From Ideonella aquatica (GTDB lineage Bacteria; Pseudomonadota; Gammaproteobacteria; Burkholderiales; Burkholderiaceae_C), in assembly GCF_018069755.1 (NCBI RefSeq), contig NZ_JAGQDE010000002.1, forward strand, positions 186,001 to 250,000: a stretch of DNA of 64,000 nt. The letters run 5' to 3'. Within the stretch, counting starts at the first letter, position 1. Every line of letters begins with the position of its first letter. Below are positions 1 through 64,000 of this stretch, piece after piece. A program made the translations under genes and the position numbers. Below the pieces are notes generated by a model that ran no database searches, was not told where the DNA came from, and worked only from the letters and a program-made list of their open reading frames with translations.

Positions 1-530
1 CCTTCGAGCTGTCGTGGCAGGGATTTGTGGACGGCTACTTCGCGGCGATGGAGCGCACCGGCATTGTCTCGAGCATGAAGGACTTCTACTGGGACATCCG
101 GCCCAAGCCCGAGTACGGCACGATCGAGCTGAGGGTGTGCGACACGCCGCTGAGCGTGGAGCACGCCGCCGCGCTGGCGGCCTATCTGCAGTGCCTGTGC
201 CTGCACCTGCTGGAGCGGCGCGAAAACCCGCCGCGCGAGAGCGACTACCTGGTCTACGGCTACAACCGCTTCCAGGCCTGCCGCTTCGGGCTGGACGGCG
301 TGATCGTCGACCCGCGCGATGCGGTCCAGCGGCCCTTGCGCAGCGACATCGCTGACACCCTGGCTCGGCTGCGCACCGAGGCCCATGACCTGGGCGCGAT
401 GGCCGCACTGGACCACATCGAACGCGTGCTGGCCGGCCAGGGCGACGCCCAGCGCCTGCGCGAGCGCGCCCGCCAGGCCGGCTGCGCCGAGGCCATGGTC
501 GACCTTGCGCTGCAGCAGTTCCGTGCGTGA
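1..530 (+). CDS. ybdK: Carboxylate-amine ligase, YbdK type (3' part)
   Basis: This is the C-terminal part of a gene cut by the window's left edge; the reading frame is open from base 3. YbdK-type enzymes are ATP-grasp-like glutamate-cysteine ligases (GCS2 family) that join glutamate to cysteine or another amine, weakly in E. coli. The visible 175 or so residues include the family stretch WDIRPKPEYGTIELRVCDTP, with the conserved Arg and Glu of the active-site core, followed by the usual helical tail (HLLERRENP, YNRFQACRFGLDG). The protein ends with a normal TGA. The Lrp-type regulator starts about 40 bases downstream on the same strand, so they may be co-transcribed. Family assignment is strong; the physiological substrate is not shown. 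Confidence 0.85.
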   Translation, partial: FELSWQGFVDGYFAAMERTGIVSSMKDFYWDIRPKPEYGTIELRVCDTPLSVEHAAALAAYLQCLCLHLLERRENPPRESDYLVYGYNRFQACRFGLDGVIVDPRDAVQRPLRSDIADTLARLRTEAHDLGAMAALDHIERVLAGQGDAQRLRERARQAGCAEAMVDLALQQFRA

Positions 531-571
531 GGCGCGGGCCTACACTGGGGCATCGTCATCGTGAGACCGCC

Positions 572-1054
572 GTGGCCCGCAACGCCCCCTCCCTCGACCG
601 CTACAGCCTGCGCATCCTGGCCGAACTGCAGCGTGACTCGCGCCAGACCGTGCAGCAGCTGGCCGAGCGTGTCGGCCTGTCGTCCACGCCCTGCTGGAAA
701 CGGGTCAAGGAGATGGAAGCCGCCGGCGTGATCCGCGGCTACACCGCGCTGGTCGACCGCGAGAAGGTGGGTCTGGGCCTGGCGGTGGTGGTGGAGGTCA
801 ACCTGGGCGAACACGCCGAAGCCGTGGTGCAGCGCTTCGAGCAGGAAGTGGCCGCATGCCCGGCCATCGTGCGCTGCCTGGCCACCACCGGCCAGAGCGA
901 CTACATCATGACCGTGCTGGTGGCCGATGTGGCCTCGTACGAGCGCTTCCTGCACGACACCCTGTTCAAGCTGCCGGGTGTGGCGCATGTGCGCTCGGCC
1001 ATCGTGCTGAAGGAAGTGAAGGCGGTGGTGGCCCTGCCAGTGGAGGCCGGCTGA
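572..1054 (+). CDS. Lrp/AsnC family transcriptional regulator
   Basis: A 160-residue feast/famine regulator. The N-terminal winged helix-turn-helix (about residues 8-65, with LDRYSLRILAELQRDSRQTVQQLAERVGLSSTPCWKRVKEM) binds DNA. The C-terminal RAM domain (about 70-150) oligomerises and usually senses an amino acid. I chose the GTG at 572, which gives the typical N-terminus MARNAPSLDRYSL; a longer reading from 527 adds an atypical arginine-rich tail and overlaps the previous gene. It follows ybdK on the same strand and is convergent with the secreted protein at 1055-1612, the two stop codons being adjacent. The amino acid sensed and the target genes cannot be read from the sequence. Confidence 0.88.
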   Translation: MARNAPSLDRYSLRILAELQRDSRQTVQQLAERVGLSSTPCWKRVKEMEAAGVIRGYTALVDREKVGLGLAVVVEVNLGEHAEAVVQRFEQEVAACPAIVRCLATTGQSDYIMTVLVADVASYERFLHDTLFKLPGVAHVRSAIVLKEVKAVVALPVEAG

Positions 1055-1612
1055 TCACTCGATGACCAACTGCCGCAGCCAGCGCGCGCCCGCTGGCACC
1101 TCGTGGCGCTGCGCCGGGCCGAAGGGCGGCACGTCCAGCCGCGTCGGTGGCGCGCCGATGGCGTTGAGGTCCACGGCCTGCGGTGTGCCCACCAGCGTGT
1201 TGCCCTGCTCGCGCAACGCGAAGTACAGGCCGTTCCACAGCTTGGCGCCAAACTCGGCCGGGCTCTTGTGCAGGAACAGCAGGCTGTGCTCCAGCCAGGC
1301 CAGCTGCCCCGGCGCCACCGTGCCGGGCTGCGCGTAGGGGTAGGGCACCTGGCAGCTGATCTCGGGGCCGCCGGGCAGGCACTTGAACTCGCGCATCGAC
1401 AGGAAATGGTCGGTGAAGGCTTCGTGGCGCCAGCGGATGCTGAACTGGCGCGTGTCGCCTGACGCGGGCGTGAAGGTGATGGTGCCGATCGGGGTGCGCT
1501 GGCCATCGCCGGTGATCGCCAGCAGGGTTTTGGTGCCGCTGTAATCGAAGGCTCCCGCGGCCGATGTGGCAGCGCACAGCAGCATGGCGATCCAGCGTGA
1601 CGGGCGGGTCAT
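1055..1612 (-). CDS. Secreted protein of unknown function
   Basis: A 185-residue protein beginning MTRPSRWIAMLLCAATSAAG, a clear Sec signal peptide with probable cleavage near residue 20-22. The mature part is rich in beta-strand-like segments (SGTKTLLAITGDGQRTP, TITFTPASGDTRQFSIRW) and has two cysteines (KCLPGG, ISCQVP) that could form a disulfide in the periplasm. I recognise no family. The start at 1612 is preferred over an upstream Met because it places the signal peptide at the N-terminus and sits one base after the stop of the upstream DUF4287 gene. The two genes are therefore probably translated from one message. Confidence 0.7.
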   Translation of the reverse strand: MTRPSRWIAMLLCAATSAAGAFDYSGTKTLLAITGDGQRTPIGTITFTPASGDTRQFSIRWRHEAFTDHFLSMREFKCLPGGPEISCQVPYPYAQPGTVAPGQLAWLEHSLLFLHKSPAEFGAKLWNGLYFALREQGNTLVGTPQAVDLNAIGAPPTRLDVPPFGPAQRHEVPAGARWLRQLVIE

Positions 1613-1613
1613 C

Positions 1614-1823
1614 TCAGCGCCCCGCCATGAAGTGCGCCACCAGTGCATTGGCGTGGCCGTGGCCCAGGCCGTGTTGGCTCTTGAGCAGCGCCACCAGTTC
1701 CATGTGCTTCATCGGGCCGGCTGCACGCAGCACGCCCAGCCAATGCTCGACGGGCTGTCCATAGGTCTTCTCGATCGAGGGGAAGTAGGACGCTGGGCCT
1801 TTGAGCTTGGCGTTGTCGGGCAT
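1614..1823 (-). CDS. DUF4287 domain protein
   Basis: A 69-residue protein with the DUF4287 signature: an N-terminal YFPSIEKTYGQPVEHW segment, then LLKSQHGLGHGHANALVAHF. Proteins of this family are small, soluble, uncharacterised, and sometimes fused to DUF5655. The start is the ATG at 1821-1823, giving MPDNAKLKGPASYFPSIEK; longer readings of this frame run antisense through the neighbouring acyltransferase and are not protein-like. It sits between the acyltransferase and the secreted protein, all on the minus strand, and its TGA is one base from the next start codon. Function unknown. Confidence 0.8.
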   Translation of the reverse strand: MPDNAKLKGPASYFPSIEKTYGQPVEHWLGVLRAAGPMKHMELVALLKSQHGLGHGHANALVAHFMAGR

Positions 1824-1858
1824 GGGGGGCTCCACCAGATGGAAGGCCGAGTATCGGC

Positions 1859-2944
1859 TCAAGCGGGCCGGTCGCGCCAGCGCAGCGCGGGCCGCTCGAC
1901 CAGCGCGTACATCGCCGCGCCGGCCACCAGTGCCGCCGCGCCATAGACACTGAAGGCCAGCAGCCCGCGGCCCTGCAGCGCGGTACCCCAGTGCCACTGC
2001 ACCAGGTGATAGGCCGGCTTGTGCACCAGGTACAGGCTGTAGGAGACCGCGGCCAAGGCGCCCGCACCGGGAACGCACCAGCGACCGATCAGGCTGTCGC
2101 GCCCGGCGCCGGCAAACACCAGTGCGGCCAGCGCCACCGACAGCAGCGGCCAGCCCAGGCTGACACCCAGCAGGCTGACGCGCTCCTGCAGCACCCAGAA
2201 CGCCACGCCCAGGCCGGCCGCGCCCCCCAGCGCCGCCAGATCGGCCCAGCGCCGTGCGCGCTGCCACCAGACCGGCCGGCATTGCTGCACCGCGGCCAGC
2301 GCCACGCCGCACAGCAGGCCGTCGAGCCGGCACCAGCTGGGGTAGTACAGGTCCTCCAGGAACCAGTTGCGCGTCAGGTCCGGGTCGGTGGCGGTGCCGT
2401 GCTGGAACAGCGCCGCGCGCAGCACCATGGCACCCAGCAGCAGGCCCAGGCCCAGCGCCCACGCGCTGCGCGCCGATCCCCAGCGCCACAGGCCCAGCGC
2501 GATCAGCGGGAACAGGGCGTAGAAATGCTCCTCCACGCACAAGGACCAGGCATGCGAGAAGGCCTGGTTCACGCTGTAGTCGATCGTCAGGTTGACGGTG
2601 AAGCTCAGGAACTTCCAGGCCGGCTCCAGGCCCGGCGCCTCGCGCCAGCCGGGCCAGCTCAAGTAGAGCAGCAGCGTCGCCAGGTAGGCCGGCAGGATGC
2701 GCCAGGCCCGGCGCCGGTAGAAGCCCGCCAGCGACAGCCGCTCACCGCGCTGCAGGACCGCCAGCACCTGCCCGCCGATCAGGTAGCCGCTGAGCACGAA
2801 GAACAGATCCACCCCCATCCAGCCGTGGCGCGACAGCCAGGACCAGTCCGGTCCCAGTCCGCCGACGATCCACGAATGGAACAGCATCACCCAGACGATG
2901 GCCACGGCGCGCAGCAGGTCGAGTCCGGGCAGGGCGTGGGGCAT
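1859..2944 (-). CDS. Acyltransferase family 3 (OafA/YrhL-like) membrane protein
   Basis: A 361-residue integral membrane acyltransferase with about ten hydrophobic segments. It shows family landmarks: LPGLDLLRAVAIVWVMLFHS near the N-terminus (the His is catalytic in the family), GVDLFFVLSGYLIGG, the FYRRRAWRILPAY basic stretch, FSHAWSLCVEEHFY, and a C-terminal SYSLYLVHKP. Such proteins transfer acetyl or other acyl groups to extracytoplasmic sugars of O-antigen, exopolysaccharide or peptidoglycan. The start at 2944 gives MPHALPGLDLLRA, the normal N-terminus. It is divergent from the first arsR with 66 bases between them. No glycan gene lies nearby, so the acceptor is unknown. Confidence 0.88.
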   Translation of the reverse strand: MPHALPGLDLLRAVAIVWVMLFHSWIVGGLGPDWSWLSRHGWMGVDLFFVLSGYLIGGQVLAVLQRGERLSLAGFYRRRAWRILPAYLATLLLYLSWPGWREAPGLEPAWKFLSFTVNLTIDYSVNQAFSHAWSLCVEEHFYALFPLIALGLWRWGSARSAWALGLGLLLGAMVLRAALFQHGTATDPDLTRNWFLEDLYYPSWCRLDGLLCGVALAAVQQCRPVWWQRARRWADLAALGGAAGLGVAFWVLQERVSLLGVSLGWPLLSVALAALVFAGAGRDSLIGRWCVPGAGALAAVSYSLYLVHKPAYHLVQWHWGTALQGRGLLAFSVYGAAALVAGAAMYALVERPALRWRDRPA

Positions 2945-3010
2945 GGCCCGCGATTGTGGCGGTGCGGGGGCTGTCACCGAACCGTCAAACATTTTCACGA
3001 TAATGGAAGG

Positions 3011-3340
3011 ATGGAAAACAAAGACGCCGCGCACCTCCTGGCTGCGCTGGGCCAGCCGCACCGGCTGGCCGTGTTCCGTGCGCTGGTGGTGGCCGGGCCC
3101 GACGGGCTGACACCCGGCGTGCTGGCCGAACAACTGGGCCTGCCGCCGGCCACCTTGTCCTTTCACCTGAAGGCGCTGACCCACGCCGGCCTGGTCGATG
3201 CCACGCGCGATGGCCGACACCTGGTCTACCGCGCTGATTTCACCCGCATGAACGCGCTGCTCGCCTTCCTGACCGCCAGCTGCTGTGCCGGCCAGCCCTG
3301 CGAGCTCAGCACGGCGGCAACCCTCTCCTGTTCCTGCTGA
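3011..3340 (+). CDS. arsR: ArsR-family arsenic-responsive repressor (copy 1)
   Basis: A 109-residue ArsR/SmtB winged-helix repressor that opens the arsenic operon. The DNA-binding core is LGQPHRLAVFRALVVAGPDGL..LPPATLSFHLKALTHAGLVDATRDGRHLVYRADF (about residues 14-76). The family's classic N-terminal arsenic site is absent. Instead cysteines sit at the C-terminus (SCCAGQPCE and LSCSC), resembling the C-terminal As(III) site of the Acidithiobacillus-type ArsR; that comparison is from family knowledge. The ATG at 3011 follows a ggaagg Shine-Dalgarno-like stretch. Two arsC genes follow within ten bases. It probably represses its own operon from the 66-base gap upstream, where I found no convincing palindrome. 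Confidence 0.9.
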   Translation: MENKDAAHLLAALGQPHRLAVFRALVVAGPDGLTPGVLAEQLGLPPATLSFHLKALTHAGLVDATRDGRHLVYRADFTRMNALLAFLTASCCAGQPCELSTAATLSCSC

Positions 3341-3349
3341 GGTCCTGCC

Positions 3350-3844
3350 ATGTCCGATGCCCCCTACCAGGTGCTGTTCATCTGCACCGGCAACTCCGCC
3401 CGCTCCATCATGGCCGAGGCGCTGCTGGCCCACCTGGGCGGTGGCCGCTTCGTCGCCCATTCGGCGGGCAGTCACCCGACCGGCCAGGTGCACCCGCTGG
3501 CGCTGGCCACGCTGGCCGAGCTGGGCGTGCCCCAGCAGGGTCTGCGTTCCAAGTCCTGGGACGAGTTTGCCGGGCCCCAGGCCCCGGTGCTGGACTTCAC
3601 CTTCACCGTCTGCGACCGCGCGGCCGGTGAGACCTGCCCGCTGTGGCCGGGCCAGCCGATGACGGCGCATTGGGGCGTTGAGGACCCCGCCGCGCCCGAT
3701 GACGACGCCCAGCGCCAGCGGCGCCGCTTCCTGGAGGTGGCGCTGGTGCTCAAGCGACGCATCGAATTGCTGCTGGCCCTGCCCATCGCTTCGCTGGCCC
3801 CCCTGTCCCTGCAACACGAGATCCGAGCCATCGGACAACACTGA
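3350..3844 (+). CDS. arsC: Arsenate reductase, low-molecular-weight phosphatase type (copy 1)
   Basis: A 164-residue protein of the LMW tyrosine-phosphatase/ArsC family, which reduces As(V) to As(III) in the cytoplasm for export. The P-loop CTGNSARS lies at residues 12-19, with the nucleophilic Cys and phosphate-binding Arg. A second conserved stretch, KSWDEFAGPQAPVLDFTFTVCD, contributes a redox Cys, and ETCPLWPG another. It starts nine bases after arsR and is followed one base later by a second copy. The two paralogues differ considerably (CTGNSARS here, CTHNSARS in the next), so this is an old duplication or separate recruitment, not a recent tandem copy. Confidence 0.88.
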   Translation: MSDAPYQVLFICTGNSARSIMAEALLAHLGGGRFVAHSAGSHPTGQVHPLALATLAELGVPQQGLRSKSWDEFAGPQAPVLDFTFTVCDRAAGETCPLWPGQPMTAHWGVEDPAAPDDDAQRQRRRFLEVALVLKRRIELLLALPIASLAPLSLQHEIRAIGQH

Positions 3845-3845
3845 G

Positions 3846-4346
3846 ATGACCACCCACGTCCTGATCCTGTGCACCCACAACTCGGCCCGCAGCGTGCTGT
3901 CCGAAGGCATGCTCAACCACCTGGCCGCCCAGCGCGGCGCTGATGTGCGCGCCCACAGCGCCGGCAGCGCGCCCAGCGGCCGCATCAACCCGTATGCGCT
4001 GCAGGCGCTGCAGGCGGCGGGGGTGGATACCGCCGGCTACCGCAGCAAGAGCTGGGACGAGTTCACAGGCCCCGAGGCGCCGCCGCTGTCGATCGTCATC
4101 ACGGTGTGCGACAGCGCCGCGGCCGAGACCTGCCCGGTGTTCTTCGGCGGGCCCGGCCAGCAGCCGCTGAAGGTGCACTGGGGCTACCCCGATCCGTCCA
4201 ACGCCGCCGAGGCCGACAAGCCCCGCGCCTTCGAACTGACGCGCCAGGCCATCGGCTACAAGATGCTGCAACTGCTGGACTTGCCGTTGGCCACACTGCC
4301 GCGGCCCGAGCTGCAGGCGGCCTTCGAGCGCATCGCGCGCAGCTGA
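3846..4346 (+). CDS. arsC: Arsenate reductase, low-molecular-weight phosphatase type (copy 2)
   Basis: A 166-residue paralogue of the preceding gene with P-loop CTHNSARS at residues 9-16 and the family stretch KSWDEFTGPEAPPLSIVITVCD followed by AETCPVFFGG. The expected reaction is reduction of arsenate to arsenite using cysteine relays coupled to thioredoxin or glutathione/glutaredoxin; which reductant is used is not evident. The CTHNSARS form is common in ars operons with acr3. Its ATG lies one base after the TGA of copy 1, and acr3 starts 13 bases after its stop, so the three are surely one transcript. The retention of two copies may reflect different substrate affinity or electron donor. 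Confidence 0.9.
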   Translation: MTTHVLILCTHNSARSVLSEGMLNHLAAQRGADVRAHSAGSAPSGRINPYALQALQAAGVDTAGYRSKSWDEFTGPEAPPLSIVITVCDSAAAETCPVFFGGPGQQPLKVHWGYPDPSNAAEADKPRAFELTRQAIGYKMLQLLDLPLATLPRPELQAAFERIARS

Positions 4347-4359
4347 GCGGGAGCGTTGC

Positions 4360-5391
4360 ATGAGTTTCTTCGAGCGCTACCTCAGCGTCTGGGTCTTCCT
4401 GTGCATCGTCGCCGGCATTGCACTGGGCCAGGTGATGCCCGGTCCGGTGCAGGCCATCGGTGCGATGGAAGTCGCGAAGGTCAACCTGCCGGTGGGCGCG
4501 CTGATCTGGGTGATGATCATCCCGATGCTGCTGCGCATCGATTTCGGCGCGCTGCACCAGGTGCGCCAGCACTGGAAGGGCATCGGCGTCACGCTGTTCG
4601 TCAACTGGGCGGTCAAGCCCTTCTCGATGGCGCTGCTGGGTGGCCTGTTCGTGCGCCAGGTCTTCGCACCCTGGCTGCCGGCCGATCAGCTCGACAGCTA
4701 TATCGCCGGCCTGATCCTGCTGGCCGCGGCGCCGTGTACCGCGATGGTCTTTGTGTGGAGCCGGCTGACCAATGGCCATCCGCTGTTCACGCTCAGCCAG
4801 GTGGCGCTCAACGACCTGATCATGGTGTTCGCCTTCGCGCCGCTGGTGGGCCTGCTGCTGGGCCTGGCCAGCATCACCGTGCCCTGGGACACGCTGCTGG
4901 TGTCGGTGGGGCTGTACATCGTGGTGCCGGTGCTGATCGCGCAGGGGCTGCGCCGGGCGCTGCTGGCGCGCGGCCAGGCCGCGTTTGACGCCGCGCTGGC
5001 GCGCATCGGCCCGTGGTCGATCGGTGCGCTGCTGGCCACGCTGGTGCTGCTGTTCGCCTTCCAGGGCCGGGCCATCCTGGCGCAGCCGCTGGTGATCGCG
5101 ATGCTGGCGGTGCCCATCCTGATCCAGGTGCTGTTCAACGCCGGCCTGGCCTACGGCCTGAACCGCTGGCTGGGCGAGGCCCACTGCGTGGCAGCGCCGT
5201 CCTGCTTGATCGGCGCCAGCAACTTCTTCGAGTTGGCGGTGGCGGCGGCGATCAGCCTGTTCGGCTTTGAATCGGGCGCCGCACTTGCGACGGTGGTGGG
5301 CGTGCTGATCGAGGTGCCGGTGATGCTGCTGGTGGTGCGCTGGGTCAACCGCAGCAAGGGCTGGTACGAGGCCGCCGGCGCCGCGCGCTGA
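4360..5391 (+). CDS. acr3: Arsenite efflux permease, ACR3 family
   Basis: A 343-residue transporter of the bile/arsenite/riboflavin superfamily with about ten transmembrane segments. Diagnostic stretches are WVMIIPMLLRIDFG, FVNWAVKPFSMALLG, and LLAAAPCTAMVFVWS, which contains the conserved Cys of ACR3 transmembrane segment 4. Near the end is SNFFELAVAAAISLFGFESGAALATVVGVLIEVPVML. It exports As(III) across the inner membrane. It lies between arsC and arsD in the operon. With arsD and arsA downstream it could run as a proton-coupled carrier alone or with the ATPase, as proposed for ars operons that pair acr3 with arsA. Confidence 0.95.
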   Translation: MSFFERYLSVWVFLCIVAGIALGQVMPGPVQAIGAMEVAKVNLPVGALIWVMIIPMLLRIDFGALHQVRQHWKGIGVTLFVNWAVKPFSMALLGGLFVRQVFAPWLPADQLDSYIAGLILLAAAPCTAMVFVWSRLTNGHPLFTLSQVALNDLIMVFAFAPLVGLLLGLASITVPWDTLLVSVGLYIVVPVLIAQGLRRALLARGQAAFDAALARIGPWSIGALLATLVLLFAFQGRAILAQPLVIAMLAVPILIQVLFNAGLAYGLNRWLGEAHCVAAPSCLIGASNFFELAVAAAISLFGFESGAALATVVGVLIEVPVMLLVVRWVNRSKGWYEAAGAAR

Positions 5392-5458
5392 ACCTGCGCC
5401 GGATCAAGCCCGGCGGCGCGGCCTGGCGCAAGATCAAGGCCTACCCACAGGAGACACG

Positions 5459-5824
5459 ATGAGCACACTGGACGTTTTCGAACCCGCGATGTGCTGCCCC
5501 AGCGGGGTGTGCGGCGTGGACGTGGACCCGGTGCTGGCCCAGTTCGGCGCCGACCTGCAGGCGCTGGCCGAGGCCGGCGTGACGGTGCAGCGCCACAGCC
5601 TGAGCCACGCGCCGCAGGCCTTTGCGGCCCACCCCGAGGTGCTGCGCGAGCTGCAGGCCGGTGTGGAGCGGCTGCCGATCGTCGTGGTCGATGGCCGCAT
5701 CGCCTCCACCGGCGTCTACCCCGGCAAGTTGCAGATGATGCGCCTGCTGGGCCTGCCCATCAGCACCGCTGACAAACCGCACATCAAGCTGGGCGCCTGC
5801 GGCTGCGCGCCCGGCCAGTGCTGA
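5459..5824 (+). CDS. arsD: ArsD arsenic metallochaperone
   Basis: A 121-residue ArsD. The conserved cysteines CCPSGVCG (Cys12, Cys13, Cys18) form the As(III) site that hands the metalloid to ArsA; a second cysteine cluster, GACGCAPGQC, closes the protein. The body matches the thioredoxin-like family fold (LPIVVVDGRIASTGVYPG). It follows acr3 after 67 bases and its last codons overlap the GTG start of arsA, which fits the direct ArsD-ArsA partnership. Only weak repressor activity is expected of the family, so its main role here is as chaperone. Confidence 0.94.
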   Translation: MSTLDVFEPAMCCPSGVCGVDVDPVLAQFGADLQALAEAGVTVQRHSLSHAPQAFAAHPEVLRELQAGVERLPIVVVDGRIASTGVYPGKLQMMRLLGLPISTADKPHIKLGACGCAPGQC

Positions 5825-7578
5825 GCGTGGCGCCGCGGCTGCCGCAGGCCGACACCCGCTGCCTGTTCTTCACCGGCAAGGGCGGCGTCGGCAAGACCTC
5901 GCTGGCCTGCGCCACCGCCTGGCGGCTGGCCGAGGCTGGCCGGCGCGTGCTGCTGGTCAGCACCGACCCGGCCTCCAACCTCGACGAGGTGCTGGAGACT
6001 CCGCTGAGCGGCGACCCCACGCCGGTGACAGCGGTGCCGGGCCTGAGCGCGCTCAACATCGACCCCGAGGCGGCTGCGGCCGCCTACCGCGAGCGCATGG
6101 TCGGCCCCTACCGCGGGGTGCTGCCCGAGGCCGCGCTGCGCAGCATGGAGGAGCAGTTCTCCGGCAGCTGCACGGTCGAGATTGCTGCCTTCGACGCCTT
6201 TGCTGCGCTGCTGGCCGGCCAGGGTGCGGCAGCCGGCTTCGATCACGTGGTCTTCGACACCGCGCCCACCGGCCACACCCTGCGCCTGCTGAGCCTGCCC
6301 TCGGCCTGGAGCGGTTTCCTGCAGGACAACCGCAGCGGCACGTCCTGCCTGGGGCCCTTGTCGGGCCTGGCGGCGCAGCGCGCGCTGTACGCCCAGGCGC
6401 TGGCGGCGCTGACCAACCCCACGCTGACCACCCTGGTGCTGGTGGCCCGCCCCGACACCGCCGCGCTGCGCGAGGCCGAGCGCACCCGCCATGAACTGGC
6501 CGACCTGGGTGTGCGCTCGCTGGCGTTGGCGCTCAACGGCCTGCTGCAGGTGCCTGGCCCCGACGCGGTGGCGCAGGCCATGGCCGCGCGCCAGCAGGCG
6601 GCGCTGGCGGCGATGCCCGCCGGCCTGGCGGCGCTGCCGCGCAGCGAGACCGGCTTCATCCCGCGCGGCCTGGTGGGACTGGCGGCGCTGCGGGCCTTTC
6701 TGCATCCGGTGGCGCAGGTCGAATCAGTGACGGCCGCTGAGCCTGTGGACATGCCCGGCGGCCTGGGCCCGCTGCTGGCCGAGATCGAGGCCGGCGGCCA
6801 TGGCCTGGTGATGACCATGGGCAAGGGCGGCGTGGGCAAGACCACGGTGGCGGCGGCGCTGGCGGTGGCGCTGGCGCGGCGCGGCCATCCGGTGCTGCTG
6901 TCCACCACCGACCCCGCAGCGCACCTGGAAGGCGCGCTGGGCGCTGCGGTGCCGGGCCTGCAGGTGCAGCGCATCGACCCGGCGGCCGAGGTGGCGCGCT
7001 ACCGCGCGGCAGTGATGGACCGCGCCGGCGCCGGCCTGGACGCCGCGGCCCGCGCCTTGCTCGATGAGGACCTGCGCTCGCCCTGCACCGAGGAGATCGC
7101 GGTCTTCCACGCCTTTGCCGCCACGGTGGCGCAGGCCCAGGGCCGCTTCGTGGTGCTCGACACCGCGCCCACCGGCCACACCATCTTGCTGATGGACGCC
7201 GCCGAGGCCTACCACCGCGAGGTGCTGCGCAACCAGGGCGAGTTGCCCGAGGCCGTGCGTCAACTGCTGCCGCGGCTGCGCGATCCGGCCTACACGCGGG
7301 TGCTGATCGTCACCCTGCCCGAGGCCACGCCGGTGCACGAGGCCGAGCACCTGCAGCACGAGCTGCGGCGCGCCGGCATCGAGCCCTTTGCCTGGGTCAT
7401 CAACCAAAGCCTGCTGGCCAGCGGCACGGCCGACGCGGTGCTGGCCGACCGCGCCGCGCGCGAGGCGCCGTTCATTGCCCAGGTGCTGCAGCGCGCGGCG
7501 CGCCGCACGGCGCTGCTGCCCTGGCAGTGCGAGGCGCCGGTGGGCGCCGATGCGCTGGCGGCCCTGGCGGCGCGCTGA
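5818..7578 (+). CDS. arsA: ArsA arsenite-stimulated ATPase
   Basis: A 586-residue duplicated ATPase. Each half has a deviant Walker A (GKGGVGKT at about residues 20-27 and 335-342) and a DTAPTGHT signature, the mark of the ArsA/GET3 family. Cysteines in both halves (SGSCTVE, SPCTEE) correspond to the family's metalloid site that couples As(III) binding to hydrolysis. The GTG at 5818 is used because it gives a normal N-terminus and overlaps the end of arsD by seven bases, implying coupled translation. ArsA energises arsenite export through the membrane carrier encoded upstream. It is convergent with arsI, five bases separating the stops. Confidence 0.95.
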   Translation: MLSVAPRLPQADTRCLFFTGKGGVGKTSLACATAWRLAEAGRRVLLVSTDPASNLDEVLETPLSGDPTPVTAVPGLSALNIDPEAAAAAYRERMVGPYRGVLPEAALRSMEEQFSGSCTVEIAAFDAFAALLAGQGAAAGFDHVVFDTAPTGHTLRLLSLPSAWSGFLQDNRSGTSCLGPLSGLAAQRALYAQALAALTNPTLTTLVLVARPDTAALREAERTRHELADLGVRSLALALNGLLQVPGPDAVAQAMAARQQAALAAMPAGLAALPRSETGFIPRGLVGLAALRAFLHPVAQVESVTAAEPVDMPGGLGPLLAEIEAGGHGLVMTMGKGGVGKTTVAAALAVALARRGHPVLLSTTDPAAHLEGALGAAVPGLQVQRIDPAAEVARYRAAVMDRAGAGLDAAARALLDEDLRSPCTEEIAVFHAFAATVAQAQGRFVVLDTAPTGHTILLMDAAEAYHREVLRNQGELPEAVRQLLPRLRDPAYTRVLIVTLPEATPVHEAEHLQHELRRAGIEPFAWVINQSLLASGTADAVLADRAAREAPFIAQVLQRAARRTALLPWQCEAPVGADALAALAAR

Positions 7579-7583
7579 GTCGC

Positions 7584-8081
7584 TCAGCAGCAGGAGGACT
7601 TCGGGCCGGCGGCAGCCAACGGGATGCCGATCGGCTTGCCGCGCGTCACCGGCGCGGCCTCGGACTTCGGCGCACAGCAGGCCGACTCGGCGCTGGCCGC
7701 ACGCGCCTCGCTGAAGACCGGGATGTCGCCCAGCGTGTGGTAGTGCTCCCAGGCGATGCCCTGCGGGTCGGTCACCCAGTGCTTGTCGCTGCGGGCATAG
7801 CAGCAGGTGGTGGCGCCTTCGTCCAGCAAGGGCGCATCGGCGGCCTCGGCGCGGGCGCGCAGCTCGGCCAGTTCCTCGGCGCTGTCGGCCTGGAAGCCCA
7901 GGTGGTCGATGCCGGGCGCGTGGCCGCGGGTGGAGATGGCGAAGTTGATGCGTGGGTCGTCGAGCATCCACTTGGCGTAGTCGGGCTCGACGCGCGCCGG
8001 CTGGGCGGCGAACAGGCGCGAGTAGAAGGCGATGCTGGCGTTCAGGTCCTGCACATGCAGGTGGACGTGGAAGCGCTTCAT
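7584..8081 (-). CDS. arsI: ArsI/CadI-type vicinal oxygen chelate protein (organoarsenical lyase candidate)
   Basis: A 165-residue glyoxalase/VOC-fold protein. N-terminal KRFHVHLHVQDLNASIAFYSRLFA and the metal-ligand segment GIDHLGFQ are typical. The pair Cys93-Cys94 in GATTCCYARSDKHWVTDPQG corresponds to the vicinal cysteines that bind trivalent organoarsenicals in ArsI. ArsI cleaves the C-As bond of methylarsenite in a nonheme Fe(II), O2-dependent reaction; the close relative CadI is cadmium-induced and has no established reaction. A cysteine-rich tail (ESACCAPK and a final SCC) might bind metalloid. It overlaps the second arsR by four bases, which supports an arsenic role. ArsI is more likely than CadI, but not proven. 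Confidence 0.82.
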   Translation of the reverse strand: MKRFHVHLHVQDLNASIAFYSRLFAAQPARVEPDYAKWMLDDPRINFAISTRGHAPGIDHLGFQADSAEELAELRARAEAADAPLLDEGATTCCYARSDKHWVTDPQGIAWEHYHTLGDIPVFSEARAASAESACCAPKSEAAPVTRGKPIGIPLAAAGPKSSCC

Positions 8082-8413
8082 GGGGTCTCCGGTTGGGCGA
8101 GGGGGGCGGGTTCACAGCAGGCGGCGGCAGCGCCGGCGCAACAGTGGTCGGTGAGGAAGGACAGCAGCGCGTCCATGCGCTCGTAGGCGGCGCGGTAGAC
8201 CAGGCTGCGGCCGTCGCGGGTGGCCTGCACCAGGCCGGCCTGCGACAGCTCCTTCAGGTGGAAGGACAGGGTGTTGGGCGGGATGCCCAGCGCCTCGGCC
8301 AGCAGGCCGGGGTTCAGGCCCGCGGGGCCGGCCACCACCAGCGCACGGAAGGCCCGCAGCCGGTGTTGCTGGGACAGCGCGGCCAGAGCGCGCAGCACGT
8401 CTTGTTCATCCAT
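8078..8413 (-). CDS. arsR: ArsR-family repressor (copy 2) of the arsI unit
   Basis: A 111-residue ArsR/SmtB repressor, clearly paralogous to the one at 3011: LSQQHRLRAFRALVVAGPAGLNPGLLAEALGIPPNTLSFHLKELSQAGLVQATRDGRSLVYRAAYERMDALLSFLTDHCCAG. The inducer-binding cysteines again sit at the C-terminus (DHCCAGAAAACCE), a different spacing from copy 1, so inducer preference may differ. Its stop overlaps the start of arsI, so it likely autoregulates an arsR-arsI message. A perfect inverted repeat lies three bases upstream of the start codon, at 8416-8431. It is divergent from the CoA-transferase at 8556. Confidence 0.9.
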   Translation of the reverse strand: MDEQDVLRALAALSQQHRLRAFRALVVAGPAGLNPGLLAEALGIPPNTLSFHLKELSQAGLVQATRDGRSLVYRAAYERMDALLSFLTDHCCAGAAAACCEPAPLAQPETP

Positions 8414-8415
8414 AA

Positions 8416-8431
8416 TTCCAGAATACTGGAA
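8416..8431. promoter_or_regulatory. Candidate ArsR operator
   Basis: A perfect inverted repeat TTCCAG-AATA-CTGGAA lies directly upstream of the second arsR start codon (which reads 8413 to 8411). Its size, A/T-rich centre and position fit the 12-2-12-like operators at which ArsR dimers block transcription. It is the only such palindrome in the 142-base gap between arsR and the divergent CoA-transferase gene. Occupation by ArsR is inferred. Confidence 0.6.
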
Positions 8432-8555
8432 ATACAGAGATGGTGCAAGCGGGGTTTGAGGGCCTGTTCCTGCGATTGGGTCGCTGGAATTCAGGGTAAA
8501 CCCTCATCTGTCGGCGACAATCGCCAGCTTTCCGAACGACCGTTCACTTTCACCG

Positions 8556-10061
8556 ATGTCTTCCCGAGTTCTGAACCGCGCGCTGCGCGACAAGCGCATG
8601 TCGGCCGACGAGGCCGCCGCCCTGATCCACGACGGCGACCACGTCGGCATGAGCGGCTTCACCGGCGCCGGCCATCCGAAGACCGTGCCGCTGGCGCTGG
8701 CCCGGCGCATGGACGCGGCGCACGCCGCCGGCCAGCCCTTCAAGATCGGCATGTGGACCGGTGCGTCCACGGCGCCCGAGCTGGACGGCGCGCTGGCCCG
8801 CGCCAACGGCGTGGACCTGCGCCTGCCCTACCAGAGCGACCCGGCCTGCCGCGACCGCATCAACCATGGCGACATGGACTACATCGACCTGCACCTGTCG
8901 CATGTGGCGCAGTACGCCTGGTTCGGCTTCTTCGGGAAGCTCGATACCGCGGTGGTCGAGGTCTCGGGCGTGCTGGAGGACGGCCGGCTGGTGCCCTCGT
9001 CCAGCGTGGGCAACAACAAGACCTGGCTGGACCAGGCCGACAAGATCATCCTGGAGGTCAACGCCTGGCAGAACCCGGCGCTTGATGGCCTGCACGACAT
9101 CTACTACGGCACCGCCCTGCCGCCGCAGCGCCAGCCCATCCCGCTGACCCGCCCCGACCAGCGCATCGGCGAGCCCTATTTCCGCATCGATCCGGCCAAG
9201 GTGGTGGCGGTGGTGGAGACGAACCACCCCGACCGCCAGACCGCCTTCAGCGCCCCCGATGACACCTCGCTGGCCATCGCCGCGCACCTGATCGAGTTCC
9301 TGCAGCACGAGGTCAAGGCCGGCCGGCTGCCGCCCGCGCTGCTGCCGATCCAGAGCGGCGTGGGCAACATCGCCAACGCGGTGCTGGCGGGGCTGAACAA
9401 GGGCCCGTTCCAGGGCCTGTCCGCCTTCACCGAGGTGCTGCAGGACGGCATGCTGGAGATGCTGGAAAGCGGCACGCTGACAAGCGCCTCGGCCACCGCT
9501 TTCTCGCTCAGCAGCGAGGCGCTGGCGCGGCTGAACGCCGACCTGGCGTCCTACCGCGGCCGCATCCTGCTGCGCCCGCAGGAGATCAGCAACCACCCCG
9601 AGCTGATCCGCCGCCTGGGCCTGATCGCGATGAACGGCATGATCGAGGCCGACCTCTACGGCAACGTCAACTCCACCCATGTGATGGGCAGCTCGATCAT
9701 GAACGGCATCGGGGGCTCGGGCGACTTTGCCCGCAACGCCTACCTCAGCGTGTTCATGACGCCCAGCACCGCCAAGGGCGGGCGCATCAGCTGCATCGTG
9801 CCCATGGTCAGCCATGTCGACCACACCGAGCACGACGTGCAGGTCATCGTCACCGAGCAGGGCCTGGCCGACCTGCGCGGCCTGAGCCCGAAGAAGCGCG
9901 CCGCGCTGATCATCGAGCGCTGCGCGCACCCCGACTACCGCCCCGCGCTGCACGACTACTTCGACCGCGCCTGTCGCGGCGCGCCGGGTCTGCACACGCC
10001 GCACCTGCTGGGCGAGGCCCTGGCCTGGCACCAACGCTACCTGGCCGACGGCCACATGTGA
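8556..10061 (+). CDS. Acetyl-CoA hydrolase/transferase family protein (succinyl-CoA or propionyl-CoA CoA-transferase)
   Basis: A 501-residue family I CoA-transferase. GMSGFTGAGHPKTVPLALA near the N-terminus and GVGNIANAVLAGL are family landmarks. The Glu of SAFTEVLQDGMLEML (about residue 293) is in the position of the catalytic glutamate that forms the CoA thioester intermediate. SSVGNNKTWLDQA, MNGMIEADLYGNVNSTHVMG and VTEQGLADLRG complete the family pattern. Length and motifs match succinyl-CoA:acetate and propionyl-CoA:succinate CoA-transferases (AarC/ScpC/Cat1 group). It appears monocistronic and lies between the arsenic island and a broken chloride channel gene. Donor and acceptor cannot be fixed from sequence alone. 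Confidence 0.88.
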   Translation: MSSRVLNRALRDKRMSADEAAALIHDGDHVGMSGFTGAGHPKTVPLALARRMDAAHAAGQPFKIGMWTGASTAPELDGALARANGVDLRLPYQSDPACRDRINHGDMDYIDLHLSHVAQYAWFGFFGKLDTAVVEVSGVLEDGRLVPSSSVGNNKTWLDQADKIILEVNAWQNPALDGLHDIYYGTALPPQRQPIPLTRPDQRIGEPYFRIDPAKVVAVVETNHPDRQTAFSAPDDTSLAIAAHLIEFLQHEVKAGRLPPALLPIQSGVGNIANAVLAGLNKGPFQGLSAFTEVLQDGMLEMLESGTLTSASATAFSLSSEALARLNADLASYRGRILLRPQEISNHPELIRRLGLIAMNGMIEADLYGNVNSTHVMGSSIMNGIGGSGDFARNAYLSVFMTPSTAKGGRISCIVPMVSHVDHTEHDVQVIVTEQGLADLRGLSPKKRAALIIERCAHPDYRPALHDYFDRACRGAPGLHTPHLLGEALAWHQRYLADGHM

Positions 10062-10083
10062 GGCTGCAGCGCGCGCGTTGGCG

Positions 10084-10617
10084 ACAATGCGCGCGACGAT
10101 GAGACTCAAGCCCCCACCCCGGCCGCTGGCCCGCCTGCAGCGTGAAGCCTTGGACTGGCGCCGCTGGTGGACGCGCGGCGTGGTGCTGCGGGCGGCCGTG
10201 TCATCTGGCCAGGCCTGGTGGCTACCCTTGCTGGTGACACCTGCGCTGGCCGCGGGCCTCGAGTGGGTGACGCGCCGCTCTGGGGCACCGGCTAGGCCTC
10301 CACGCGGGTGCTGCCGCTGGTTCATGTGTTGCTGAAGTTCGTGGCCACCTGGTGGACCGCCTGGTCGGGCGTGCCGGCGGGCATCTTCGCGCCCTCGCTG
10401 GCAATCGGTGCGGCGCTGGGCAGCAATGTGGCGGTGCTGAGCGGCCACGCAGGCGTCGCTGACGTCCTTCATCATCGTCATGGAGATGGTCGACGGCCAC
10501 CAGATGGTGCTCAGCCTGATGGCCTGCGCGCTGGTGGCCAGCGGCGTCTCGCGCCTGGTCACCCGGCCTTTGTACGCCGGTCTGGCCGAGGCGCAGCGCT
10601 CGCGCCTGCCGCGCTGA
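10084..10617 (+). pseudogene. ClC-type chloride channel gene remnant
   Basis: Three separated fragments of a ClC channel are legible. From about 10096 comes an N-terminal piece with RAAVSSGQAWWLPLLVTPALAAGLEWVTRR. After a shift, 10308-10440 reads VLLKFVATWWTAWSGVPAGIFAPSLAIGAALGS, with the family's GIFAPSL selectivity-filter motif. After a further shift near 10460 comes TSFIIVMEMVDG and LVTRPLYAGLAEAQ, ending at TGA 10615-10617. Most of the roughly 400-residue protein between fragments one and two is missing. The gene is therefore dead through internal deletions and frameshifts. Its 3' end overlaps, antisense, the MarR gene on the other strand. Confidence 0.8.
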
Positions 10618-11086
10618 CCAGGTCGGCCAGCGGGATCGCCCCCGCGTTGCGGGCCGGCGCCAGGCGGGTTAGCAGCAGGCCCAGGTCGTGGTCGAGGCGG
10701 GCCAGGGTGTCGGCATCCAGACCGGCCAGCGCATCGGGCAGCACGCCGCTGAACGGACCCGGTGCGCGCGCCAGCACCGCCTGACCGGCGGGCAGCAGGT
10801 GCAGTTGCAAGGCGCGCTTGTCGCTGGCGGCGCGCCGGGCCTCCAGCAGCGACAAGGCCGAGAGCGACTTGACCAGGTTGCTGGCGGTGGTCTGGTGGAT
10901 GTCCATGGCCCGCGCCAGCTCGCCCACGCCCAGGCCTGGCTGCGCCTGCACCACGCTCAGCGCCCACAGCTGGGCGCCGCCGATGCCGGCCTCGCGCTCC
11001 ACCTGCTGGAAGTGGCGCTTCACGGCATTGAACACCGCACGAAAGCGCCGCAGTACGCGGGCGGCGGCCTGGGCCTCGGTGCTCAC
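10559..11086 (-). CDS. MarR family transcriptional regulator
   Basis: A 175-residue winged-helix regulator with the MarR core: FRAVFNAVKRHFQQVEREAGIGGAQLWALSVVQAQPGLGVGELARAMDIHQTTASNLVKSLSALSLLEARRAASDKRALQLHLLPAG. The C-terminal helices supply the dimer interface. The GTG at 11086 overlaps the stop of the upstream mechanosensitive-channel gene by four bases (GTGA), which decides the start. The last 59 bases run antisense over the end of the ClC remnant. Its tail GAIPLADLVSAAGASAAPRPDRRTKAG is unusual and may be an extension acquired when the neighbouring gene decayed. Ligand and targets are unknown. Confidence 0.83.
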   Translation of the reverse strand: MSTEAQAAARVLRRFRAVFNAVKRHFQQVEREAGIGGAQLWALSVVQAQPGLGVGELARAMDIHQTTASNLVKSLSALSLLEARRAASDKRALQLHLLPAGQAVLARAPGPFSGVLPDALAGLDADTLARLDHDLGLLLTRLAPARNAGAIPLADLVSAAGASAAPRPDRRTKAG

Positions 11087-12660
11087 CTGGGGATGTCCTC
11101 GTGCTGCGGCGGCCGCGCCGGCGCGCGCCACCAGTGGGCCGGCGGCACCAGCACCGGCTGCTCCGGCTGTGCCAGGAAGTGCGGCGACATGATCTGCACG
11201 CCATGCCGGTTGAAGGCGTCCTGGATCGCCGCGTGCAGCGCCGACAGGATGGCCACGCGCTCCAGCGGCTGGTCGATGTGCGCGAACAGCTCGTAGACCA
11301 CGTAGAAGTCGTTCAACGCGCGCTGGTGCACGAAGGCCGCCGGCTCGGTGCGCACGCCGGGCGTGGCGTGCGCGGCCTCGGTGAGCAGCGCATGCACCTG
11401 GCGCCAGGGCGTGTCGTAGCCCACCGACACGGTGGTGCTCAGCAGCGTGCCCTGGGTGCCGGCCAGCTTGGAGTAGTTGCGGATCGGCTGGCTGGTCAGC
11501 AGGCTGTGCGGCAGCGTCACCTCTTCATTGCGCATGGTCACCAGCTTGACAGCCAGCGCGCCCACCTCGCTGACCACACCCTCGGTGCTGCCCACCGCCA
11601 CGAAGTCCCCCTTGCGCAGGCTGCGCGAGTACACCACCACCAGACCGCTCATCAGCTGCGTCACCACCCCGCTGGAGCCCAGCGTGACCATCACGCCCAG
11701 CAGTACGCTCAGGCCCTTGAAGGCATCGGTGCCGGCGCCGGGCAGGTAGGGATAGGCGGCGGCCAGCGCCAGGCCCCAGACGATCACCGCGGTCAGGCGG
11801 CGCGTGGCGCCCACGGTTTCGGCGTGCAGCAAGGGCAGGCGCAGCTTGCCGTCCTGCACCTGACGGAACAGCAGGCCCAGGCCCTCGTGTACCGCGCGGG
11901 CCAGCACCATCACCAGGGCCACCGTCAGCAGGCCGGGGATCGCGCCCAGCATGCCGGCCACGGCCCAACCGCCCAGTTGCTGGACGAAGCCAGCCACCTG
12001 CTGACTCCAGGGCTGGGTCCAGGGGAAGGCGGCCAGCGCGGCCAGCGTGCCGGCCCACAGGCCCCCGGCGGCCAACAGCCAGCAAGCGGCGGCGCCCAGG
12101 CGCCAGCCGATCAGACGCAGGTAGGCGCTGCGGCCGCCGTCGCGGCGCAGGCGCGCGGCATTGCCGCGGTCGTGGCAGGTGCCGTACAGCCGCGCCAGGC
12201 CCCAGCCGCCCAGGCCCCACAGCAGCAGCACGCCGGCCACCACCGCGCCACCGCGCCACCACAGCGCCGGCTCGGCCTGGGCGCGGCGCGCCTGCACGGC
12301 ATCGATCAGCCGGTGGCGCGCGCGCTCGGCGGCGGCCATCAGGCCGGCGTGTTCCTCGGGGTCCAGATCGCTGGTCTGCAGCGTGAACACCGGCTGCTCG
12401 CCAACAGTCAGCAGCACCGCTGGCGGATCGGCCTGCGGCACCGGGCGGACCTGGACCTCGCCGGCCAGCGCCGCCTCGTCCAGCGTCTGGAATCGGCGCT
12501 GCGCCCGGGTGACGCGCTCGGCCGGATCCAGCCCGCCTTGCGGCGCGCGCAGCTCGACCACCGGGCGGTTGAACAGGCGCAGCTCCTGGGGCTCGGCGGC
12601 CCAGGCCGGGCCGGCGGCCAGCATCAGCAGGGCCAGCATCCCATACACGCAGCGGTTCAC
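11083..12660 (-). CDS. MscS family mechanosensitive ion channel with periplasmic N-terminal domain
   Basis: A 525-residue protein. A signal peptide (MLALLMLAAGPAWAAEPQ) leads into a soluble region of about 130 residues, then several membrane helices beginning WWRGGAVVAGVLLLWGLGGWG. The MscS core follows: AFKGLSVLLGVMVTLGSSGVVTQLMSGLVVVYSRSLRKGDFVAVGSTEGVVSEVGALAVKLVTMRNEEVTLPHSLLTSQPIRNYS, covering the pore helix and beta domain. The C-terminal alpha/beta domain comes next. The GTG at 12660 is favoured by a four-base overlap with the upstream hydratase gene. Such channels open on membrane stretch to release solutes during hypo-osmotic shock. It ends overlapping marR, making a coupled three-gene unit. 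Confidence 0.88.
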   Translation of the reverse strand: MNRCVYGMLALLMLAAGPAWAAEPQELRLFNRPVVELRAPQGGLDPAERVTRAQRRFQTLDEAALAGEVQVRPVPQADPPAVLLTVGEQPVFTLQTSDLDPEEHAGLMAAAERARHRLIDAVQARRAQAEPALWWRGGAVVAGVLLLWGLGGWGLARLYGTCHDRGNAARLRRDGGRSAYLRLIGWRLGAAACWLLAAGGLWAGTLAALAAFPWTQPWSQQVAGFVQQLGGWAVAGMLGAIPGLLTVALVMVLARAVHEGLGLLFRQVQDGKLRLPLLHAETVGATRRLTAVIVWGLALAAAYPYLPGAGTDAFKGLSVLLGVMVTLGSSGVVTQLMSGLVVVYSRSLRKGDFVAVGSTEGVVSEVGALAVKLVTMRNEEVTLPHSLLTSQPIRNYSKLAGTQGTLLSTTVSVGYDTPWRQVHALLTEAAHATPGVRTEPAAFVHQRALNDFYVVYELFAHIDQPLERVAILSALHAAIQDAFNRHGVQIMSPHFLAQPEQPVLVPPAHWWRAPARPPQHEDIPR

Positions 12661-13436
12661 AGCCACAGTCCCACCTCCCCCAGCCCATCGAACTGCGCCT
12701 GCACCCGCTGGCCGCGCGACACCGGCACGCCGCCGCACCAGGCGCCGGTGCTGACCACGGTGCCGGCAGGCACGGTGGCACCATGCCGTGTGAGGTGGCG
12801 CAGCCAGCCCGGCAGCAGCCAGGTGGGCGCGCCCAAGGGGTGACTGCCACGGAACCCGATCGGTGCATCGCCGCCCACCCGCAGGCGGCCGGCCTGCGCC
12901 GTCCAGTCCACCGCGCACCAGGGCCGCCAGGGCCCCAGGACCAGTGCGCCATGCACCTGAAAGTCGGCCAGCTTCAGCAGCGGCGGCGTGTGGGTCAGCT
13001 CGCGCCAGCGGCTGTCGACCACCTCGATCGCCACCGCCAGCGCATCGACCAGTGCCGGTGCCTCGTCGGGGTGCAGGCCCTGGGCGGTGGCGGGATCGAC
13101 CGACCGGCCCAGGCGCAGTGCGATCTCGGCTTCCACCAGCACCGGCTGCAGCAGCCAGGACTGCGAGCGCAGGTCGGCGCCATCGCCGTGGACGCCCGAG
13201 GGCAGCAGCGGCGCGTGCGTCAACGGCACATCGCAGGCGGCGCTGCCGCTTTTCCAGCAGCGCGGCAGCTCGTCGGCGGACCATTCGCCCAGCGCCACGC
13301 CCACGGCCTGCTGCAGCGCGTAAGCGGCTTCGGCGTCGGGCAGGGCCAGCGTCCAATGGCTGGCAGGCTCCAGCGCGCGCTGCTGGCGTCGCGCGGTCAG
13401 CAGCGCGTCGCGCAGGGCGGCCTGGGTCGGGTGCAT
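12657..13436 (-). CDS. 2-keto-4-pentenoate hydratase-like protein (FAH superfamily)
   Basis: A 259-residue member of the hydratase/decarboxylase branch of the fumarylacetoacetate hydrolase superfamily. Supporting stretches are AYALQQAVGVALG, WKSGSAACDVPLTHAPLLPSGV, the metal-ligand region VEAEIALRLGR with the conserved acidic residues, VAIEVVDSRWRE, KLADFQVHGALVLGP and a C-terminal VSTGAWCGGVPVSRGQRVQAQFDGLGEVGL. Relatives hydrate 2-oxopent-4-enoate in aromatic catabolism or decarboxylate 4-oxalocrotonate using Mg2+. No other aromatic meta-pathway gene is present, so the substrate here is unclear. It heads the hydratase-mscS-marR unit with four-base overlaps. Confidence 0.78.
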   Translation of the reverse strand: MHPTQAALRDALLTARRQQRALEPASHWTLALPDAEAAYALQQAVGVALGEWSADELPRCWKSGSAACDVPLTHAPLLPSGVHGDGADLRSQSWLLQPVLVEAEIALRLGRSVDPATAQGLHPDEAPALVDALAVAIEVVDSRWRELTHTPPLLKLADFQVHGALVLGPWRPWCAVDWTAQAGRLRVGGDAPIGFRGSHPLGAPTWLLPGWLRHLTRHGATVPAGTVVSTGAWCGGVPVSRGQRVQAQFDGLGEVGLWL

Positions 13437-13447
13437 GGTGGCCGATG

Positions 13448-14080
13448 CTAACTGCGTGGCAGCGCCCCGCCCAGGTGCCGCGCCGCCACACGTTCGACGA
13501 AGACGCCAAAGGCCTGCAGCAGCGGCGCGCCGTCGAAGGCTGCGCCGTCGAGCTGCCCCAGCGCCTGCACCGTGGCCTCCAGCGTCGAGATCTGGTCGAC
13601 GCGCCGCGCCGCACGGATCGCCCGGTAGCGGGTGGGCGGCGGCGCGGCCAGCGCCAGCCGAGGCAGCGCTTGCAGCGCTGGGTGCTCCAGCAGCAGGCGC
13701 AGGCTCTTGCGCCAGGTGGCGTCGATCACCACCAGGCGGGTGGGCGCCTCGGTCACCCGAGGCCCCTCCAGCGGCGCTGGCGCGGCCGGCACATCCGGGT
13801 ACAGCAGGCGCGTCACGCGGCCCGGACGGTGCAGCAGCGCGGCCAGCGTCACGGCGTCAAAGCGCTCGCCCACCACCACCTCGCAGTCGGTCAGTGACAG
13901 GCGCAGCAGCGCCACGCTGTTCTTCGCCTGGCGCTGCTCCTGCGGATGCTGCAGCACCAGCACCTCGCTGCGGTGCGGCGTGGGGCGGATCAGATCGCAC
14001 AGGCACGTGGCTTGCGGACGCAGGCAGCGTGCGCAGACCGCGCGGCGGCTGGCGTGGGGCAGGCGTTCGGAAGCGTTCAC
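13448..14080 (-). CDS. DTW domain protein, tRNA-uridine aminocarboxypropyltransferase-like
   Basis: A 210-residue DTW-family (TDD/TapT superfamily) protein; characterised members transfer the 3-amino-3-carboxypropyl group of SAM to a uridine of tRNA (acp3U). An N-terminal zinc-binding-like cluster, CARCLRPQATCLCDL, is followed by VLVLQHPQEQRQAKNSVALLRLSL and the signature region VVIDATWRKSLRLL, where the usual D-G-T-W reads D-A-T-W. The later RYRAIR and ISTLEA segments are also typical. The GTG at 14080 is chosen because it puts the cysteine cluster about 20 residues from the N-terminus. It lies just upstream of the hydratase, 11 bases apart. Confidence 0.85.
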   Translation of the reverse strand: MNASERLPHASRRAVCARCLRPQATCLCDLIRPTPHRSEVLVLQHPQEQRQAKNSVALLRLSLTDCEVVVGERFDAVTLAALLHRPGRVTRLLYPDVPAAPAPLEGPRVTEAPTRLVVIDATWRKSLRLLLEHPALQALPRLALAAPPPTRYRAIRAARRVDQISTLEATVQALGQLDGAAFDGAPLLQAFGVFVERVAARHLGGALPRS

Positions 14081-14138
14081 GCAGGGATAATGGCACGCCC
14101 GGTCCGCCGGCCGCGCCTGTGCGGCGTTGAGCCCGGTG

Positions 14139-14804
14139 ATGATGAAACCTGTGTCCCACCGCATGCGCCTGACTCCCCTGATCGCTGTGCTGACGCTGGC
14201 CGCCCTGGCCGGCTGTGCGACCCGCGAGGCCAAGAAGGTCTCGGTCTACCAGCGCGAGGGCTTCGAGACCACGGAAACCTACTCGCGCCTGTTCGATGCT
14301 CCGGTGGCCGTGACCTGCGAGGCCGCGCGCCGCGCGCTGCTGAGTCAGGGCTACCTGATCGGCAGCCAGCGGCCCGACAGCGTGGCTGGCAGCAAGAGCT
14401 TCCAGCCCGATGGCGAGGTGCACATGCAGATCACCTTCAACATCGTCTGCCTGCCCGAGGGCCGTGGCGGGCGCATCGCCACCGCCTTCGTCAGCGCGAT
14501 CCAGGACCGCTACGCGCTGAAGAAGAACTCCAACTCGGCCAGCCTGGGCGTGGGCGCGCTGGGCAGCCTGTCGATCCCGGTGGCGGCCACCGACGATTCG
14601 CTGGTCAAGGTGGCCAGCGAGACCATCCCTGCCGGCCCCTTCTACGACCGCTTCTTCGGCCTGATGCAGCGCTACCTCGAGGATGCGTCCGAGGAAAGCG
14701 CCCCGGCGCCATTGATCGAGCCGCCGCCCATGGCCGCGCCGGCCCGCGCGGCCTCGGCCCCGGCGGCTGCAGCGGCCTCCGCACCGGCCTCCGCCGCCTC
14801 TTGA
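14139..14804 (+). CDS. DUF2242 lipoprotein
   Basis: A 221-residue envelope lipoprotein. The signal ends in the lipobox LAGC (AVLTLAALAGCATRE), so the mature protein begins with lipidated cysteine. The body (VYQREGFETTETYSRLFDAPVAVTCEAARRALLSQGYLI, then FNIVCLPEGRGGRIATAFVSAIQDRYALKKNSNSASLGVGALGSLSIPV) matches DUF2242 proteins, a betaproteobacterial family without assigned function. The last 35 residues are a low-complexity Ala/Pro tail. Several in-frame starts exist (14127 TTG, 14139 and 14142 ATG, 14163 ATG); 14139 gives a basic n-region before the hydrophobic core. Confidence 0.8.
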   Translation: MMKPVSHRMRLTPLIAVLTLAALAGCATREAKKVSVYQREGFETTETYSRLFDAPVAVTCEAARRALLSQGYLIGSQRPDSVAGSKSFQPDGEVHMQITFNIVCLPEGRGGRIATAFVSAIQDRYALKKNSNSASLGVGALGSLSIPVAATDDSLVKVASETIPAGPFYDRFFGLMQRYLEDASEESAPAPLIEPPPMAAPARAASAPAAAAASAPASAAS

Positions 14805-14839
14805 AAACCGGCCGGGCTGCCGCCACCTGCGGCAACATC

Positions 14840-15169
14840 ATGGCCGACACCTCTTCCTCCCAGGTTCTGCGGCTGCCGATCGAATGGCAGCCGCTGGTGG
14901 TCACCGCCGCGCTGCTGCAGCGCTTCGAGGCGGGCGGGCAGCCGATGGCGCCGCAGCAGTACCGCGCGCTGGCCCAGCAGGCGCGCACCCTGCTGGACGG
15001 GGCCACGCCCGGCCCGGCGCTGGACAGCTTGCTGCACGCCTTCCCGGTGCTGAGTGACCTGTACGAGAACAGCCACTACGAGCACGCGGGCCTGTGCCGG
15101 CATCCGCTGGACGCCGCGCTGGCGGCCGAGCAGGCCGCGCGCCAGGCGCTGCAACGCGCGGCCTCCTGA
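14840..15169 (+). CDS. Hypothetical protein
   Basis: A 109-residue soluble, largely helical protein starting MADTSSSQVLRLPIEWQPLVV. It has a repeated leucine/alanine heptad character (AALLQRFEAGGQPMAPQQYRALAQQARTLL) and a His/Tyr-rich stretch (DLYENSHYEHAGLCRHPLDAA). I recognise no family. It follows the DUF2242 lipoprotein after 35 bases and is convergent with the response-regulator gene, the stop codons abutting. Codon use matches its neighbours and the frame is closed, which supports a real gene. Confidence 0.6.
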   Translation: MADTSSSQVLRLPIEWQPLVVTAALLQRFEAGGQPMAPQQYRALAQQARTLLDGATPGPALDSLLHAFPVLSDLYENSHYEHAGLCRHPLDAALAAEQAARQALQRAAS

Positions 15170-16502
<1,333 letters not shown>

Positions 16503-16510
<8 letters not shown>

Positions 16511-18329
16511 GACTGTCTTCCATCGCGGGCAGATCAAACTCGAACACCATGCCGCCCGCTGCACCCCGGTGCGCACGCAGCGAGCCGCCCATCTCACCGA
16601 CGATTTTCGACGAGATCACCAGGCCCAGGCCCAGGCCTTCGCCCGCGGGCTTGGTGGTGTGGAAGGGCTCGAACAGGCGCGCCATCGCTGCCTCGTCCAC
16701 GCCGGGGCCGTTGTCGATCACCTGCACCAGGACACGGTCGCCCAGCGGCCGACCGAGTACCGTCATGCGGGCCTCGGGCCGGCCGGCCAGCGCGTCCAGC
16801 GCGTTGCCGCACAGGTTCAGCAGCACCTGCTCCAGCCGGGTGGCGTCGGCGCGCAGTTGCAGGCCGTCGGGCACGTCCAGGTCCACCGTCACCGGCTCGT
16901 GGTGCAGGCGGTGCTCCAGCATCAGCAGCACATTGCGGGCGGCGCGCTCCAGCGGCACTGGCTGGGCGTGCAGACTGTCCTTGCGGGCGAAGGACTTGAG
17001 CTGGTTGACGATGCGGCCCATGCGCTCGGCCATCTCATCGATGCTGCGCAGGTTGTCGGACACGGCCTGCTGGCGCCCGCCCTCCAGCAGCCGCAACGCA
17101 TTGCGCGACAGCGCGCGCAGCGCGGTCAGCGGCTGGTTGATCTCGTGCGAGATGCCGGCCGACATCTGGCCCAGCACCGCCATCTTGCCGGCCTGCATCA
17201 GCTCGTCCTCGGCCAGCTCGCGCTGGGCGATCTGGCGCTTGAGCTCGTCGTTGGCGCTCAGCAGCTCGGCGGTGCGCTCGTCCACCTGCTGCTCCAGCTG
17301 GTCGTGGGCCGACTGCAGTGCATTGCGCGCCTGCAGCAGCTGGCGCATGGCGCGGCGGCGCTGCAGCAGGTAGAGCACCAGGCCGCCCAGCAAGGCGCCC
17401 ACCGCGGCACCGGCCCAGGCCGCCTGGCGCGCCTGGCGCCACACCTCCGACGGGTCGGACAGCGCCAGCAGGCGGGCGGCCAGCGGCACGATCGGCCGCT
17501 CCTGGGCCACGAAGGGCGTTTCGCGCCGCGGGTTGGCGGGGTCGGGGGCGCGCACCAGTGTGGCCCCGGCCTCCAGCAGGCGCTGCACCGGCAGGCGCAG
17601 CGACTCCAGCGCCGCGCCGGGATAGCGCGCGGCGTCGGCCACCTCGGCGTCGTCCATGCGCCGGTACTTCCAGGCCGGCACCGAGGACAACACGGCCACC
17701 TGGCGTTCATCCACCACCAGCAGTCGCTCGCTCTGCGAGCGCAGGCCCAGGTCGATCCAGGTGGCTTCCAGTGGCGCCAGGTTCAGCACCACCAGCACCC
17801 GGCCCAGGGCCTCGCCGCCGGGCGACACCGGCAGCAGGTAGACGAAGTCGGTGGAGCCGTCCTGCGGGTTGGCCACGAAGTAGTCGCTGGCCTCGTCCTG
17901 CAGCGCCCGCAGCGCGGTGGCCGGCAGCGGCGCGCTGGCGCCCTGGCTGCTGGCCAGCGGGCGGCCGGCGGCGTCGGCCACCACCACCAGGCTGGCGCCG
18001 GAGCGCACGCCAATGCGCGCCAGCGTGCTGGACGCGCGTCGGCGCAGGTCCTCGTCCTGCGGTGCGGCCAGCAGCGCGCGCACGTCACCGTCACCCGCCA
18101 CCAGGCCAGGCACGAAGGCGCAGCGGCGCAGCTCGGCGTCCAGCGTCGCCGCGTACAGCTCCAGCCGCTCGTTGCTGACCGCCACCAATTGCGCCAGGCC
18201 GGCCCGCTCGTTCAGGTTGAAGGCCAGCAGGCTGCCCAGGCCCATGGGTGCAGCCAGCAGCAGGGCCCATACCAGGGGGCGCAGCCAGCGCGTGGCGGAT
18301 GGAGGGGGCAGGTCGCTGAGGCCGGGCAT
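16503..18329 (-). CDS. dctB: DctB-like sensor histidine kinase
   Basis: A 608-residue membrane sensor. A first transmembrane helix (about 18-38) and a second ([19 protein letters not shown], about 306-325) bracket a periplasmic region of some 270 residues with two PDC-like halves ([49 protein letters not shown]), the DctB ligand-binding architecture. A coiled-coil linker leads to the H-box [18 protein letters not shown] (His395), N-box [11 protein letters not shown]1 [18 protein letters not shown] and G2 [10 protein letters not shown]. It should phosphorylate the overlapping downstream regulator. Being beside a solute-binding-protein transporter, it may sense the same ligand as that importer. 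Confidence 0.88.
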
Positions 18330-18365
18330 CGCCCGCTAGTGTGCCTTGCGGCGACCTGCCCTTCG

Positions 18366-18383
18366 AGTGCGGACCTCCGCACT
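18366..18383. promoter_or_regulatory. Candidate DctD-type upstream activating site 1
   Basis: An 18-base perfect palindrome, AGTGCGGA-CC-TCCGCACT, lies 36 bases outside the sensor kinase start and about 155 bases upstream of the sigma-54 promoter of the liv-type operon. Tandem dyads at this distance are the normal arrangement for NtrC-family activators, and a GTGCGGA-type half-site resembles known DctD sites (from memory of that family). Confidence 0.7.
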
Positions 18384-18398
18384 GGGGTCCTGGGGATG

Positions 18399-18416
18399 AG
18401 TGCGGATTTCCGCCCT
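18399..18416. promoter_or_regulatory. Candidate DctD-type upstream activating site 2
   Basis: A second copy of the dyad, AGTGCGGA-TT-TCCGCCCT, has one mismatch in the right arm. Its centre is 33 bases from that of site 1, three helical turns, so two activator dimers would bind the same face of the DNA. A strong plus a weaker site is the arrangement described for dctA promoters. Confidence 0.68.
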
Positions 18417-18535
18417 CGGCCCGCACCCCGGGGGGGCATGGCCGCACCGGCGCAGGGCTGGCGGGGTCGATCGCGGTCCGCTTCACCTCCAAACCCTCGG
18501 GGCTTTCCCTGAACCATCCCGGTGCGCGGCCTGAC

Positions 18536-18551
18536 TGGCACGGCCCGTGCA
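18536..18551 (+). promoter_or_regulatory. Sigma-54 (-24/-12) promoter of the liv-type operon
   Basis: The sequence TGGCAC-ggccc-GTGCA matches the sigma-54 consensus TGGCAC-N5-TTGCW at all but one position and has the essential GG-N10-GC spacing (GG at 18537-18538, GC at 18549-18550). It points to the first liv-type gene, which starts at 18600, leaving a leader of about 40 bases. Two activator-site dyads lie 130-170 bases upstream. Confidence 0.8.
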
Positions 18552-18599
18552 ATCAATCACGCCATCGCAAACCGGCGCCGTGGCGCATCAAGGGGTCCG

Positions 18600-19529
18600 A
18601 TGGACATCTTCGTTCAACAAATCATCAACGGTCTGGTGCTGGGCAGCATGTATGCCCTGGTCGCGCTGGGCTACACGATGGTGTACGGGATCATCTCGCT
18701 GATCAACTTCGCCCATGGCGAGATCCTGATGGTCGGGGCCATGGTGTCCTGGACCGTGGTCACGCTGCTGGCCGACTCGGGGCTGCCGGGCTGGGCGCTG
18801 CTGCTCATCTCGCTGCCCTGCGCGGTGCTGGTGGCGTCGGCGCTGAACTTCGTGATCGAGAAGGTCGCCTACCGGCCGCTGCGCAATGCGCCGCGGCTGG
18901 CACCGCTGATCACCGCCATGGGCATGAGCCTGCTGTTGCAGACGCTGGCCATGATCATCTGGAAGCCGAACCCCAAGCCCTTCCCGCCGCTGCTGCCCAC
19001 CGAGGTCTTCTTCCTCTGGGCCGACGGTCCGGTGATCACCATCACCCAGATCCTGATCCTGGTGACCACGGTGGTGGTGCTGGCCGGCCTGCTGTGGCTG
19101 GTCAACAAGACCAAGCTCGGCCGCGCGATGCGCGCCACCGCCGAGAACCCCAAGGTGGCCAGCCTGATGGGCGTGAAGCCCGACTTCGTGATCTCGGCCA
19201 CCTTCGTGATCGGTGCCACGCTGGCCGCGCTGGCCGGCATCATGTGGGCGCTGAACTACGGCACGGTGCAGCACTCCATGGGCTTCCTGCCCGGCCTGAA
19301 GGCCTTCACCGCCGCGGTGTTCGGCGGCATTGGCAACCTCACCGGTGCCATGGTGGGCGGCGTGCTGCTGGGTCTGATCGAGGCGCTGGGCGCCGGCTAC
19401 CTGGGTGACCTGACCGGCGGCGTGTTCGGCAGCCACTACGTGGAGATCTTCGCCTTCCTGGTGCTGATCCTGGTGCTGACGCTGCGGCCGTCCGGCCTGA
19501 TGGGCGAACGCGTCGCTGACCGCGCCTGA
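18600..19529 (+). CDS. livH: Branched-chain amino acid-type ABC transporter permease, LivH family
   Basis: A 309-residue inner-membrane permease with eight or so hydrophobic segments. Family stretches are MDIFVQQIINGLVLGSMYALVALGYTMVYGIISLINFAHGEILMVGA, KVAYRPLRNAPRLAPLITAMGMSLLLQ, the cytoplasmic coupling loop GRAMRATAENPKVASLMGV and LPGLKAFTAAVFGGIGNLTGAMVGGVLLGLIEALGAGY. It pairs with LivM to form the channel of a HAAT-type importer. The ATG at 18600 follows an aagggg ribosome site; the longer reading from 18522 would cross the sigma-54 promoter. It is the first gene of the operon livHMGFK. Confidence 0.93.
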   Translation: MDIFVQQIINGLVLGSMYALVALGYTMVYGIISLINFAHGEILMVGAMVSWTVVTLLADSGLPGWALLLISLPCAVLVASALNFVIEKVAYRPLRNAPRLAPLITAMGMSLLLQTLAMIIWKPNPKPFPPLLPTEVFFLWADGPVITITQILILVTTVVVLAGLLWLVNKTKLGRAMRATAENPKVASLMGVKPDFVISATFVIGATLAALAGIMWALNYGTVQHSMGFLPGLKAFTAAVFGGIGNLTGAMVGGVLLGLIEALGAGYLGDLTGGVFGSHYVEIFAFLVLILVLTLRPSGLMGERVADRA

Positions 19530-19543
19530 CCAAGGGAGACAAC

Positions 19544-20641
19544 ATGTTCGATGACATGAGCAAACAGACCAAGCTGGTGCTGTTCCTGGTGGCGGGAGCG
19601 CTGCTGATCGCGCTGCCGATGTTCGTGGCCCCGTTCGGCCAGGGCTGGGTGCGCATCATGGCGCTGGCCCTGCTGTATGTGCTGCTGGCGCTGGGCCTGA
19701 ACATCGTGGTGGGCTATGCCGGCCTGCTCGACCTGGGCTACGTGGCCTTCTACGCGGTGGGTGCCTACCTGTACGCGCTGATGGCCAGCCCGCACCTGGC
19801 CGAGAACTTCGAGTGGTTCCGCAACACCTTCCCCAACGGCCTGCACACGCCGATCTGGCTGGTCATTCCGCTGGCCGCGCTGCTGGCCGGTCTGGCCGGC
19901 GTGATCCTGGGCGCGCCCACGCTGAAGCTGCGCGGCGACTACCTGGCGATCGTGACGCTGGGCTTCGGCGAGATCATCCGCGTCTTCATGAACAACATGG
20001 AGCACCCGATCAACATCACCAACGGCCCGCGCGGCCTGAGCCAGATCGACCCGATCAAGATCGGTCCGGTCGACTTCGGCAAGCCGCTGGAGCTGTTCGG
20101 CCACACCTTTCCGTCGGTGACGCTGTACTACTGGCTGTTCCTGGCGCTGGTGGTGGGCTCGGTGCTGATCTGCCTGCGCCTGGCGGATTCGCGCATCGGC
20201 CGCGCCTGGATGGCCATCCGCGAGGACGAGATCGCCGCCAAGGCCATGGGCCTGAACACCCGCAACCTGAAGCTGCTGGCCTTCGGCATGGGCGCCACCT
20301 TTGGCGGTGTGTCGGGCGCGATGTTTGCGTCCTTCCAGGGCTTCGTCTCGCCCGAGTCGTTCACGCTGATGGAGTCGGTGATGATCGTCGCGATGATCGT
20401 GCTGGGTGGCCTGGGCCACATCCCCGGCGTGATCCTGGGCGCGCTGCTGCTGGCCGCCTTGCCCGAGGTGCTGCGCTATGTGGCCGGCCCGCTGCAGCAG
20501 ATGACCGACGGCCGCCTGGACGCCGCCATCCTGCGCCAGCTGCTGGTGGCGCTGGCGATGATCACCATCATGCTGATGCGCCCGCGCGGTCTGTGGCCCA
20601 GCCCCGAGCACGGCAAGGCCGCGCCGCAGGTCACCAAGTAA
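19544..20641 (+). CDS. livM: Branched-chain amino acid-type ABC transporter permease, LivM family
   Basis: A 365-residue permease with about ten membrane segments and the LivM pattern: YVLLALGLNIVVGYAGLLDLGYVAFYAVGAYLYAL, LKLRGDYLAIVTLGFGEIIRVFMNN, the coupling loop SRIGRAWMAIREDEIAAKAMGLNTRNLKLLAFGMGATFGGVSGAMFASFQGFVSPESF and a terminal HIPGVILGALLLAALPEVLR. It starts 14 bases after livH with a good ribosome site (agggag) and should assemble with LivH as a heterodimer. Confidence 0.93.
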   Translation: MFDDMSKQTKLVLFLVAGALLIALPMFVAPFGQGWVRIMALALLYVLLALGLNIVVGYAGLLDLGYVAFYAVGAYLYALMASPHLAENFEWFRNTFPNGLHTPIWLVIPLAALLAGLAGVILGAPTLKLRGDYLAIVTLGFGEIIRVFMNNMEHPINITNGPRGLSQIDPIKIGPVDFGKPLELFGHTFPSVTLYYWLFLALVVGSVLICLRLADSRIGRAWMAIREDEIAAKAMGLNTRNLKLLAFGMGATFGGVSGAMFASFQGFVSPESFTLMESVMIVAMIVLGGLGHIPGVILGALLLAALPEVLRYVAGPLQQMTDGRLDAAILRQLLVALAMITIMLMRPRGLWPSPEHGKAAPQVTK

Positions 20642-20654
20642 GGAGCACCCACCC

Positions 20655-21422
20655 ATGACGACGGTACTCAAGGTCCAGGGGGCCTCCAAGCGATTCGGCG
20701 GTCTGCAGGCGCTGTCCGACGTGAACATGCAGATCAACGCCGGCCAGGTGTATGGCCTGATCGGTCCGAACGGCGCCGGCAAGACCACCTTCTTCAACGT
20801 CATCACCGGCCTGTACACGCCCGATGGCGGCAGCTTCGAGCTGGGTGGCACGCCCTACAGCCCCACCGCGGTTCACGAGGTGGCCAAGCAGGGCATTGCC
20901 CGCACCTTCCAGAACATCCGCCTGTTCGCCGAGATGACCGCCATCGAGAACGTGATGGTGGGCCGCCATGTGCGCACCGGCTCGGGCCTGCTGGGCGCGG
21001 TGTTCCGCACCCCCGGCTTCAAGGCCGAGGAAGCCGCCATCCGTGACCGCGCCCAGCAGCTGCTGGACTACGTGGGCATTGGCCGCTACGCCGAGTACAA
21101 GGCGCGCACCCTCAGCTACGGCGACCAGCGCCGCCTGGAGATCGCCCGCGCGCTGGCCACCGACCCCAAGCTGATCGCGCTGGACGAGCCCGCCGCCGGC
21201 ATGAACGCCACCGAGAAGGTGGTGCTGCGCGAGCTGATCGACCGCATCCGCAAGGACGGCCGCACCATCTTGCTGATCGAGCACGACGTGAAGCTGGTGA
21301 TGGGCCTGTGCGACCGCGTGACCGTGCTGGACTACGGCAAGCAGATCGCCGAAGGCACGCCGGCCGAGGTGCAGAAGAACGAGAAGGTGATCGAGGCCTA
21401 CCTCGGCGCCGGTCAGCATTGA
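20655..21422 (+). CDS. livG: ABC transporter ATP-binding protein, LivG family
   Basis: A 255-residue ATPase. Walker A is GPNGAGKTT, the signature is LSYGDQRRLEIARAL (with the LivG-type SYGDQR form) and Walker B is LIALDEPAAGMNATEK. The segment GIARTFQNIRLFAEMTAIENVMVGRHVR is characteristic of LivG. With LivF it powers the LivHM permease. It starts 13 bases after livM; the following gene is 17 bases downstream. Confidence 0.94.
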   Translation: MTTVLKVQGASKRFGGLQALSDVNMQINAGQVYGLIGPNGAGKTTFFNVITGLYTPDGGSFELGGTPYSPTAVHEVAKQGIARTFQNIRLFAEMTAIENVMVGRHVRTGSGLLGAVFRTPGFKAEEAAIRDRAQQLLDYVGIGRYAEYKARTLSYGDQRRLEIARALATDPKLIALDEPAAGMNATEKVVLRELIDRIRKDGRTILLIEHDVKLVMGLCDRVTVLDYGKQIAEGTPAEVQKNEKVIEAYLGAGQH

Positions 21423-21439
21423 GCAGGAGCAACACGAAC

Positions 21440-22153
21440 ATGGCAGCAACTCTGCTCAAGGTCCGCGGTCTCAAGGTCGCCTATGGCGGCATCCAGGCCG
21501 TCAAGGGCATCGACTTCGAAGTGCATGAGGGCGAGCTGGTCAGCCTGATCGGCGCCAACGGCGCCGGCAAGACCACCACGCTGAAGGCGGTGACCGGTCT
21601 GCAGCCGGTGGCGATGGGCGACATCGAATACCTCGGCAAGCCCATCAAGGGGCAGGGCGCCTGGGACCTGGCGCGCCAGGGCCTGGTGATGATCCCCGAG
21701 GGCCGCGGCACCTTCACCCGCATGACCATCGTCGAGAACCTGCAGATGGGCGCGTACAACCGCGACGACGACGAGATCGATGCCGACATCGAGAAGGTCT
21801 TCGGCATCTTCCCCCGCCTGAAGGAGCGCGCCGAACAGCTGGCCGGCACGATGAGCGGCGGCGAGCAGCAGATGCTGGCCATGGGCCGCGCGCTGATGGC
21901 CCGCCCCAAGGTGCTGCTGCTCGACGAGCCCAGCATGGGCCTGTCGCCCATCATGGTGGACAAGATCTTCGAGGTGGTCGAGACCATCCACCAGCAGGGT
22001 GTGACCATGCTGCTGGTGGAGCAGAACGCCAGCCGCGCGCTGAGCCTGGCTGACCGCGGCTATGTGATGGATTCGGGCCTGGTCACGATGAGTGGCGAGG
22101 CCAAGGCCCTGCTGCACGACCCGCGCGTGCGCGAGGCCTATCTGGGCGAATGA
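21440..22153 (+). CDS. livF: ABC transporter ATP-binding protein, LivF family
   Basis: A 237-residue ATPase. Walker A is GANGAGKTT, the LivF-specific QGLVMIPEGRGTFTRMTIVENLQMGAY follows, then signature MSGGEQQMLAMGRALM and Walker B VLLLDEPSMGLSPIM. The ATG at 21440 is used; a longer frame upstream overlaps livG in a frame with no family character. It forms the nucleotide-binding heterodimer with LivG. The binding-protein gene lies 162 bases downstream, separated by a hairpin. Confidence 0.94.
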   Translation: MAATLLKVRGLKVAYGGIQAVKGIDFEVHEGELVSLIGANGAGKTTTLKAVTGLQPVAMGDIEYLGKPIKGQGAWDLARQGLVMIPEGRGTFTRMTIVENLQMGAYNRDDDEIDADIEKVFGIFPRLKERAEQLAGTMSGGEQQMLAMGRALMARPKVLLLDEPSMGLSPIMVDKIFEVVETIHQQGVTMLLVEQNASRALSLADRGYVMDSGLVTMSGEAKALLHDPRVREAYLGE

Positions 22154-22173
22154 GCCCACAAGATGCTTGACTG

Positions 22174-22188
22174 AGCGGGTTTCCCGCT
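22174..22188 (+). other. Intercistronic hairpin between livF and livK
   Basis: A perfect six-base-pair stem AGCGGG-TTT-CCCGCT lies 20 bases after livF, in a 162-base gap with no gene. There is no T run, so it is not an obvious terminator. Such a hairpin could stabilise or set apart the message for the more abundant binding protein. It might also be chance in G+C-rich DNA. Confidence 0.35.
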
Positions 22189-22315
22189 GCCTGTCCTGGG
22201 GTGAGCCGCCCGCGCACCCCGGTCCGGCGGTTTGCTGCGGTGTGGGGCGTGCCCTGCACCGCAGCGAGCCAGCCGGCGCAGGGTGGGTGGCTTCCTATGC
22301 AGGAGTAGACAGCTG

Positions 22316-23458
22316 ATGAAGTCGCAATGGAAGCTGAGCGCTGGTGCGCTGCTGATGGTCTCGGTGGGCGTGGCCTTCGCCCAGGACATGGTGGTCAAGA
22401 TCGGCCACGTGGGCCCCACCAGCGGCGCCATCGCCCACCTGGGCAAGGACAACGAGAACGGCGCGCGCATGGCGATCGACGAGCTCAATGCCAAGGGCGT
22501 GATGATCGGCGGCAAGAAGGCCAAGTTCGAGCTGCTGGCTGAAGACGACGCGGGTGACCCCAAGCAAGGCACCGCCGCCGCGCAGAAGCTGGTCGACAGC
22601 AAGGTCAACGGCGTGGTGGGCCACCTGAACTCGGGCACCTCGATCCCCGCCTCCAAGGTCTACTCCGACGCCGGCATCCCGCAGATCAGCCCGTCGGCCA
22701 CCAACCCCAAGTTCACCCGCCAGGGCTACAAGACCACCTTCCGCGTCGTGGCCGATGACGTGCACCTGGGTGGCACGCTGGGTCGCTACGCGGTGGACCA
22801 GCTCAAGGGCAAGGTCATCGCCGTGATCGACGACCGCACCGCCTACGGCCAAGGCGTGGCCGATGAGTTCGAAAAGGGCGTCAAGGGCAAGGGCGGCGCG
22901 ATTGCCAAGCGCGAGTTCACCAACGACAAGGCCACCGACTTCACCGCCATCCTGACAAACATCAAGGCCGTCAAGCCGGACGTGGTCTTCTTCGGCGGCA
23001 TGGACGCCGTGGCCGGCCCGATGATCCGCCAGATGAAGCAGCTGGGCATCAACGCCAAGTTCATGGGCGGCGACGGCATCTGCTCGAGCGAGCTGCCCAA
23101 GCTGGCCGCCGGCGCGATGGCCGACGGCCAGGTGGTGTGCGCCGAGGCCGGTGGTGTCGAGGGCGAGCAGAAGGCGGGCATGGAGAAGTTCCGCACCGAC
23201 TTCAAGAAGAAGTTCAACGCCGACGTGCAGGTCTACGCGCCCTACGTGTACGACGCCACCAACGTGCTGGTGGCGGCCATGGTCAAGGCCGGCTCGGCCG
23301 ATCCGGCCAAGTACCTGCCGGCGCTGGCCGCGACCTCGGGCTACAAGGGCGTGACCGGCACCATCTCGTTCGACGAGAAGGGTGACGTCAAGAACGGCGC
23401 GCTGACGCTCTACACCTACAAGGGTGGCAACCGCGACCAGATCGCCGTGGTGCGCTGA
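22316..23458 (+). CDS. livK: Periplasmic substrate-binding protein of the Liv-type importer
   Basis: A 380-residue receptor-ligand-binding (Peripla_BP_6) protein. A signal peptide, WKLSAGALLMVSVGVAFAQD, is followed by VVKIGHVGPTSGAIAHLGKDNENGARMAIDELNAKGVMIGGKKAKFELLAEDDAGDPKQGTAAAQKLV. The ligand-loop region VNGVVGHLNSGTSIPASKVYSDAGIPQISPSATNPKFT and later DDRTAYGQGVADEF and FFGGMDAVAGPMIRQMKQLG are as in LivJ/BraC. It captures the substrate for LivHMGF; the family includes binders of leucine/isoleucine/valine but also of amides and aromatic acids. Start 22316 follows aggag. A strong terminator follows the gene. Confidence 0.93.
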   Translation: MKSQWKLSAGALLMVSVGVAFAQDMVVKIGHVGPTSGAIAHLGKDNENGARMAIDELNAKGVMIGGKKAKFELLAEDDAGDPKQGTAAAQKLVDSKVNGVVGHLNSGTSIPASKVYSDAGIPQISPSATNPKFTRQGYKTTFRVVADDVHLGGTLGRYAVDQLKGKVIAVIDDRTAYGQGVADEFEKGVKGKGGAIAKREFTNDKATDFTAILTNIKAVKPDVVFFGGMDAVAGPMIRQMKQLGINAKFMGGDGICSSELPKLAAGAMADGQVVCAEAGGVEGEQKAGMEKFRTDFKKKFNADVQVYAPYVYDATNVLVAAMVKAGSADPAKYLPALAATSGYKGVTGTISFDEKGDVKNGALTLYTYKGGNRDQIAVVR

Positions 23459-23483
23459 TCCTTCGGGTCACCACAACGCACAA

Positions 23484-23508
23484 GGGGCGCCGCGAGGCGC
23501 CCCTTTTT
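23484..23508 (+). terminator. Rho-independent terminator of the liv-type operon
   Basis: A perfect eight-base-pair stem (GGGGCGCC, loop GCGA, GGCGCCCC) is followed directly by five T residues, 25 bases after the livK stop. It also lies just beyond the stop of the convergent chemoreceptor gene, and could serve it from the other side through the complementary stem. Confidence 0.9.
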
Positions 23509-23516
23509 CATGGGTG

Positions 23517-25214
23517 TCAGAACGAGGCCCAGTCGTCGTCTGCGTGGGCAGTGGCAACGGCCTCGGCGGGTGTGGCGGCTGGGGCGCGGACGGCTGCCGC
23601 GCGTGGCGCGGCCGGGCGCTTTGCCACCGGCGCCGGCATGGCGCGCGGGCTGACCGCGGGCCGGGCTGCGTCGTGCGACAGCTTGAACACTGACACCGTC
23701 TCCACCAGCTGCTGTGCCTGTGTCTTCAGGCTTTCAGCGGCGGCGGCGCTTTCCTCGACCAGCGCGGCGTTCTGCTGCGTGACCTGGTCCATCTGGCCCA
23801 CTGCATTGCCCACCTGGGCGATGCCCGAGCTCTGCTCGACCGTGGCCGACGAGATCTCGGCCACGATGTCGCTGACGCGGCGGATCGAGCCGACGATCTC
23901 GTCCATCGTCTTGCCGGCCTGGTCGACCAGCACCGTGCCCTGCTCCACCTGCTCGACACTGCGGCCGATCAGGCTCTTGATCTCCTTGGCGGCGTCGGCG
24001 CTGCGCTGCGCCAGCGAGCGCACCTCGCTGGCCACCACGGCAAAGCCGCGGCCCTGCTCGCCGGCGCGCGCGGCTTCCACCGCCGCGTTCAGCGCCAGGA
24101 TGTTGGTCTGGAAGGCGATGCCATCGATCACGCCGATGATGTCGCCGATCTTGCGGCTGCTGTCGCTGATGCCCTGCATCGTGCTCACCACCCGGCCCAC
24201 CACCTCGCCGCCCTGAGCGGCGATGCTGGAGGCGCCCTGCGCCAGCTGGTTGGCCTGCTTGGCGTTCTCGGCGTTGTTGCGCACCGTGGAGCCGAGCTGT
24301 TCCATCGTGGCCGCGGTTTGCTCCAGCGCGCTGGCCTGTTCCTCGGTGCGCTGGCTCAGGTCGGCATTGCCCTGGGCGATCTGCGCGCTGGCGGTGGCCA
24401 CGCTCTCGGAGTTGGCGCGCACGCCGGACACCACTGTCGAGAGGTTGTTCTGCATGCGTACCAAGGCCTGCAGCACGCGCGCGGCCTCGTCCTCGCCATC
24501 GGCCTGGATGGGTTGACTGAAGTCGCCCGCGGCCACCCGGTCGGCGGCCTCCACGGCGCGTGCCAGCGGCCGGGCGATGGAGCGCACCAGCCACAGGCCG
24601 GCCACCACCGCCACGGACAGTGACACCAGCACACCTGTCGCCAGCGACCAGCGGGCCTCGGAGTAGGCCGCTTCAGCCTTGGCGCTTTCAGTGGCGGCTC
24701 CCGCGTTGTTCAGCTCGATCAGCTTCAGCAGCGTGGCGCTGGCGCGGTCGTAGACCTGCCGGCTCTCGGTCTCCAGCAGCCTGCGGGCGGTGTCGGTATC
24801 GTTCTTGCGGGAAGCCGCCAGCAGCGTGTCGTGCATCGCCAGGTAAGTCTTCCAGTCGGCGGCGAAGCTGTCGTAGAGCTGGCGCTCTTGCGCGCTGCTG
24901 ATCAGCGCCACATAGGCGTCGCGGTTCTTGTCGAAGTCGGCCTTGACGGCGGCGATTTCCTGTTCCAGGCGCGCCATCTCGGCGTCGTCGGTGCTCAGCA
25001 CATGCCGCACCTCGCCCAGGCGGAAGTCCGAGGTGTTGGTGTTCATGGCGTTCACCCGCGAGACGCTGGGCAGCCAGTTGGCGGTGATCTCGTGCGTGGA
25101 GGCGCGCATCGCGCCCATCTGCCACAGCGCCAGGCCTGACAGGGCCATCAGCAGCGCCACCAGCAGCGCCAAGGTCGCGGTCAGGCGCGTCGTGATCTTC
25201 AGGTTGTTCAGCAT
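23517..25214 (-). CDS. Methyl-accepting chemotaxis protein
   Basis: A 565-residue chemoreceptor. Transmembrane helix 1 (about 10-32) and helix 2 (about 190-210) bracket a four-helix-bundle-like periplasmic domain of about 160 residues. A HAMP domain (RSIARPLARAVEAADRVAAGDF) comes next, then a long cytoplasmic hairpin with the CheA/CheW-binding tip IDGIAFQTNILALNAAVEAARAGEQGRGFAVVASEVRSLAQRS. An Ala/Pro linker ends in DDDWASF, a C-terminal aromatic tail like the CheR-tethering pentapeptide of Tar/Tsr. The ATG at 25214 opens MLNNLKITTRLTATLALL; upstream codons are not protein-like. Ligand unknown; a functional link to the adjacent liv-type importer is only positional. Confidence 0.92.
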   Translation of the reverse strand: MLNNLKITTRLTATLALLVALLMALSGLALWQMGAMRASTHEITANWLPSVSRVNAMNTNTSDFRLGEVRHVLSTDDAEMARLEQEIAAVKADFDKNRDAYVALISSAQERQLYDSFAADWKTYLAMHDTLLAASRKNDTDTARRLLETESRQVYDRASATLLKLIELNNAGAATESAKAEAAYSEARWSLATGVLVSLSVAVVAGLWLVRSIARPLARAVEAADRVAAGDFSQPIQADGEDEAARVLQALVRMQNNLSTVVSGVRANSESVATASAQIAQGNADLSQRTEEQASALEQTAATMEQLGSTVRNNAENAKQANQLAQGASSIAAQGGEVVGRVVSTMQGISDSSRKIGDIIGVIDGIAFQTNILALNAAVEAARAGEQGRGFAVVASEVRSLAQRSADAAKEIKSLIGRSVEQVEQGTVLVDQAGKTMDEIVGSIRRVSDIVAEISSATVEQSSGIAQVGNAVGQMDQVTQQNAALVEESAAAAESLKTQAQQLVETVSVFKLSHDAARPAVSPRAMPAPVAKRPAAPRAAAVRAPAATPAEAVATAHADDDWASF

Positions 25215-25406
25215 GCGTGTCTCCAGCGCCGTTTCCAGGTCTTGGGAATGGCCCGGCTGCTCGCTTGGGATGCGATGCGGGCGAGAAAGGGGCGATCGAT
25301 GATCGCCACTTTGTCGGCAGCTGGCGGCTGGAATTGAGCCCTCTTGCCGGGGCATTTGTCAGATGGGTCACGGCGGACCGGTGCGCCGGCCCGCCGTGCG
25401 TGGGCA

Positions 25407-26678
25407 TCAGCGCCCGCTCAGCGACACCGGCAGCTTGATCCGCAGGAACTCGGTGTCATCGGCCGCCAGCGCGCGGCCACCGCCGTAGGGGAAGTTGTTG
25501 TCGTTGGCCACCAGCAGCGTGCGGTCGTCGATCACCGTGACGTTCTCGATCGTCACATAGGGCAGCGTGAAGACCTGGCTGCCGTCGCCGTTCAGGTCAT
25601 GCGGATCGGCCAGGTTCATCAGGTCGACCAGCTCGGTCTTCTGCACGGTGCCGCCCGGCGCCACGCCGTTCAGGTCCACCATAAAGAGCTTCTTGAAGGG
25701 CGTGCCGCCACCGGTGTTGGTGGCGCCGTTGCGTTCGATCACGATGAAGCGCTGGTCATCGACGGCCACCATGTCGCCGATGTTGGTGCCCGCGGCCTCC
25801 AGCACATAGTGGAAGCGCACACCGGTGTAGGCCTCGTTGACCAGGTCGAACTGGTCCATGCGCAGCGTCTTGGCCGGGTCTCCCGCCACGGTCTTCTCCA
25901 GCAGCGTGTAGAGCTGGGTGCCGCTGGCGTTGAGCGCCATGCCCTCAAAGCCACCGCTGCCCGGCAGGTTGGCGTTGGCCTGGCCGCTGAGCACCTCGTG
26001 GTTCTCGGGCGCGTAGACGCCCGGCAGCGCGATCGGCGCGCGCAGCAGCGTGCCCTGGGCGTCGGTCTTCAGCAGGTAGGGGCCAAACTCATCGCCCAGC
26101 CAGTAGTGGCCGTTGTGGTCGCGGCGGATCGACTCGATGTCGAAATCAGCGCCGGTCAGCAGCCGGCGCTCGCGCACCGCGGCATCCACTTCCGGCTTGG
26201 CTGGGTCGTTGTAGTAATGCTCAAAATCAGCCTGGATGGCCCAGGGCACCTGGTGCTGGGCGTCGTTGAATTCCAGGCGGGTGCGGGCATCAAAGGCATC
26301 GCGCGGGCGGTCCGACGCCAGGTCGGCCGGGCTGACGCTGCCGCTGCCGCCGCGCGCCGTCTTCCAGTCGATCTTCAGCGTGTAGGCGCGCAGCACCGCA
26401 TCGGCCGAGTTGGCCTGGGCGCCAAAGCCGTTGTCCACCAGGAACAGGAAGCTGTGGCGCCGCGGCCCCGGCAGCACGCCCGACAAGCCCTGCACCGGCT
26501 GCTGGTCCAGATAGGGCGGCAGGTGGGTGCCGTAGGGGTTGGGCGCCGCAAACTGGCCCGAGGTGGGGCCATCGGCAAAGGTGGCGGCGGGCATCAGCGC
26601 CCAGCCGGTCAAGGTCTGCGCGTGCGCGCCACAGGCCAGCAGCATCGCAGCGGCCCATGCACAGGTCTTGATGGTCAT
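25407..26678 (-). CDS. Secreted esterase-like phytase-family protein (PF13449 type)
   Basis: A 423-residue exported protein. The signal peptide is MTIKTCAWAAAMLLACGAHAQT. The body has repeated beta-propeller-like motifs: PVQGLSGVL, FLFLVDNGFGAQANSADAVLRAY, DFDIESIRRDHNGHYWLGDEFGPYLLKTDAQG, GGFEGMALNASGTQLYTLLEK, NIGDMVAVDDQRFIVIERNG and IENVTVIDDRTLLVANDNNFP. This matches the 'esterase-like activity of phytase' family, with proposed phosphoesterase activity in the periplasm and calcium-binding acidic residues. It stands alone, with 170 bases before it that presumably hold its promoter. Substrate not known. Confidence 0.82.
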   Translation of the reverse strand: MTIKTCAWAAAMLLACGAHAQTLTGWALMPAATFADGPTSGQFAAPNPYGTHLPPYLDQQPVQGLSGVLPGPRRHSFLFLVDNGFGAQANSADAVLRAYTLKIDWKTARGGSGSVSPADLASDRPRDAFDARTRLEFNDAQHQVPWAIQADFEHYYNDPAKPEVDAAVRERRLLTGADFDIESIRRDHNGHYWLGDEFGPYLLKTDAQGTLLRAPIALPGVYAPENHEVLSGQANANLPGSGGFEGMALNASGTQLYTLLEKTVAGDPAKTLRMDQFDLVNEAYTGVRFHYVLEAAGTNIGDMVAVDDQRFIVIERNGATNTGGGTPFKKLFMVDLNGVAPGGTVQKTELVDLMNLADPHDLNGDGSQVFTLPYVTIENVTVIDDRTLLVANDNNFPYGGGRALAADDTEFLRIKLPVSLSGR

Positions 26679-26848
26679 GTCTTGATCCTTGCGGAGATGG
26701 TGACGACGCTGTGCATCGTCGCGACCTGGCGTGTCGATGGCGTGACGAGCGCCATGGGCCGCTGGCAGGGCAGGACTGCAGGCTGTACCAACCCGGTGTC
26801 CGCCGAGCGCGGCCGCGCCAGCGCCTGCGAAGCGGTCCGCGCCCTGCC

Positions 26849-28270
26849 TCAGAGCCAGGTGGACTCCGGGGTGTCCACCAGGCCGGCCAGCTTGGTCAGC
26901 ACGAAACGCATGCGGTCTCGGGTGGACGCCATGATGGCCACACGCACATGGTGGCGCGCCTCGTCGTCGCGATTGACGGCGAAGGCATCGCCACCCGCGA
27001 TCAGCAGCTGATGACCACGAGCCAGCGCGGCAAACTGCTCGCCGCTGGACCAGCGCGGAGGCAATCGGAGCCAGATGTGGAACGCGGTGGGTTGCGCGCG
27101 GTATTCGAACTGGCCCAGCACCTCGCGCGCCATCAGCTGGCGTGCCCGCGCCTCCTCACGCTGCGCGCGGGCCATCTCGGCCGCGCGACCGCTGTTGATC
27201 AGGTTGGTGGCCAGCTGTGCGGCCAGCGGTGACACCATCCAGACGCTGGTCCGCACCGCAGCCGTCATGCGCGAGAGCCACTCTGGCGGACAGTGCATGT
27301 AGCCCAGGCGAATGGTCGAGGCCACCGACTTCGACAGGCTGGTGAGGTAGACGGTGCGCTCGGGGGCGAACGTGGCCAGCGGCACCACCGGTGTGGGCGA
27401 CAGGAAGCCATACAGGTCGTCGTCCAGCAGGATCGTGTCGAACTCGCGGGCCAGCTGCGCGATGTCATGGCGCCGGGCGACCGACATCACCGAAGTGGTC
27501 GGGTTCTGGTAGTTGGCGATCACGATCACCATGGCCGGGCGCTCTTGCTGGCACAGCTCGCGCAGGGCGTCCGGCCGCATGCCTTCGGCGTCCAGCGGCA
27601 CGCCGCGCACACGCCGTCCCAGGCTCAGCACGACCGAGGCCACGCCCGGATAGCACAGCGACTCGCAGAGCACCAGGTCGCCCGGCTGGGTCAGTGCGTT
27701 CACAGCCACCCACAGGCCGTGCTGCGCCCCGGCCGTCAGCAGCACCTGCTCAGGACGCGCTGGAAAGCCGCCGGTGTGCATCCAGGCCGCTCCGGCCTGG
27801 CGGTGCAGCGGGTGGCCGCCGTCGGGGGTGTAGTCCAGCATGTCGGGCAGGGACGAGGACCGCGCCAGCTCGCCCAGTGCCGCACGCACATGGGGCTCCT
27901 GCAGCAACAGATTGGGCTTCACGATCGACAGATCCACCAGTTCCTGACCGATCTCTGACAGCGGTGTGGGCGCCGGCGCTGGCGAGGGCGCCGGGTAGGC
28001 CGGCGCCTGGACGCTGTCGAGGACAAAGGTGCCGCGACCGACTTCCCCTTCCACCAGCCCGCGGCGCTGGGCCAGTTCGTAGGCCCGATTCACGGTGCCT
28101 GGCGTCACGCCGACCAGCGCAGCCAACTCCTTCAGGGTCGGCAGTCGATTGCCCGGCCGCAGCACGCCGGCGCGGATGTCGCGCTCAAGGGCCGCCGCGA
28201 TGCGTTCGTAGATGGCTCCGTCAAGGTTCTGGATGTTCGGCGACCAAATGGGGTTCTGGGCTCCTTGCAC
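26849..28270 (-). CDS. MocR-type (GntR-aminotransferase) transcriptional regulator
   Basis: A 473-residue PLP-dependent regulator. The GntR helix-turn-helix occupies about residues 18-82 (IYERIAAALERDIRAGVLRPGNRLPTLKELAALVGVTPGTVNRAYELAQRRGLVEGEVGRGTFV). An aspartate-aminotransferase fold follows, including LLTAGAQHGLWVAVNAL, PTTSVMSVARRHDIAQLA, DDDLYGFL and the PLP-lysine region YLTSLSKSVASTIRLGYMHCP. MocR regulators usually control an adjacent divergent gene for PLP or amino-acid metabolism. Here that is the SHMT homologue at 28486, across a 215-base A+T-richer gap with several palindromes. The natural effector is probably an amino-acid-like ligand that reacts with bound PLP. Confidence 0.92.
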   Translation of the reverse strand: MQGAQNPIWSPNIQNLDGAIYERIAAALERDIRAGVLRPGNRLPTLKELAALVGVTPGTVNRAYELAQRRGLVEGEVGRGTFVLDSVQAPAYPAPSPAPAPTPLSEIGQELVDLSIVKPNLLLQEPHVRAALGELARSSSLPDMLDYTPDGGHPLHRQAGAAWMHTGGFPARPEQVLLTAGAQHGLWVAVNALTQPGDLVLCESLCYPGVASVVLSLGRRVRGVPLDAEGMRPDALRELCQQERPAMVIVIANYQNPTTSVMSVARRHDIAQLAREFDTILLDDDLYGFLSPTPVVPLATFAPERTVYLTSLSKSVASTIRLGYMHCPPEWLSRMTAAVRTSVWMVSPLAAQLATNLINSGRAAEMARAQREEARARQLMAREVLGQFEYRAQPTAFHIWLRLPPRWSSGEQFAALARGHQLLIAGGDAFAVNRDDEARHHVRVAIMASTRDRMRFVLTKLAGLVDTPESTWL

Positions 28271-28471
28271 TGATGCAATGTTAGCAGATTCGTAGTTTAT
28301 TTGAAACAGTGCAATGTGTCGACCTCGCTGGATCCCCGGTTATTCACACCTTTGGTGCACCGATGAGGCCAATGCCACAGGTTAATGGTCGGACATGTTG
28401 ACCGATTGAATCGATTCAAATAGAGTTCACATCGATGCGTTTGATTCATTAGATCAATTTGCATCGATGCA
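28265..28471. promoter_or_regulatory. Divergent regulatory region with repeated palindromes (MocR target candidate)
   Basis: The gap between the MocR gene and the SHMT homologue is noticeably richer in A+T than the rest. It contains TTGCA-CTGA-TGCAA (28265-28278), the 14-base palindrome TTGAATCGATTCAA (28406-28419), ATCGATGC (28431-28438) and the 12-base palindrome TGCATCGATGCA (28460-28471). The core ATCGAT recurs at 28410, 28431 and 28463, spaced 21 and 32 bases, that is two and three helical turns. TTGACC at 28398-28403 with a weak TAGAGT 17 bases on is a possible promoter for the + strand genes. Binding by the MocR protein is inferred from position. Confidence 0.6.
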
Positions 28472-28485
28472 ATAGGGAGAGACCG

Positions 28486-29733
28486 ATGTACGACATGCGC
28501 CGGGACAGCCTGGAGCGCACCGATCCGGCGATCTGGGAGATCGTTCGCCGCGAGTGCCGCCGCCAGGAAGAACACATTGAACTGATCGCCTCCGAGAACT
28601 ACACCTCGCCGGCGGTGATGCAGGCCGTGGGCTCGCAGCTGACCAACAAGTACGCCGAGGGTTACCCCGGCAAGCGCTATTACGGTGGTTGCGAAGTGAT
28701 CGACGAGGCCGAACGCCTGGCCATCGATCGCCTCAAGGCACTTTTCGGCGCCGAGGCCGCCAACGTGCAGCCGCATTCGGGCTCGCAGGCCAACCAGGCG
28801 GTGTTCTTCGCCGCGCTGCAGCCGGGCGACACCATCCTGGGCATGAGCCTCGCCGAGGGCGGCCACCTGACCCACGGCATGCCGCTGAACATCAGCGGGA
28901 AGTGGTTCAAGGTCGCCAGCTACGGTCTGGATCCGCGCGAAGAGATCGACTACGACGCCATGGAGCGCACGGCGCGCCAGCTGCGCCCGAAGATGATCAT
29001 CGCCGGCGCCTCGGCCTACGCGCTGCGCATCGACTTTGAGCGCTTTGCCCGGGTGGCTCGTGAGATCGGCGCCTACCTGATGGTCGACATGGCGCATTAC
29101 TCCGGCCTGGTGGCTGGCGGCGTGTACCCCAATCCGGTGCCGCACGCGGACTTCGTCACCACCACCACGCACAAGGGCCTGCGCGGCCCGCGGGGCGGCG
29201 TCATCATGATGAAGGCCGAGCACGAGCGTGCGATCAACTCGGCCATCTTCCCTGGGATCCAGGGCGGTCCGCTGGTGCATGTGGTGGCTGGCAAGGCGGT
29301 CGCCTTCCAGCTGGCCGCCAGGCCCGAGTTCCGACGCCACCAGCAACAGGTGCTGGACAACGCCCGTGCCATGGCGCAGACCCTGACGGCGCGCGGTCTG
29401 CGCATCGTCTCCGGCCGCACCGAGAGCCACCTGATGCTGGTCGACCTGCAGGCCCAGGGCATCACCGGCCGCGACGCCGAGCAGGCGCTGGGCGCGGTCT
29501 GCATCACCTGCAACAAGAACTCGATCCCCAAGGACCCGAACAAGCCGATGGTCACCAGCGGCATTCGCCTGGGCAGCCCGGCGATGACCACCCGCGGTTT
29601 CGGCATCGAGGAGTCGCGCCAGGTGGCCCACCTGGTGGCCGACATCGTCCAGGCGCCGCAGGACGAGGCCGTGCGCCAGCGCGTGCGCGCGGCGGTCCAG
29701 ACCCTGTGCGACCGCTTTCCCGTCTACCGCTGA
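28486..29733 (+). CDS. Serine hydroxymethyltransferase family protein (second-type GlyA)
   Basis: A 415-residue fold-type I PLP enzyme of the SHMT family. Familiar stretches are [75 protein letters not shown] and the PLP lysine Lys230 in [14 protein letters not shown]. The residue after the His-Lys pair is Gly where housekeeping enzymes have Thr, and AHYSG replaces the usual AHIAG/AHISG. These changes and the MocR-regulated setting suggest a specialised aldolase or hydroxymethyltransferase (serine, 2-methylserine or another beta-hydroxy amino acid). The start at 28486 follows agggagaga. It heads a + strand run that continues through the transporter, oxidoreductase, RidA and threonine-synthase homologues. 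Confidence 0.88.
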
Positions 29734-29738
29734 ACATC

Positions 29739-30959
29739 ATGCACAACACCTTGCGTCAATGGCGCGCAGACGCTTCACTGTCCGCCATCGTGGCCGGCCT
29801 GCTGGCCGTGCTGATCTCCTATGCCGGACCGCTGGTGGTGGTGTTCCAGGCCGCCAGTCTGGCGCACCTGAGCACCGAGCAGACCTCGTCGTGGATCTGG
29901 GCCATCTCGATCGGCAGCGGCATCTCGGGCCTGCTGCTGAGCTGGCACCTGCGTACGCCGGTGATCACCGCCTGGTCCACGCCCGGCGCTGCGCTGCTGG
30001 TGGTGATGCTGCCGGGCCTGCCGCTGCCGCAGGCGATCGGCACCTACGTGGTCAGCTCCTTGCTGGTCACCGCGATCGGCCTGTCGGGTGCCTTTGACCG
30101 CTTCATCGAGCGCATTCCCAAGGGCATCGCTGCGGCGCTGCTGGCGGGCATCCTGTTGCGCTTTGGCACCCAGGTCTTCGCCTCGGTCGGCAGCAGCCCG
30201 CTGCTGGTGCTGGCGATGCTGGCCACCTTCGTCGTGTTCAAGCGCGTCTGGGCCCGCTATGCCATCGCCGCAGTGATGGCGATCGGCATCGCGATCGCCA
30301 TGGCCGCGGGCAGCACCCACCTGTCGCAGCTGGAGCTGACCCTGGTCGCCCCGGTGTTCGTGGCGCCGCAGTGGTCGTGGCACGCCGTGCTCAGCCTGGG
30401 CCTGCCGCTGGCGCTGGTCACGCTGACCGGCCAGTACGTGCCAGGCATGGCGGTGCTGCGCACCTCGGGCTACACGGTGCCCGCCCGCGGCATCATCGCG
30501 CTGACCGGTCTGTGCTCGCTGCTGCTGGCGCCCTTCGGCTCGCACGGCGTCAACCTGGCGGCGATCACCGCTGCCATCTGCACGGGCAAGGAAGCCCATG
30601 AGGACCCAGACAAGCGTTACATCGCCGGCATCGCCTGCGGTCTGATCTACATCGTCATCGGACTGTTCGGCGGTGCGCTGGCCCTGCTGTTCCGATCGCT
30701 GCCCGCCGAAATGATTGCCGCGCTGGCCGGCCTGGCCCTGATCGGCGCCATCACCACCGGCCTGACCGGCATCGTGCAGGACGACAAGCACCGCGACGCC
30801 AGTGTGATCACCTTCCTGGTGACCGCTTCGGGCATGAGCTTCCTGGGCCTGGGTGCCGCGTTCTGGGGCCTGGTCATCGGCGGCCTCGCCTACCTGGTGC
30901 TGCACCGGCCCTGGCAGGCCGCGCCGCTGGCGCCGCCAGCCAGCCTGAACAAGGCCTGA
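29739..30959 (+). CDS. BenE-family membrane transporter
   Basis: A 406-residue protein with about eleven hydrophobic segments and the BenE (benzoate/H+ symporter) pattern: SYAGPLVVVFQAA, ISGLLLSWHLRTPVITAWSTPGAALL, RIPKGIAAALLAGILLRFG, LTGQYVPGMAVLRTSGYTVPARGII, FGSHGVNLAAITAAICTGKEAHEDPDKRYIAGIACGLIYI and ITFLVTASGMSFLGLGAAFWGLVIG. BenE proteins import benzoate-like acids, but many members beside amino-acid genes probably carry other substrates. It begins five bases after the SHMT homologue, so it likely supplies that pathway's substrate. Its link to the pABA genes 24 kb downstream on the same strand is only speculative. Confidence 0.86.
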   Translation: MHNTLRQWRADASLSAIVAGLLAVLISYAGPLVVVFQAASLAHLSTEQTSSWIWAISIGSGISGLLLSWHLRTPVITAWSTPGAALLVVMLPGLPLPQAIGTYVVSSLLVTAIGLSGAFDRFIERIPKGIAAALLAGILLRFGTQVFASVGSSPLLVLAMLATFVVFKRVWARYAIAAVMAIGIAIAMAAGSTHLSQLELTLVAPVFVAPQWSWHAVLSLGLPLALVTLTGQYVPGMAVLRTSGYTVPARGIIALTGLCSLLLAPFGSHGVNLAAITAAICTGKEAHEDPDKRYIAGIACGLIYIVIGLFGGALALLFRSLPAEMIAALAGLALIGAITTGLTGIVQDDKHRDASVITFLVTASGMSFLGLGAAFWGLVIGGLAYLVLHRPWQAAPLAPPASLNKA

Positions 30960-30994
30960 GCCCCCGCTCGCAACCTGACCCAAGAGACCACACC

Positions 30995-32152
30995 ATGCAA
31001 GGACCCATCGATTTCGCCGTCATCGGCGGCGGCATTGCCGGCGTCGCCGTCGGCGCCGAGTTGGCCCGCCACAGCCGCGTCCTGCTGCTCGAGCGCGAGA
31101 CCAGCATGGCTTACCACACCACCGGTCGCTCGGCGGCCATCTCGATGGAAAGCTACGGCAATGCGCTGATCCGCCAGCTGACCTGCGCCTCTCGGCCGTT
31201 CTATGAGCAGCCGCCGGCCGAGTGGACCTCGCAGGCGCTGAAGGCGCCGCGCGGCGCACTGATCGTTGGCGACGCCGAGCACTGGGGCCAGCTGCAGGCA
31301 CGCTACCAGGCCGTGCGGGCCCAGGTGCCCAGCGCCCAATGGCTGGACCGGGCGGCGATGACCGAGCTGGTTCCCTTCCTCGACCCGCGCTGGGTGGCCG
31401 GCATCCACGAGCCCAGCGCTTTCGATCTCGACGTGCACGCCATCCACACCGCCTTCCTGCGCGGTCTGCGCCAACGCGGCGGCATGGTGCGCACCGGTGC
31501 CGGCATCGTCGCCGCGCAATGGCAGGGCAGCGGCTGGTGCATCACGCTGGACAACGGCGAGCGCGTCCACGCCGGGCGCATCGTCAACGCCGGCGGCGCC
31601 TGGGCCGACGAGCTGGCCCGCCGCAGCGGCGTGGCGCCGCTGGGCATCCGACCGCTGCTGCGCACCGTGGTGGTGGTGGACCCGCAGCAAGACGTCAGCC
31701 GCTGCCCCTATATCGGCACCGTCGACGAGCAGGTCTTCATCAAGCCCGACGTCGGCCGTCTGCTGGTGTCGCCCTGCGACGAAACGCCCAGCGAGCCTTG
31801 CGACGCCCTGCCCGACGAGCTCGGCGTGGCCATCACGATGGACCGCCTGGAGCGCGCCACGACGCTGCGCCCGCGTCGCGTGCTCAACCGCTGGGCCGGC
31901 CTGCGCGTGTTCGCCCCCGACCGCTCGCCGGTGATCGGGCCCGACGCGCAGCGCCCCGAATTCATCTGGTGCGCCGCGCTGGGGGGCTACGGCATCCAGA
32001 CCGCACCGGCCATGGCCCGCCTGTGTGCGGCGCTGGCCACTGGCTCGGCGCTGCCGGACGACCTGGCTGGCATCGACCGCGCCGACGTGGCGCCCGAACG
32101 CATGGACAAGGCCCGCGACCAGAAGGTGGTCGCGGTCGCCGAACTGGAATAA
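30995..32152 (+). CDS. FAD-dependent D-amino acid dehydrogenase-like protein (DauA/DAO family)
   Basis: A 385-residue DAO-superfamily flavoprotein. The Rossmann FAD motif FAVIGGGIAGVAVGAELARHSRVLLLERE is at the N-terminus. YHTTGRSAAISMESYGN is very like D-arginine dehydrogenase DauA. VNAGGAWADELARRSGV and the C-terminal FIWCAALGGYGIQTAPAMARL close the FAD site. Such enzymes oxidise D-amino acids or N-alkyl amino acids to imino acids. A RidA homologue, which hydrolyses imines, follows 75 bases downstream, a meaningful pairing. It is soluble with no signal peptide. Substrate is not determined; a beta-hydroxy or D-amino acid fits the SHMT neighbour. Confidence 0.86.
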   Translation: MQGPIDFAVIGGGIAGVAVGAELARHSRVLLLERETSMAYHTTGRSAAISMESYGNALIRQLTCASRPFYEQPPAEWTSQALKAPRGALIVGDAEHWGQLQARYQAVRAQVPSAQWLDRAAMTELVPFLDPRWVAGIHEPSAFDLDVHAIHTAFLRGLRQRGGMVRTGAGIVAAQWQGSGWCITLDNGERVHAGRIVNAGGAWADELARRSGVAPLGIRPLLRTVVVVDPQQDVSRCPYIGTVDEQVFIKPDVGRLLVSPCDETPSEPCDALPDELGVAITMDRLERATTLRPRRVLNRWAGLRVFAPDRSPVIGPDAQRPEFIWCAALGGYGIQTAPAMARLCAALATGSALPDDLAGIDRADVAPERMDKARDQKVVAVAELE

Positions 32153-32227
32153 CGAGGGAATACCGCCATCACCGTTGACGAGGCCGCGCAGACGGTCCTT
32201 CGACACTTCAACTGCTCAGGGAAACTC

Positions 32228-32677
32228 ATGAACCAGATCGCACGCACCACCGAACTCGACGCCGTCGAGCAAGCCGCCCGCCGCGCCGATGACGAGCGCA
32301 GCATCATCTACACCGACAAGGCGCCGGTGCCGCTGGGCACCTACTCGCAAGGCGTGAAAGTCGGCAACATCATCTTCCTGGCGGCACAGACCCCGGTGGT
32401 CCCCGGCACCAACGACATCGCCGAAGGCGGCTTCGAGGGCCAGGTGCACCAGACCTTCCGCAACCTGCGCACCATGGCCGAGGCCTGCGGCGGCACGCTG
32501 GCAGACGTGGTCCAGGTCACCGTCTACATCACCGACATCTCGAAGTTCCAGACCATGAACGCGATCATGGCCGAGTACTTCCCGCAGCCCTACCCGGCAC
32601 GCACCACCGTCGGTGCGGCCACGCTGGCACGCGGCACGCTGGTGGCGATCGACGCCATCATGGCCGCCCCCCGCTGA
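32228..32677 (+). CDS. RidA/YjgF/YER057c family protein
   Basis: A 149-residue RidA-family protein with an N-terminal extension of about 25 residues before the domain (IIYTDKAPVPLGTYSQGVKVGNIIFLAAQTPVVPGT). The conserved Arg appears in YPARTTVGAATLARGTLVAIDAIM, but the acidic residue near the end is Asp where archetypal RidA has Glu. It should deaminate reactive enamine/imine intermediates. The flavoprotein just upstream would make an imine, and a PLP lyase could make 2-aminoacrylate or similar. The ATG follows an aaact region 8 bases after cagg-rich sequence; its start is preceded by a 75-base spacer. Confidence 0.88.
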   Translation: MNQIARTTELDAVEQAARRADDERSIIYTDKAPVPLGTYSQGVKVGNIIFLAAQTPVVPGTNDIAEGGFEGQVHQTFRNLRTMAEACGGTLADVVQVTVYITDISKFQTMNAIMAEYFPQPYPARTTVGAATLARGTLVAIDAIMAAPR

Positions 32678-32795
32678 GCCGCGGGGCCCCGCCCCACGCC
32701 CCCTTCGACCCGACCGCCGGGGCCGTTCCAGACGGCCCTGCAGCGCCAGCCTGCGTCGATGGTCAGGCCAGCCCACCTGAAGGACAGGAATCACG

Positions 32796-34001
32796 ATGAG
32801 TCATGCCAGCCAAGCCACGATGCGCTGCCTGCGCTGCGAGGCGCGCTTCTTCACGGACCAGATCGGCTACAGCTGCCCGCACTGCGACCTCGACGGCGCG
32901 CTCGATGTCGAGTACGACTACCGTGCCATCGGCCGCGGATTCAAGGACGAGGTGCTGTCGCATCCGGGCTTCGACATGTGGCGCTACCGCGCCCTGCTGC
33001 CGGTCCGCGGCGCGCAGTTGCCACCGGCCCACACCGGCGGCAGTCCGCTGTACCGCCTTCCGGCACGCGGCATCGGCCGGGTGCTGGTCAAGGACGACAG
33101 CCGCAACCCCAGCGGCTCATTGAAGGACCGCGCCAGCGCGCTGGCCGTGGCACTGGCGCGCGACATGGGCGTGCGCACCGTGGCGGCCGCCAGCACCGGC
33201 AACGCCGCCGCGGCGCTGGCCTGCATGGCTGCCGGCAGTGACCTGCGCTGCGTGATCTTTGCGCCGACCAGCGCCGCACGAGAAAAGCTCGCGCAGATTC
33301 GCGCCTACGGCGTCGAGGTGATCGAGGTCGAGGGCGGCTACGACGAAGCCTTCGCTGCCTGCCACGCCGCCTGCCGCGACAACGGTTGGTACAACCGCAG
33401 CACCGGCATCAACTCGTACATGACCGAAGGCAAGAAGACGGTGGCCTTCGAGATCTTTGAGCAGATGGGTTGGACGCTGCCCGATCGGGTCTTCGTGCCG
33501 GTGGGCAACGGCTGCATCGTCGGCGCGGTCTACAAGGGCTTCGACGAGTTGCGTCGAATGGGCCTGACCGATCGCGTGCCGCACATCATGGGCGTGCAGG
33601 CCGAGGGCAGCGACTACATGTACCGCGCCTGGCGCGAAGGCGCCGGCCCGCACCGGGCCGAGCGGCGCCCCTGCAAGACCGCCGCCAGCAGCATCAGCGT
33701 GGCGCTGCCGCGCGATCGCATCAAGGCCCTGCGGGCGATCGAGGACAGCCAGGGCGAGTTCCTGCGCGTCAGCGACGACGAGATCTTCACGGCCCTGCTC
33801 GAGCTGGCGCGGCTCTCGGGCGTCTTCGCCGAACCGGGCGCCGCGGCCGCCTATGCCGGCGCGAAGCGCTACGGCGCCCACGAGCGCGACGAGACCGCCG
33901 TCGTGGTGGTCACCGGCAGCGGCCTGAAGGATGTCGGCGGCCTGCTGCGCAGCGGCGCGCTGAGCCCCGCCAGCGCGGCCGACCTGGCCGGTGCCTGCTG
34001 A
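32796..34001 (+). CDS. Threonine synthase-like PLP enzyme (fold type II) with N-terminal zinc ribbon
   Basis: A 401-residue fold-type II PLP enzyme. It opens with a zinc-ribbon-like module (Cys11, Cys14, Cys27, Cys30 in MRCLRCEARF and YSCPHC), as in thrC-like proteins. The catalytic lysine is Lys110 in KDDSRNPSGSLKDRASAL; AASTGNAAAALACMAAGS and VPVGNGCIVGAVYKGFDEL form cofactor and phosphate contacts. Position after the SHMT homologue, oxidoreductase and RidA suggests a catabolic lyase or dehydratase acting on a hydroxy- or amino-substituted amino acid and not housekeeping threonine synthesis; no homoserine genes are nearby. It starts 118 bases after the RidA gene. The sulfotransferase gene starts 11 bases after its stop. 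Confidence 0.85.
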   Translation: MSHASQATMRCLRCEARFFTDQIGYSCPHCDLDGALDVEYDYRAIGRGFKDEVLSHPGFDMWRYRALLPVRGAQLPPAHTGGSPLYRLPARGIGRVLVKDDSRNPSGSLKDRASALAVALARDMGVRTVAAASTGNAAAALACMAAGSDLRCVIFAPTSAAREKLAQIRAYGVEVIEVEGGYDEAFAACHAACRDNGWYNRSTGINSYMTEGKKTVAFEIFEQMGWTLPDRVFVPVGNGCIVGAVYKGFDELRRMGLTDRVPHIMGVQAEGSDYMYRAWREGAGPHRAERRPCKTAASSISVALPRDRIKALRAIEDSQGEFLRVSDDEIFTALLELARLSGVFAEPGAAAAYAGAKRYGAHERDETAVVVVTGSGLKDVGGLLRSGALSPASAADLAGAC

Positions 34002-34012
34002 GAGCGCCTGCG

Positions 34013-34837
34013 ATGAATGCCCTGCGCGAACCTCTGTCCAGGCCGGGCGTGCGCAGCACCGGCCTGCTGGTGGTGTCAAGCCCGAAGTCGGGCACGATGT
34101 TTCTGACCCGCTGCCTGGAGCGGGCCAGCGGCCTGCATGCGGTGTTCGGCATTGAACACCCGGGGCCGGCAGAACTGCTGGCGCAGCTGCAGGCCAGCGG
34201 CTGGCATCCGCGGGTGCAGGAGCTGCTGAGCGCCGACAGCCCGTCGCACAGGCTGCTGGCCCAGCGCTACGGCCAGTACCTGGCGCGGCACCGCGAGGGT
34301 GGCGCCGAGGCGCCGCGCCTGGTCGCCGATCACGGCCTGCGCAGCTTCGCGCGCTTCATCGTGCAACCCACCCACGACGACCTGCTGCCGCCTGCCCAGG
34401 TCATGGCCTGGGCGCGCGCGCGTGGGCTGCAGGTGGGCTACCTGCAGCGCGACCTGAAATCGGTCGCCAACTCGCTGGTGCAGTTCCTGCTCGACGGCCG
34501 ATCGCGCCTGATCCGGCTGGATGACCCGGCGCGCGTCGCCGCCCTGGTGTGCGAGGTCTACGCCCCGATCCTGGCCGAGCAGGCGCGCCAATGGGCGCGC
34601 CTGGCGCCGTCCGCCGACCTGCACCGGGTCCGCTTCGACGACCTGCGCGCCGAGCCCGGCCCCCTCGTCGAGCGCCTGTGCGCCGCCGCCGGATGGCTGG
34701 CCGACGCGCGTGCACTCAGCGCGCAGGGCGAGCGGGCCTGGACCTACCGCGTCGATCAGAGCGCCACCTGGCAGCGCACCTTCACCGCGGCGCAGGTCGC
34801 CGCCCTGGATTCGCTCGAGGACTCCCTCCATGCCTGA
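34013..34837 (+). CDS. Sulfotransferase family protein
   Basis: A 274-residue P-loop protein. The 5'-phosphosulfate-binding loop SSPKSGTMFLTRCL (about residues 22-35) is the sulfotransferase version of a Walker A. RDLKSVANSLVQFLLDGRSR is the likely 3'-phosphate segment of PAPS binding (Arg and Ser), and RFDDLRAEPGPLVERLCAAAGW is the usual C-terminal family stretch. It would transfer sulfate from PAPS to a hydroxyl or amine. The end overlaps the AMP-ligase start by eight bases, so I place it in the polyketide cluster. Sulfation of the polyene product or of an outer-membrane glycoconjugate are both possible; the acceptor is unknown. Confidence 0.75.
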   Translation: MNALREPLSRPGVRSTGLLVVSSPKSGTMFLTRCLERASGLHAVFGIEHPGPAELLAQLQASGWHPRVQELLSADSPSHRLLAQRYGQYLARHREGGAEAPRLVADHGLRSFARFIVQPTHDDLLPPAQVMAWARARGLQVGYLQRDLKSVANSLVQFLLDGRSRLIRLDDPARVAALVCEVYAPILAEQARQWARLAPSADLHRVRFDDLRAEPGPLVERLCAAAGWLADARALSAQGERAWTYRVDQSATWQRTFTAAQVAALDSLEDSLHA

Positions 34838-36080
34838 CACCCTCCGCGCCGCGGCGCTGTGCTGCACCACCCACACCGCATTCGACCGCGCCCACCGGTG
34901 GGCGAGCAACCAGGGCCGCAGTGCCTGGCTGATCCCTGCCGGTGACTGGCAGCAGCTGGCCACGCTGCTGCGCGACCAGCCCGACGTGGTGGTGCTCACC
35001 GACCGGCCTGAGGATCCGCGCCTGGCGGCGTGGTCACCGATCGATGTTGCGAGCCTGCCCGAGGCAGCGGACTGGCCGACCGCCGCGCCGCAGCCGCTGG
35101 CCCTGCTGTTCACCAGCGGCAGCACCGGCGCACCCAGCGCACAGGCCAAGACGCTCGAACGCCTGCGCACCGAGCTGGCGGCGGTGATCGAGGTGCTGGG
35201 CCCCAGCCTGAACGGTGCGCGCTTTGTCACCACGCTGCCGCTGGAGCACACCTTCGGCTACAGCTTCGCCTATTGGCTGCCGCGCCTGGCCGGCGCCGAG
35301 TGCGTGCCCGAGCGCGTTGTCACGCCGGCGCGCTTGCGCCGGCTGGGCCAGGACAGCGACAGGCCGCTGTGGCTGATCACCACGCCGGTGCACATGAAGA
35401 GCTGCGTCGAGCTGGGCTTGCGCGTGGCCAACGTGGCCGGGGTGGTGAGCGCCACCAGCCCGCTGTCGAGCGAACTGGCGCGCGCGGCCGCGCACTGCTT
35501 TGGCGTACCCATCACCGAATGCTATGGCAGCACCGAAACCGGCAGCATCGCCTTCCGCCAGCGCCATGTCGACGAACAGGTGATGCCGCCCTGGCAACCG
35601 CTGCCAGGCGGGTGTGTGCTGCCGCAGGGTGAAGGGCATGCCTTCGTCGCCCCGCACCTGCCCGGGCCGGTGCCGCTGGCAGACCTGCTGGAGCCCTGCG
35701 GCGACGGCTTCCACATCATCGGCCGCCAAGGTGACCTGCTCAAGGTGTTCGGCAAGCGCCACTCGCTGGCCGCGCTCAACCAGAAGCTGTCGGCGCTGCC
35801 GATGGTCGCCGACGCGGCCTACTTCATGCCCGAGCCCGGTGAGCGCGCCGAGGCCGACCGGCCTGCGGCGGTGGTCGTGCTCAGGCCCGGCCATGCGCCG
35901 CAGGAGGTGCTCGACGCGCTGCGCGGCACGGTCGACGACGTCTTCCTGCCGCGTCCGCTGATCGTTGCTGACAGCCTGCCGCGCAACGCGGCCGGCAAGC
36001 TGCGCCGCGCGGATCTGCTGGCGCTGCTGCAGCAGGGCCAGTCCAGCGAACCGGCCGCCGCGGTGGCCGACATCCATTGA
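34830..36080 (+). CDS. Stand-alone AMP-binding acyl/aryl ligase (ApeH-like)
   Basis: A 416-residue ANL-superfamily enzyme, shorter than typical acyl-CoA ligases and like those of aryl-polyene clusters. The phosphate loop is LLFTSGSTGAPS (residues 92-103) and lacks the usual lysine that follows. The adenylation motif is ECYGSTETGS (about 230-239), the hinge is IIGRQGDLLKVFGKRHSL, and the C-terminal catalytic lysine lies in LPRNAAGKLRRADL. It probably activates the starter acid as an adenylate and loads it on the ACP encoded 0.8 kb downstream. With pabAB and pabC in the same run, 4-aminobenzoate or a derivative is a reasonable guess for the acid. Confidence 0.85.
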   Translation: MPDTLRAAALCCTTHTAFDRAHRWASNQGRSAWLIPAGDWQQLATLLRDQPDVVVLTDRPEDPRLAAWSPIDVASLPEAADWPTAAPQPLALLFTSGSTGAPSAQAKTLERLRTELAAVIEVLGPSLNGARFVTTLPLEHTFGYSFAYWLPRLAGAECVPERVVTPARLRRLGQDSDRPLWLITTPVHMKSCVELGLRVANVAGVVSATSPLSSELARAAAHCFGVPITECYGSTETGSIAFRQRHVDEQVMPPWQPLPGGCVLPQGEGHAFVAPHLPGPVPLADLLEPCGDGFHIIGRQGDLLKVFGKRHSLAALNQKLSALPMVADAAYFMPEPGERAEADRPAAVVVLRPGHAPQEVLDALRGTVDDVFLPRPLIVADSLPRNAAGKLRRADLLALLQQGQSSEPAAAVADIH

Positions 36081-36097
36081 CAAGGGAGGGACTGAGC

Positions 36098-36856
36098 GTG
36101 AATTGGACAAGTGACCTGTGCCGGGGCCGGACTGCCCTGGTCACCGGCGGCGCGCGCGGCATCGGTGCCGCCATCGCCGTCAATCTGGCACGACACGGTG
36201 CGCAGCTGGTGGTCAACGCGCGCACCGACAGCGCCGAGCTGGCGCAGACCATCGAGGAGATCAGCGCGCTGGGTGCCCCGGTGCTGGCCAGCGTCGGCGA
36301 CGTCAGCGACGCCGCCTACGTGGCTCGCCTGGCGGCGGCAGCGCAGGAACGCTTCGGTGGCGTGGACATCCTGGTCAACAACGCCGGCGTGATCCGCGAC
36401 AAGCCGCTGGCCTTCATGAAGGAGGAGGAGTGGCGCGAAGTGCTCGGCGTCTCGCTGGACGGCGCCTTCCACTGCAGCAAGGCCTTCGTGAAGGGCATGA
36501 TGAAGCGCCGCTGGGGCCGGATCATCAATGTGTCGTCCATCTCGGCCCTCTCGGGCCGCCCCGGCCAGGCCAACTACAGCGCCGCCAAGGCCGGCCTGAT
36601 CGGCTTCGCCAAGTCGCTGGCACGCGAGGTGGCGCCCTACAACGTGCTGGTCAATACCGCCGTGGTGGGCCTCGTCGACACGCGGATGACCCGTCAGATT
36701 CCCAGGGACACCCTGGAAGAGATCGCTGCCATGGTCCCGCTGCAGCGGGTGGGACAGCCGCGTGAGGTGGCCGACGTCTGCCTGTTCCTGGCTTCGGAGA
36801 TGTCGTCCTATTTGACTGCAACGGAAATCAACGTGAGCGGAGGAGCTTACATATGA
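36098..36856 (+). CDS. fabG: 3-oxoacyl-ACP reductase, SDR family
   Basis: A 252-residue short-chain dehydrogenase of FabG type. The NADPH motif is TGGARGIG (16-23), NNAG occurs at 94-97, and the catalytic Ser147, Tyr160 and Lys164 are in INVSSISALSGRPGQANYSAAKAG. The C-terminal SSYLTATEINVSGGAYI is classical. The GTG at 36098 is chosen because a strong gggaggg ribosome site lies eight bases before it, whereas the TTG at 36077 lies inside the preceding stop. It should reduce beta-ketoacyl-ACP intermediates during chain growth. Its stop overlaps the ACP gene start by four bases. Confidence 0.9.
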   Translation: MNWTSDLCRGRTALVTGGARGIGAAIAVNLARHGAQLVVNARTDSAELAQTIEEISALGAPVLASVGDVSDAAYVARLAAAAQERFGGVDILVNNAGVIRDKPLAFMKEEEWREVLGVSLDGAFHCSKAFVKGMMKRRWGRIINVSSISALSGRPGQANYSAAKAGLIGFAKSLAREVAPYNVLVNTAVVGLVDTRMTRQIPRDTLEEIAAMVPLQRVGQPREVADVCLFLASEMSSYLTATEINVSGGAYI

Positions 36857-37164
36857 GTCACCAACTGACCCTTGAGGAAGCCGGCGAGATCGCCGAGCGC
36901 CGACGCGGCCTGACGGCCCGCATGAAGCAGGCCCTGATCGAGCGGCTGTCACTGCAGCTGACGCCTGACGAGATCGCCGACGACAGCCCGCTGTTCGGCA
37001 CCGGCCTGGGCCTGGACTCGGTCGACGCGCTGGAGATCGCGATCCTGATCGAGCTGGAGTTCGACGTGCCCGTGTCGGATGACGAGCTGGCATCGTTCCG
37101 CTCCATCAACACGCTGGTCGACCTGGTCGAACAGCGCACCCAGGCGGCGGAGGTGGCGGCATGA
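36853..37164 (+). CDS. Acyl carrier protein
   Basis: A 103-residue carrier protein with the phosphopantetheine site Ser56 in GLGLDSVDALEIAI. A helical N-terminal extension of about 25 residues (LTLEEAGEIAERRRGLTARM) is longer than in FabI-pathway AcpP. DDSPLFGTGLGLDSVDALEIAILIELEFDVPVSDDELASFRSINTLVDLV is the four-helix core. It is the only ACP in the cluster, and the cluster carries its own phosphopantetheinyl transferase. It overlaps its neighbours by four bases on both sides. Confidence 0.93.
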   Translation: MSHQLTLEEAGEIAERRRGLTARMKQALIERLSLQLTPDEIADDSPLFGTGLGLDSVDALEIAILIELEFDVPVSDDELASFRSINTLVDLVEQRTQAAEVAA

Positions 37165-38162
37165 AGAGCAGCTACGACCTGTGCCGCGAATCGGCTGCGC
37201 TGATCGACCTCGACACCGAGGGTCGCTTCCTGGTGACCGGCGCCACCGCCCAGGCTGCGCTGGATGAGCTGGTCAGCGTGGACCTCTCGCGCCTGCGCCC
37301 GTGGCGCGGCATCTCGGCGCTGTTCCTGGCCGAGGACGCCTCGATCGTGGCCATCGCCACCGTCTTTCGCGTCGATGGCGGCTTCCAGGTCTTCACCGAA
37401 GCCGCGGCGGCCGAACGCCTCCACGACCACCTGGCCCAGGCCTTGGCGGCGCGCGGCGCCACCCTGGTCGACCAGCGGCGCAGCCACGCGTGGATCGCCA
37501 CGCTCGGCCCGGTGGCCCAGGACGTGATGATCAGCGCCGCCAGCGACGACATCGTCGGATTGCCCTACCTGTCGGCCGAGGCCAACGCGCTGCTGCGCGG
37601 CACCATCTTCCGCATGGGCAGCACCGGTGAGTTCGAGTACCGCGTGCTGGTGCCCGCCGAGCATGCCGAGGCCGCCTGGTCGGCACTGGAGGCGGCCGGC
37701 CGCCCGTTCGGCATCGCCCGCGTCGGCGCCGAGGTGCTCGACGCGCTTCAGTTGGAGATGCGCTCGCTGGTCGCGCGGGACATCCCTGCGGGCTACTCGC
37801 CCATCGAGGCGGGGCTGCATTGGATGGTCCACTTCGGCAAGGCGCATCTGGCTGCCGCCGAGGCGCTGACCGTGGCCCGTCAGGCACCGCGTGCGCGCTG
37901 CGTGTCCGTGATGTTCGACGAGGGCTCGCCGGCACCGGCGGCGAACAGCCGCCTGTACATCGGCGAGCGCGACGTCGGTGTGCTGGCCAGCGTCCAGTTC
38001 TCGCACACGCTGGGTCGGTCGGTGGGCGTGGCCTACATCGAGCCGGAGTTCGGCTGGGTCGGCGTGTCCTTCGTCGCCCGCACTGCCGACGGCCAGGCCG
38101 TGGCGCGCGCGGTATCGGCGCCGATGTTCGTCACCCGCACCGCCAAGGGAGCGTCGGCGTGA
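37161..38162 (+). CDS. GcvT/aminomethyltransferase-like protein
   Basis: A 333-residue protein with the GcvT/YgfZ/DmdA fold. The N-terminal part (SAALIDLDTEGRFLVTGATAQAALDELVSVDLSRLRPWRGISALFLAEDASIVAIATVFRV) matches the first half of GcvT without the usual initial His-Gly-Ala segment. LQLEMRSLVARDIPAGYSPIEAGLHWMVHFGKAHLAAAEAL matches the conserved Glu-Ala-Gly-Leu region, and a C-terminal beta-barrel follows. The family binds tetrahydrofolate and moves one-carbon units or repairs Fe-S proteins. It is sandwiched by four-base overlaps between the ACP and the CrtI-like gene, so it belongs to the polyketide unit. It might N- or O-methylate/demethylate the aryl head; this is a guess. No YgfZ K-G-C-x-G-Q-E motif is present. 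Confidence 0.72.
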   Translation: MKSSYDLCRESAALIDLDTEGRFLVTGATAQAALDELVSVDLSRLRPWRGISALFLAEDASIVAIATVFRVDGGFQVFTEAAAAERLHDHLAQALAARGATLVDQRRSHAWIATLGPVAQDVMISAASDDIVGLPYLSAEANALLRGTIFRMGSTGEFEYRVLVPAEHAEAAWSALEAAGRPFGIARVGAEVLDALQLEMRSLVARDIPAGYSPIEAGLHWMVHFGKAHLAAAEALTVARQAPRARCVSVMFDEGSPAPAANSRLYIGERDVGVLASVQFSHTLGRSVGVAYIEPEFGWVGVSFVARTADGQAVARAVSAPMFVTRTAKGASA

Positions 38163-39754
38163 GCGCGGCGGACCTTCCGCAAGCCAGCGCCTCGCGGCGA
38201 CACCGCGACCGGCTGGCTGCCAGCTACGACGTGGTCGTTGTCGGCGCAGGCGTCGGTGGCCTGACCTCGGCCGCGCTGCTGGCCGAGGCCGGTGCGCGCG
38301 TGCTGGTGGTCGAGCGCCAGCCTGTGCTGGGCGGCTTTTGCCACAGCTGGTACCGGAAGGTCCGCCACCAGGGCGAGATGAAGCGCTTTCGCTTCGATGC
38401 CGGCGCGATGGACTTCTCCGGCGCCCACCCGGGCGGCACCATCCGCGCGGTGTTGCAACGCGTGGGCGCCGACGACAAAGTGCGCTGGCGGCCGCTGGAG
38501 CACACCTACCGTCAGGGCCGTCTGTCGCTGGATGTGCCGCACGACTGGCGTGAATGGCAGGACACGCTGTGCGGCCAGTTCCCTGAAGAGGCCGAGGGCA
38601 TCCGCGGCTTCTTCGATGCCATGCGCCTGGTCGCCGACGCCCGCCATAGCCTGGCGCCCCACAACGGTGGCGTCCCGCGCCAGCCGCGTGGCGAGGCCGA
38701 GCTGCGCAGCTTCGCCGAGCGGCACGCCTTCGCCCACCAGTGGAAGGACCGACCGGTCACCGAACTGCTGGCGCGACACGTGACGCGCCCGCAGGTGGCG
38801 GCGCTGCTGCTGCGCCTGTCGCACTACCTGACGGAGAACCGCGACACGCTCAGCGTGGCCCGTGCCGCCGACCTGTTCCGCTTCTACTTCGTCGGCGGCT
38901 ATTACCCCGAAGGCGGTACCGGCCGTCTGCCCGACGCCCTGGCCGAAGCCGTCGAGGAACGTGGCGGCACCGTGCTGTCGAACGCCTCGGTCGAGCGCAT
39001 CATGCTGCGCGCCGGACGGGTGTGCGGCGTGCGCCTGGACGACGGGCGGGAGATCGCCGCAGCGGTGGTGATCTCCAACGCCGACATCCGCCGCACCTTT
39101 GGCGAACTGCTGGAGCCTGGCGCGGTCTCGCCCGAGGTGGCGCGCGCTCTGGCGGCGATGAAGCCCACCCCCTCGGGATTCACCGTCTACCTGGCGGTCG
39201 ATTTCGTGCCGCAGCGTCTGCGCTCGTACACCGTTGACGCCAACTACGCCTTTCACGTGCCCTCGCTGGTCGACCCGGGCGCCGCGCCGGCGGGCTGCTC
39301 GGTGTTCGAGGTGCGCACCATTTTCAGCGACACCGCGAACTGGTTCCCGGCAGACGCCGAGCACGACGACTGGCGCGCCACGCCGGCCTACGCGGTGCGG
39401 AAACGCCGCTTCGGCGACTGGCTGCTGCGCCAGGCGGCACAGGTCGTGCCCGAGTTGCACGAGCATGTTCTCTACCGCACCGACGCCAGTCCGCTCACCT
39501 ACGCCCGTTACGGCCACTCGATAGGCGGCGCGCTGTACGGCTGGAGCGGCCGGCCCGAGGGCTTCGACAACGGCCGCACCAGCGTTCCAGGCCTGTACCT
39601 GGTGGGCAGCAGCGCGCTCGGCTCGGGCATCGAGACCGTGATGATTTCCGGCGCCAATGCCGCCGAGTCGCTGGTCCCCGGCCTGCTGGCCGATGCGGCT
39701 CGGTTCACGCCGCCCGTCACCCCCCCTCGTGAGCTGGCCCTGGCCGCGAACTGA
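38159..39754 (+). CDS. Phytoene-desaturase (CrtI)-like FAD/NAD(P)-binding oxidoreductase
   Basis: A 531-residue flavoprotein of the CrtI/carotenoid-isomerase/retinol-saturase group. The dinucleotide motif DVVVVGAGVGGLTSAALLAEAGARVLVVERQPVLGGFCHS lies at about residues 24-62. YYPEGGTGRLPDALAEAVEERGGTVLSNASVERI and VVISNADIRRTFGELL are typical mid-domain segments. The C-terminal GLYLVGSSALGSGIETVMISGANAAESL closes the FAD site. The GTG start overlaps the GcvT-like stop by four bases. In a polyene pathway it could isomerise double bonds or add unsaturation. No carotenoid precursor genes are present, so a role in carotenoids is unlikely. Confidence 0.82.
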   Translation: MSAADLPQASASRRHRDRLAASYDVVVVGAGVGGLTSAALLAEAGARVLVVERQPVLGGFCHSWYRKVRHQGEMKRFRFDAGAMDFSGAHPGGTIRAVLQRVGADDKVRWRPLEHTYRQGRLSLDVPHDWREWQDTLCGQFPEEAEGIRGFFDAMRLVADARHSLAPHNGGVPRQPRGEAELRSFAERHAFAHQWKDRPVTELLARHVTRPQVAALLLRLSHYLTENRDTLSVARAADLFRFYFVGGYYPEGGTGRLPDALAEAVEERGGTVLSNASVERIMLRAGRVCGVRLDDGREIAAAVVISNADIRRTFGELLEPGAVSPEVARALAAMKPTPSGFTVYLAVDFVPQRLRSYTVDANYAFHVPSLVDPGAAPAGCSVFEVRTIFSDTANWFPADAEHDDWRATPAYAVRKRRFGDWLLRQAAQVVPELHEHVLYRTDASPLTYARYGHSIGGALYGWSGRPEGFDNGRTSVPGLYLVGSSALGSGIETVMISGANAAESLVPGLLADAARFTPPVTPPRELALAAN

Positions 39755-39772
39755 CCGACAAGGACCTCTTGC

Positions 39773-40969
39773 ATGCACCCCGAGCTCGTCATCACCGCCG
39801 CCAGTGCGGTCGGCCCCTTCGGCGACGACCCGCAGTCGCTGTGGTCATCCCTGACCGCCGGGCAGCCGCTGCCGCTGCCGCCCTGCGTGGACGCCGGCAC
39901 CCTGCCGGACTTCGACCTGCGGCGCTTCCACGACTCGCGTGACGGCCATCGACGCCCGCGCACCTCGCAGTACGCGATGGCCGCCGCAGCCCGTGCGATC
40001 GGCCAAGCCCGGCTGGACAGCGACCCACAGGTCGACCGCGACGAGGTCGCCATCGTCTACGGCACCGGCACCGGCCCGGTCTCGCTGACGCAGCGCATGC
40101 TCGCGGCCTTGGTCGACAAGGGCCTGACCGGCGTCGAGCCGCTGTGGTTCCAGGAAAGCGTGTTCAACGCGCCGGCGAGCTGGGTGGGCATCGAGTTCGG
40201 CTTCCGCGGCCCCCTGGTGGCGCTGCCCATGGGCTGGGCCGCCGGAGGTCACGCACTGGCCACCGCAGCCGACATGCTGCAGTTCGGCCACGCCGAGATC
40301 GCGCTGGTGCTGCTGTCCGACGAGCTGGCGCCGGTGGCCGAGCAGGCCTACCGCGCGCTGGGCATGACCACGCCGAACGACGGCGGTGACGACGCCACGC
40401 GCCCGCTCGACCGGCGCGCCAACGGCACCCGGCTGGGCGAGGGCGCCGCGGCGGTGGTCCTCGAGACCGCCGAGTCGGCCCGCCGCCGGGGCGTCACGCC
40501 GCTGGCCCGTCTGACCGGCTGGTCGGTGACCTCGGACGAGTTTGGCGTTGGCGCCAAGGACGCCGGCACGCCGGCGCTTGACGACGCGATGACGGCCGCA
40601 CTGGCCATGGCTGGCCGCCAGCAGGTCGATGCGGTCTACTCCGGCGCCTACGGGACGCTCGACGCCGCCCGCGCCGAGGCCCACGCGATGCAGCGGGTGT
40701 TCGGTCCGCAGCAGCCGCCGCTGACCAATATCCGCGGCGTGGTCGGCGAGGCGCGTGGCGCCACCGCGCTCTGGAACATCGTGGCGGCCCTGTCCTCGCT
40801 CGATACCGGCCTGCTGCCGCCAGCCGTCGGTTGCGAGCAGCCAGACCCCGACTGGGGCCTGCGTATCGCCGGCCAGGACGAGCCGCCGGACGCCATCGAC
40901 ACCGTGCTGTGCAATGCCTACTGGGTCAACGGCGTCAACACCAGCATCGTGCTGGAGACCGCGCGATGA
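39773..40969 (+). CDS. Ketosynthase-like protein lacking catalytic residues (chain-length-factor-like)
   Basis: A 398-residue beta-ketoacyl synthase homologue with the family frame (ITAASAVGPFG, LDRRANGTRLGEGAAAVVLETAE, FGPQQPPLTN). All three catalytic positions are altered: the active-site segment reads ALPMGWAAGG, with Ala156 where Cys is needed; the first His region reads VYSGAYGTLD; the second reads NIRGVVGEARG, with Glu in place of His. It cannot condense by itself and may pair with an active ketosynthase as a chain-length factor. It is related to the protein at 45715, which keeps Cys but shows the same Gly-Glu change. It overlaps the malonyl-transferase gene by four bases. Confidence 0.82.
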   Translation: MHPELVITAASAVGPFGDDPQSLWSSLTAGQPLPLPPCVDAGTLPDFDLRRFHDSRDGHRRPRTSQYAMAAAARAIGQARLDSDPQVDRDEVAIVYGTGTGPVSLTQRMLAALVDKGLTGVEPLWFQESVFNAPASWVGIEFGFRGPLVALPMGWAAGGHALATAADMLQFGHAEIALVLLSDELAPVAEQAYRALGMTTPNDGGDDATRPLDRRANGTRLGEGAAAVVLETAESARRRGVTPLARLTGWSVTSDEFGVGAKDAGTPALDDAMTAALAMAGRQQVDAVYSGAYGTLDAARAEAHAMQRVFGPQQPPLTNIRGVVGEARGATALWNIVAALSSLDTGLLPPAVGCEQPDPDWGLRIAGQDEPPDAIDTVLCNAYWVNGVNTSIVLETAR

Positions 40970-41907
40970 AGCGCGTCTGGCTGTTCCCCGGGCAGGGCTC
41001 GCAGGAGCCGGGGATGGGCGATGAGCTGCTGCGCGACGAGCCGGCCGCCGCCGATCTGTGCCGCCGCGCCGGTGAGCGCCTGGGTGTGGATCTGCGCCGC
41101 CTGATGGCCGACGGCCCGCGCGCCAGCCTGGCGGCGACCGCGGTGGCGCAAACAGCCATCTTCGCGCTGTCGGTCGCCACCGCCGGGCTGTTGGGCACGC
41201 GGGGCTTGCGTCCGGTCGCGGTGGCCGGCCACAGCCTGGGCCAGTTCAGTGCCGCGGTGGCCTGCGGCGCGCTTGACGTGGACACCGCGCTGGACCTGGT
41301 GGTGGCACGAGGCCGCTTGATGCACGAGGTCAACCAGCGCGTCGATGGCGGCATGCTGGCCGTCGCCGCGCCCAGCGACGGCCCCTGGCGCGAGGTCCTG
41401 GACCGCGCCGCAGCGCAGGTGTGGATCGCCAACCGCAATGCGCCTGGCCAGACCGTGCTGGCCGGCCTGCTGCCCGACCTGCGGCGTCTGTACCCGGCGC
41501 TGGCCGCCACTGGCGCGCGCCTGAGCTGGCTGCAGGTGGCCGGTCCGTACCACACCCCGCTGTTCGCCGAGGCCTCGGCGCGCTTCGATGCGCTGTTGGA
41601 GGCGGCCCAGTGGCACGCGCCCTGCTGTCCGCTGCTGGGCAACGCCGACGGCCGCACGCTGGAGCACGCCGACGACCTGCGCCAGGAATTCCTCGGCCAC
41701 ATGCTGCGGCCGGTCGACTGGGTCGCCACGATGGCCGGCATGGGCCAGCTGGGCGTCGATGGGGCGGTCGAAGTGGGACCGGGCCGCACGCTGAAGGGCC
41801 TGGCGCTGCGCCAGTTGCCGCATCTGCGCTGCGTCGGCACCGGTACGGCCGCCGAGCGCCAGGCCCTGCTGGCCCATGACGAGGAGACCGCATGCGCATT
41901 GTCGTGA
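40966..41907 (+). CDS. fabD: Malonyl-CoA:ACP transacylase
   Basis: A 313-residue acyltransferase. The N-terminal VWLFPGQGSQEPGM, the nucleophile Ser90 in AVAGHSLGQFSA, the conserved Arg near ARGRLMHEV and His196 in VAGPYHTPLF form the FabD active site. The end VDGAVEVGPGRTLKGL is also typical. It should load malonyl units on the cluster ACP. A dedicated MAT within a type II cluster is notable because many such clusters borrow the fatty-acid enzyme. The gene overlaps the next ketosynthase by 16 bases. Confidence 0.9.
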   Translation: MKRVWLFPGQGSQEPGMGDELLRDEPAAADLCRRAGERLGVDLRRLMADGPRASLAATAVAQTAIFALSVATAGLLGTRGLRPVAVAGHSLGQFSAAVACGALDVDTALDLVVARGRLMHEVNQRVDGGMLAVAAPSDGPWREVLDRAAAQVWIANRNAPGQTVLAGLLPDLRRLYPALAATGARLSWLQVAGPYHTPLFAEASARFDALLEAAQWHAPCCPLLGNADGRTLEHADDLRQEFLGHMLRPVDWVATMAGMGQLGVDGAVEVGPGRTLKGLALRQLPHLRCVGTGTAAERQALLAHDEETACALS

Positions 41908-43028
41908 CCGGCATGGGCGCGGTCTCCGGCGTCGGGCTCGGCGTCGAGGCCCTGCGCCGCGCCCTGACCGAAGGTCGCAGCGGCCTGACGCCACTGGACG
42001 CCTCGCCACCCTACCGCACCGCCGGCCGGGTGGGCCAGGTGACGCTGTCGCACGACCCGGCCGTCCCGCGCGGCCAGGCGCTGCTGTTGGCAGCGCTCGA
42101 CGAGGCGCTGACCCAGGCCGGCCTGACGCAGGACCTGCAGCAGGCCCACCTGTACCTGGGCACCGTGCATGGCTACCACGACCACTGGTTGTCGCGCGAC
42201 GGCGCCGACGCCGCGGCGCCGTCGCCCTGGGACCTGGGGCCGCTGCTGGCCGGGCGGGGGCTGGATCCGGCCCGCGTGAGCGTGCTGAGCACCGCCTGCA
42301 CGGCCTCGTCGGCCGCGGTCGGGCTGGCGCTCGATGCGCTGCGCCAGGGTCGCTTGCGGCAAGCCATCGTGGCCGGCTTCGAGGTCATGACCCCCTTCCT
42401 TTACGAAGGCTTTGTCGCGCTGCGCGCACTGGGCCGGCGCTGCCGCCCCTTCGATGCCGAGCGCGACGGCCTGGCGCTGGGCGAGGGCGCTGCGGCGCTG
42501 GTCCTGGAGCGCGAGGACGACGCGCGTCGGCGCGGTGCCGAGCCGCTGGCCGAGATCGCCGGCTACGGCTTCGGTCTCGACCTGGCCCACCTGACCGCCC
42601 CCGACCCCAGCGGCGCTGGCGCCGCGCAGGCGCTGCGCCAGGCCCTCGACGACGCCGCCTTGGACGAACTGCCCGGCCACATCAATGCCCACGGCACGGC
42701 GACCCGGCACAACGACGCGATGGAATGCGCGGCACTGCGGCGCGTCTTCGGGCAGGCACTCGACGGCATCCCGGTCACCTCCACCAAGCCGATCACCGGC
42801 CACCTCTGCGGTGCCGCTGGTGCCACCGAAGTCATCGCCGCCGCACTGGCGTTGCAGGATGCCCTGGTACCGGCGACGCTCGGCCTGGAGCGGCCGGACC
42901 CGCGTTTTGCCGGCCTGGATTTCGTGCGCGGCGCCGCCCGCGAGTGGCGCGGCGACACGGCCGTCTCGATGAACAGCGGCTTTGGCGGCACCAACGCGGC
43001 CGTGGTGCTGCGCAGGGTCGAACCATGA
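41892..43028 (+). CDS. Beta-ketoacyl-ACP synthase with intact Cys-His-His triad (KS-B)
   Basis: A 378-residue KAS I/II-type enzyme. The nucleophile Cys136 is in VLSTACTASS, His267 in INAHGTATRHND and His304 in STKPITGHLCGAAG; the C-terminal SMNSGFGGTNAAVVL glycine loop is normal. It can be expected to do decarboxylative condensation. It is the only KS directly after the malonyl transferase and before the half-KS, which may be its partner. It is shorter at the N-terminal side than KS-C (no long SSQMG cap region), consistent with a different chain-length preference. Confidence 0.9.
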   Translation: MRIVVTGMGAVSGVGLGVEALRRALTEGRSGLTPLDASPPYRTAGRVGQVTLSHDPAVPRGQALLLAALDEALTQAGLTQDLQQAHLYLGTVHGYHDHWLSRDGADAAAPSPWDLGPLLAGRGLDPARVSVLSTACTASSAAVGLALDALRQGRLRQAIVAGFEVMTPFLYEGFVALRALGRRCRPFDAERDGLALGEGAAALVLEREDDARRRGAEPLAEIAGYGFGLDLAHLTAPDPSGAGAAQALRQALDDAALDELPGHINAHGTATRHNDAMECAALRRVFGQALDGIPVTSTKPITGHLCGAAGATEVIAAALALQDALVPATLGLERPDPRFAGLDFVRGAAREWRGDTAVSMNSGFGGTNAAVVLRRVEP

Positions 43029-43573
43029 GCGTGCGCCTGCAGCCCCTGTTGCAGCTGGACCTGCCACTGGCGCAACTCGATGAGCGCTACCGCGAGCAGG
43101 TCGGCTGGGCCGACGCCTTCCGCATCAACCGCGATGCCCGTCTGCTCCTGCTGGGCGTCGAACTGGCGCTGCAAGGCGGCGGTCTGACCGAGCCCGCGCT
43201 GCGTGACGCGGCCCTGGTGATGGGCGTCAGCCTGGCCAGCGTCGAGAGCTACCGCAGCTTCGAGCTGGGCCTGCGTGCCGGTCAACTCGCCCCACTGGCC
43301 TATTCGAACGCCCTGCCGTCGATCCCGCTGGCCTGTGTGGCGATGCGCTGGCGCACCCAGGGCCCGACCTACACCCTGTGCGGCCGGGCCGACGTCGGAC
43401 TGGCCGCCGTCGCTGCGGGCCGCCAACTGCTGCTTGCCGGCCGAGCCCCCAGCGCCATCGTCGGCAGCTGGCGGCTGGCCGAGCCGGCAGCGGTCGGCGA
43501 CCGGCGCGCCGGCCGCGCCCGTCTGAGCCTGGTGCGGCTCGACGCTGCCCCCGAAGCACGGAGGACGACATGA
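43025..43573 (+). CDS. Half-length ketosynthase-like protein
   Basis: A 182-residue protein resembling only the N-terminal half of a ketosynthase. Segments such as LRDAALVMGVSLASVESYRSFELGLRAG, NALPSIPLACVAMRWRTQGPTYTLCGRADVGLAAVAAGRQLLLAGRAPSAIVGSW follow the thiolase fold up to the active-site helix. At the site of the nucleophile the local sequence reads TLCGRADVG, with the aligned position Ala; a Cys lies three residues earlier. No C-terminal His residues exist. Similar short 'beta-ketoacyl synthase-like' proteins occur in aryl-polyene clusters. It overlaps both neighbours by four bases, so it is a retained gene and not debris. Confidence 0.7.
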   Translation: MSVRLQPLLQLDLPLAQLDERYREQVGWADAFRINRDARLLLLGVELALQGGGLTEPALRDAALVMGVSLASVESYRSFELGLRAGQLAPLAYSNALPSIPLACVAMRWRTQGPTYTLCGRADVGLAAVAAGRQLLLAGRAPSAIVGSWRLAEPAAVGDRRAGRARLSLVRLDAAPEARRTT

Positions 43574-44037
43574 ACCTGTGGCTCGACCCCCAAGGGCGGC
43601 TGTGCCACCGCCACCGGCTGCGCGTGCGCTTTGGCGAATGCGATCCGATGCAGGTGGCCTACCACCCCAACTACCTCGTCTGGTTTCACGAGGCCCGCGA
43701 CGCGCTGATGACGGCCCTGGGCGTGGACCTGTTCGGGCTGGCCCGCGAGGGCCATGCCATGCCCATCGTCGACGCCAGCTGCCGCTACCTGCACAGCGCG
43801 CGCTACGGCGACGAGCTCGTCGTTCAGGCGGGCCTGCGCCTCAGTGGCCATGTGGCCCGCGTGAGCTGCGACTTCCAGATCACCCACGCCCGCAGCGGCC
43901 GCCTGCTGGCCACCGGCACCACGGTCTCGGCCGTGCTCGACCGCCAGGGCCGGATGCTGCTGCGCCTGCCCGATTCGATCACCCACGTGCTCGACCGTGT
44001 CCGGTCGGCGCAACTGCCAGAGGAATGCCCCGCATGA
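43570..44037 (+). CDS. Hotdog-fold acyl-CoA/ACP thioesterase (4HBT/YbgC type)
   Basis: A 155-residue thioesterase. The N-terminal HRLRVRFGECDPMQVAYHPNYLVWFHEARDALM contains the conserved Asp and His pattern of 4-hydroxybenzoyl-CoA thioesterase relatives. PIVDASCRYLHSARYGDELVVQAGLR and LLATGTTVSAVLDRQGRMLLRLPD complete the hotdog fold. ApeK-type thioesterases sit at the same place in aryl-polyene clusters, where they may release or edit chains. Overlaps of four bases on both sides place it in the same translational unit. Confidence 0.87.
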   Translation: MNLWLDPQGRLCHRHRLRVRFGECDPMQVAYHPNYLVWFHEARDALMTALGVDLFGLAREGHAMPIVDASCRYLHSARYGDELVVQAGLRLSGHVARVSCDFQITHARSGRLLATGTTVSAVLDRQGRMLLRLPDSITHVLDRVRSAQLPEECPA

Positions 44038-45281
44038 ACAAGCCATGCATCACCGGGATCGGTGTGCTGTCCAGCATTGGCCGCGACTTCGACAGCCTGG
44101 CCGAGTCGCTGCGCAGCAGCCGCTGCGGCACAGACGAGATCAGCGCCTTCGATGCCAGTGCCGTGCCCGGCCGCCTGGGCAGCGAGGTGCGGCCCTTCGA
44201 TCCGCTGGAGCACTTCGACCGGCGTTCGCTGCGTCGCATGGACCGCTCGTCGCAGATGGGCGTGGTGGCGGCACGCCAGGCGATGCGGATGGCGGCGCTG
44301 GGCCGTGGCGACTTTGCCCCGCTGCGCGTCGGGGTGGTGATGGGCACCACGGTCGGCGGCATCGTCAACGGCTACCGCTACTACGAGCGCCAGGCGCGCA
44401 CCGGCCACGCCTTCGCCAGTCTGCTGTGCGACTACATGCTGTACTCGGCCGGCGCGCGCATCGTCGGCGAGTTCGGATTGAAGGGCCCCAACATCGCGTT
44501 CAGCACCGCCTGTTCGTCGTCCAACGTGGCGCTGGGACATGCCGCCGATCTGGTGCGCCACGGCCGACTCGACATCGTGCTGGCCGGCGGCGTCGACACC
44601 ATGACGCGGACCACCGTGGCGGGCTTTAACGCGCTGCGCAACGTCACCCGCGAGGCCATGCGCCCCTTCGACAAGGACCGCACCGGCCTGGTGCTGGGCG
44701 AGGGCTCGGCGGTCTTCGTGATCGAGTCGGAGCAATCTGCCCGGCGCCGCGGCGTGCGACCAATGGCCGAGGTCGCGGGGCACGGCATGAGCACCGATGC
44801 CTACCACATGACTGCGCCCGACGCGAGCGGCCGCGGCCCGGCGCTGGCGATGACCCGGGCGCTGCGCCACGCCGGCCTGACTGTCGACGAGATCGATTAC
44901 ATCAACGCCCACGGCACCGGCACGCGCCACAACGACGAGGTCGAGACGCGCGCCATCCGCAAGGTCTTCGGACCGCGCGCCGACGCCATTCCCGTCAGCT
45001 CGACCAAGTCGATGCACGGTCACGTGCTGGGCGCGACCGGCGCGGTCGAAGCGGCGTCCATCGTGGCCGCCATGCGCGGCGACTTCGTGCCGCCGACGAT
45101 CAACCACCGCGTCAGTGATCCGCGCTGCGATCTCGACGTGGTCCCCAACCAGGCGCGTGCGCACCGGATCCGCGCGGCGCTGTCCAACAACTTCGGCTTC
45201 GGCGGCAACAACTGCGCCCTTGTGCTGCGCTCGATGTTTCCCCACGCCGCCACCCCCCCTGAAGAGGCCTTGTCCGCATGA
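44034..45281 (+). CDS. Beta-ketoacyl-ACP synthase with intact Cys-His-His triad (KS-C)
   Basis: A 415-residue KAS II-type enzyme. Cys160 is in AFSTACSSSN, His293 in INAHGTGTRHND and His330 in STKSMHGHVLGATG. The N-terminal ITGIGVLSSIGRDF, SSQMGVVAARQAMRMA and the C-terminal ALSNNFGFGGNNCALVLR are typical of FabF. With KS-B this gives two potentially active condensing enzymes. One may start from the aryl unit and the other extend it. Four-base overlaps link it to the thioesterase and the FabZ-type dehydratase genes. Confidence 0.92.
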   Translation: MNKPCITGIGVLSSIGRDFDSLAESLRSSRCGTDEISAFDASAVPGRLGSEVRPFDPLEHFDRRSLRRMDRSSQMGVVAARQAMRMAALGRGDFAPLRVGVVMGTTVGGIVNGYRYYERQARTGHAFASLLCDYMLYSAGARIVGEFGLKGPNIAFSTACSSSNVALGHAADLVRHGRLDIVLAGGVDTMTRTTVAGFNALRNVTREAMRPFDKDRTGLVLGEGSAVFVIESEQSARRRGVRPMAEVAGHGMSTDAYHMTAPDASGRGPALAMTRALRHAGLTVDEIDYINAHGTGTRHNDEVETRAIRKVFGPRADAIPVSSTKSMHGHVLGATGAVEAASIVAAMRGDFVPPTINHRVSDPRCDLDVVPNQARAHRIRAALSNNFGFGGNNCALVLRSMFPHAATPPEEALSA

Positions 45282-45718
45282 ACACCGTCACCCAGCAGGA
45301 AATTGACGTCGCCGGCATCTGCCGCCGGCTGCCGCACCGCTATCCCTTCCTGATGATCGACCGCGTGTTGCGCCACGGCGATGGCGAGGCCGTGGCCGTG
45401 AAGAGCGTCAGCGCCAACGAGTGGTACTTCCAGGGCCACTTCCCGGGCCACCCGGTGCTTCCCGGCGTGCTGATCGGCGAGGCGATGGCGCAGACCTCGG
45501 CCTTCGTCGGTGACGACGCCGGCGACGGCATGGGCCGTGCCTACCTGGTCAGCATCCACCTGCAGCTCAAGGCGCCGGTGGTGCCCGGCGACCAGCTTGA
45601 GCTGAGTGCGCGATGCATCAAGCGCTTCGGCGCGATGATGCGCATCAGCGCGCGCGCCGAAGTGCGCGGCGAGGTGGTCGCCACGGCCGACCTGACGGTG
45701 GCGTCGGAGCCCGCATGA
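45278..45718 (+). CDS. fabZ: FabZ-type 3-hydroxyacyl-ACP dehydratase
   Basis: A 146-residue hotdog dehydratase. LPHRYPFLMIDRV is near the N-terminus. The catalytic His54 is in QGHFPGHPVLPGVLIGEAMAQ and the catalytic Glu68 in the same stretch; VSIHLQLKAPVVPGDQLELSARCIKRFGAMMRISARAEVRGEVVATADLTV follows. It converts beta-hydroxyacyl-ACP to the 2-enoyl form. As no enoyl reductase occurs in the cluster, double bonds should be retained and accumulate as a conjugated polyene. Confidence 0.92.
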   Translation: MNTVTQQEIDVAGICRRLPHRYPFLMIDRVLRHGDGEAVAVKSVSANEWYFQGHFPGHPVLPGVLIGEAMAQTSAFVGDDAGDGMGRAYLVSIHLQLKAPVVPGDQLELSARCIKRFGAMMRISARAEVRGEVVATADLTVASEPA

Positions 45719-46965
45719 TGGCAACCGACGATGGCACCGTCGTGCTCACCGGCGTTGGCGCGATCGGGCCCTTCGGCGCTGGCGTCGAGGCGCTGTGGTC
45801 GTCGCTGCTGGAAGGGCACTGCCTGCTGCAGCCCGACACCGAATGGCCGGCGGCCGGCCTGGCTGGTCGCGTGCCGCAGGCCGCGGCGCCGCAGCCGGCG
45901 CCTGATGCCGGCGACAGCCGTCGCTCGGTCTCTGCGCTGGCCTTCGCTGCGGCCGAGGAGGCCATCGCCCAGGCCGGCCTGGATGCGCCGCAGGTCGATC
46001 GCGCGGGCGTGGCGGTCTTGTTCGCCACCGCCTGCGGCAGTTCGGGCGTCGATGTGGCGCAGGCGTTGGAGCAGGCCTTTCGCAGCGCGCGCTTCGAGAT
46101 GCCCGACATGAAGGCGATGTCCGACACGCTGCGCGGTCCCTCGTCGGTGATCAGCCACGCACACGGCTACCGCGGCCCGCTGATGAACCTGCCCAACGGC
46201 TGGTGCGCCGGGCTGTCCGCGCTGGCCGTCGCCTGCGACCTGCTGCGCTTCGGCCTGGCACCGGCGGTGGTGCTGGCCGCGGCCGATGAAACCGGCCACG
46301 ATCGCCCTTCAGGCACCCGGCCCATGGCCCGCCGCATGGGCCTGCTCAGCCCGGACGACGGTGCCCAGACGGCCGTGCGTCCGTTCGACCGCCGCGCCAA
46401 CGGCACGGCCTGGAGCGAGGGCGGCGCCGCCCTGGTGCTGGAGACCCTGACGCATGCACGCGCCCGCGGCGCCGTGCCGCTGGCCTGGGTGGCCGGCAAC
46501 GGCCTGGCAGCCGGTGACATCGGCGACGGTGCGCTGGTCGGCTACGACGAGCAGGCCATGGCTGAAGCGCTCGGCGGTGCCCTGGCCCAGGCCGGGCACC
46601 CGCGGGTCCAGGCCGTCTATGCGGGCAGTCACTGCAGCGAGCGCAGCGAGGCCGCCGAGGCGCGGGCGCTGCACCGCTGCCTGGCCACCCAGCCGATGCC
46701 CGCGGTGACCAATGTCCGTGGCGCGCTCGGTGAGGCCGGTGCCGCCACCGGCCTGTTCTCACTCATTGCCGCCACGCGCAGCCTGCACGAGGACCGCCTG
46801 CCCGGCACCACCGGCTGCCAGCAGCTGCGCGATGGCCTGGCGCTGCCGGTGTCCGAGGCGGCACAGACCCTGCCCGGTCGCGGCGCCATCCTGTGTGCCG
46901 CCCATGGCCACGACGGCCACAGCGCCAGCGCCTTGCTGCGCCACGCTGAGGAGATCCCCGCATGA
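45715..46965 (+). CDS. Degenerate ketosynthase retaining Cys but lacking both His (KS-D)
   Basis: A 416-residue ketosynthase homologue. The active-site segment is LPNGWCAGLSALA with Cys164, but the first His region reads VYAGSHCSERSEAAEARAL (aligned position Gly) and the second NVRGALGEAGAATG (Glu in place of His). GTAWSEGGAALVLE and FDRRANG mirror the protein at 39773, so the two form a sub-family. Without the His pair normal decarboxylation is unlikely; loss of both suggests an acyl-holding, chain-length or transacylase-like role. The ATG at 45715 overlaps the fabZ stop by four bases. Confidence 0.8.
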   Translation: MMATDDGTVVLTGVGAIGPFGAGVEALWSSLLEGHCLLQPDTEWPAAGLAGRVPQAAAPQPAPDAGDSRRSVSALAFAAAEEAIAQAGLDAPQVDRAGVAVLFATACGSSGVDVAQALEQAFRSARFEMPDMKAMSDTLRGPSSVISHAHGYRGPLMNLPNGWCAGLSALAVACDLLRFGLAPAVVLAAADETGHDRPSGTRPMARRMGLLSPDDGAQTAVRPFDRRANGTAWSEGGAALVLETLTHARARGAVPLAWVAGNGLAAGDIGDGALVGYDEQAMAEALGGALAQAGHPRVQAVYAGSHCSERSEAAEARALHRCLATQPMPAVTNVRGALGEAGAATGLFSLIAATRSLHEDRLPGTTGCQQLRDGLALPVSEAAQTLPGRGAILCAAHGHDGHSASALLRHAEEIPA

Positions 46966-48233
46966 GCACCCCGCAACCCGCCGCAACCGGCGGCCGCGAA
47001 CGCGTCTTCGTCAGCGGAGTCGGCGTGGTCTCGTCGATCGGCTGCGACTTCGACCACTTTGCCGCCGCGCTGCGCCGCGGCGACTGCGGCGCAGCGCCGG
47101 CCGAGCGCTTCTTTGGCCCCGTGGTGGCACAGAGCGGGCTGCAGGTCTGCAAGGTGCAGGACTTCGACGCTGCCTCGGCGCTGCCCGGTGAAGACTTGTC
47201 GACCATGGACCCCTTGGTCCAGTTCACGCTGGCCGCCTCGCGTGAGGCGCTGCGGCGCGCCGGCCTGGCGCCGCAGCAGGTCGATCCGCAACGTGCCGGC
47301 CTGCTCTTCGGCACCGCTTCCGGCGGCGCCGACAACAAGCTGCGCTTCGTGCAACAGACCTATCGCGAGGGCGAGGGCGACCTGGCGCTGGCCCAGGACT
47401 TTCCCCACCGAGCGATCGGCCGTCGCCTGCAGAGCCGCCTGGGCTGGCGCGGCACCAACCTGGCGTTCAGCTCGTCCTGCACCTCGGCGTCGATCGCCAT
47501 CGGCTACGCCAGCGAGGCGGTGGCCAGCGGTCGTTTCGACGTCGTGCTGTGCGGCGGCGCCGACTTCATCGACCTGCCCACGCTGGCCATCATGAATGGC
47601 GCCCGGCTGTTGACCCGCGGGCCGATGCGGCCCTTCGACCGCCGCCGCGAAGGCATGGTGATGGGCGAAGGCGCGGGTGTCCTGTGTCTGGAGTCCGAGC
47701 GTCACCTGCGCGCGCGCCGCGGCCGCCCGATGGCCGAGGTCCTTGGCTGGGGCTCCAGCTCCGAGGCCCATGCCGGCCGCGCCGCTGAACCGACCGGCCG
47801 CTGGCTGGCGCTGGCACTGCAGCGTGCGCTGAACCGCGCGGGCGTCGAGGCCGATGCGGTCGACTACGTCAACGCCCACGGCGCCGCCACCGACAAGGAT
47901 CTGGCCGAGGCGCGCGCCCTGCGCAAGGTCTTCGGCGAGCGCAGCGCGCGTCTGCCGGTGAGCTCAACCAAGCCGATGTATGGCTACCCGGCCGGCTCGG
48001 CTGGCGCGCTGGACGCGGCCTGCGTGCTCGCCGCCATGCGCGACGGCTTCCTGCCGCCGACGATCCACCTCGAGCAGCCTGACCCCCGGGTGGGTCTGGA
48101 CAACGTGCCGCTGCACGCCCGCGCGGCCCGCGTCGACACCGCGCTGTCGATCAACTGCGGCGCTGGCGGCAGTTGCTCAGCCCTGTTGCTGCGCCACTCC
48201 ACTGAACTTCCCTACGCCCCTCATCAGCCATGA
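46962..48233 (+). CDS. Ketosynthase with Cys-His-Tyr active site (KS-E)
   Basis: A 423-residue ketosynthase homologue. Cys173 lies in AFSSSCTSAS, His306 in VNAHGAATDKD, but the second histidine is replaced: STKPMYGYPAGSAG has Tyr342. The Lys of STKP and the glycine-rich end LSINCGAGGSCSALLL remain. It is closer to the active KS-B/KS-C than to the two degenerate proteins. KS III-like or specialised KS enzymes tolerate changes at the second His (from general knowledge), so it may perform starter condensation or acyl transfer. The stop overlaps the ABC ATPase gene by four bases. Confidence 0.85.
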   Translation: MSTPQPAATGGRERVFVSGVGVVSSIGCDFDHFAAALRRGDCGAAPAERFFGPVVAQSGLQVCKVQDFDAASALPGEDLSTMDPLVQFTLAASREALRRAGLAPQQVDPQRAGLLFGTASGGADNKLRFVQQTYREGEGDLALAQDFPHRAIGRRLQSRLGWRGTNLAFSSSCTSASIAIGYASEAVASGRFDVVLCGGADFIDLPTLAIMNGARLLTRGPMRPFDRRREGMVMGEGAGVLCLESERHLRARRGRPMAEVLGWGSSSEAHAGRAAEPTGRWLALALQRALNRAGVEADAVDYVNAHGAATDKDLAEARALRKVFGERSARLPVSSTKPMYGYPAGSAGALDAACVLAAMRDGFLPPTIHLEQPDPRVGLDNVPLHARAARVDTALSINCGAGGSCSALLLRHSTELPYAPHQP

Positions 48234-48943
48234 ATCCTCACGTCCGCCTGCGGGGCATCTCCCGCACCTACCGCCTGGGCGCGGTCGATGTCCCGGCCCT
48301 GCAGGAGATCGATCTCGACATCCTGCCCAACCGCTTCACGGTCATTTCGGGCGCCTCAGGCAGCGGCAAGACCACGCTGCTGAACCTGATCGGTTGCATC
48401 GACCGCCCCGAGGCCGGCCAGCTGCACATCGACGGCGTCGACGTGCTGGCCCTGTCCGACAACGCGCTGTCGGACTTCCGCGCGCGCCGACTGGGCTTCA
48501 TCTTCCAGACTTTCAACCTGGTGCCGGTACTCAGCGCCTACGAAAACATCGAGTACCCATTGCGGTTGGCCGGCGTGCCCGCGGCCGAGCGGCGCGAACG
48601 CGTGCTCGAGCTGCTCGAGGCGGTGGGGCTGGCTGACCGCGCGCCGAACCGGCCCGGTGAGCTCTCCGGCGGCCAGCGGCAGCGCGTGGCCATTGCCCGC
48701 GCGCTGGCCAGCCGGCCCAGCCTGGTGCTGGCCGACGAGCCCACCGCCAACCTCGACAGCCGCACCGGCGCCGCCATCCTCGCGCTGATGCGCGACATGC
48801 AGCGCCGCTACCACGTCTCCTTCGTCTTCTCCTCGCATGACCCCGGGCTCATGGAGCAGGCTGACGACTCGGTGCAGATGCGTGACGGCCGCATCGTCGC
48901 CATCCATCGACAAGAAGAAGCCACTTCGGAGCTCGCAGCATGA
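48230..48943 (+). CDS. MacB/LolD-type ABC transporter ATP-binding protein
   Basis: A 237-residue ATPase. Walker A is [15 protein letters not shown], the Q-loop region is [21 protein letters not shown], the signature [15 protein letters not shown] and Walker [13 protein letters not shown]. These mark the type VII (MacB/LolCDE/FtsE) group that extracts or expels amphiphilic molecules from the inner membrane. It is coupled to the KS genes and permease by four-base overlaps, so it is dedicated to the cluster product and not to general lipoprotein sorting. Confidence 0.93.
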
Positions 48944-50322
48944 CCTTGCTTGCCATCGCCTGGCGCAACCTGTTGCGCAATCGCCGCCGCTCGCTGGCCA
49001 CCTTGGCCGCCATGGTGCTTGGCGTCACCGCCATCCTGATGTTCGGCGGCTACCGCCAGAGCATCGCCTATGGTCTGGAGACTGCCTACGTGCAGCGCAG
49101 CGGCCACCTGCAGATCCAGCACCGCGACTACTTCACCTACGGCAGCGGCAACCCCGTGGCCTACGGTATCGCCGACTACGAGGCGCTGGCCCGCAAGGTG
49201 CAGCAAGACCCGCTGGCCGGCCCGCTGGTGCGTGTGGTCACGCCGGTGCTGCAGCTCACCGGCATCGCGGCCAATTTCGGCCGTGGCGTGTCGCGCACGG
49301 CGGTGGTCGTGGGCGTCGAGACCGACGGACAGAACCACATGCGGGCCTGGAACGCCCACGGCACCGCCGCCGAGGTGCGTGCGCTGGGCCTGACCGGCTC
49401 GGCCCCGGACGCGGTGGTGCTTGGGGCCGGTCTGGCGCGCACGCTGCAGCTGTGCGGGCCCCTGCGCGTGACCGGCTGCATCGACACCGCACCGCCGGTT
49501 CGCTCGGGCGACCAGGCGCCCGACGACATTTCCGCGCTGAGCGCCGCCGAACAGGGCGCCACCGCGCGCCGCCCGACGCAGATCGAGCTGCTGGTGGCCA
49601 ACCCCGAGGGGGCGCCGAACGTGGCGTCGCTGCAGGCCATCAAGGCCGAGGAAATGGGCGCCAAGGAGATCGACGACATCTTCGTCTCGATGCATCTGGC
49701 CCAGGCCCAGCGCCTGCTCTACGGCCAGGCGCCGGCGCGGGTGACGGCGCTCCAGGTCCAGCTGCACCGCACCGAGGACATGGCCCTGGTCCAGGCGCGG
49801 CTGGAGGCCCTGCTGAAGGAAGACCCTGCTGGCGCCTCGCTGGCGGTGCTGGACTTCCGCACCCTCAACCCGTCCTACGGCCAGATCAACGCGATGTTCG
49901 GTGCCGTCTTCGCCGCCGTGTCGGTGCTGGTCGCGGTGATCGTGCTGTTCACCGTCAGCAACACCATGAGCATGGTGGTGATGGAACGCACCACCGAGAT
50001 CGGCACGCTGCGCGCCATCGGCCAGCGCCGCACCGGCATCAAGGCGATGTTCCTCTTCGAGGGCGCGCTGCTGGGGCTGGTCAGCGCGGCGATCGGCCTG
50101 GCCGTGGCGCTGTCGCTGGCCTGGCTGATCAACCACAGCGGCCTGAGCTGGACGCCGCCGGGGCGCATTGATGCGGTGCGCATCACCGTGCGCCTGTGGG
50201 GCGAGCTGCGGCTGCTGATGACCGGTGCCGTGGGCATCGCGCTGGTGGCCGCGCTGTCGGCCTGGCTGCCGGCGCGCCGCGGCGCCCACATGAACGTTGT
50301 CGACGCCCTGCGGCAGGTCTGA
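48940..50322 (+). CDS. MacB/LolC-like (FtsX-domain) ABC permease
   Basis: A 460-residue type VII permease. The N-terminal helix LLAIAWRNLLRNRRRSLATLAAMVLGVTAILMFGG precedes a periplasmic domain of about 290 residues. Three C-terminal helices (INAMFGAVFAAVSVLVAVIVLFTVSNTMSMVVMERTTEIGTLRAIGQRRTGIKAMFLFEGALLGLVSAAIGLAVALSLAWLINH and the final segment) carry the FtsX signature. Four cytosol-proximal or membrane helices plus a large periplasmic domain fit the LolC/LolE class. There is only one permease gene, so it may work as a homodimer. Its end is 14 bases from the LolA-like gene. Confidence 0.9.
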   Translation: MTLLAIAWRNLLRNRRRSLATLAAMVLGVTAILMFGGYRQSIAYGLETAYVQRSGHLQIQHRDYFTYGSGNPVAYGIADYEALARKVQQDPLAGPLVRVVTPVLQLTGIAANFGRGVSRTAVVVGVETDGQNHMRAWNAHGTAAEVRALGLTGSAPDAVVLGAGLARTLQLCGPLRVTGCIDTAPPVRSGDQAPDDISALSAAEQGATARRPTQIELLVANPEGAPNVASLQAIKAEEMGAKEIDDIFVSMHLAQAQRLLYGQAPARVTALQVQLHRTEDMALVQARLEALLKEDPAGASLAVLDFRTLNPSYGQINAMFGAVFAAVSVLVAVIVLFTVSNTMSMVVMERTTEIGTLRAIGQRRTGIKAMFLFEGALLGLVSAAIGLAVALSLAWLINHSGLSWTPPGRIDAVRITVRLWGELRLLMTGAVGIALVAALSAWLPARRGAHMNVVDALRQV

Positions 50323-50336
50323 AGGAAAGCACCTCG

Positions 50337-51113
50337 ATGAAACTCCTCCGAATCCTCCTGGCCCTGGCCCTGGCCCTGGCGGGCGCCGCATCGCTGGCGA
50401 CGGCAGCCGACGAGGCCAGCCGCATCCTCGAGGCCAGCGACGCCGTGCGCAACCCCGACAAGCCGTTCCGTCTGCGCGTCACGCTGACCGAGTACCGCGA
50501 CGGCCGCCAGACCGCGCAGAACGGCATGGACGTCTTCTCGCGCCTGCTGCCGGGCGAGCGCCAGTACGCCAATCTGGTGCGTTTCGTCGCACCCGAGCGC
50601 GATCTCAACAAGCTGATGCTCAAGTCCGGCAAGGACCTGTGGTTCTACGACCCGACCAGCAAGGCGCAGGTGCGCATCGCGCCGCAGCAGCGTCTGTTGG
50701 GTCAGGTCTCCAACGGCGACGTGGTGACAACCAACTGGTCGCAGGAATACCAGGCCGAGATCAAGGGTCCGGAGGACATCCTCGACGGCGACCGCCAGAC
50801 CTGCAAGTGCATGCACCTGTCGCTCTCGGCCAAGGTGCAGGAGGCCACTTACAAGCGCATCGACCTGTGGGTCAACGCCAGCCACGCACCGATCAAGGCC
50901 TACTTCCATTCCGAGAGCGGGCACCTGCTGAAGACCGCCTTCTACCGCAAGTACAAGCCGGTCCTGGGCAGCCCACGGCCGACCGAGATGGTCATCATCG
51001 ACGGCCTGCAGCCGAACTGGGTGACGGTGATGCGCTTCGGCGACCACGCCTGGTTCGACGTTCCCGACAGCTGGCTGCGCCCCGAGTACCTGGCCAGGGT
51101 GAAGGTGAACTGA
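50337..51113 (+). CDS. LolA-like outer-membrane lipoprotein-sorting protein (PF17131 type)
   Basis: A 258-residue periplasmic protein with signal peptide MKLLRILLALALALAGAASLATAADE. The body DKPFRLRVTLTEYRDGRQTAQNGMDVFSRLLPGERQYANLVRFVAPERDLNKLMLKSGKDLWFYDPTSKAQVRIAPQQRLLGQVSNGDVVTTNWSQEYQAEIKGPEDI is characteristic of the LolA-like carriers found next to MacB-type permeases. Its half-barrel should carry a hydrophobic molecule across the periplasm. Between the exporter and an outer-membrane barrel gene it forms the middle link of an envelope transport route. Confidence 0.87.
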   Translation: MKLLRILLALALALAGAASLATAADEASRILEASDAVRNPDKPFRLRVTLTEYRDGRQTAQNGMDVFSRLLPGERQYANLVRFVAPERDLNKLMLKSGKDLWFYDPTSKAQVRIAPQQRLLGQVSNGDVVTTNWSQEYQAEIKGPEDILDGDRQTCKCMHLSLSAKVQEATYKRIDLWVNASHAPIKAYFHSESGHLLKTAFYRKYKPVLGSPRPTEMVIIDGLQPNWVTVMRFGDHAWFDVPDSWLRPEYLARVKVN

Positions 51114-52369
51114 TGCGCGCCCTGTTCATGCTGATGCTGCTGTCGCTGGCCCAAGGCCCGGCGCGGGCACTGGACGAGGCCGCCGCGCTGGACCTGGCCG
51201 ATCAGGCGCCTGCACTGGCCACCGGTTCAGGCACGCCCTCATGGCAGGGACGGCTGGAGCTGGCCCAGGGCTGGCAGCGTTCACCCGACGGCGGCCACCA
51301 CCATGGCAGCCGCGTGTCGCTGGTCGCCCGCCATGACCGCTCACTGGGCGACGGCTGGCGCGGCGTGCTCGACGACCGCCTCGACCTTTCCCGCGCCGAC
51401 CGCCCGGCGCAGGACGCCAGCGTCCATTCGCTGCGCGAGGCCTATGTCGGCTATGCGCCCGACGACCAGGCCAGCTGGGAGTTCGGCCGCATCAACCTGC
51501 GCGGCGGCCTGGCCCAGGGCTACAGCCCGGTGGACTACTTCCGCGCCAGCGCGGTGCGTTTCCAGGTGCCCGGCGACCCGACGCAGCTCAAGAGCGAACG
51601 CCTGGGCAGCGTGGCGCTGCGGCTGCAGCAGGTGTGGCCGCAGGACGCGCTGGAGCTGGCCTATGTGCCGCGCATCGGCGGTGGCGCCAGCGAAGCGGTG
51701 CTCGACCCCGACTGGGGCCGCACCAACGCCAGCGAGCGGCTGCTGGTGCGCTGGACGCACGACCTGGGCCAGGGCCTGCGGCCGCAGGCCTCGCTGCTGC
51801 ATGAGGCCGGCCGGCCGCTGCGTCTGGGCCTGGGCCTGAGCACGGTGGTCGGCGAGGCCAGCGTGGCCTACCTGGACTGGAGCGGCAGCCGCGTCGCCGC
51901 CGCGCTGGACCAGGCCGCAGGGCTCGCCGGCACACCGTCGTTTCACCAGCAGTTCTCGCTCGGCTGGACCTACACCACGGCACAGCAGGTCGGCATCACG
52001 CTCGAATACGACCGCGACAACGCGGCGCCCGACAGCGCCGAGTGGGCGGCTCTGCGTGCGGCGCCGGGCCTGGGGTACGGCCGATACCGCCAATGGGCGC
52101 AGCAGCGCCAGGAGCTGGTCACGCGCAGCGGCTGGTTCCTGCGCGTCACTGCCAGCGACGTGCTGACGCCCGGTCTTGGCCTGACGCTGATCGCCCGCCG
52201 TGACCAGGCCGACCGCAGCGCCTTCCTGTGGGGCGAGCTGCGCTACCGCTGGAGCGGCCAGGTGGACCTGGCGCTGCAGGCCCAGGCCACACGTGGCGGC
52301 CCGACGACCAACTACGGCGCGGCCCCCGACCGGCGCGCCTGGCAGTTCACCTGGACCGGCTACTTCTGA
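51113..52369 (+). CDS. Outer-membrane beta-barrel-like protein of unknown function
   Basis: A 418-residue exported protein. The signal peptide is MRALFMLMLLSLAQGPARA. The remainder alternates amphipathic strands and turns (SVHSLREAYVGYAPDDQASWEFGRINLRGGLAQGYSPVDYF, SVALRLQQVWPQDALELAYVPRIGG, LGLGLSTVVGEASVAYLDWSGSRV, QFSLGWTYTTAQQVGITLEYDRD), as in outer-membrane barrels. It ends WTWTGYF-like, with a terminal Phe as required for BAM insertion. Its ATG overlaps the LolA-like stop by one base (TGATG). It probably accepts the cluster product at the outer membrane; I cannot name a family. Confidence 0.75.
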   Translation: MRALFMLMLLSLAQGPARALDEAAALDLADQAPALATGSGTPSWQGRLELAQGWQRSPDGGHHHGSRVSLVARHDRSLGDGWRGVLDDRLDLSRADRPAQDASVHSLREAYVGYAPDDQASWEFGRINLRGGLAQGYSPVDYFRASAVRFQVPGDPTQLKSERLGSVALRLQQVWPQDALELAYVPRIGGGASEAVLDPDWGRTNASERLLVRWTHDLGQGLRPQASLLHEAGRPLRLGLGLSTVVGEASVAYLDWSGSRVAAALDQAAGLAGTPSFHQQFSLGWTYTTAQQVGITLEYDRDNAAPDSAEWAALRAAPGLGYGRYRQWAQQRQELVTRSGWFLRVTASDVLTPGLGLTLIARRDQADRSAFLWGELRYRWSGQVDLALQAQATRGGPTTNYGAAPDRRAWQFTWTGYF

Positions 52370-52507
52370 ATGGCACCAGGGCGCAGGACGACGCCCGTGG
52401 CCGGGGCGATGGGCCGCCAGCCACGCCAGGCAAGTATCGCCAGGAGATGTTCCAGCCCGTCTCCATGGCACGTCCATCAGGCTGATCACACCCTCAGAGA
52501 GGACCTC

Positions 52508-52957
52508 ATGTTCCACCGCACCGGGCGCACCGCCGCCATCACCACCAAGGGAGTCATTGCCATGCTCGCCATCGCCTCCACCACCGCCATGGCCGGAGAC
52601 CTCGTCGTCAACGTCGAGACTCTGGACGGCCAGGCCGGCCAACTCGTCGTCAACCTGTTCGCCAGTGCCGACACCTTCCGCAAGACGCCCAAGGCGCAGG
52701 TGATGGTGCCGGCCTCCAAGCAGAACGCGCAAGGGCAACTGTCGGCGGTCTTCAGCAACCTGCCGGCCGGCGAGTACGCGCTGCTGGCCTTCCACGACAA
52801 GGATGGCGACGGCAAGCTGGCGCGCAACCTGGTGGGTATCCCGACCGAGCCCTATGCGTTCTCCGGCCAGCCGGCCAAGTTCGGCCCGCCCGACTACAAG
52901 GACGCGGCCTTCGCACTGCCCGCCGGCGGCGCCACGATCAACATCAAGCTCAAGTAA
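52508..52957 (+). CDS. DUF2141 secreted protein
   Basis: A 149-residue exported protein. The signal peptide is TTKGVIAMLAIASTTAMAGD. LVVNVETLDGQAGQLVVNLFASADTFRK and LPAGEYALLAFHDKDGDGKLARNLVGIPTEPYAFSG are typical of DUF2141, a small extracytoplasmic beta-sandwich family often found near pigment, carotenoid or lipid genes. The acidic loop DKDGDGK is EF-hand-like and may bind calcium. It follows the barrel gene after 138 bases with its own gagagg ribosome site; that gap shows nothing else I can name. Confidence 0.87.
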   Translation: MFHRTGRTAAITTKGVIAMLAIASTTAMAGDLVVNVETLDGQAGQLVVNLFASADTFRKTPKAQVMVPASKQNAQGQLSAVFSNLPAGEYALLAFHDKDGDGKLARNLVGIPTEPYAFSGQPAKFGPPDYKDAAFALPAGGATINIKLK

Positions 52958-52966
52958 GCCGGCGCT

Positions 52967-52990
52967 CCGGGGGGGACCACGTCCCCCCGG
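52967..52990 (+). other. G/C-rich intercistronic hairpin
   Basis: After the DUF2141 stop, CCGGGGGGGAC and GTCCCCCCGG face each other across a three-base loop CAC: ten pairs with one bulge. No T run follows, and the next gene starts 28 bases on. It may mark the 3' end of a processed message or weakly attenuate transcription into the downstream membrane and pab genes. Confidence 0.45.
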
Positions 52991-53017
52991 GCGCTGCATA
53001 CACAGGGGAGGAAACAC

Positions 53018-53512
53018 ATGTCCAACGTTCCGTACTGGGTCTTCGCCATCCTCGTCGGGCTGGTGATCCTGGGCCTGCTCCAGGCCCGCCCGAGCAGGGC
53101 CTCGCGCGGCAAGGTGCTGACCATGCCGCTGGTCATCACACTGGTGTCGCTGAGCGCCATCGTCCAGCTGTTCGGCTGGAACCTGGCGGCACTGGCCGCC
53201 TGGGGGCTTGGCCTGTCACTGCTGGTCGCCAAGCGCCGACTGATCAGTTTCAGCGCGCAGGCGTCATTCTCTGCATCGCAGGAGGTCTTTCTGATCCCGG
53301 GCAGCTGGCTGCCTCTGGCCTTGCTGATGGGACTGTTCGCGCTGCGCTTCTTCGCTACGGGCAGCCTGGTGCGGCATCCCGAGTTGGCCGAGCAACTGTC
53401 CTATGCAGCACTGATCGGCCTGGGCTTCGGTGTGTTCGCCGGCGCCTTCGTCGCCCGCAGCCTGCTGATCTTTGGCCGAGCCTACGGCCCCAACAAGCTC
53501 ATTGTCGACTGA
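53018..53512 (+). CDS. Four-helix membrane protein of unknown function (DUF6622-like)
   Basis: A 164-residue inner-membrane protein with four or five hydrophobic segments: YWVFAILVGLVILGLLQAR, MPLVITLVSLSAIVQLFGWNLAALAAWGLGLSLLVA, WLPLALLMGLFALRFFATG and YAALIGLGFGVFAGAFVARSLLIFG. The pattern reminds me of DUF6622, which I cannot confirm. The ATG at 53018 follows aggggaggaa, a strong ribosome site. It lies between the export genes and the 4-aminobenzoate genes and may belong to the cluster, but nothing indicates its job. Confidence 0.68.
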   Translation: MSNVPYWVFAILVGLVILGLLQARPSRASRGKVLTMPLVITLVSLSAIVQLFGWNLAALAAWGLGLSLLVAKRRLISFSAQASFSASQEVFLIPGSWLPLALLMGLFALRFFATGSLVRHPELAEQLSYAALIGLGFGVFAGAFVARSLLIFGRAYGPNKLIVD

Positions 53513-53547
53513 GCCACCGGCCGTCGACGAACCCAGGGAGGACCCCC

Positions 53548-55635
53548 ATGACCATCAGCCTCGTCATCGACAACCACGACTCGTTCACCTTCAACCTGGT
53601 GCACCTGCTGGAGATCGTCAACGGCGCGCCGCCGATCGTCGTGCGCAACGACGAATGCAGCTGGGAGCAGTTGCAGCGCCTGTCGTTCGACAACATTGTG
53701 TTGTCGCCCGGCCCCGGGCACCCGGACGTGCCCGCCGACTTCGGCGTCTGTCGCGATGTGCTGCGGCACAGCCAGGTACCGGTGCTGGGCGTGTGCCTGG
53801 GACACCAGGGTGCCGGCTCGCAGGCTGGCGGCCGCGTCACCCGGGCCCCCGAGCCGGTGCACGGCAAGACCGCCCGGCTGCGGCACAGTGGCCAGGGCCT
53901 GTTCGAGGGTCTGCCTCAGCAGCTGGAGGTGGCGCGCTACCACTCGCTGATCCTGGAGCGCCCGCTGCCGCCGGATCTGGTCGAGACCGCCTGGACCGAG
54001 GACGGGCTGCTGATGGCGTTCGAGCACCGCCACAAGCCCCAGTGGGGCGTGCAGTTCCACCCCGAGTCGATCATCAGCGAGGGGGGACGTGAACTGCTTG
54101 AGAACTTCCGTCGCCTGACCCTGGCCCACCAGGCGCAGCGGGCAGCGCCTGCGGCGCCGGACGAAGGCCGCCGGCGCGCCTTCTGGTGCGAGGGTCCGGC
54201 CGGCCTGGATGCCGAGGCGGCCTTCCGGCTGCTGTACGCAGACGCGCCCACCGCCTTCTGGCTCGACGGCGGCCTGGTCGGCCCGGGTCCATCGCGCTGG
54301 AGCTACCTGGGCGATGCGCGCGGCCCGAACGCCGCGCTGCTGAGCTACCGCTGCGCTGGCCAGGTGCTGGAGATCGACTCGCCCGATGGCCGCCAGCGGC
54401 TCGACCAGGACATCTTCGCGCACCTCGACGCGCGCCTGCGCGTGCCGGTGGACACGCCGCCGCCCTGTCCCTTCCAGGGCGGGCATGTGGGCTGGTTCGG
54501 CTACGAGCTGCGCCCCGGCGGCTTGCCGCCCAGCCCGCAGCGCGCCGCGACGCCCGATGCGCTGTTTGTGCAGGTCGACCGCTACCTGGCCATCGACCAC
54601 CTGAACCGCCGCAGCTACCTCGTGGCGATCGACACCCCCGGGCAGGCCGCCCGCGCCAACGCCTGGCTGGCGCAGACCAGCGCGCTGCTCGACGGGCTGG
54701 CGGGACAGCCGCCCGCCTCGATGCAGGCGCCGACGCCGCGCGGCGCGATGCCCGAGTTCGTGCTCGACCGCGACGAGGCCACCTACCTCGCCGACGTGAC
54801 ACGCTGCCTCGACTGGATCGGCCAGGGCGAGACCTACCAGGTCTGCCTGACCAACGAGATCCGCTGCCGCAGCGACCTCGACCCCTGGCAGCTCTACACC
54901 ACGCTGCGGCGGGTGAATCCGGCGCCCTTTGCCGCCTTCGTGCGCTGGCCCGGTGGCGCAGTGCTGAGCGCCTCGCCGGAGCGCTTTCTGAGTGTGGACG
55001 CGCAGGGCCTGGTCCAGACCAAGCCGATCAAGGGCACGATCCGCCGCGCGCCGGACGCCGAGGCCGATGCGCGCCTGGCCGAGACGCTGCGCACCAGCAT
55101 CAAGGACCGTGCCGAGAACGTGATGATCGTCGACCTGCTGCGCAATGACCTCTCGCGCGTGTGTCAACCCGGCAGTGTGGTGGTGCCCAAGCTGTTCGGC
55201 ATCGAGTCATTCAAGACCGTGCACCAACTGGTCAGCACCGTGCAGGGGCAACTGCGGGACGGCCTCAGCGTGATCGACGCAGTGCGCGCCACCTTCCCCG
55301 GCGGCTCGATGACCGGCGCGCCCAAGGAGCGCACGCTGCAGCTGATCGACGAACTGGAGCAGCGTCCGCGCGGCGTCTACTCCGGTGCGCTCGGGTGGCT
55401 GGGCCACGACGGCGCGGCCGACCTGAGCATCGTCATCCGCACGATCGTCAGCGCCGGTGGCGAGCTGAGCTTCGGCGTCGGTGGCGGGGTGGTGGCCAAC
55501 TCGACGCCCGAGGGCGAGTTCGCCGAGATGCTGCTCAAGGCGCAGGCCACGATGGCAGCGATCCACGCCGCCACACCGGTGCGCCAGGCACTCGCCGAGG
55601 CCGCACCGGCGGCGCTGGCGGCGGAGCCCGCATGA
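53548..55635 (+). CDS. pabAB: Aminodeoxychorismate synthase, PabA-PabB fusion
   Basis: A 695-residue fusion. Residues 1-190 are a class I glutamine amidotransferase: IDNHDSFTFNLVHLL, nucleophile Cys83 in GVCLGHQGAGSQAGG, His171 and Glu173 in VQFHPESI. Residues about 210-690 are the chorismate-using synthase half. The catalytic-loop motif is PIKGTIRR with Lys495, the lysine typical of aminodeoxychorismate synthase (PabB), whereas anthranilate synthase has Pro-Ile-Ala-Gly. Further family stretches are GETYQVCLTNEI, DLLRNDLSRVC, FPGGSMTGAPKERTLQLIDELEQRPRGVYSGALGWL and IVIRTIV. It makes 4-amino-4-deoxychorismate from chorismate and glutamine. It probably provides starter pABA for the polyketide cluster, or it supplies folate. 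Confidence 0.93.
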   Translation: MTISLVIDNHDSFTFNLVHLLEIVNGAPPIVVRNDECSWEQLQRLSFDNIVLSPGPGHPDVPADFGVCRDVLRHSQVPVLGVCLGHQGAGSQAGGRVTRAPEPVHGKTARLRHSGQGLFEGLPQQLEVARYHSLILERPLPPDLVETAWTEDGLLMAFEHRHKPQWGVQFHPESIISEGGRELLENFRRLTLAHQAQRAAPAAPDEGRRRAFWCEGPAGLDAEAAFRLLYADAPTAFWLDGGLVGPGPSRWSYLGDARGPNAALLSYRCAGQVLEIDSPDGRQRLDQDIFAHLDARLRVPVDTPPPCPFQGGHVGWFGYELRPGGLPPSPQRAATPDALFVQVDRYLAIDHLNRRSYLVAIDTPGQAARANAWLAQTSALLDGLAGQPPASMQAPTPRGAMPEFVLDRDEATYLADVTRCLDWIGQGETYQVCLTNEIRCRSDLDPWQLYTTLRRVNPAPFAAFVRWPGGAVLSASPERFLSVDAQGLVQTKPIKGTIRRAPDAEADARLAETLRTSIKDRAENVMIVDLLRNDLSRVCQPGSVVVPKLFGIESFKTVHQLVSTVQGQLRDGLSVIDAVRATFPGGSMTGAPKERTLQLIDELEQRPRGVYSGALGWLGHDGAADLSIVIRTIVSAGGELSFGVGGGVVANSTPEGEFAEMLLKAQATMAAIHAATPVRQALAEAAPAALAAEPA

Positions 55636-55700
55636 GCCGGCGCGCAGCCTGGGCCGGGCTCGGCATGGGGTGGCCGGTGTGCCGAGGAGTCCCGTTGTGA
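55632..55700 (+). CDS. Bridging micro-ORF between pabAB and pabC
   Basis: A 22-codon ORF (MSRRAAWAGLGMGWPVCRGVPL) whose ATG overlaps the pabAB stop (ATGA) and whose TGA overlaps the GTG start of pabC (GTGA). The exact two-sided overlap suggests that ribosomes finishing pabAB could run through it to pabC. Equally, it could be chance because a gagga ribosome site lies before the GTG. No function is claimed for the peptide. Confidence 0.3.
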   Translation: MSRRAAWAGLGMGWPVCRGVPL

Positions 55701-56563
55701 GCGTTCTTGTCGAGACCCGCCCGCAGGCCGTGCCGCCGCATGGCCTGCCGTTGGACGAGGAGGTCTGGCTCAACGACCAGATCATGGCCCGCGCCACGGC
55801 GCTGATCAGCGTGAGCGACCGCGGCCTGAACCTGGCCGATGGCGTGTTCGAGACCCTGCTGGTGCAGGATGGCCGCCCGCTGTGGCTGGGCGACCACCTG
55901 GCCCGCCTGCGGCAGGGGGCACAGCGGCTGCGCCTGCCGCTGCCCTGGTGCGACGATGCCATCGGCCGCGGCCTGGCGGCGCTGTTGTCGCGCGCCGAGG
56001 TCGGCCACCGCTGCGTCGCGCGCATCACGCTGACCCGCGGACCGGCCGCCACACGCGGCCTGTGGCACCCCTGTGAGCCGGTGCGCCCCACCTTGCTGAT
56101 GGGGCTGTCCCCCTGGAGCGCCAATCCGGTCCAGCATGTGGTGCTGGCACGGCAGACCTGCCGCAACGAACGATCGCCGCTGAGTGGCATCAAGTCGCTG
56201 GCTTACGGCGACCAGCTCCTGGCCCGACAGGAGGCGCTGGACCGCGGCGCCACGGACGCCCTGCTGTGCGACACCCGCGGTCGATTGGCCTGTGCCACGG
56301 TGGGCAATGTGTTCCTGCACATCGACGGCAGCTGGTACACGCCATGGCTGAACAGCGGGGTGCTGCCGGGGCTGGCGCGCCGGCGACTGATCGCCCGACT
56401 GCAGGCCCGCGACACCGCGCTGCCCTCCGCGCGGCTGGTCGATGCCGACAGCGCGTTCATCTGCAACAGCCTGGGCTGCGCACCGATCGCCAGCATCGAT
56501 CAGCGTGAACTGCAGCCGCCGCCCCGCTGGGACCACATCGCCGGCATCTACCACGAGGACTGA
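55697..56563 (+). CDS. pabC: Aminodeoxychorismate lyase / branched-chain-aminotransferase-like class IV enzyme
   Basis: A 288-residue fold-type IV PLP protein. LNDQIMARATALISVSDRGLNLADGVFETLLVQDGRPLWLGDHLARL is the N-terminal family pattern. The PLP lysine is Lys166 in LSGIKSLAYGDQLLARQEA. The ATVGNVF and SGVLPGLARRRLI segments close the cofactor pocket. Adjacent to pabAB it most likely eliminates pyruvate from aminodeoxychorismate to give 4-aminobenzoate. A D-amino-acid or branched-chain aminotransferase is an alternative. The GTG at 55697 is preferred; ATG codons further in would remove the NDQIM region. Confidence 0.87.
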   Translation: MSVLVETRPQAVPPHGLPLDEEVWLNDQIMARATALISVSDRGLNLADGVFETLLVQDGRPLWLGDHLARLRQGAQRLRLPLPWCDDAIGRGLAALLSRAEVGHRCVARITLTRGPAATRGLWHPCEPVRPTLLMGLSPWSANPVQHVVLARQTCRNERSPLSGIKSLAYGDQLLARQEALDRGATDALLCDTRGRLACATVGNVFLHIDGSWYTPWLNSGVLPGLARRRLIARLQARDTALPSARLVDADSAFICNSLGCAPIASIDQRELQPPPRWDHIAGIYHED

Positions 56564-56564
56564 G

Positions 56565-57266
56565 TTGCAACTCCAGGTGCACATCCTGGCTCTGCCGACC
56601 CGGGCGCCTCCCGCTGAGCGGTGGTTGGAGCTGTTCGACGCGCAGGAACGTCGTCAGCTGGCCGCGCTCACCCAGCCCCGGGCGCAGCTGCTGCACCTGG
56701 CGGGTCGGCTGCTGGTCAAGCACCTGGCCGCCGAGCGCAGCGGCTGGCGCGCCGCTGACCTGGCCGTGCGGCCCGATCCGATGGGCCGGCCGCGGCTGCC
56801 GGCACTGCCCGATCTGCACGTCAGCATCAGCCATGCGGTGGACCGTGTGGCCTGCGTGCTGGCGCCGACGGCCGCGCTGGGAATTGACCTCGAGTGCCCG
56901 CACCGTCGCCTGCCGTCGCCCGCGGCGCGCCTGCGCTACCTGGATGACTGCGAGCGCCGATGGTTGCTGGGACATCCGGTGCCGGCACAGGCGCGTGCCT
57001 TCCTTCGGCTCTGGACACACAAGGAGGCGGTGATGAAGGCCGATGGCCGCGGCCTCGCACTGGGGCTCACGCGGGTGCGCCTGCAGCCCCAGGAAGGCGG
57101 GGCACTGCGTGTGCGCGAGATGTCAGGTGCCGACGCCCGTCCATGGCGCATCACGGGGGGCCAGTGTGGCGGCTACCCGTGGGCCATGGCCTGGGACAGC
57201 AGTGGTTTGACGCTGGACGGCGTGAGCCTGCGCAGGCGAATGTGGCCGGCCTGGCTCCGCGGCTGA
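56565..57266 (+). CDS. Sfp-type 4'-phosphopantetheinyl transferase
   Basis: A 233-residue PPTase. The Mg2+ motif GIDLE is at residues 106-110, HVSISHAVDRVACVLA precedes it (ppt-1 region), and WTHKEAVMKADGRGL (150-164) is the third motif with the catalytic Glu and Lys. It should convert the cluster's apo-ACP to the holo form. The likely start is the TTG at 56565, one base after the pabC stop; a GTG at 56577 is an alternative. It is the last gene of the + strand run; 78 bases on begins the convergent acylase. Confidence 0.87.
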   Translation: MQLQVHILALPTRAPPAERWLELFDAQERRQLAALTQPRAQLLHLAGRLLVKHLAAERSGWRAADLAVRPDPMGRPRLPALPDLHVSISHAVDRVACVLAPTAALGIDLECPHRRLPSPAARLRYLDDCERRWLLGHPVPAQARAFLRLWTHKEAVMKADGRGLALGLTRVRLQPQEGGALRVREMSGADARPWRITGGQCGGYPWAMAWDSSGLTLDGVSLRRRMWPAWLRG

Positions 57267-57344
57267 GGACGCGGGCCTGCAGCGCCCGGGTCGACGCAGG
57301 AGGACCGCGGCACCGCTGTCCATCAGCCGCAGCAGTCGCTGCCT

Positions 57345-59747
57345 CTACGGCCTCAGGCTGAGCGTCTGCTTTACATGCGCCCCCACATCGGCGTCGCTCA
57401 GGTACTCCGTCCTCACATCGCCCCTCAACCACAGCTCCGCCTGGTCGCGGTAGTGCGGATCGCCCCACACGCCGCTTTGGCCCACCGGGTTGCTGCCCTG
57501 GGCCTGGTCGGGCTGGGCGAAGTCGATGACGCGGCGCGTGCTGGGGCCGTAGGTCACGGCCCAGGGGGCGGGGCCGAAGGGCTGGGCCAGGTTGTTGGGC
57601 ACTTCGCGGGCGCCGGGGGCGGGCCAGGGGCCGACGTTGAAGACCTTGTCCAGCGGGGCCTGGCGGCCCAGCGGGTGGACGTGGGTGATGGTGTGGGCGC
57701 GGCCCCAGGTCCAGCTGGCGGGGTCGTTGCCGTACAGGCTGCGCAGGTGCTGCAGCGCGGCCTGCCAGGCGGCGGCCACGATGGTGGCGCGGGTCTCTTG
57801 CTTGTCGGCGGTGTCGCGCCGGTCCCACCAGGGTGAGGCGGGGTCGGCCAGCAGGCGGGGCAGGGCCTGTTCAATGGCGCGGGTGCGGCGCAGCGCCTCC
57901 ACACCGCTGCTGCCCGGCTCATCGCCCAGCTCGTCGCCCATGGCCTGGCGGGTCAGCTCGCTCAGCCATTGCCAGAACAGCGTGGGCGCGATCTGGTCGG
58001 TGCGGTGGTCGCCCTGCCAGGCGGCAAGCTGGTCGATCAGGCGGCGTTCCTCGTCATTGGCGGCGGCGGCGCGCAGCTCGGCCAGCACCGGGGCCAGGGT
58101 GCGCGGGCCGAAGTTCGTCTGCACGTCCAGCTGCAGCGCGCGGGCGCGCTCCACTGTCCAGCCGCTGGGGGTGGCCTGCAGCTGCTGCTGCAGGCGCAGC
58201 GCGCGGTCCCAGGGGTTGTAGTAGCCGGGCACGGGCTCGGCGCTGGCGGGCTGGTGGTTGGCCGACATGATCCAGCCGCGCGCAGGGTTCTCTTCCTGCG
58301 GGTTGCGCTCGAAGGGCAGCCAGCCGGGCTTGTCGGCGTCGGCCGTGCGGCCGTCGAGTAGGAAGCTGGGGTGTACGCCGGCGGGGCGCTGCGGCAGGCG
58401 GGCGGCGGCCCACCAGGCGATGTCGCCGCTGGTGTTGGCCCACAGCACGTTCAGGCCGGGCGCGTGGATGCCTTTGACGGCGCTGCGCGCGGCGGCCAGC
58501 GTGTCGGCGCGGTTCAGGTTGTAGAACGCTTCCAGCACCGGGTTGTCGCTGTCCATCAACGTCCACCACATCGCGATCGGTGTGGGGCCGGCGTCGGGGC
58601 CCAGCACGGTGTTGATGATGGCGCCGTGCGGTGAGCGCTGCAGCACGATGCGCTCGGCCGGCGCGCCCTTCACGGCGATGGTTTCCTCGCGCGATGTCAG
58701 CGGCACCCATTGGCCCTTGACCAGCACCTGGCCGGGGTGATCGGCGTCGGTGTGCTCGGCGATCAGGTCGATGTCGTCGTTCTGGAACATCGTCAGGCTC
58801 CAGCCGAAGCGCTGGTTGTGGCCCAGCAGCGCGGCGGGGCTGAGGGCCTGGAAGTGGCCGTAGAGCTCGAAGCCCGGCGCTTTCAGGTGCGCCTCGTACC
58901 AGACGGCCGGCACGGCAAAGCTGATGTGCGGGTCACCGGCCAGCAGCGGCTTGCCGCTGGCGGTGCGCGCACCCGACAGCACCCAGGCGTTGCTGCCCTC
59001 CAGCAGCGGCAGCGCGGCCTGCTGCACGGCGTCCTGGCTCAGCAGGGCCAGCTTCGTCAGGCCCTGCCAGTCGGCCTGGGTGAGGCGGGCGCCGTGGTCG
59101 GCGGCGCCTTCGGGGTGCCAGTCCAGGTCGAAGATCTTCAGGTACTCGGGGCCCAGCTGGTCGCGGATGCGGCTGAGGATGGGCTCGGTGCGGAAGGCGG
59201 CGGCAAAGCTATAGGCCATGTAGCCGGCCACGGCGTAGGTGTCGGCGGGCGTGAAGTCGCGCCGCGGGATGCCCAGCAGCGCAAACTCCAGCGGCAGCGG
59301 CCGGGTGGCCTGGTACTGGTTGATGCCGTCCAGGTAGGCCCGCAGCGCCTGGTGGGCGGGGCGGCTCATGTCCAGCGCGGCGGTCTGCTCGTCGGCGCGC
59401 TGGCGCAGGCCCAGGCTGCGGAACAGGCGGTCGGTGGGCAGCAGCTTGGGGCCCAGGATCTCGGCCAGCTCGCCGCGGGCCAGGCGGCGCATCATCTCCA
59501 TCTGGAACAGCCGGTCCTGGGCATGCACCCAGCCCAGCGCGCGGTACAGGTCGGCCTCGTTGGCGGCTTGGAGGTGGGGCACGCCCCACTCGTCGTAGCG
59601 CACCGTGACCTCGGCGCTCAGGCCGCTCAGAGGCAGCGTGCCCTCGCGCTGCGGCAGGCGCTGCAGCATGAACCACACGGCGAAGCCCACCGCCAGTACG
59701 ACCAGGATCAGCAGGCCCAGCAGGCCGCGCCACAGCAACTTCTTCAT
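57345..59747 (-). CDS. Penicillin acylase family (Ntn-hydrolase) protein
   Basis: An 800-residue protein. A transmembrane or uncleaved signal helix (GLLGLLILVVLAVGFAVWFML) anchors it in the inner membrane with the bulk in the periplasm. The alpha-chain part (VRYDEWGVPHLQAANEADLYRALGWVHAQDRLFQMEMMRRLARGELAEILG) is classical. Autoprocessing should expose Ser252 in LLEGSNAWVLSGARTASGKPLLAGDPH as the nucleophile of the beta chain. HNQRFGWSLTMFQNDDIDL carries the ligand-loop residues. Family enzymes hydrolyse amides including penicillins, N-acyl-homoserine lactones and acyl polyamines. It heads no operon but overlaps the next gene by four bases. Substrate unknown. Confidence 0.9.
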   Translation of the reverse strand: MKKLLWRGLLGLLILVVLAVGFAVWFMLQRLPQREGTLPLSGLSAEVTVRYDEWGVPHLQAANEADLYRALGWVHAQDRLFQMEMMRRLARGELAEILGPKLLPTDRLFRSLGLRQRADEQTAALDMSRPAHQALRAYLDGINQYQATRPLPLEFALLGIPRRDFTPADTYAVAGYMAYSFAAAFRTEPILSRIRDQLGPEYLKIFDLDWHPEGAADHGARLTQADWQGLTKLALLSQDAVQQAALPLLEGSNAWVLSGARTASGKPLLAGDPHISFAVPAVWYEAHLKAPGFELYGHFQALSPAALLGHNQRFGWSLTMFQNDDIDLIAEHTDADHPGQVLVKGQWVPLTSREETIAVKGAPAERIVLQRSPHGAIINTVLGPDAGPTPIAMWWTLMDSDNPVLEAFYNLNRADTLAAARSAVKGIHAPGLNVLWANTSGDIAWWAAARLPQRPAGVHPSFLLDGRTADADKPGWLPFERNPQEENPARGWIMSANHQPASAEPVPGYYNPWDRALRLQQQLQATPSGWTVERARALQLDVQTNFGPRTLAPVLAELRAAAANDEERRLIDQLAAWQGDHRTDQIAPTLFWQWLSELTRQAMGDELGDEPGSSGVEALRRTRAIEQALPRLLADPASPWWDRRDTADKQETRATIVAAAWQAALQHLRSLYGNDPASWTWGRAHTITHVHPLGRQAPLDKVFNVGPWPAPGAREVPNNLAQPFGPAPWAVTYGPSTRRVIDFAQPDQAQGSNPVGQSGVWGDPHYRDQAELWLRGDVRTEYLSDADVGAHVKQTLSLRP

Positions 59748-60313
59748 GGCTTGTTCGGGGTGGGGAAGTCAGGAAAGAGACGCTGCCAGCCGTCCAGGCC
59801 CAGGCGTTCCAGCGTCTCGATGTTGCGCTCGTAGATGGCCTCGGCCTCGGGGAAGGCGGCCACCGCGCGGTCGATGCTGCTCTCGCGGATCAGGTGCAGC
59901 GTGGGCCAGGGCGAGCGGTTGGTGTAGTTGGAGATGTCGCCGGCCTCGGTACCGGCGAACTGGAACTGCGGGTGGAAGCTGGCGATCTGCAGCGTGCCGT
60001 CCAGGCGCAGCTGGCGCAAGGCCATGTCGGCCACATCCAGGAAGTCGTTGAAGTCCAGGAAGTCGGTCAGCACGCGTGGGTGCACCAGCAGCGTGGTGTC
60101 GGTCTGCTCGGGGTCCACCGTGGCCAGGTGTTGCAGCTCGGCCAGCAGCTTGGTCAGCAGGGTGTCGGTGTCCTGGGCGTCAGAGATGACGGTGCGCACC
60201 TGGCCCTTGACGCGCACGCTCTTGGCAAAGGGGCACAGGTTCAGGCCGATCACGGCCTGGTCCAGCCAGTCCAGGGTCTGGGCGCGTACCTGTTCGGGGT
60301 CGGGGGCACTCAT
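59744..60313 (-). CDS. DUF1415 protein
   Basis: A 189-residue soluble protein of the DUF1415 family. Evidence is VIGLNLCPFAKSVRVKGQVRTVISDAQDTDTLLTKLLAELQHLA, then TTLLVHPRVLTDFLDFNDFLDVADMALRQLRLDGTLQIASFHPQFQFAGTEAGDISNYTNRSPWPTLHLIRESSIDRAVAAFPEAEAIYERNIETLERLG. The Cys-Pro-Phe-Ala-Lys motif is highly conserved, but the function is unknown. Start 60313 overlaps the DUF364 stop (ATGA) and its stop overlaps the acylase start, so the three genes form a coupled unit on the minus strand. Confidence 0.9.
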   Translation of the reverse strand: MSAPDPEQVRAQTLDWLDQAVIGLNLCPFAKSVRVKGQVRTVISDAQDTDTLLTKLLAELQHLATVDPEQTDTTLLVHPRVLTDFLDFNDFLDVADMALRQLRLDGTLQIASFHPQFQFAGTEAGDISNYTNRSPWPTLHLIRESSIDRAVAAFPEAEAIYERNIETLERLGLDGWQRLFPDFPTPNKP

Positions 60314-61146
60314 CGGGGCGATGGTACGTGCGTCCAGCGGGCCCAGGTGGCCGCGTCCAGCAGGGTCTTGCGGGCGTGGGTGCCCCAGGGCTCGCCGCGG
60401 CGCAGCGCGGCGGCAAAGCCGGGTCCGTCGACGATCCAGCTGCCGCCCAGTGCGGTCACGCCGGCGGCGAACAGCGGCGCCGGCCACAGGCCCGCGCCGG
60501 GGCCGATCAGCGCCACCTGCTGCGCGCCACGGCAGGCGGCCAGCACGCCCTCCAGGCTGTGGTTGAGCAGCGTGGTGCTGGTGGCCAGCACCTTGGCGCA
60601 GCCGGCCAGCTCGGCGGGGTCCAGGGTCACGCGCACGCCGTTGGCCTCGCCCACCAGGTCAGCGCGCAGCTCCAGCACGGTCAGCCGCGCGCCGCGGGCG
60701 GTCACCTGTTTCAGCAGCGGCGGGAAGTAGCCCACCATGCCGATGGACTCGCCGGGCTGCGGATCCAGCCCGGCGATGGAGTCGGGCGCCTCTGGCGGCA
60801 CCCAGCCGTGGCGGTCGAACAGGTGGCGGGTGAGGGCGTTGACGGCGGCAAAGCCCAGTGTGCGGGCGGCGCCGTCGCGCTCGACCCACCAGCGGGCGAT
60901 GTCCAGCGGGTCGGCACCGGCCAGGGCTTCGCCGGCCTCGCCGCCGGCCAGCCGGGCCAGCGCGTCGTCCAGCAGCAGGTAGGCCAGGCCCAGCGAGCCG
61001 TCGGCCAGCTCCAGCGCGCCGAACTCGCCGTCCTTGCTGCCATTCCAGGGCGTGGGGGGCAGGTGCAGGGCCTTCACCGGCGGGCGGGGGCCGGGGCCCA
61101 GGGCCTGCGCCAGGGCGTCGACAATGCGGTGGGCCAGGGTGTTCAT
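60310..61146 (-). CDS. DUF364/DUF4213-type Rossmann protein
   Basis: A 278-residue protein. The N-terminal part AHRIVDALAQAL..VKALHLPPTPWNGSKDGEFGALELADGSLGLAYLLLDDA resembles DUF4213. The C-terminal half (SIGMVGYFPPLLKQVTARGARLTVLELRADLVGE, AKVLATSTTLLNHSLEGVLAACRGAQQVALIGPGAGLWPAPLFAAGVTALGGSWI) matches DUF364, proposed to be heavy-metal chelation related. There is no signal peptide. It is the first gene of the minus-strand trio with DUF1415 and the penicillin acylase, and is divergent from htpG with 103 bases between. Function is not established. Confidence 0.82.
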   Translation of the reverse strand: MNTLAHRIVDALAQALGPGPRPPVKALHLPPTPWNGSKDGEFGALELADGSLGLAYLLLDDALARLAGGEAGEALAGADPLDIARWWVERDGAARTLGFAAVNALTRHLFDRHGWVPPEAPDSIAGLDPQPGESIGMVGYFPPLLKQVTARGARLTVLELRADLVGEANGVRVTLDPAELAGCAKVLATSTTLLNHSLEGVLAACRGAQQVALIGPGAGLWPAPLFAAGVTALGGSWIVDGPGFAAALRRGEPWGTHARKTLLDAATWARWTHVPSPR

Positions 61147-61249
61147 GGCGGCACATCGTAGTCGCTCTTGAAACCCGGCCAGGCGGCCCCACCTGCGCCC
61201 CGCACGGCGCGTCAGGCGCCCGCCCCACCTTCTCACCACAGCAAGAACC

Positions 61250-63136
61250 ATGAGCAAGCAGACCCATTCGTTCCAGGCCGAAGTCAAGCAGATCCTGCAC
61301 CTCGTCACCCACTCGCTGTACTCGAACAAGGAGATCTTCCTGCGCGAGCTGGTCTCCAACGCGTCGGACGCCTGCGACAAGCTGCGCTTCGAAGCGCTGG
61401 ACAACGCCGCGCTGTATGAAGACGCGCCCACGCTGGAAGTGCGCGTGTTCTTCGACAAGGACGCCAAGACCCTGACCATCCGCGACAACGGCATCGGCCT
61501 GTCGGCGGAGGAGGCCGCGTCGCACCTGGGCACGATCGCCCGCAGCGGCACGCGCGAATTCATGGCCAAGCTCGAAGGCGAGCAGAAGAAGGACGCCAAC
61601 CTGATCGGCCAGTTCGGCGTGGGCTTCTACTCGGGCTTCATCGTCGCCGACCGCATCACCGTGGAAAGCCGCCGCGCCGGCCTGCCGGCCGACCAGGGCG
61701 TGCGCTGGAGCAGCGAGGGCACCGGCGAGTTCGAGCTGGAAACCATCGAGCGCGCCGCGCGCGGCACCGATGTGATCCTGCACCTGCGCGACGAGGACGC
61801 GGCCGAGTTCCTGTCGGCCTGGAAGCTCAAGTCGGTGATCGGCAAGTACAGCGACCACATCTCGCTGCCCATCCTGATGAAGAAGGAAACCTGGGACGCC
61901 GAGAAGGGCGAGCAGGTGGTCAGCGACGACTGGGAGACGGTCAACAAGGCCGCTGCGCTGTGGACCCGTTCCAAGAGCGACATCACCGACGCCGAGTACC
62001 AGGACTTCTACAAGCAGATCAGCTACGACAGCGACGCGCCGCTGGCCTACACCCACAACCGCGTGGAAGGCCGCAGCGAGTACACCCAGCTGCTCTACAT
62101 CCCGAAGAAGGCGCCGATGGACCTGTGGAACCGCGACAAGCGCGGCGGCGTCAAGCTCTACGTCAAGCGCGTCTTCATCATGGACGATGCCGAGGCGCTG
62201 ATGCCCACCTACCTGCGCTTCGTGAAGGGCGTGATCGACTCGGCCGACCTGCCGCTGAACGTCAGCCGCGAGCTGCTGCAGGAAAGCCGCGACGTCAAGG
62301 CCATCCGCGAGGGCAGCACCAAGCGCGTGCTGGGCATGCTGGAGTCGCTGGCCGACAGCGACAGCGCCGACGACAAGGCCCGTTACGCCGAGTTCTGGAA
62401 GGAGTTTGGCGCGGTGTTGAAGGAGGGCGTGGGCGAGGACTTCGCCAACCAGGAGCGGCTGGCCAAGCTGCTGCGCTTTGCCTCCACCCACGCCGACGAG
62501 GGCGTGTCGTTCGCGGACTACGTGGGCCGCATGAAGGAAGGCCAGAAGGCGATCTACGTGATCACCGCCGACAGCCTGGCCGCGGCCAAGAGCAGCCCGC
62601 AGCTGGAGGTCTTCCGCAAGAAGGGCATCGAGGTGCTGCTGCTGACCGACCGTGTGGACGAGTGGCTGCTGAGCCACCTCTACGAGTTCGATGGCCACCC
62701 CATCCAGAGCGTGGCCAAGGGCGCGGTGGACCTGGGTGAGCTGCAGGACGAGGAAGAAAAGAAGCAGGTGGAGGCCGCGGCCGAAGCCTTCAAGCCCACG
62801 CTGGAGCGCCTGCAGGAAGCGCTGAAGGCGCGCGCCAAGGAGGTGCGGGTGACCTCGCGTCTGGTGGATTCACCGGCCTGCGTGGTGGCCGACGAGGGCG
62901 GCATGAGCGCCCACCTGGCGCGCATGCTCAAGCAGGCGGGCCAGGCGGCGCCAGCCTCGCTGCCCATCCTCGAGGTCAACCCCGAGCATGCGTTGGTCAA
63001 GCAGCTGGCCACCGACCCGCGCTTCGATGACCTGGCGCAGATCCTGTTCGACCAGGCGGTGCTGGCCGATGGCGGACAGCTGGACGATCCGGCGGCCTAT
63101 GTGAAGCGCGTGACGGCGCTGCTGGCGGCCGCCTGA
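61250..63136 (+). CDS. htpG: HSP90 chaperone HtpG
   Basis: A 628-residue HtpG. The GHKL ATPase domain shows [30 protein letters not shown] and [18 protein letters not shown] (N-, G1- and G2-type motifs). The middle domain contains the catalytic Arg region [24 protein letters not shown]. The C-terminal domain ends in [14 protein letters not shown]. Length and motifs match bacterial HtpG; the eukaryotic charged linker and MEEVD tail are absent. It refolds client proteins under heat stress in the cytoplasm. The 103-base upstream gap should contain its promoter, though I see no clear sigma-32 element. A hairpin follows the stop. Confidence 0.96.
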
Positions 63137-63142
63137 TCAGGC

Positions 63143-63170
63143 GCCCGGCGCGCCCTGGGGCGCGCCGGGC
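63143..63170. terminator. Bidirectional terminator-like hairpin after htpG
   Basis: A perfect 12-base-pair inverted repeat (GCCCGGCGCGCC, loop CTGG, GGCGCGCCGGGC) lies seven bases after the htpG stop and 12 bases before the stop of the convergent secreted-protein gene. It lacks a T run on either strand. Its position between converging genes supports transcript ending or stabilisation for both. Confidence 0.55.
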
Positions 63171-63182
63171 CACTCGGCAGGC

Positions 63183-63605
63183 TCAGCGGTCCTGGCGGCT
63201 GGAGGGGGCGCGGTTGGCCACAGGCGCGCAGGCACCAGCGACGCTGGTGAAGGTGTACATGTAGCCGCTGTCGGGCGCCTTGCCGTTGCCCTTCATGGTC
63301 TTGCCCCGACGGCCAGCCACGCCGTACCAGCTCTGGGCCTCGAAGCCGCCGTAGGCATAGCTGACATCGGTCAGGCCGTTGCCGTAGCAGGTGTAGGTGC
63401 CGGTCGTGCCCGCCACATCCGGGAAGGTGAACGAGCCGTCTGCGCCAAAGGTGGCGGTATAGCTGTTGCTGCCGCCCATGCCGTAGTTGAAGGTGAAGCA
63501 CTGGGACTTGCCGGCCAGCTGGGTGCAGGTGTCGGTCTGGGCCTGGGCGGCCAGGCAGGCCAGCCCGGTCAGGGTGGCGGCGGCGATGCGGGTCAGGTGG
63601 TTCAT
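63183..63605 (-). CDS. Small secreted protein of unknown function
   Basis: A 140-residue exported protein. The signal peptide is MNHLTRIAAATLTGLACLAAQAQT. Four cysteines in the mature part (TDTCTQLAGKSQCFTF, TYTCYGNG, GACAPV) probably form two disulfides, and the aromatic and glycine-rich body (NYGMGGSNSYTATFGADGSFTFPDVAGTTGTYTCYG) suggests a small beta domain. I recognise no family. The ATG at 63605 is the only sensible start. It is convergent with htpG and shares the hairpin at 63143-63170. Confidence 0.72.
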   Translation of the reverse strand: MNHLTRIAAATLTGLACLAAQAQTDTCTQLAGKSQCFTFNYGMGGSNSYTATFGADGSFTFPDVAGTTGTYTCYGNGLTDVSYAYGGFEAQSWYGVAGRRGKTMKGNGKAPDSGYMYTFTSVAGACAPVANRAPSSRQDR

Positions 63606-63739
63606 GCGGGTTGTCCCTCGTTACTCGTGTCGATGCTCCGGAAGGCTGGAGCAGCCTGAGCCGACGCTGTGTCGGCACACGGATGTTGCGTGCCAGACCG
63701 GCTGCGCGGTATCCCTAGTCACTGGGCGCGCGCCAGCCC

Positions 63740-64000
63740 TCAGATTCCGTGCATGCGCTCGATCTGTTCGTCCAGCTCGGTGGCCTGCTGGGCCCAGTAG
63801 CTGGGCGAGGCGAACCAGGGGAAGGCCGCCGGGAAGGCCGGGTCGTTCCAGCGCTCGGCGATCCAGGCGCTGTGGTGGACCATGCGCAGGGTGCGCAGCG
63901 GCTCGATCAGCAGCAGCTCGCGGTCGTCGAAGTCGGTGAAATCGGCGTAGGCGTCCAGCAACTGCCACTGGGCGGCTTGCACCGCATCGCGCTCACCGGG
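63740..64000 (-). CDS. srkA: SrkA/RdoA-type stress-response kinase (3' part)
   Basis: The C-terminal 86 residues of a gene cut by the window's right edge. LIEPLRTLRMVHHSAWIAERWNDPAFPAAFPWFASPSYWAQQATELDEQIERM is the C-terminal helical bundle of the YihE/SrkA family, small Ser/Thr kinases with an aminoglycoside-phosphotransferase fold that protect against oxidative and envelope stress. The N-terminal and catalytic parts are outside the window. The frame is open to the boundary. Confidence 0.88.
   Translation of the reverse strand, partial: PGERDAVQAAQWQLLDAYADFTDFDDRELLLIEPLRTLRMVHHSAWIAERWNDPAFPAAFPWFASPSYWAQQATELDEQIERMHGI

Follow-up and report, generated by a model that had tools for sequence, protein, structure and literature searches.

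A genomic island of about 30.5 kb in Ideonella aquatica would, on the moderately favoured reading of its genes, make and export an aryl-primed polyene started from 4-aminobenzoate (pABA). The window, meaning the whole 64,000-nt stretch analysed, covers positions 186,001-250,000 of the forward strand of contig NZ_JAGQDE010000002.1 (GCF_018069755.1). In blastn comparison with the window, two sister species whose flanks are 89-95% identical lack the island at the corresponding site; the matches of G908 (L243) / G918 (L244) end at 26771/26748 on one side and 57345/57335 on the other. A sequence-only reading had set the unit at 34013-57266; the inserted unit instead starts near 26772.

26772..57334, no strand: island of ~30.5 kb (blastn against two sister species)

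In the proposed pathway, PabAB and PabC would convert chorismate to 4-aminobenzoate, which an ApeH-type ligase would load onto the island acyl carrier protein (ACP), itself activated by the island phosphopantetheinyl transferase (PPTase). Malonyl units would come from the transacylase (MAT), and elongation would fall to the ketosynthases (KS) KS3 and KS2, paired with the Cys-less KS-like proteins (CLF1, CLF4, KSfrag). The ketoreductase (KR) and FabZ would leave one double bond per round, which would be kept in the absence of a separate enoyl reductase. A CrtI-like flavoenzyme may isomerise or adjust the polyene, the 4HBT thioesterase would release it, and the ABC/FtsX/LolA-like/barrel module would carry it to the outer membrane.

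The island is probably a single-operon biosynthetic block gained horizontally. Between 34013 and 57266 lie 24 genes, all on the plus strand and with the expected Pfam families; with the starts chosen, gaps are 18 bases or fewer at 19 of the 23 junctions. A GC3-based gene call recovered 22 of the 24 frames; the truncated KS and the PPTase, which escaped it, have Pfam matches behind them. The families present are AMP-binding, SDR/KR, PP-binding, GCV_T, Acyl_transf_1, 4HBT, FabA/FabZ, ABC_tran, FtsX/MacB_PCD, LolA_like, GATase with Chorismate_bind, Aminotran_4 and ACPS, and ketoacyl-synt is matched by six proteins. All enzymes named in the earlier reading are thus found on the plus strand with Pfam support; genes it did not list are those for the CrtI/carotenoid-isomerase-like FAD oxidoreductase, the 182-aa truncated KS, DUF2141 and DUF6622.

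The island also carries MocR regulator, serine hydroxymethyltransferase, BenE, amino-acid oxidase, RidA and threonine-synthase-like genes, the last ending 11 bases before the sulfotransferase gene:

26849..28270, minus: MocR-type regulator, GntR and aminotransferase domains, EhuR-like, divergent to the operon (Pfam; NCBIfam EhuR 412.6 bits, cut-off 480)
28486..29733, plus: serine hydroxymethyltransferase-like (PF00464; NF000586 above cut-off)
29706..30959, plus: BenE-family benzoate/H+ symporter (PF03594; TIGR00843 above cut-off)
30995..32152, plus: FAD amino-acid oxidase-like, DAO (PF01266; no NCBIfam match at 1e-20)
32228..32677, plus: RidA-family imine deaminase (TIGR00004 above cut-off)
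32796..34001, plus: threonine-synthase-like PLP enzyme (PF00291; TIGR00260 above cut-off)
34013..34837, plus: sulfotransferase-like protein, borderline (PF13469 27.1 bits, cut-off 27; scanned from 34049)

A sulfated product had also been suggested. The sulfotransferase gene survives as a match at the cut-off, no single stretch of it passing PF13469 alone; sulfation, with this borderline match as its basis, is not supported as proposed.

The starter is addressed by three genes:

34830..36080, plus: ApeH/ArcT-type aryl-acid AMP ligase (PF00501/PF13193)
53548..55635, plus: fused PabA-PabB aminodeoxychorismate synthase (PF00117+PF04715+PF00425; TIGR00553 365 bits, cut-off 328.4)
55697..56563, plus: class IV aminotransferase fold, aminodeoxychorismate-lyase-like, PabC (PF01063)

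An aryl starter is supported by ligase kinship, because relatives of the ligase sit in aryl-polyene-type plasmid clusters. It is 34-37% identical to ligases in such clusters of Roseomonas and Azospirillum and 29% identical to E. coli ApeH; relatives occur on eight plasmid records, and both neighbourhoods examined (2 of 8) are aryl-polyene-type clusters. The ligase sequence does not reveal its substrate. Its best NCBIfam model is 4-coumarate CoA ligase (TIGR02372) at 96.5 of 334.7 bits, below cut-off. PabAB carries the PIKGT motif, whose lysine we take to be a mark of aminodeoxychorismate synthase (PabB). The best NCBIfam match of PabC is aminodeoxychorismate lyase at 112 bits, below the cut-offs of 176.85 and 260. 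Since a PabB-PabC-like fusion is encoded elsewhere in the genome, outside the island, the pair are extra copies and look dedicated; the presence of pABA genes in the cluster is confirmed, and from it we infer pABA as the starter. Gene neighbourhood alone is a weak argument for this, because fab-type genes have pabB/pabC-like neighbours elsewhere too (L189, L208). No closely related cluster with pABA genes appeared among the searches made. Precedent for a ligase working with a chorismate-using starter enzyme comes from ArcT with a XanB2-type enzyme, in an excerpt of PMC3949708. By description, the island reading also resembles the manumycin/asukamycin lower chain, in which an aminobenzoate-type starter, 3,4-AHBA, begins a polyene (PMC8000086, in part); there the starter is 3,4-AHBA, not pABA, and the clusters are actinobacterial.

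It is unlikely that the product is an aryl polyene whose starter is 3- or 4-hydroxybenzoate or some other aryl acid, with PabAB and PabC meeting a different need, for example folate supply or an amino building block. The characterised ligases ApeH and ArcT use hydroxybenzoates, kin of the island ligase lie in such clusters, a BenE aromatic-acid symporter is encoded in the same island, and the specificity of ArcT is low in vitro according to part of PMC3949708. The dedicated extra pABA genes argue against this reading, and so does the island's Pfam annotation, in which neither a chorismatase nor a chorismate lyase appears.

The assembly line and its accessory genes are as follows:

36077..36856, plus: FabG-like ketoreductase, start uncertain (Pfam, NCBIfam)
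36853..37164, plus: acyl carrier protein (PF00550; DSVD serine)
37161..38162, plus: GcvT-like protein without the catalytic Asp (PF01571; alignment)
38159..39754, plus: CrtI/carotenoid-isomerase-like FAD oxidoreductase, start uncertain (PF01593; best NCBIfam TIGR02730, below cut-off)
39773..40969, plus: CLF1, KS-like, chain-length-factor type, no catalytic Cys/His (Pfam, alignment)
40966..41907, plus: malonyl-CoA:ACP transacylase (PF00698; GHSLG motif)
41892..43028, plus: KS2 ketosynthase, Cys-His-His (AmcF model 225.8 bits, cut-off 325)
43025..43573, plus: KSfrag, 182-aa truncated KS partner (PF00109; weak AmcG match)
43570..44037, plus: 4HBT thioesterase (PF13279)
44025..45281, plus: KS3 ketosynthase, Cys-His-His, FabF-like (Pfam, alignment, tree)
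45278..45718, plus: FabZ-like dehydratase (PF07977; NF000582 above cut-off)
45715..46965, plus: CLF4, KS-like, chain-length-factor type, no catalytic Cys/His at the aligned columns (Pfam, alignment)
46962..48233, plus: KS5 ketosynthase, Cys-His-Tyr, second His lost (Pfam, alignment)
52508..52957, plus: DUF2141 protein (PF09912)
53018..53512, plus: DUF6622 protein (PF20327)
56577..57266, plus: Sfp-type phosphopantetheinyl transferase, GTG start after pabC (PF01648); the genome has just one other ACPS-family gene

The combination of KR and dehydratase without enoyl reductase, proposed earlier, is borne out and fits type II FAS-like logic: the FabG-like KR and FabZ-like dehydratase are present, and no separate enoyl reductase gene is seen among the 24 genes of 34013-57266. 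The top Pfam match of the KR is PF13561 (adh_short_C2), which Pfam describes as enoyl-ACP reductase; in NCBIfam, 3-oxoacyl-ACP reductase (FabG) models rank first, NF009466 scoring 244.9 bits over a cut-off of 222. Host fatty-acid enzymes could reduce chain intermediates, which counts against a polyene.

The GcvT-like gene seen in the first reading is present with a GCV_T match, and alignment shows the catalytic Asp and one Arg changed. A granadaene-like, non-aryl polyene has a slim chance; here the GcvT-like gene, ABC exporter and type II enzymes would match the layout of cyl operons, and the aryl genes would have come later. Granadaene (cyl) operons share with the island a GcvT-like gene beside KS, KR, DH, ACP, MAT and an ABC exporter, and CylF is described as universally conserved in cyl operons (both from an excerpt of PMC6985545). 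In Enterobacter and Rahnella plasmid clusters, too, a GcvT-like gene lies amid ACP, KR, KS and MAT genes, together with an exporter of the same type. The island differs in its ApeH-type ligase, in having no N-acyltransferase, sugar or ornithine genes among those annotated, and in a GcvT-like protein that lacks the catalytic Asp and, in comparison with the plasmid proteins, is only 26-27% identical.

By sequence comparison, the island KS proteins are a separate lineage and not APE orthologues: they are 28-35% (about 31%) identical to E. coli ApeO/ApeR, and KS2, KS3 and KS5 group apart from both in the tree, the placement of KS2 having support of 81/71 only, with long branches. Outside the island, a single full KS is encoded in the genome (FabF-type, on contig C33); four further matches are partial, cover 37-42 positions and are probably thiolases. 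A KS2-KSfrag pair acting as KS and cyclization factor, as for cispentacin/coronafacic acid, giving a five-membered ring that either replaces the polyene or is carried on it, is very improbable. Cispentacin AmcF-AmcG shares the plan of a KS with a reduced KS-like partner, and KS2 matches AmcF (225.8 bits, cut-off 325) and KSfrag matches AmcG (24.3 bits, cut-off 80). Yet neither match reaches its cut-off, KS3 (251.7 bits) and KS5 (177.4 bits) hit AmcF as well, KS2 scores higher against FabF (262.6 bits), and the dehydratase is FabZ-like, not an AmcE-type cyclase (133.5 vs 56.1 bits). Just as improbable is a product that is no polyene but a modified fatty acid or membrane lipid, its chain acted on by the flavoenzyme and by housekeeping reductases. 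In favour, 83 of 274 class genomes, its own included, have FabF-type enzymes that share 38-45% identity with KS3, the nearest solved structures of KS3 are FabF-type, and KS and DH occur together with a CrtI-like flavoenzyme in Omnitrophota loci. Against it stand the aryl-ligase kinship, the lack of a separate enoyl reductase, and an island that supplies a ligase, MAT, ACP and PPTase of its own.

For the preferred 4-aminobenzoyl-primed polyene, export would depend on four genes:

48230..48943, plus: LolD/MacB-type ABC ATPase (Pfam, NCBIfam)
48940..50322, plus: FtsX/LolE-type permease (Pfam; homologues in other genomes)
50337..51113, plus: LolA_like periplasmic protein (PF17131)
51113..52369, plus: putative outer-membrane barrel of the exporter module (place in module)

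The barrel gene has a homologue in 19 of 20 exporter neighbourhoods; its predicted fold follows from its place in the module, since neither Pfam nor NCBIfam gives a match for the protein and an AlphaFold model built on two sequences was uninformative (pLDDT 35). An ABC exporter in place of MMPL holds, with ABC/FtsX found and no MMPL match, but it is not particular to the cluster: this module of four genes is also found in other genomes of the order Burkholderiales, mostly without a KS gene nearby.

The description as aryl-polyene-like stands for the logic and falls short for the enzymes. APE, xanthomonadin and arcuflavin clusters share with the island an ApeH-type ligase, ACP, KR, DH, KS with a KS-like partner, 4HBT thioesterase, LolA-type carrier and the lack of a separate enoyl reductase. 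Unlike APE, the island has its separate KS clade and, beside the LolA_like carrier, an ABC/FtsX exporter, and it holds MAT, the flavoenzyme, the GcvT-like gene, PabAB/PabC and PPTase. No island protein matches ApeC, or E. coli ApeB, ApeD and ApeJ at E 0.01, and no PF13723 chain-length factor is above cut-off (CLF1 reaches 21.3 vs 25 bits).

One draft contig, from Leisingera sp. ANG-M1 (NZ_JWLC01000040.1, L135), has the same order CLF1-MAT-KS2-KSfrag-TE-KS3-DH-ABC-FtsX-LolA; KS3 is 60% and the KSfrag counterpart 38% identical. Over the 20 kb compared, which has runs of N and is cut by the contig end upstream, there is no pabAB, pabC, GcvT-like or flavoenzyme match and no CLF4 or KS5 best match, so the pABA genes are no proven constant of the cluster type. 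A downstream frame reads like a PPTase, without a Pfam match, and a limited literature search found no published description of the locus. A broader proposal is possible but tentative: a 4-aminobenzoyl-primed polyene made by a separate type II lineage with its own pABA supply and the CLF1-MAT-KS2-KSfrag-TE-KS3-DH core shared with squid-associated Leisingera, in which the degenerate GcvT-like protein would show the CylF-type role in polyene operons to be structural or within the assembly line, and not ammonia supply for ornithine.

The island resembles aryl-polyene pigments in logic, with chain-lengthening enzymes of a separate lineage and a putative pABA starter and polyene product. If the starter is pABA, an amino head joins the known polyene heads of Gram-negative bacteria (3-/4-hydroxybenzoate and coumarate type) and brings a new chemistry of colour, redox and acylation, for which the locus is a gene set ready for testing. 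A GcvT-like gene without ornithine context opens the unsettled CylF-type role to testing: should the island also require it, the general role cannot be the proposed supply of ammonia for ornithine. The Leisingera locus points to a family of polyene synthases that may be split off or overlooked when searches are trained on APE ketosynthases.

The polyene-type genes of the window lie together inside a larger island. Every gene named for this region by the sequence-only reading was recovered by Pfam, all on the plus strand between 34013 and 57266. The features referred to below are:

26772-57334, island of about 30.5 kb
26849-34001, amino-acid gene set within the island
34013-57266, plus strand, 24-gene cluster of the putative aryl-primed polyene pathway
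34830-36080, plus strand, AMP ligase of the ApeH/ArcT type
46962-48233, plus strand, ketosynthase KS5
51113-52369, plus strand, putative outer-membrane barrel

The window has a GC content of 70% and comes from a genome of 5.17 Mb. A GC3-based gene call recovered 22 of the 24 frames, missing the truncated ketosynthase (KS) and the phosphopantetheinyl transferase (PPTase). The first half of the cluster runs sulfotransferase-like gene, AMP ligase, ketoreductase (KR), ACP, GcvT-like gene, CrtI/carotenoid-isomerase-like flavoenzyme, chain-length-factor type CLF1, MAT, KS2, truncated KS (KSfrag, 182 aa) and 4HBT thioesterase (TE). The second half continues with KS3, FabZ, CLF4, KS5, ABC ATPase, FtsX permease, LolA_like protein, putative barrel, DUF2141, DUF6622, PabAB, PabC and PPTase. 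With the chosen starts (those of KR and the flavoenzyme are uncertain), 19 of 23 junctions overlap or leave a gap of at most 18 bases; the remaining four, downstream of the barrel, measure 35-138 bases. Such tight spacing is the pattern predicted for one operon. No separate enoyl reductase gene occurs among the 24 genes. The best Pfam model for the KR is described as an enoyl-reductase, and NCBIfam places FabG models first.

The ketosynthases are of several kinds. Across the aligned columns Cys-His-His is intact in KS2 and KS3, while KS5 carries Cys-His-Tyr, a tyrosine replacing the second catalytic histidine (TKPMYGYP). CLF1 and CLF4 lack the cysteine and both histidines, and KSfrag is truncated, its cysteine absent. 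A KS tree of 41 rows included ApeO, ApeR, FabF-type and anammox/Omnitrophota sequences, but no KS from the xanthomonadin, flexirubin, DAR or ishigamide systems. KS3 pairs with a KS of Leisingera (support 98/87), KS5 joins this pair (95/90) and KS2 does so more weakly (81/71); the group stands apart from the ApeO, ApeR, FabF-type and anammox/Omnitrophota rows, on a tree where several branches are long, those of KS2 and KS5 included. A KS3 scan of species contigs confirmed 292 of 429 candidates, and among the 80 kept Leisingera sp. ANG-M1 stands out at 60% identity, the other 79 lying at 36-44%. The closest PDB chain to KS3 is 9s5h. All 217 plasmid records found with KS3 fall below 60% identity; KS5 had no plasmid match at 1e-60, KSfrag had none in plasmids, and viral contig scans gave a single KS piece at 47%. 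CLF1 matched at 1e-35 in 54 of 241 other genomes of the phylum, at 25-34% identity, and these matches are probably FabF-type. Identification of KSfrag as ApeC was rejected for want of similarity. Two Omnitrophota loci (L140 and L174) line up KS, DH, a second KS and a CrtI-like flavoenzyme consecutively, with a KR match in L140 only, an order that we take to be ladderane-like.

Leisingera sp. ANG-M1 provides the matching gene order. Its contig NZ_JWLC01000040.1 keeps the island order, with three readable pieces of CLF1 (36-52%), then MAT (43%), KS2 (43-47%) and KSfrag (39%), followed by TE (46%), KS3 (60%), DH (50%), ABC ATPase (48%), FtsX (25%) and LolA (32%). A downstream frame resembles a PPTase and has no Pfam match. 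Conservation of KSfrag in both the island and ANG-M1, at 38%, makes it most probably a genuine gene. Matches to pabAB, the GcvT-like gene and the flavoenzyme were absent from the 20 kb of ANG-M1, where the contig ends upstream and runs of N interrupt it. The accessible text of an mBio 2019 paper names ANG-M1 only among inactive extracts (PMC6819662).

The starter unit is indicated by the ligase, which shares 29% identity with E. coli ApeH. Eight among 72,556 plasmid records hold a match at E 1e-20 or better; at the two loci examined, in Roseomonas and Azospirillum, the neighbours are LolA, an MMPL transporter, a KS, a chain length factor and FabG, joined in Azospirillum by an annotated dehydratase. 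The alignment with these plasmid relatives spans the adenylation motifs. An aryl-acid starter is well supported, since the ligase relatives ApeH and ArcT are reported to act on hydroxybenzoates (PMC8253772, PMC3949708).

The identity of this aryl acid is suggested by PabAB and PabC, which make pABA the likely candidate. PabAB, a fused ADC synthase, clears the PabB model (365 against 328.4 bits) and contains PIKGT, where the TrpE-like protein of the genome has PIAGT; we take the lysine to be the mark of an ADC synthase. For PabC the best NCBIfam match is ADC lyase, but below the cut-off. A separate 632-aa protein encoded elsewhere in the genome matches Chorismate_bind, and we read its C-terminal part as PabC. 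Because we regard this PabB-PabC-like protein as the housekeeping one, the island pair is probably dispensable for folate. Neighbourhood should be read with caution, as PabAB- and PabC-like matches also adjoin fab-type genes at two other loci (L189, L208). A literature search, with most subscription journals outside its reach, found no report of an aryl polyene with aminobenzoate or PABA, and among the papers listed by another search no title dealt with this combination.

The GcvT-like gene was tried as a hook for related clusters and rejected, no close relative having emerged from order, family, genus or species-contig searches. Across the order, 29 of the 398 other genomes have matches at E 1e-20 or better, none above 30% identity, and the six inspected are mostly of a kind we label sarcosine-oxidase-alpha-like. 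There was no match at E<=1e-30 in 249 other genomes of the family or at E<=1e-15 in 15 of the genus; six exact 8-residue patterns, an insensitive probe, gave 67 stretches and no relatives in species contigs. Plasmids of Enterobacter bugandensis and Rahnella sikkimica hold KR, FabZ, ACP, GcvT-like, KS, ABC exporter, LolA-like and MAT genes together; their GcvT-like proteins share 26-27% identity with that of the window. At positions that we assume to be catalytic, the alignment shows DD in the genome's own GcvT and SoxA-like rows, GD in the plasmid proteins and AI in the window protein, where the LRLE arginine is also replaced by Gln. A CylF-type GcvT-like gene is a feature of the granadaene (cyl) operons, and kinship of the window protein to CylF is putative. 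CylF is reportedly conserved in all cyl operons, its role being described as unresolved, with ammonia supply for ornithine proposed (PMC6985545).

A granadaene-like set is also resembled by a Gram-negative polyene-type cluster of acpS, KR, FabZ, ACP, GcvT-like (Asp kept), KS, KS, ABC, LolA and MAT. It occurs in E. bugandensis pEC105227L (L064, 14662-29509), the R. sikkimica plasmid (L067, 7183-22015) and, with split frames, Klebsiella aerogenes (L069); in Enterobacter and Rahnella it comes directly after a two-partner-secretion hemagglutinin pair.

The exporter is an independent module of ABC, FtsX, LolA_like and barrel genes. Of the order's 398 other genomes, 18 encode FtsX homologues (L094-L133); 20 of the 21 places found in them were examined, some cut by contig ends. 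ABC-FtsX-LolA was present at all 20, the barrel, itself without a family match, at 19, an SDR hit nearby at three and KS genes at one; the exporter was accordingly rejected as a marker of related clusters. The exporter is also associated with polyketide-type genes in Paraburkholderia ginsengisoli and with KS genes in Aliiroseovarius. Since it occurs mostly without KS genes nearby, and also beside other polyketide-type genes, the module is a sign of envelope export rather than of cluster kinship. On an Aliiroseovarius crassostreae plasmid (L068, 4486-27923) it stands beside KS, ligase, ACP, trpA, trpD, UbiX and an anthrone-oxygenase-like gene, with UbiD at the edge of the stretch, a set that may be a type II polyketide cluster linked to anthranilate. 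In one genome of the order (G177; L111/L131), KS and CLF genes are followed by very long NRPS-size open frames, along with this exporter and a PPTase-like match.

The cluster belongs to an island of about 30.5 kb, because in two sister species (G908 and G918) the flanks sit side by side without 26772-57334. The right-hand neighbour, a penicillin amidase gene, was matched in 10 of 16 genus genomes, own included, and eight of the nine others were compared, G916 being left out. DNA identity of the sister flanks is 94-95% on the right and 89-90% on the left; the spacer is 1.3 kb in G908, with a frame resembling by eye a serine hydrolase, and 0.7 kb in G918. G919 and G917 have the same right-hand gene followed by a chemoreceptor homologue (46-47%), with no island genes in the stretch compared beside it, and the remaining four gave no match to the left flank. 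Island composition is close to that of the host: GC is 0.71 against 0.70, GC3 0.90 against 0.93, and codon-usage distance from the flanks 0.17, where the flank genes, split into halves, differ by 0.12. No repeat beyond 12 exact bases is common to both ends, and Pfam found no integrase among the adjoining genes (phytase-like, chemoreceptor, penicillin amidase, DUF1415, Hsp90). Gain in this lineage, rather than loss in the sisters, is the simpler reading.

The island also carries a divergent MocR regulator, SHMT, BenE symporter, DAO, RidA and threonine-synthase-like genes (26849-34001), the last ending 11 bases upstream of the sulfotransferase-like gene. SHMT, BenE, RidA and the PLP enzyme were all absent from nine of the 40 other DAO neighbourhoods, the genome's own second copy included, and on these nine the assignment to a known catabolic operon was rejected.

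The evidence is best fitted by a type II polyene pathway with an aryl primer, the likely starter being pABA. We consider it quite probable that the product is an aryl polyene, whatever the starter; for an aryl polyene started specifically from pABA, the balance tips modestly in favour.
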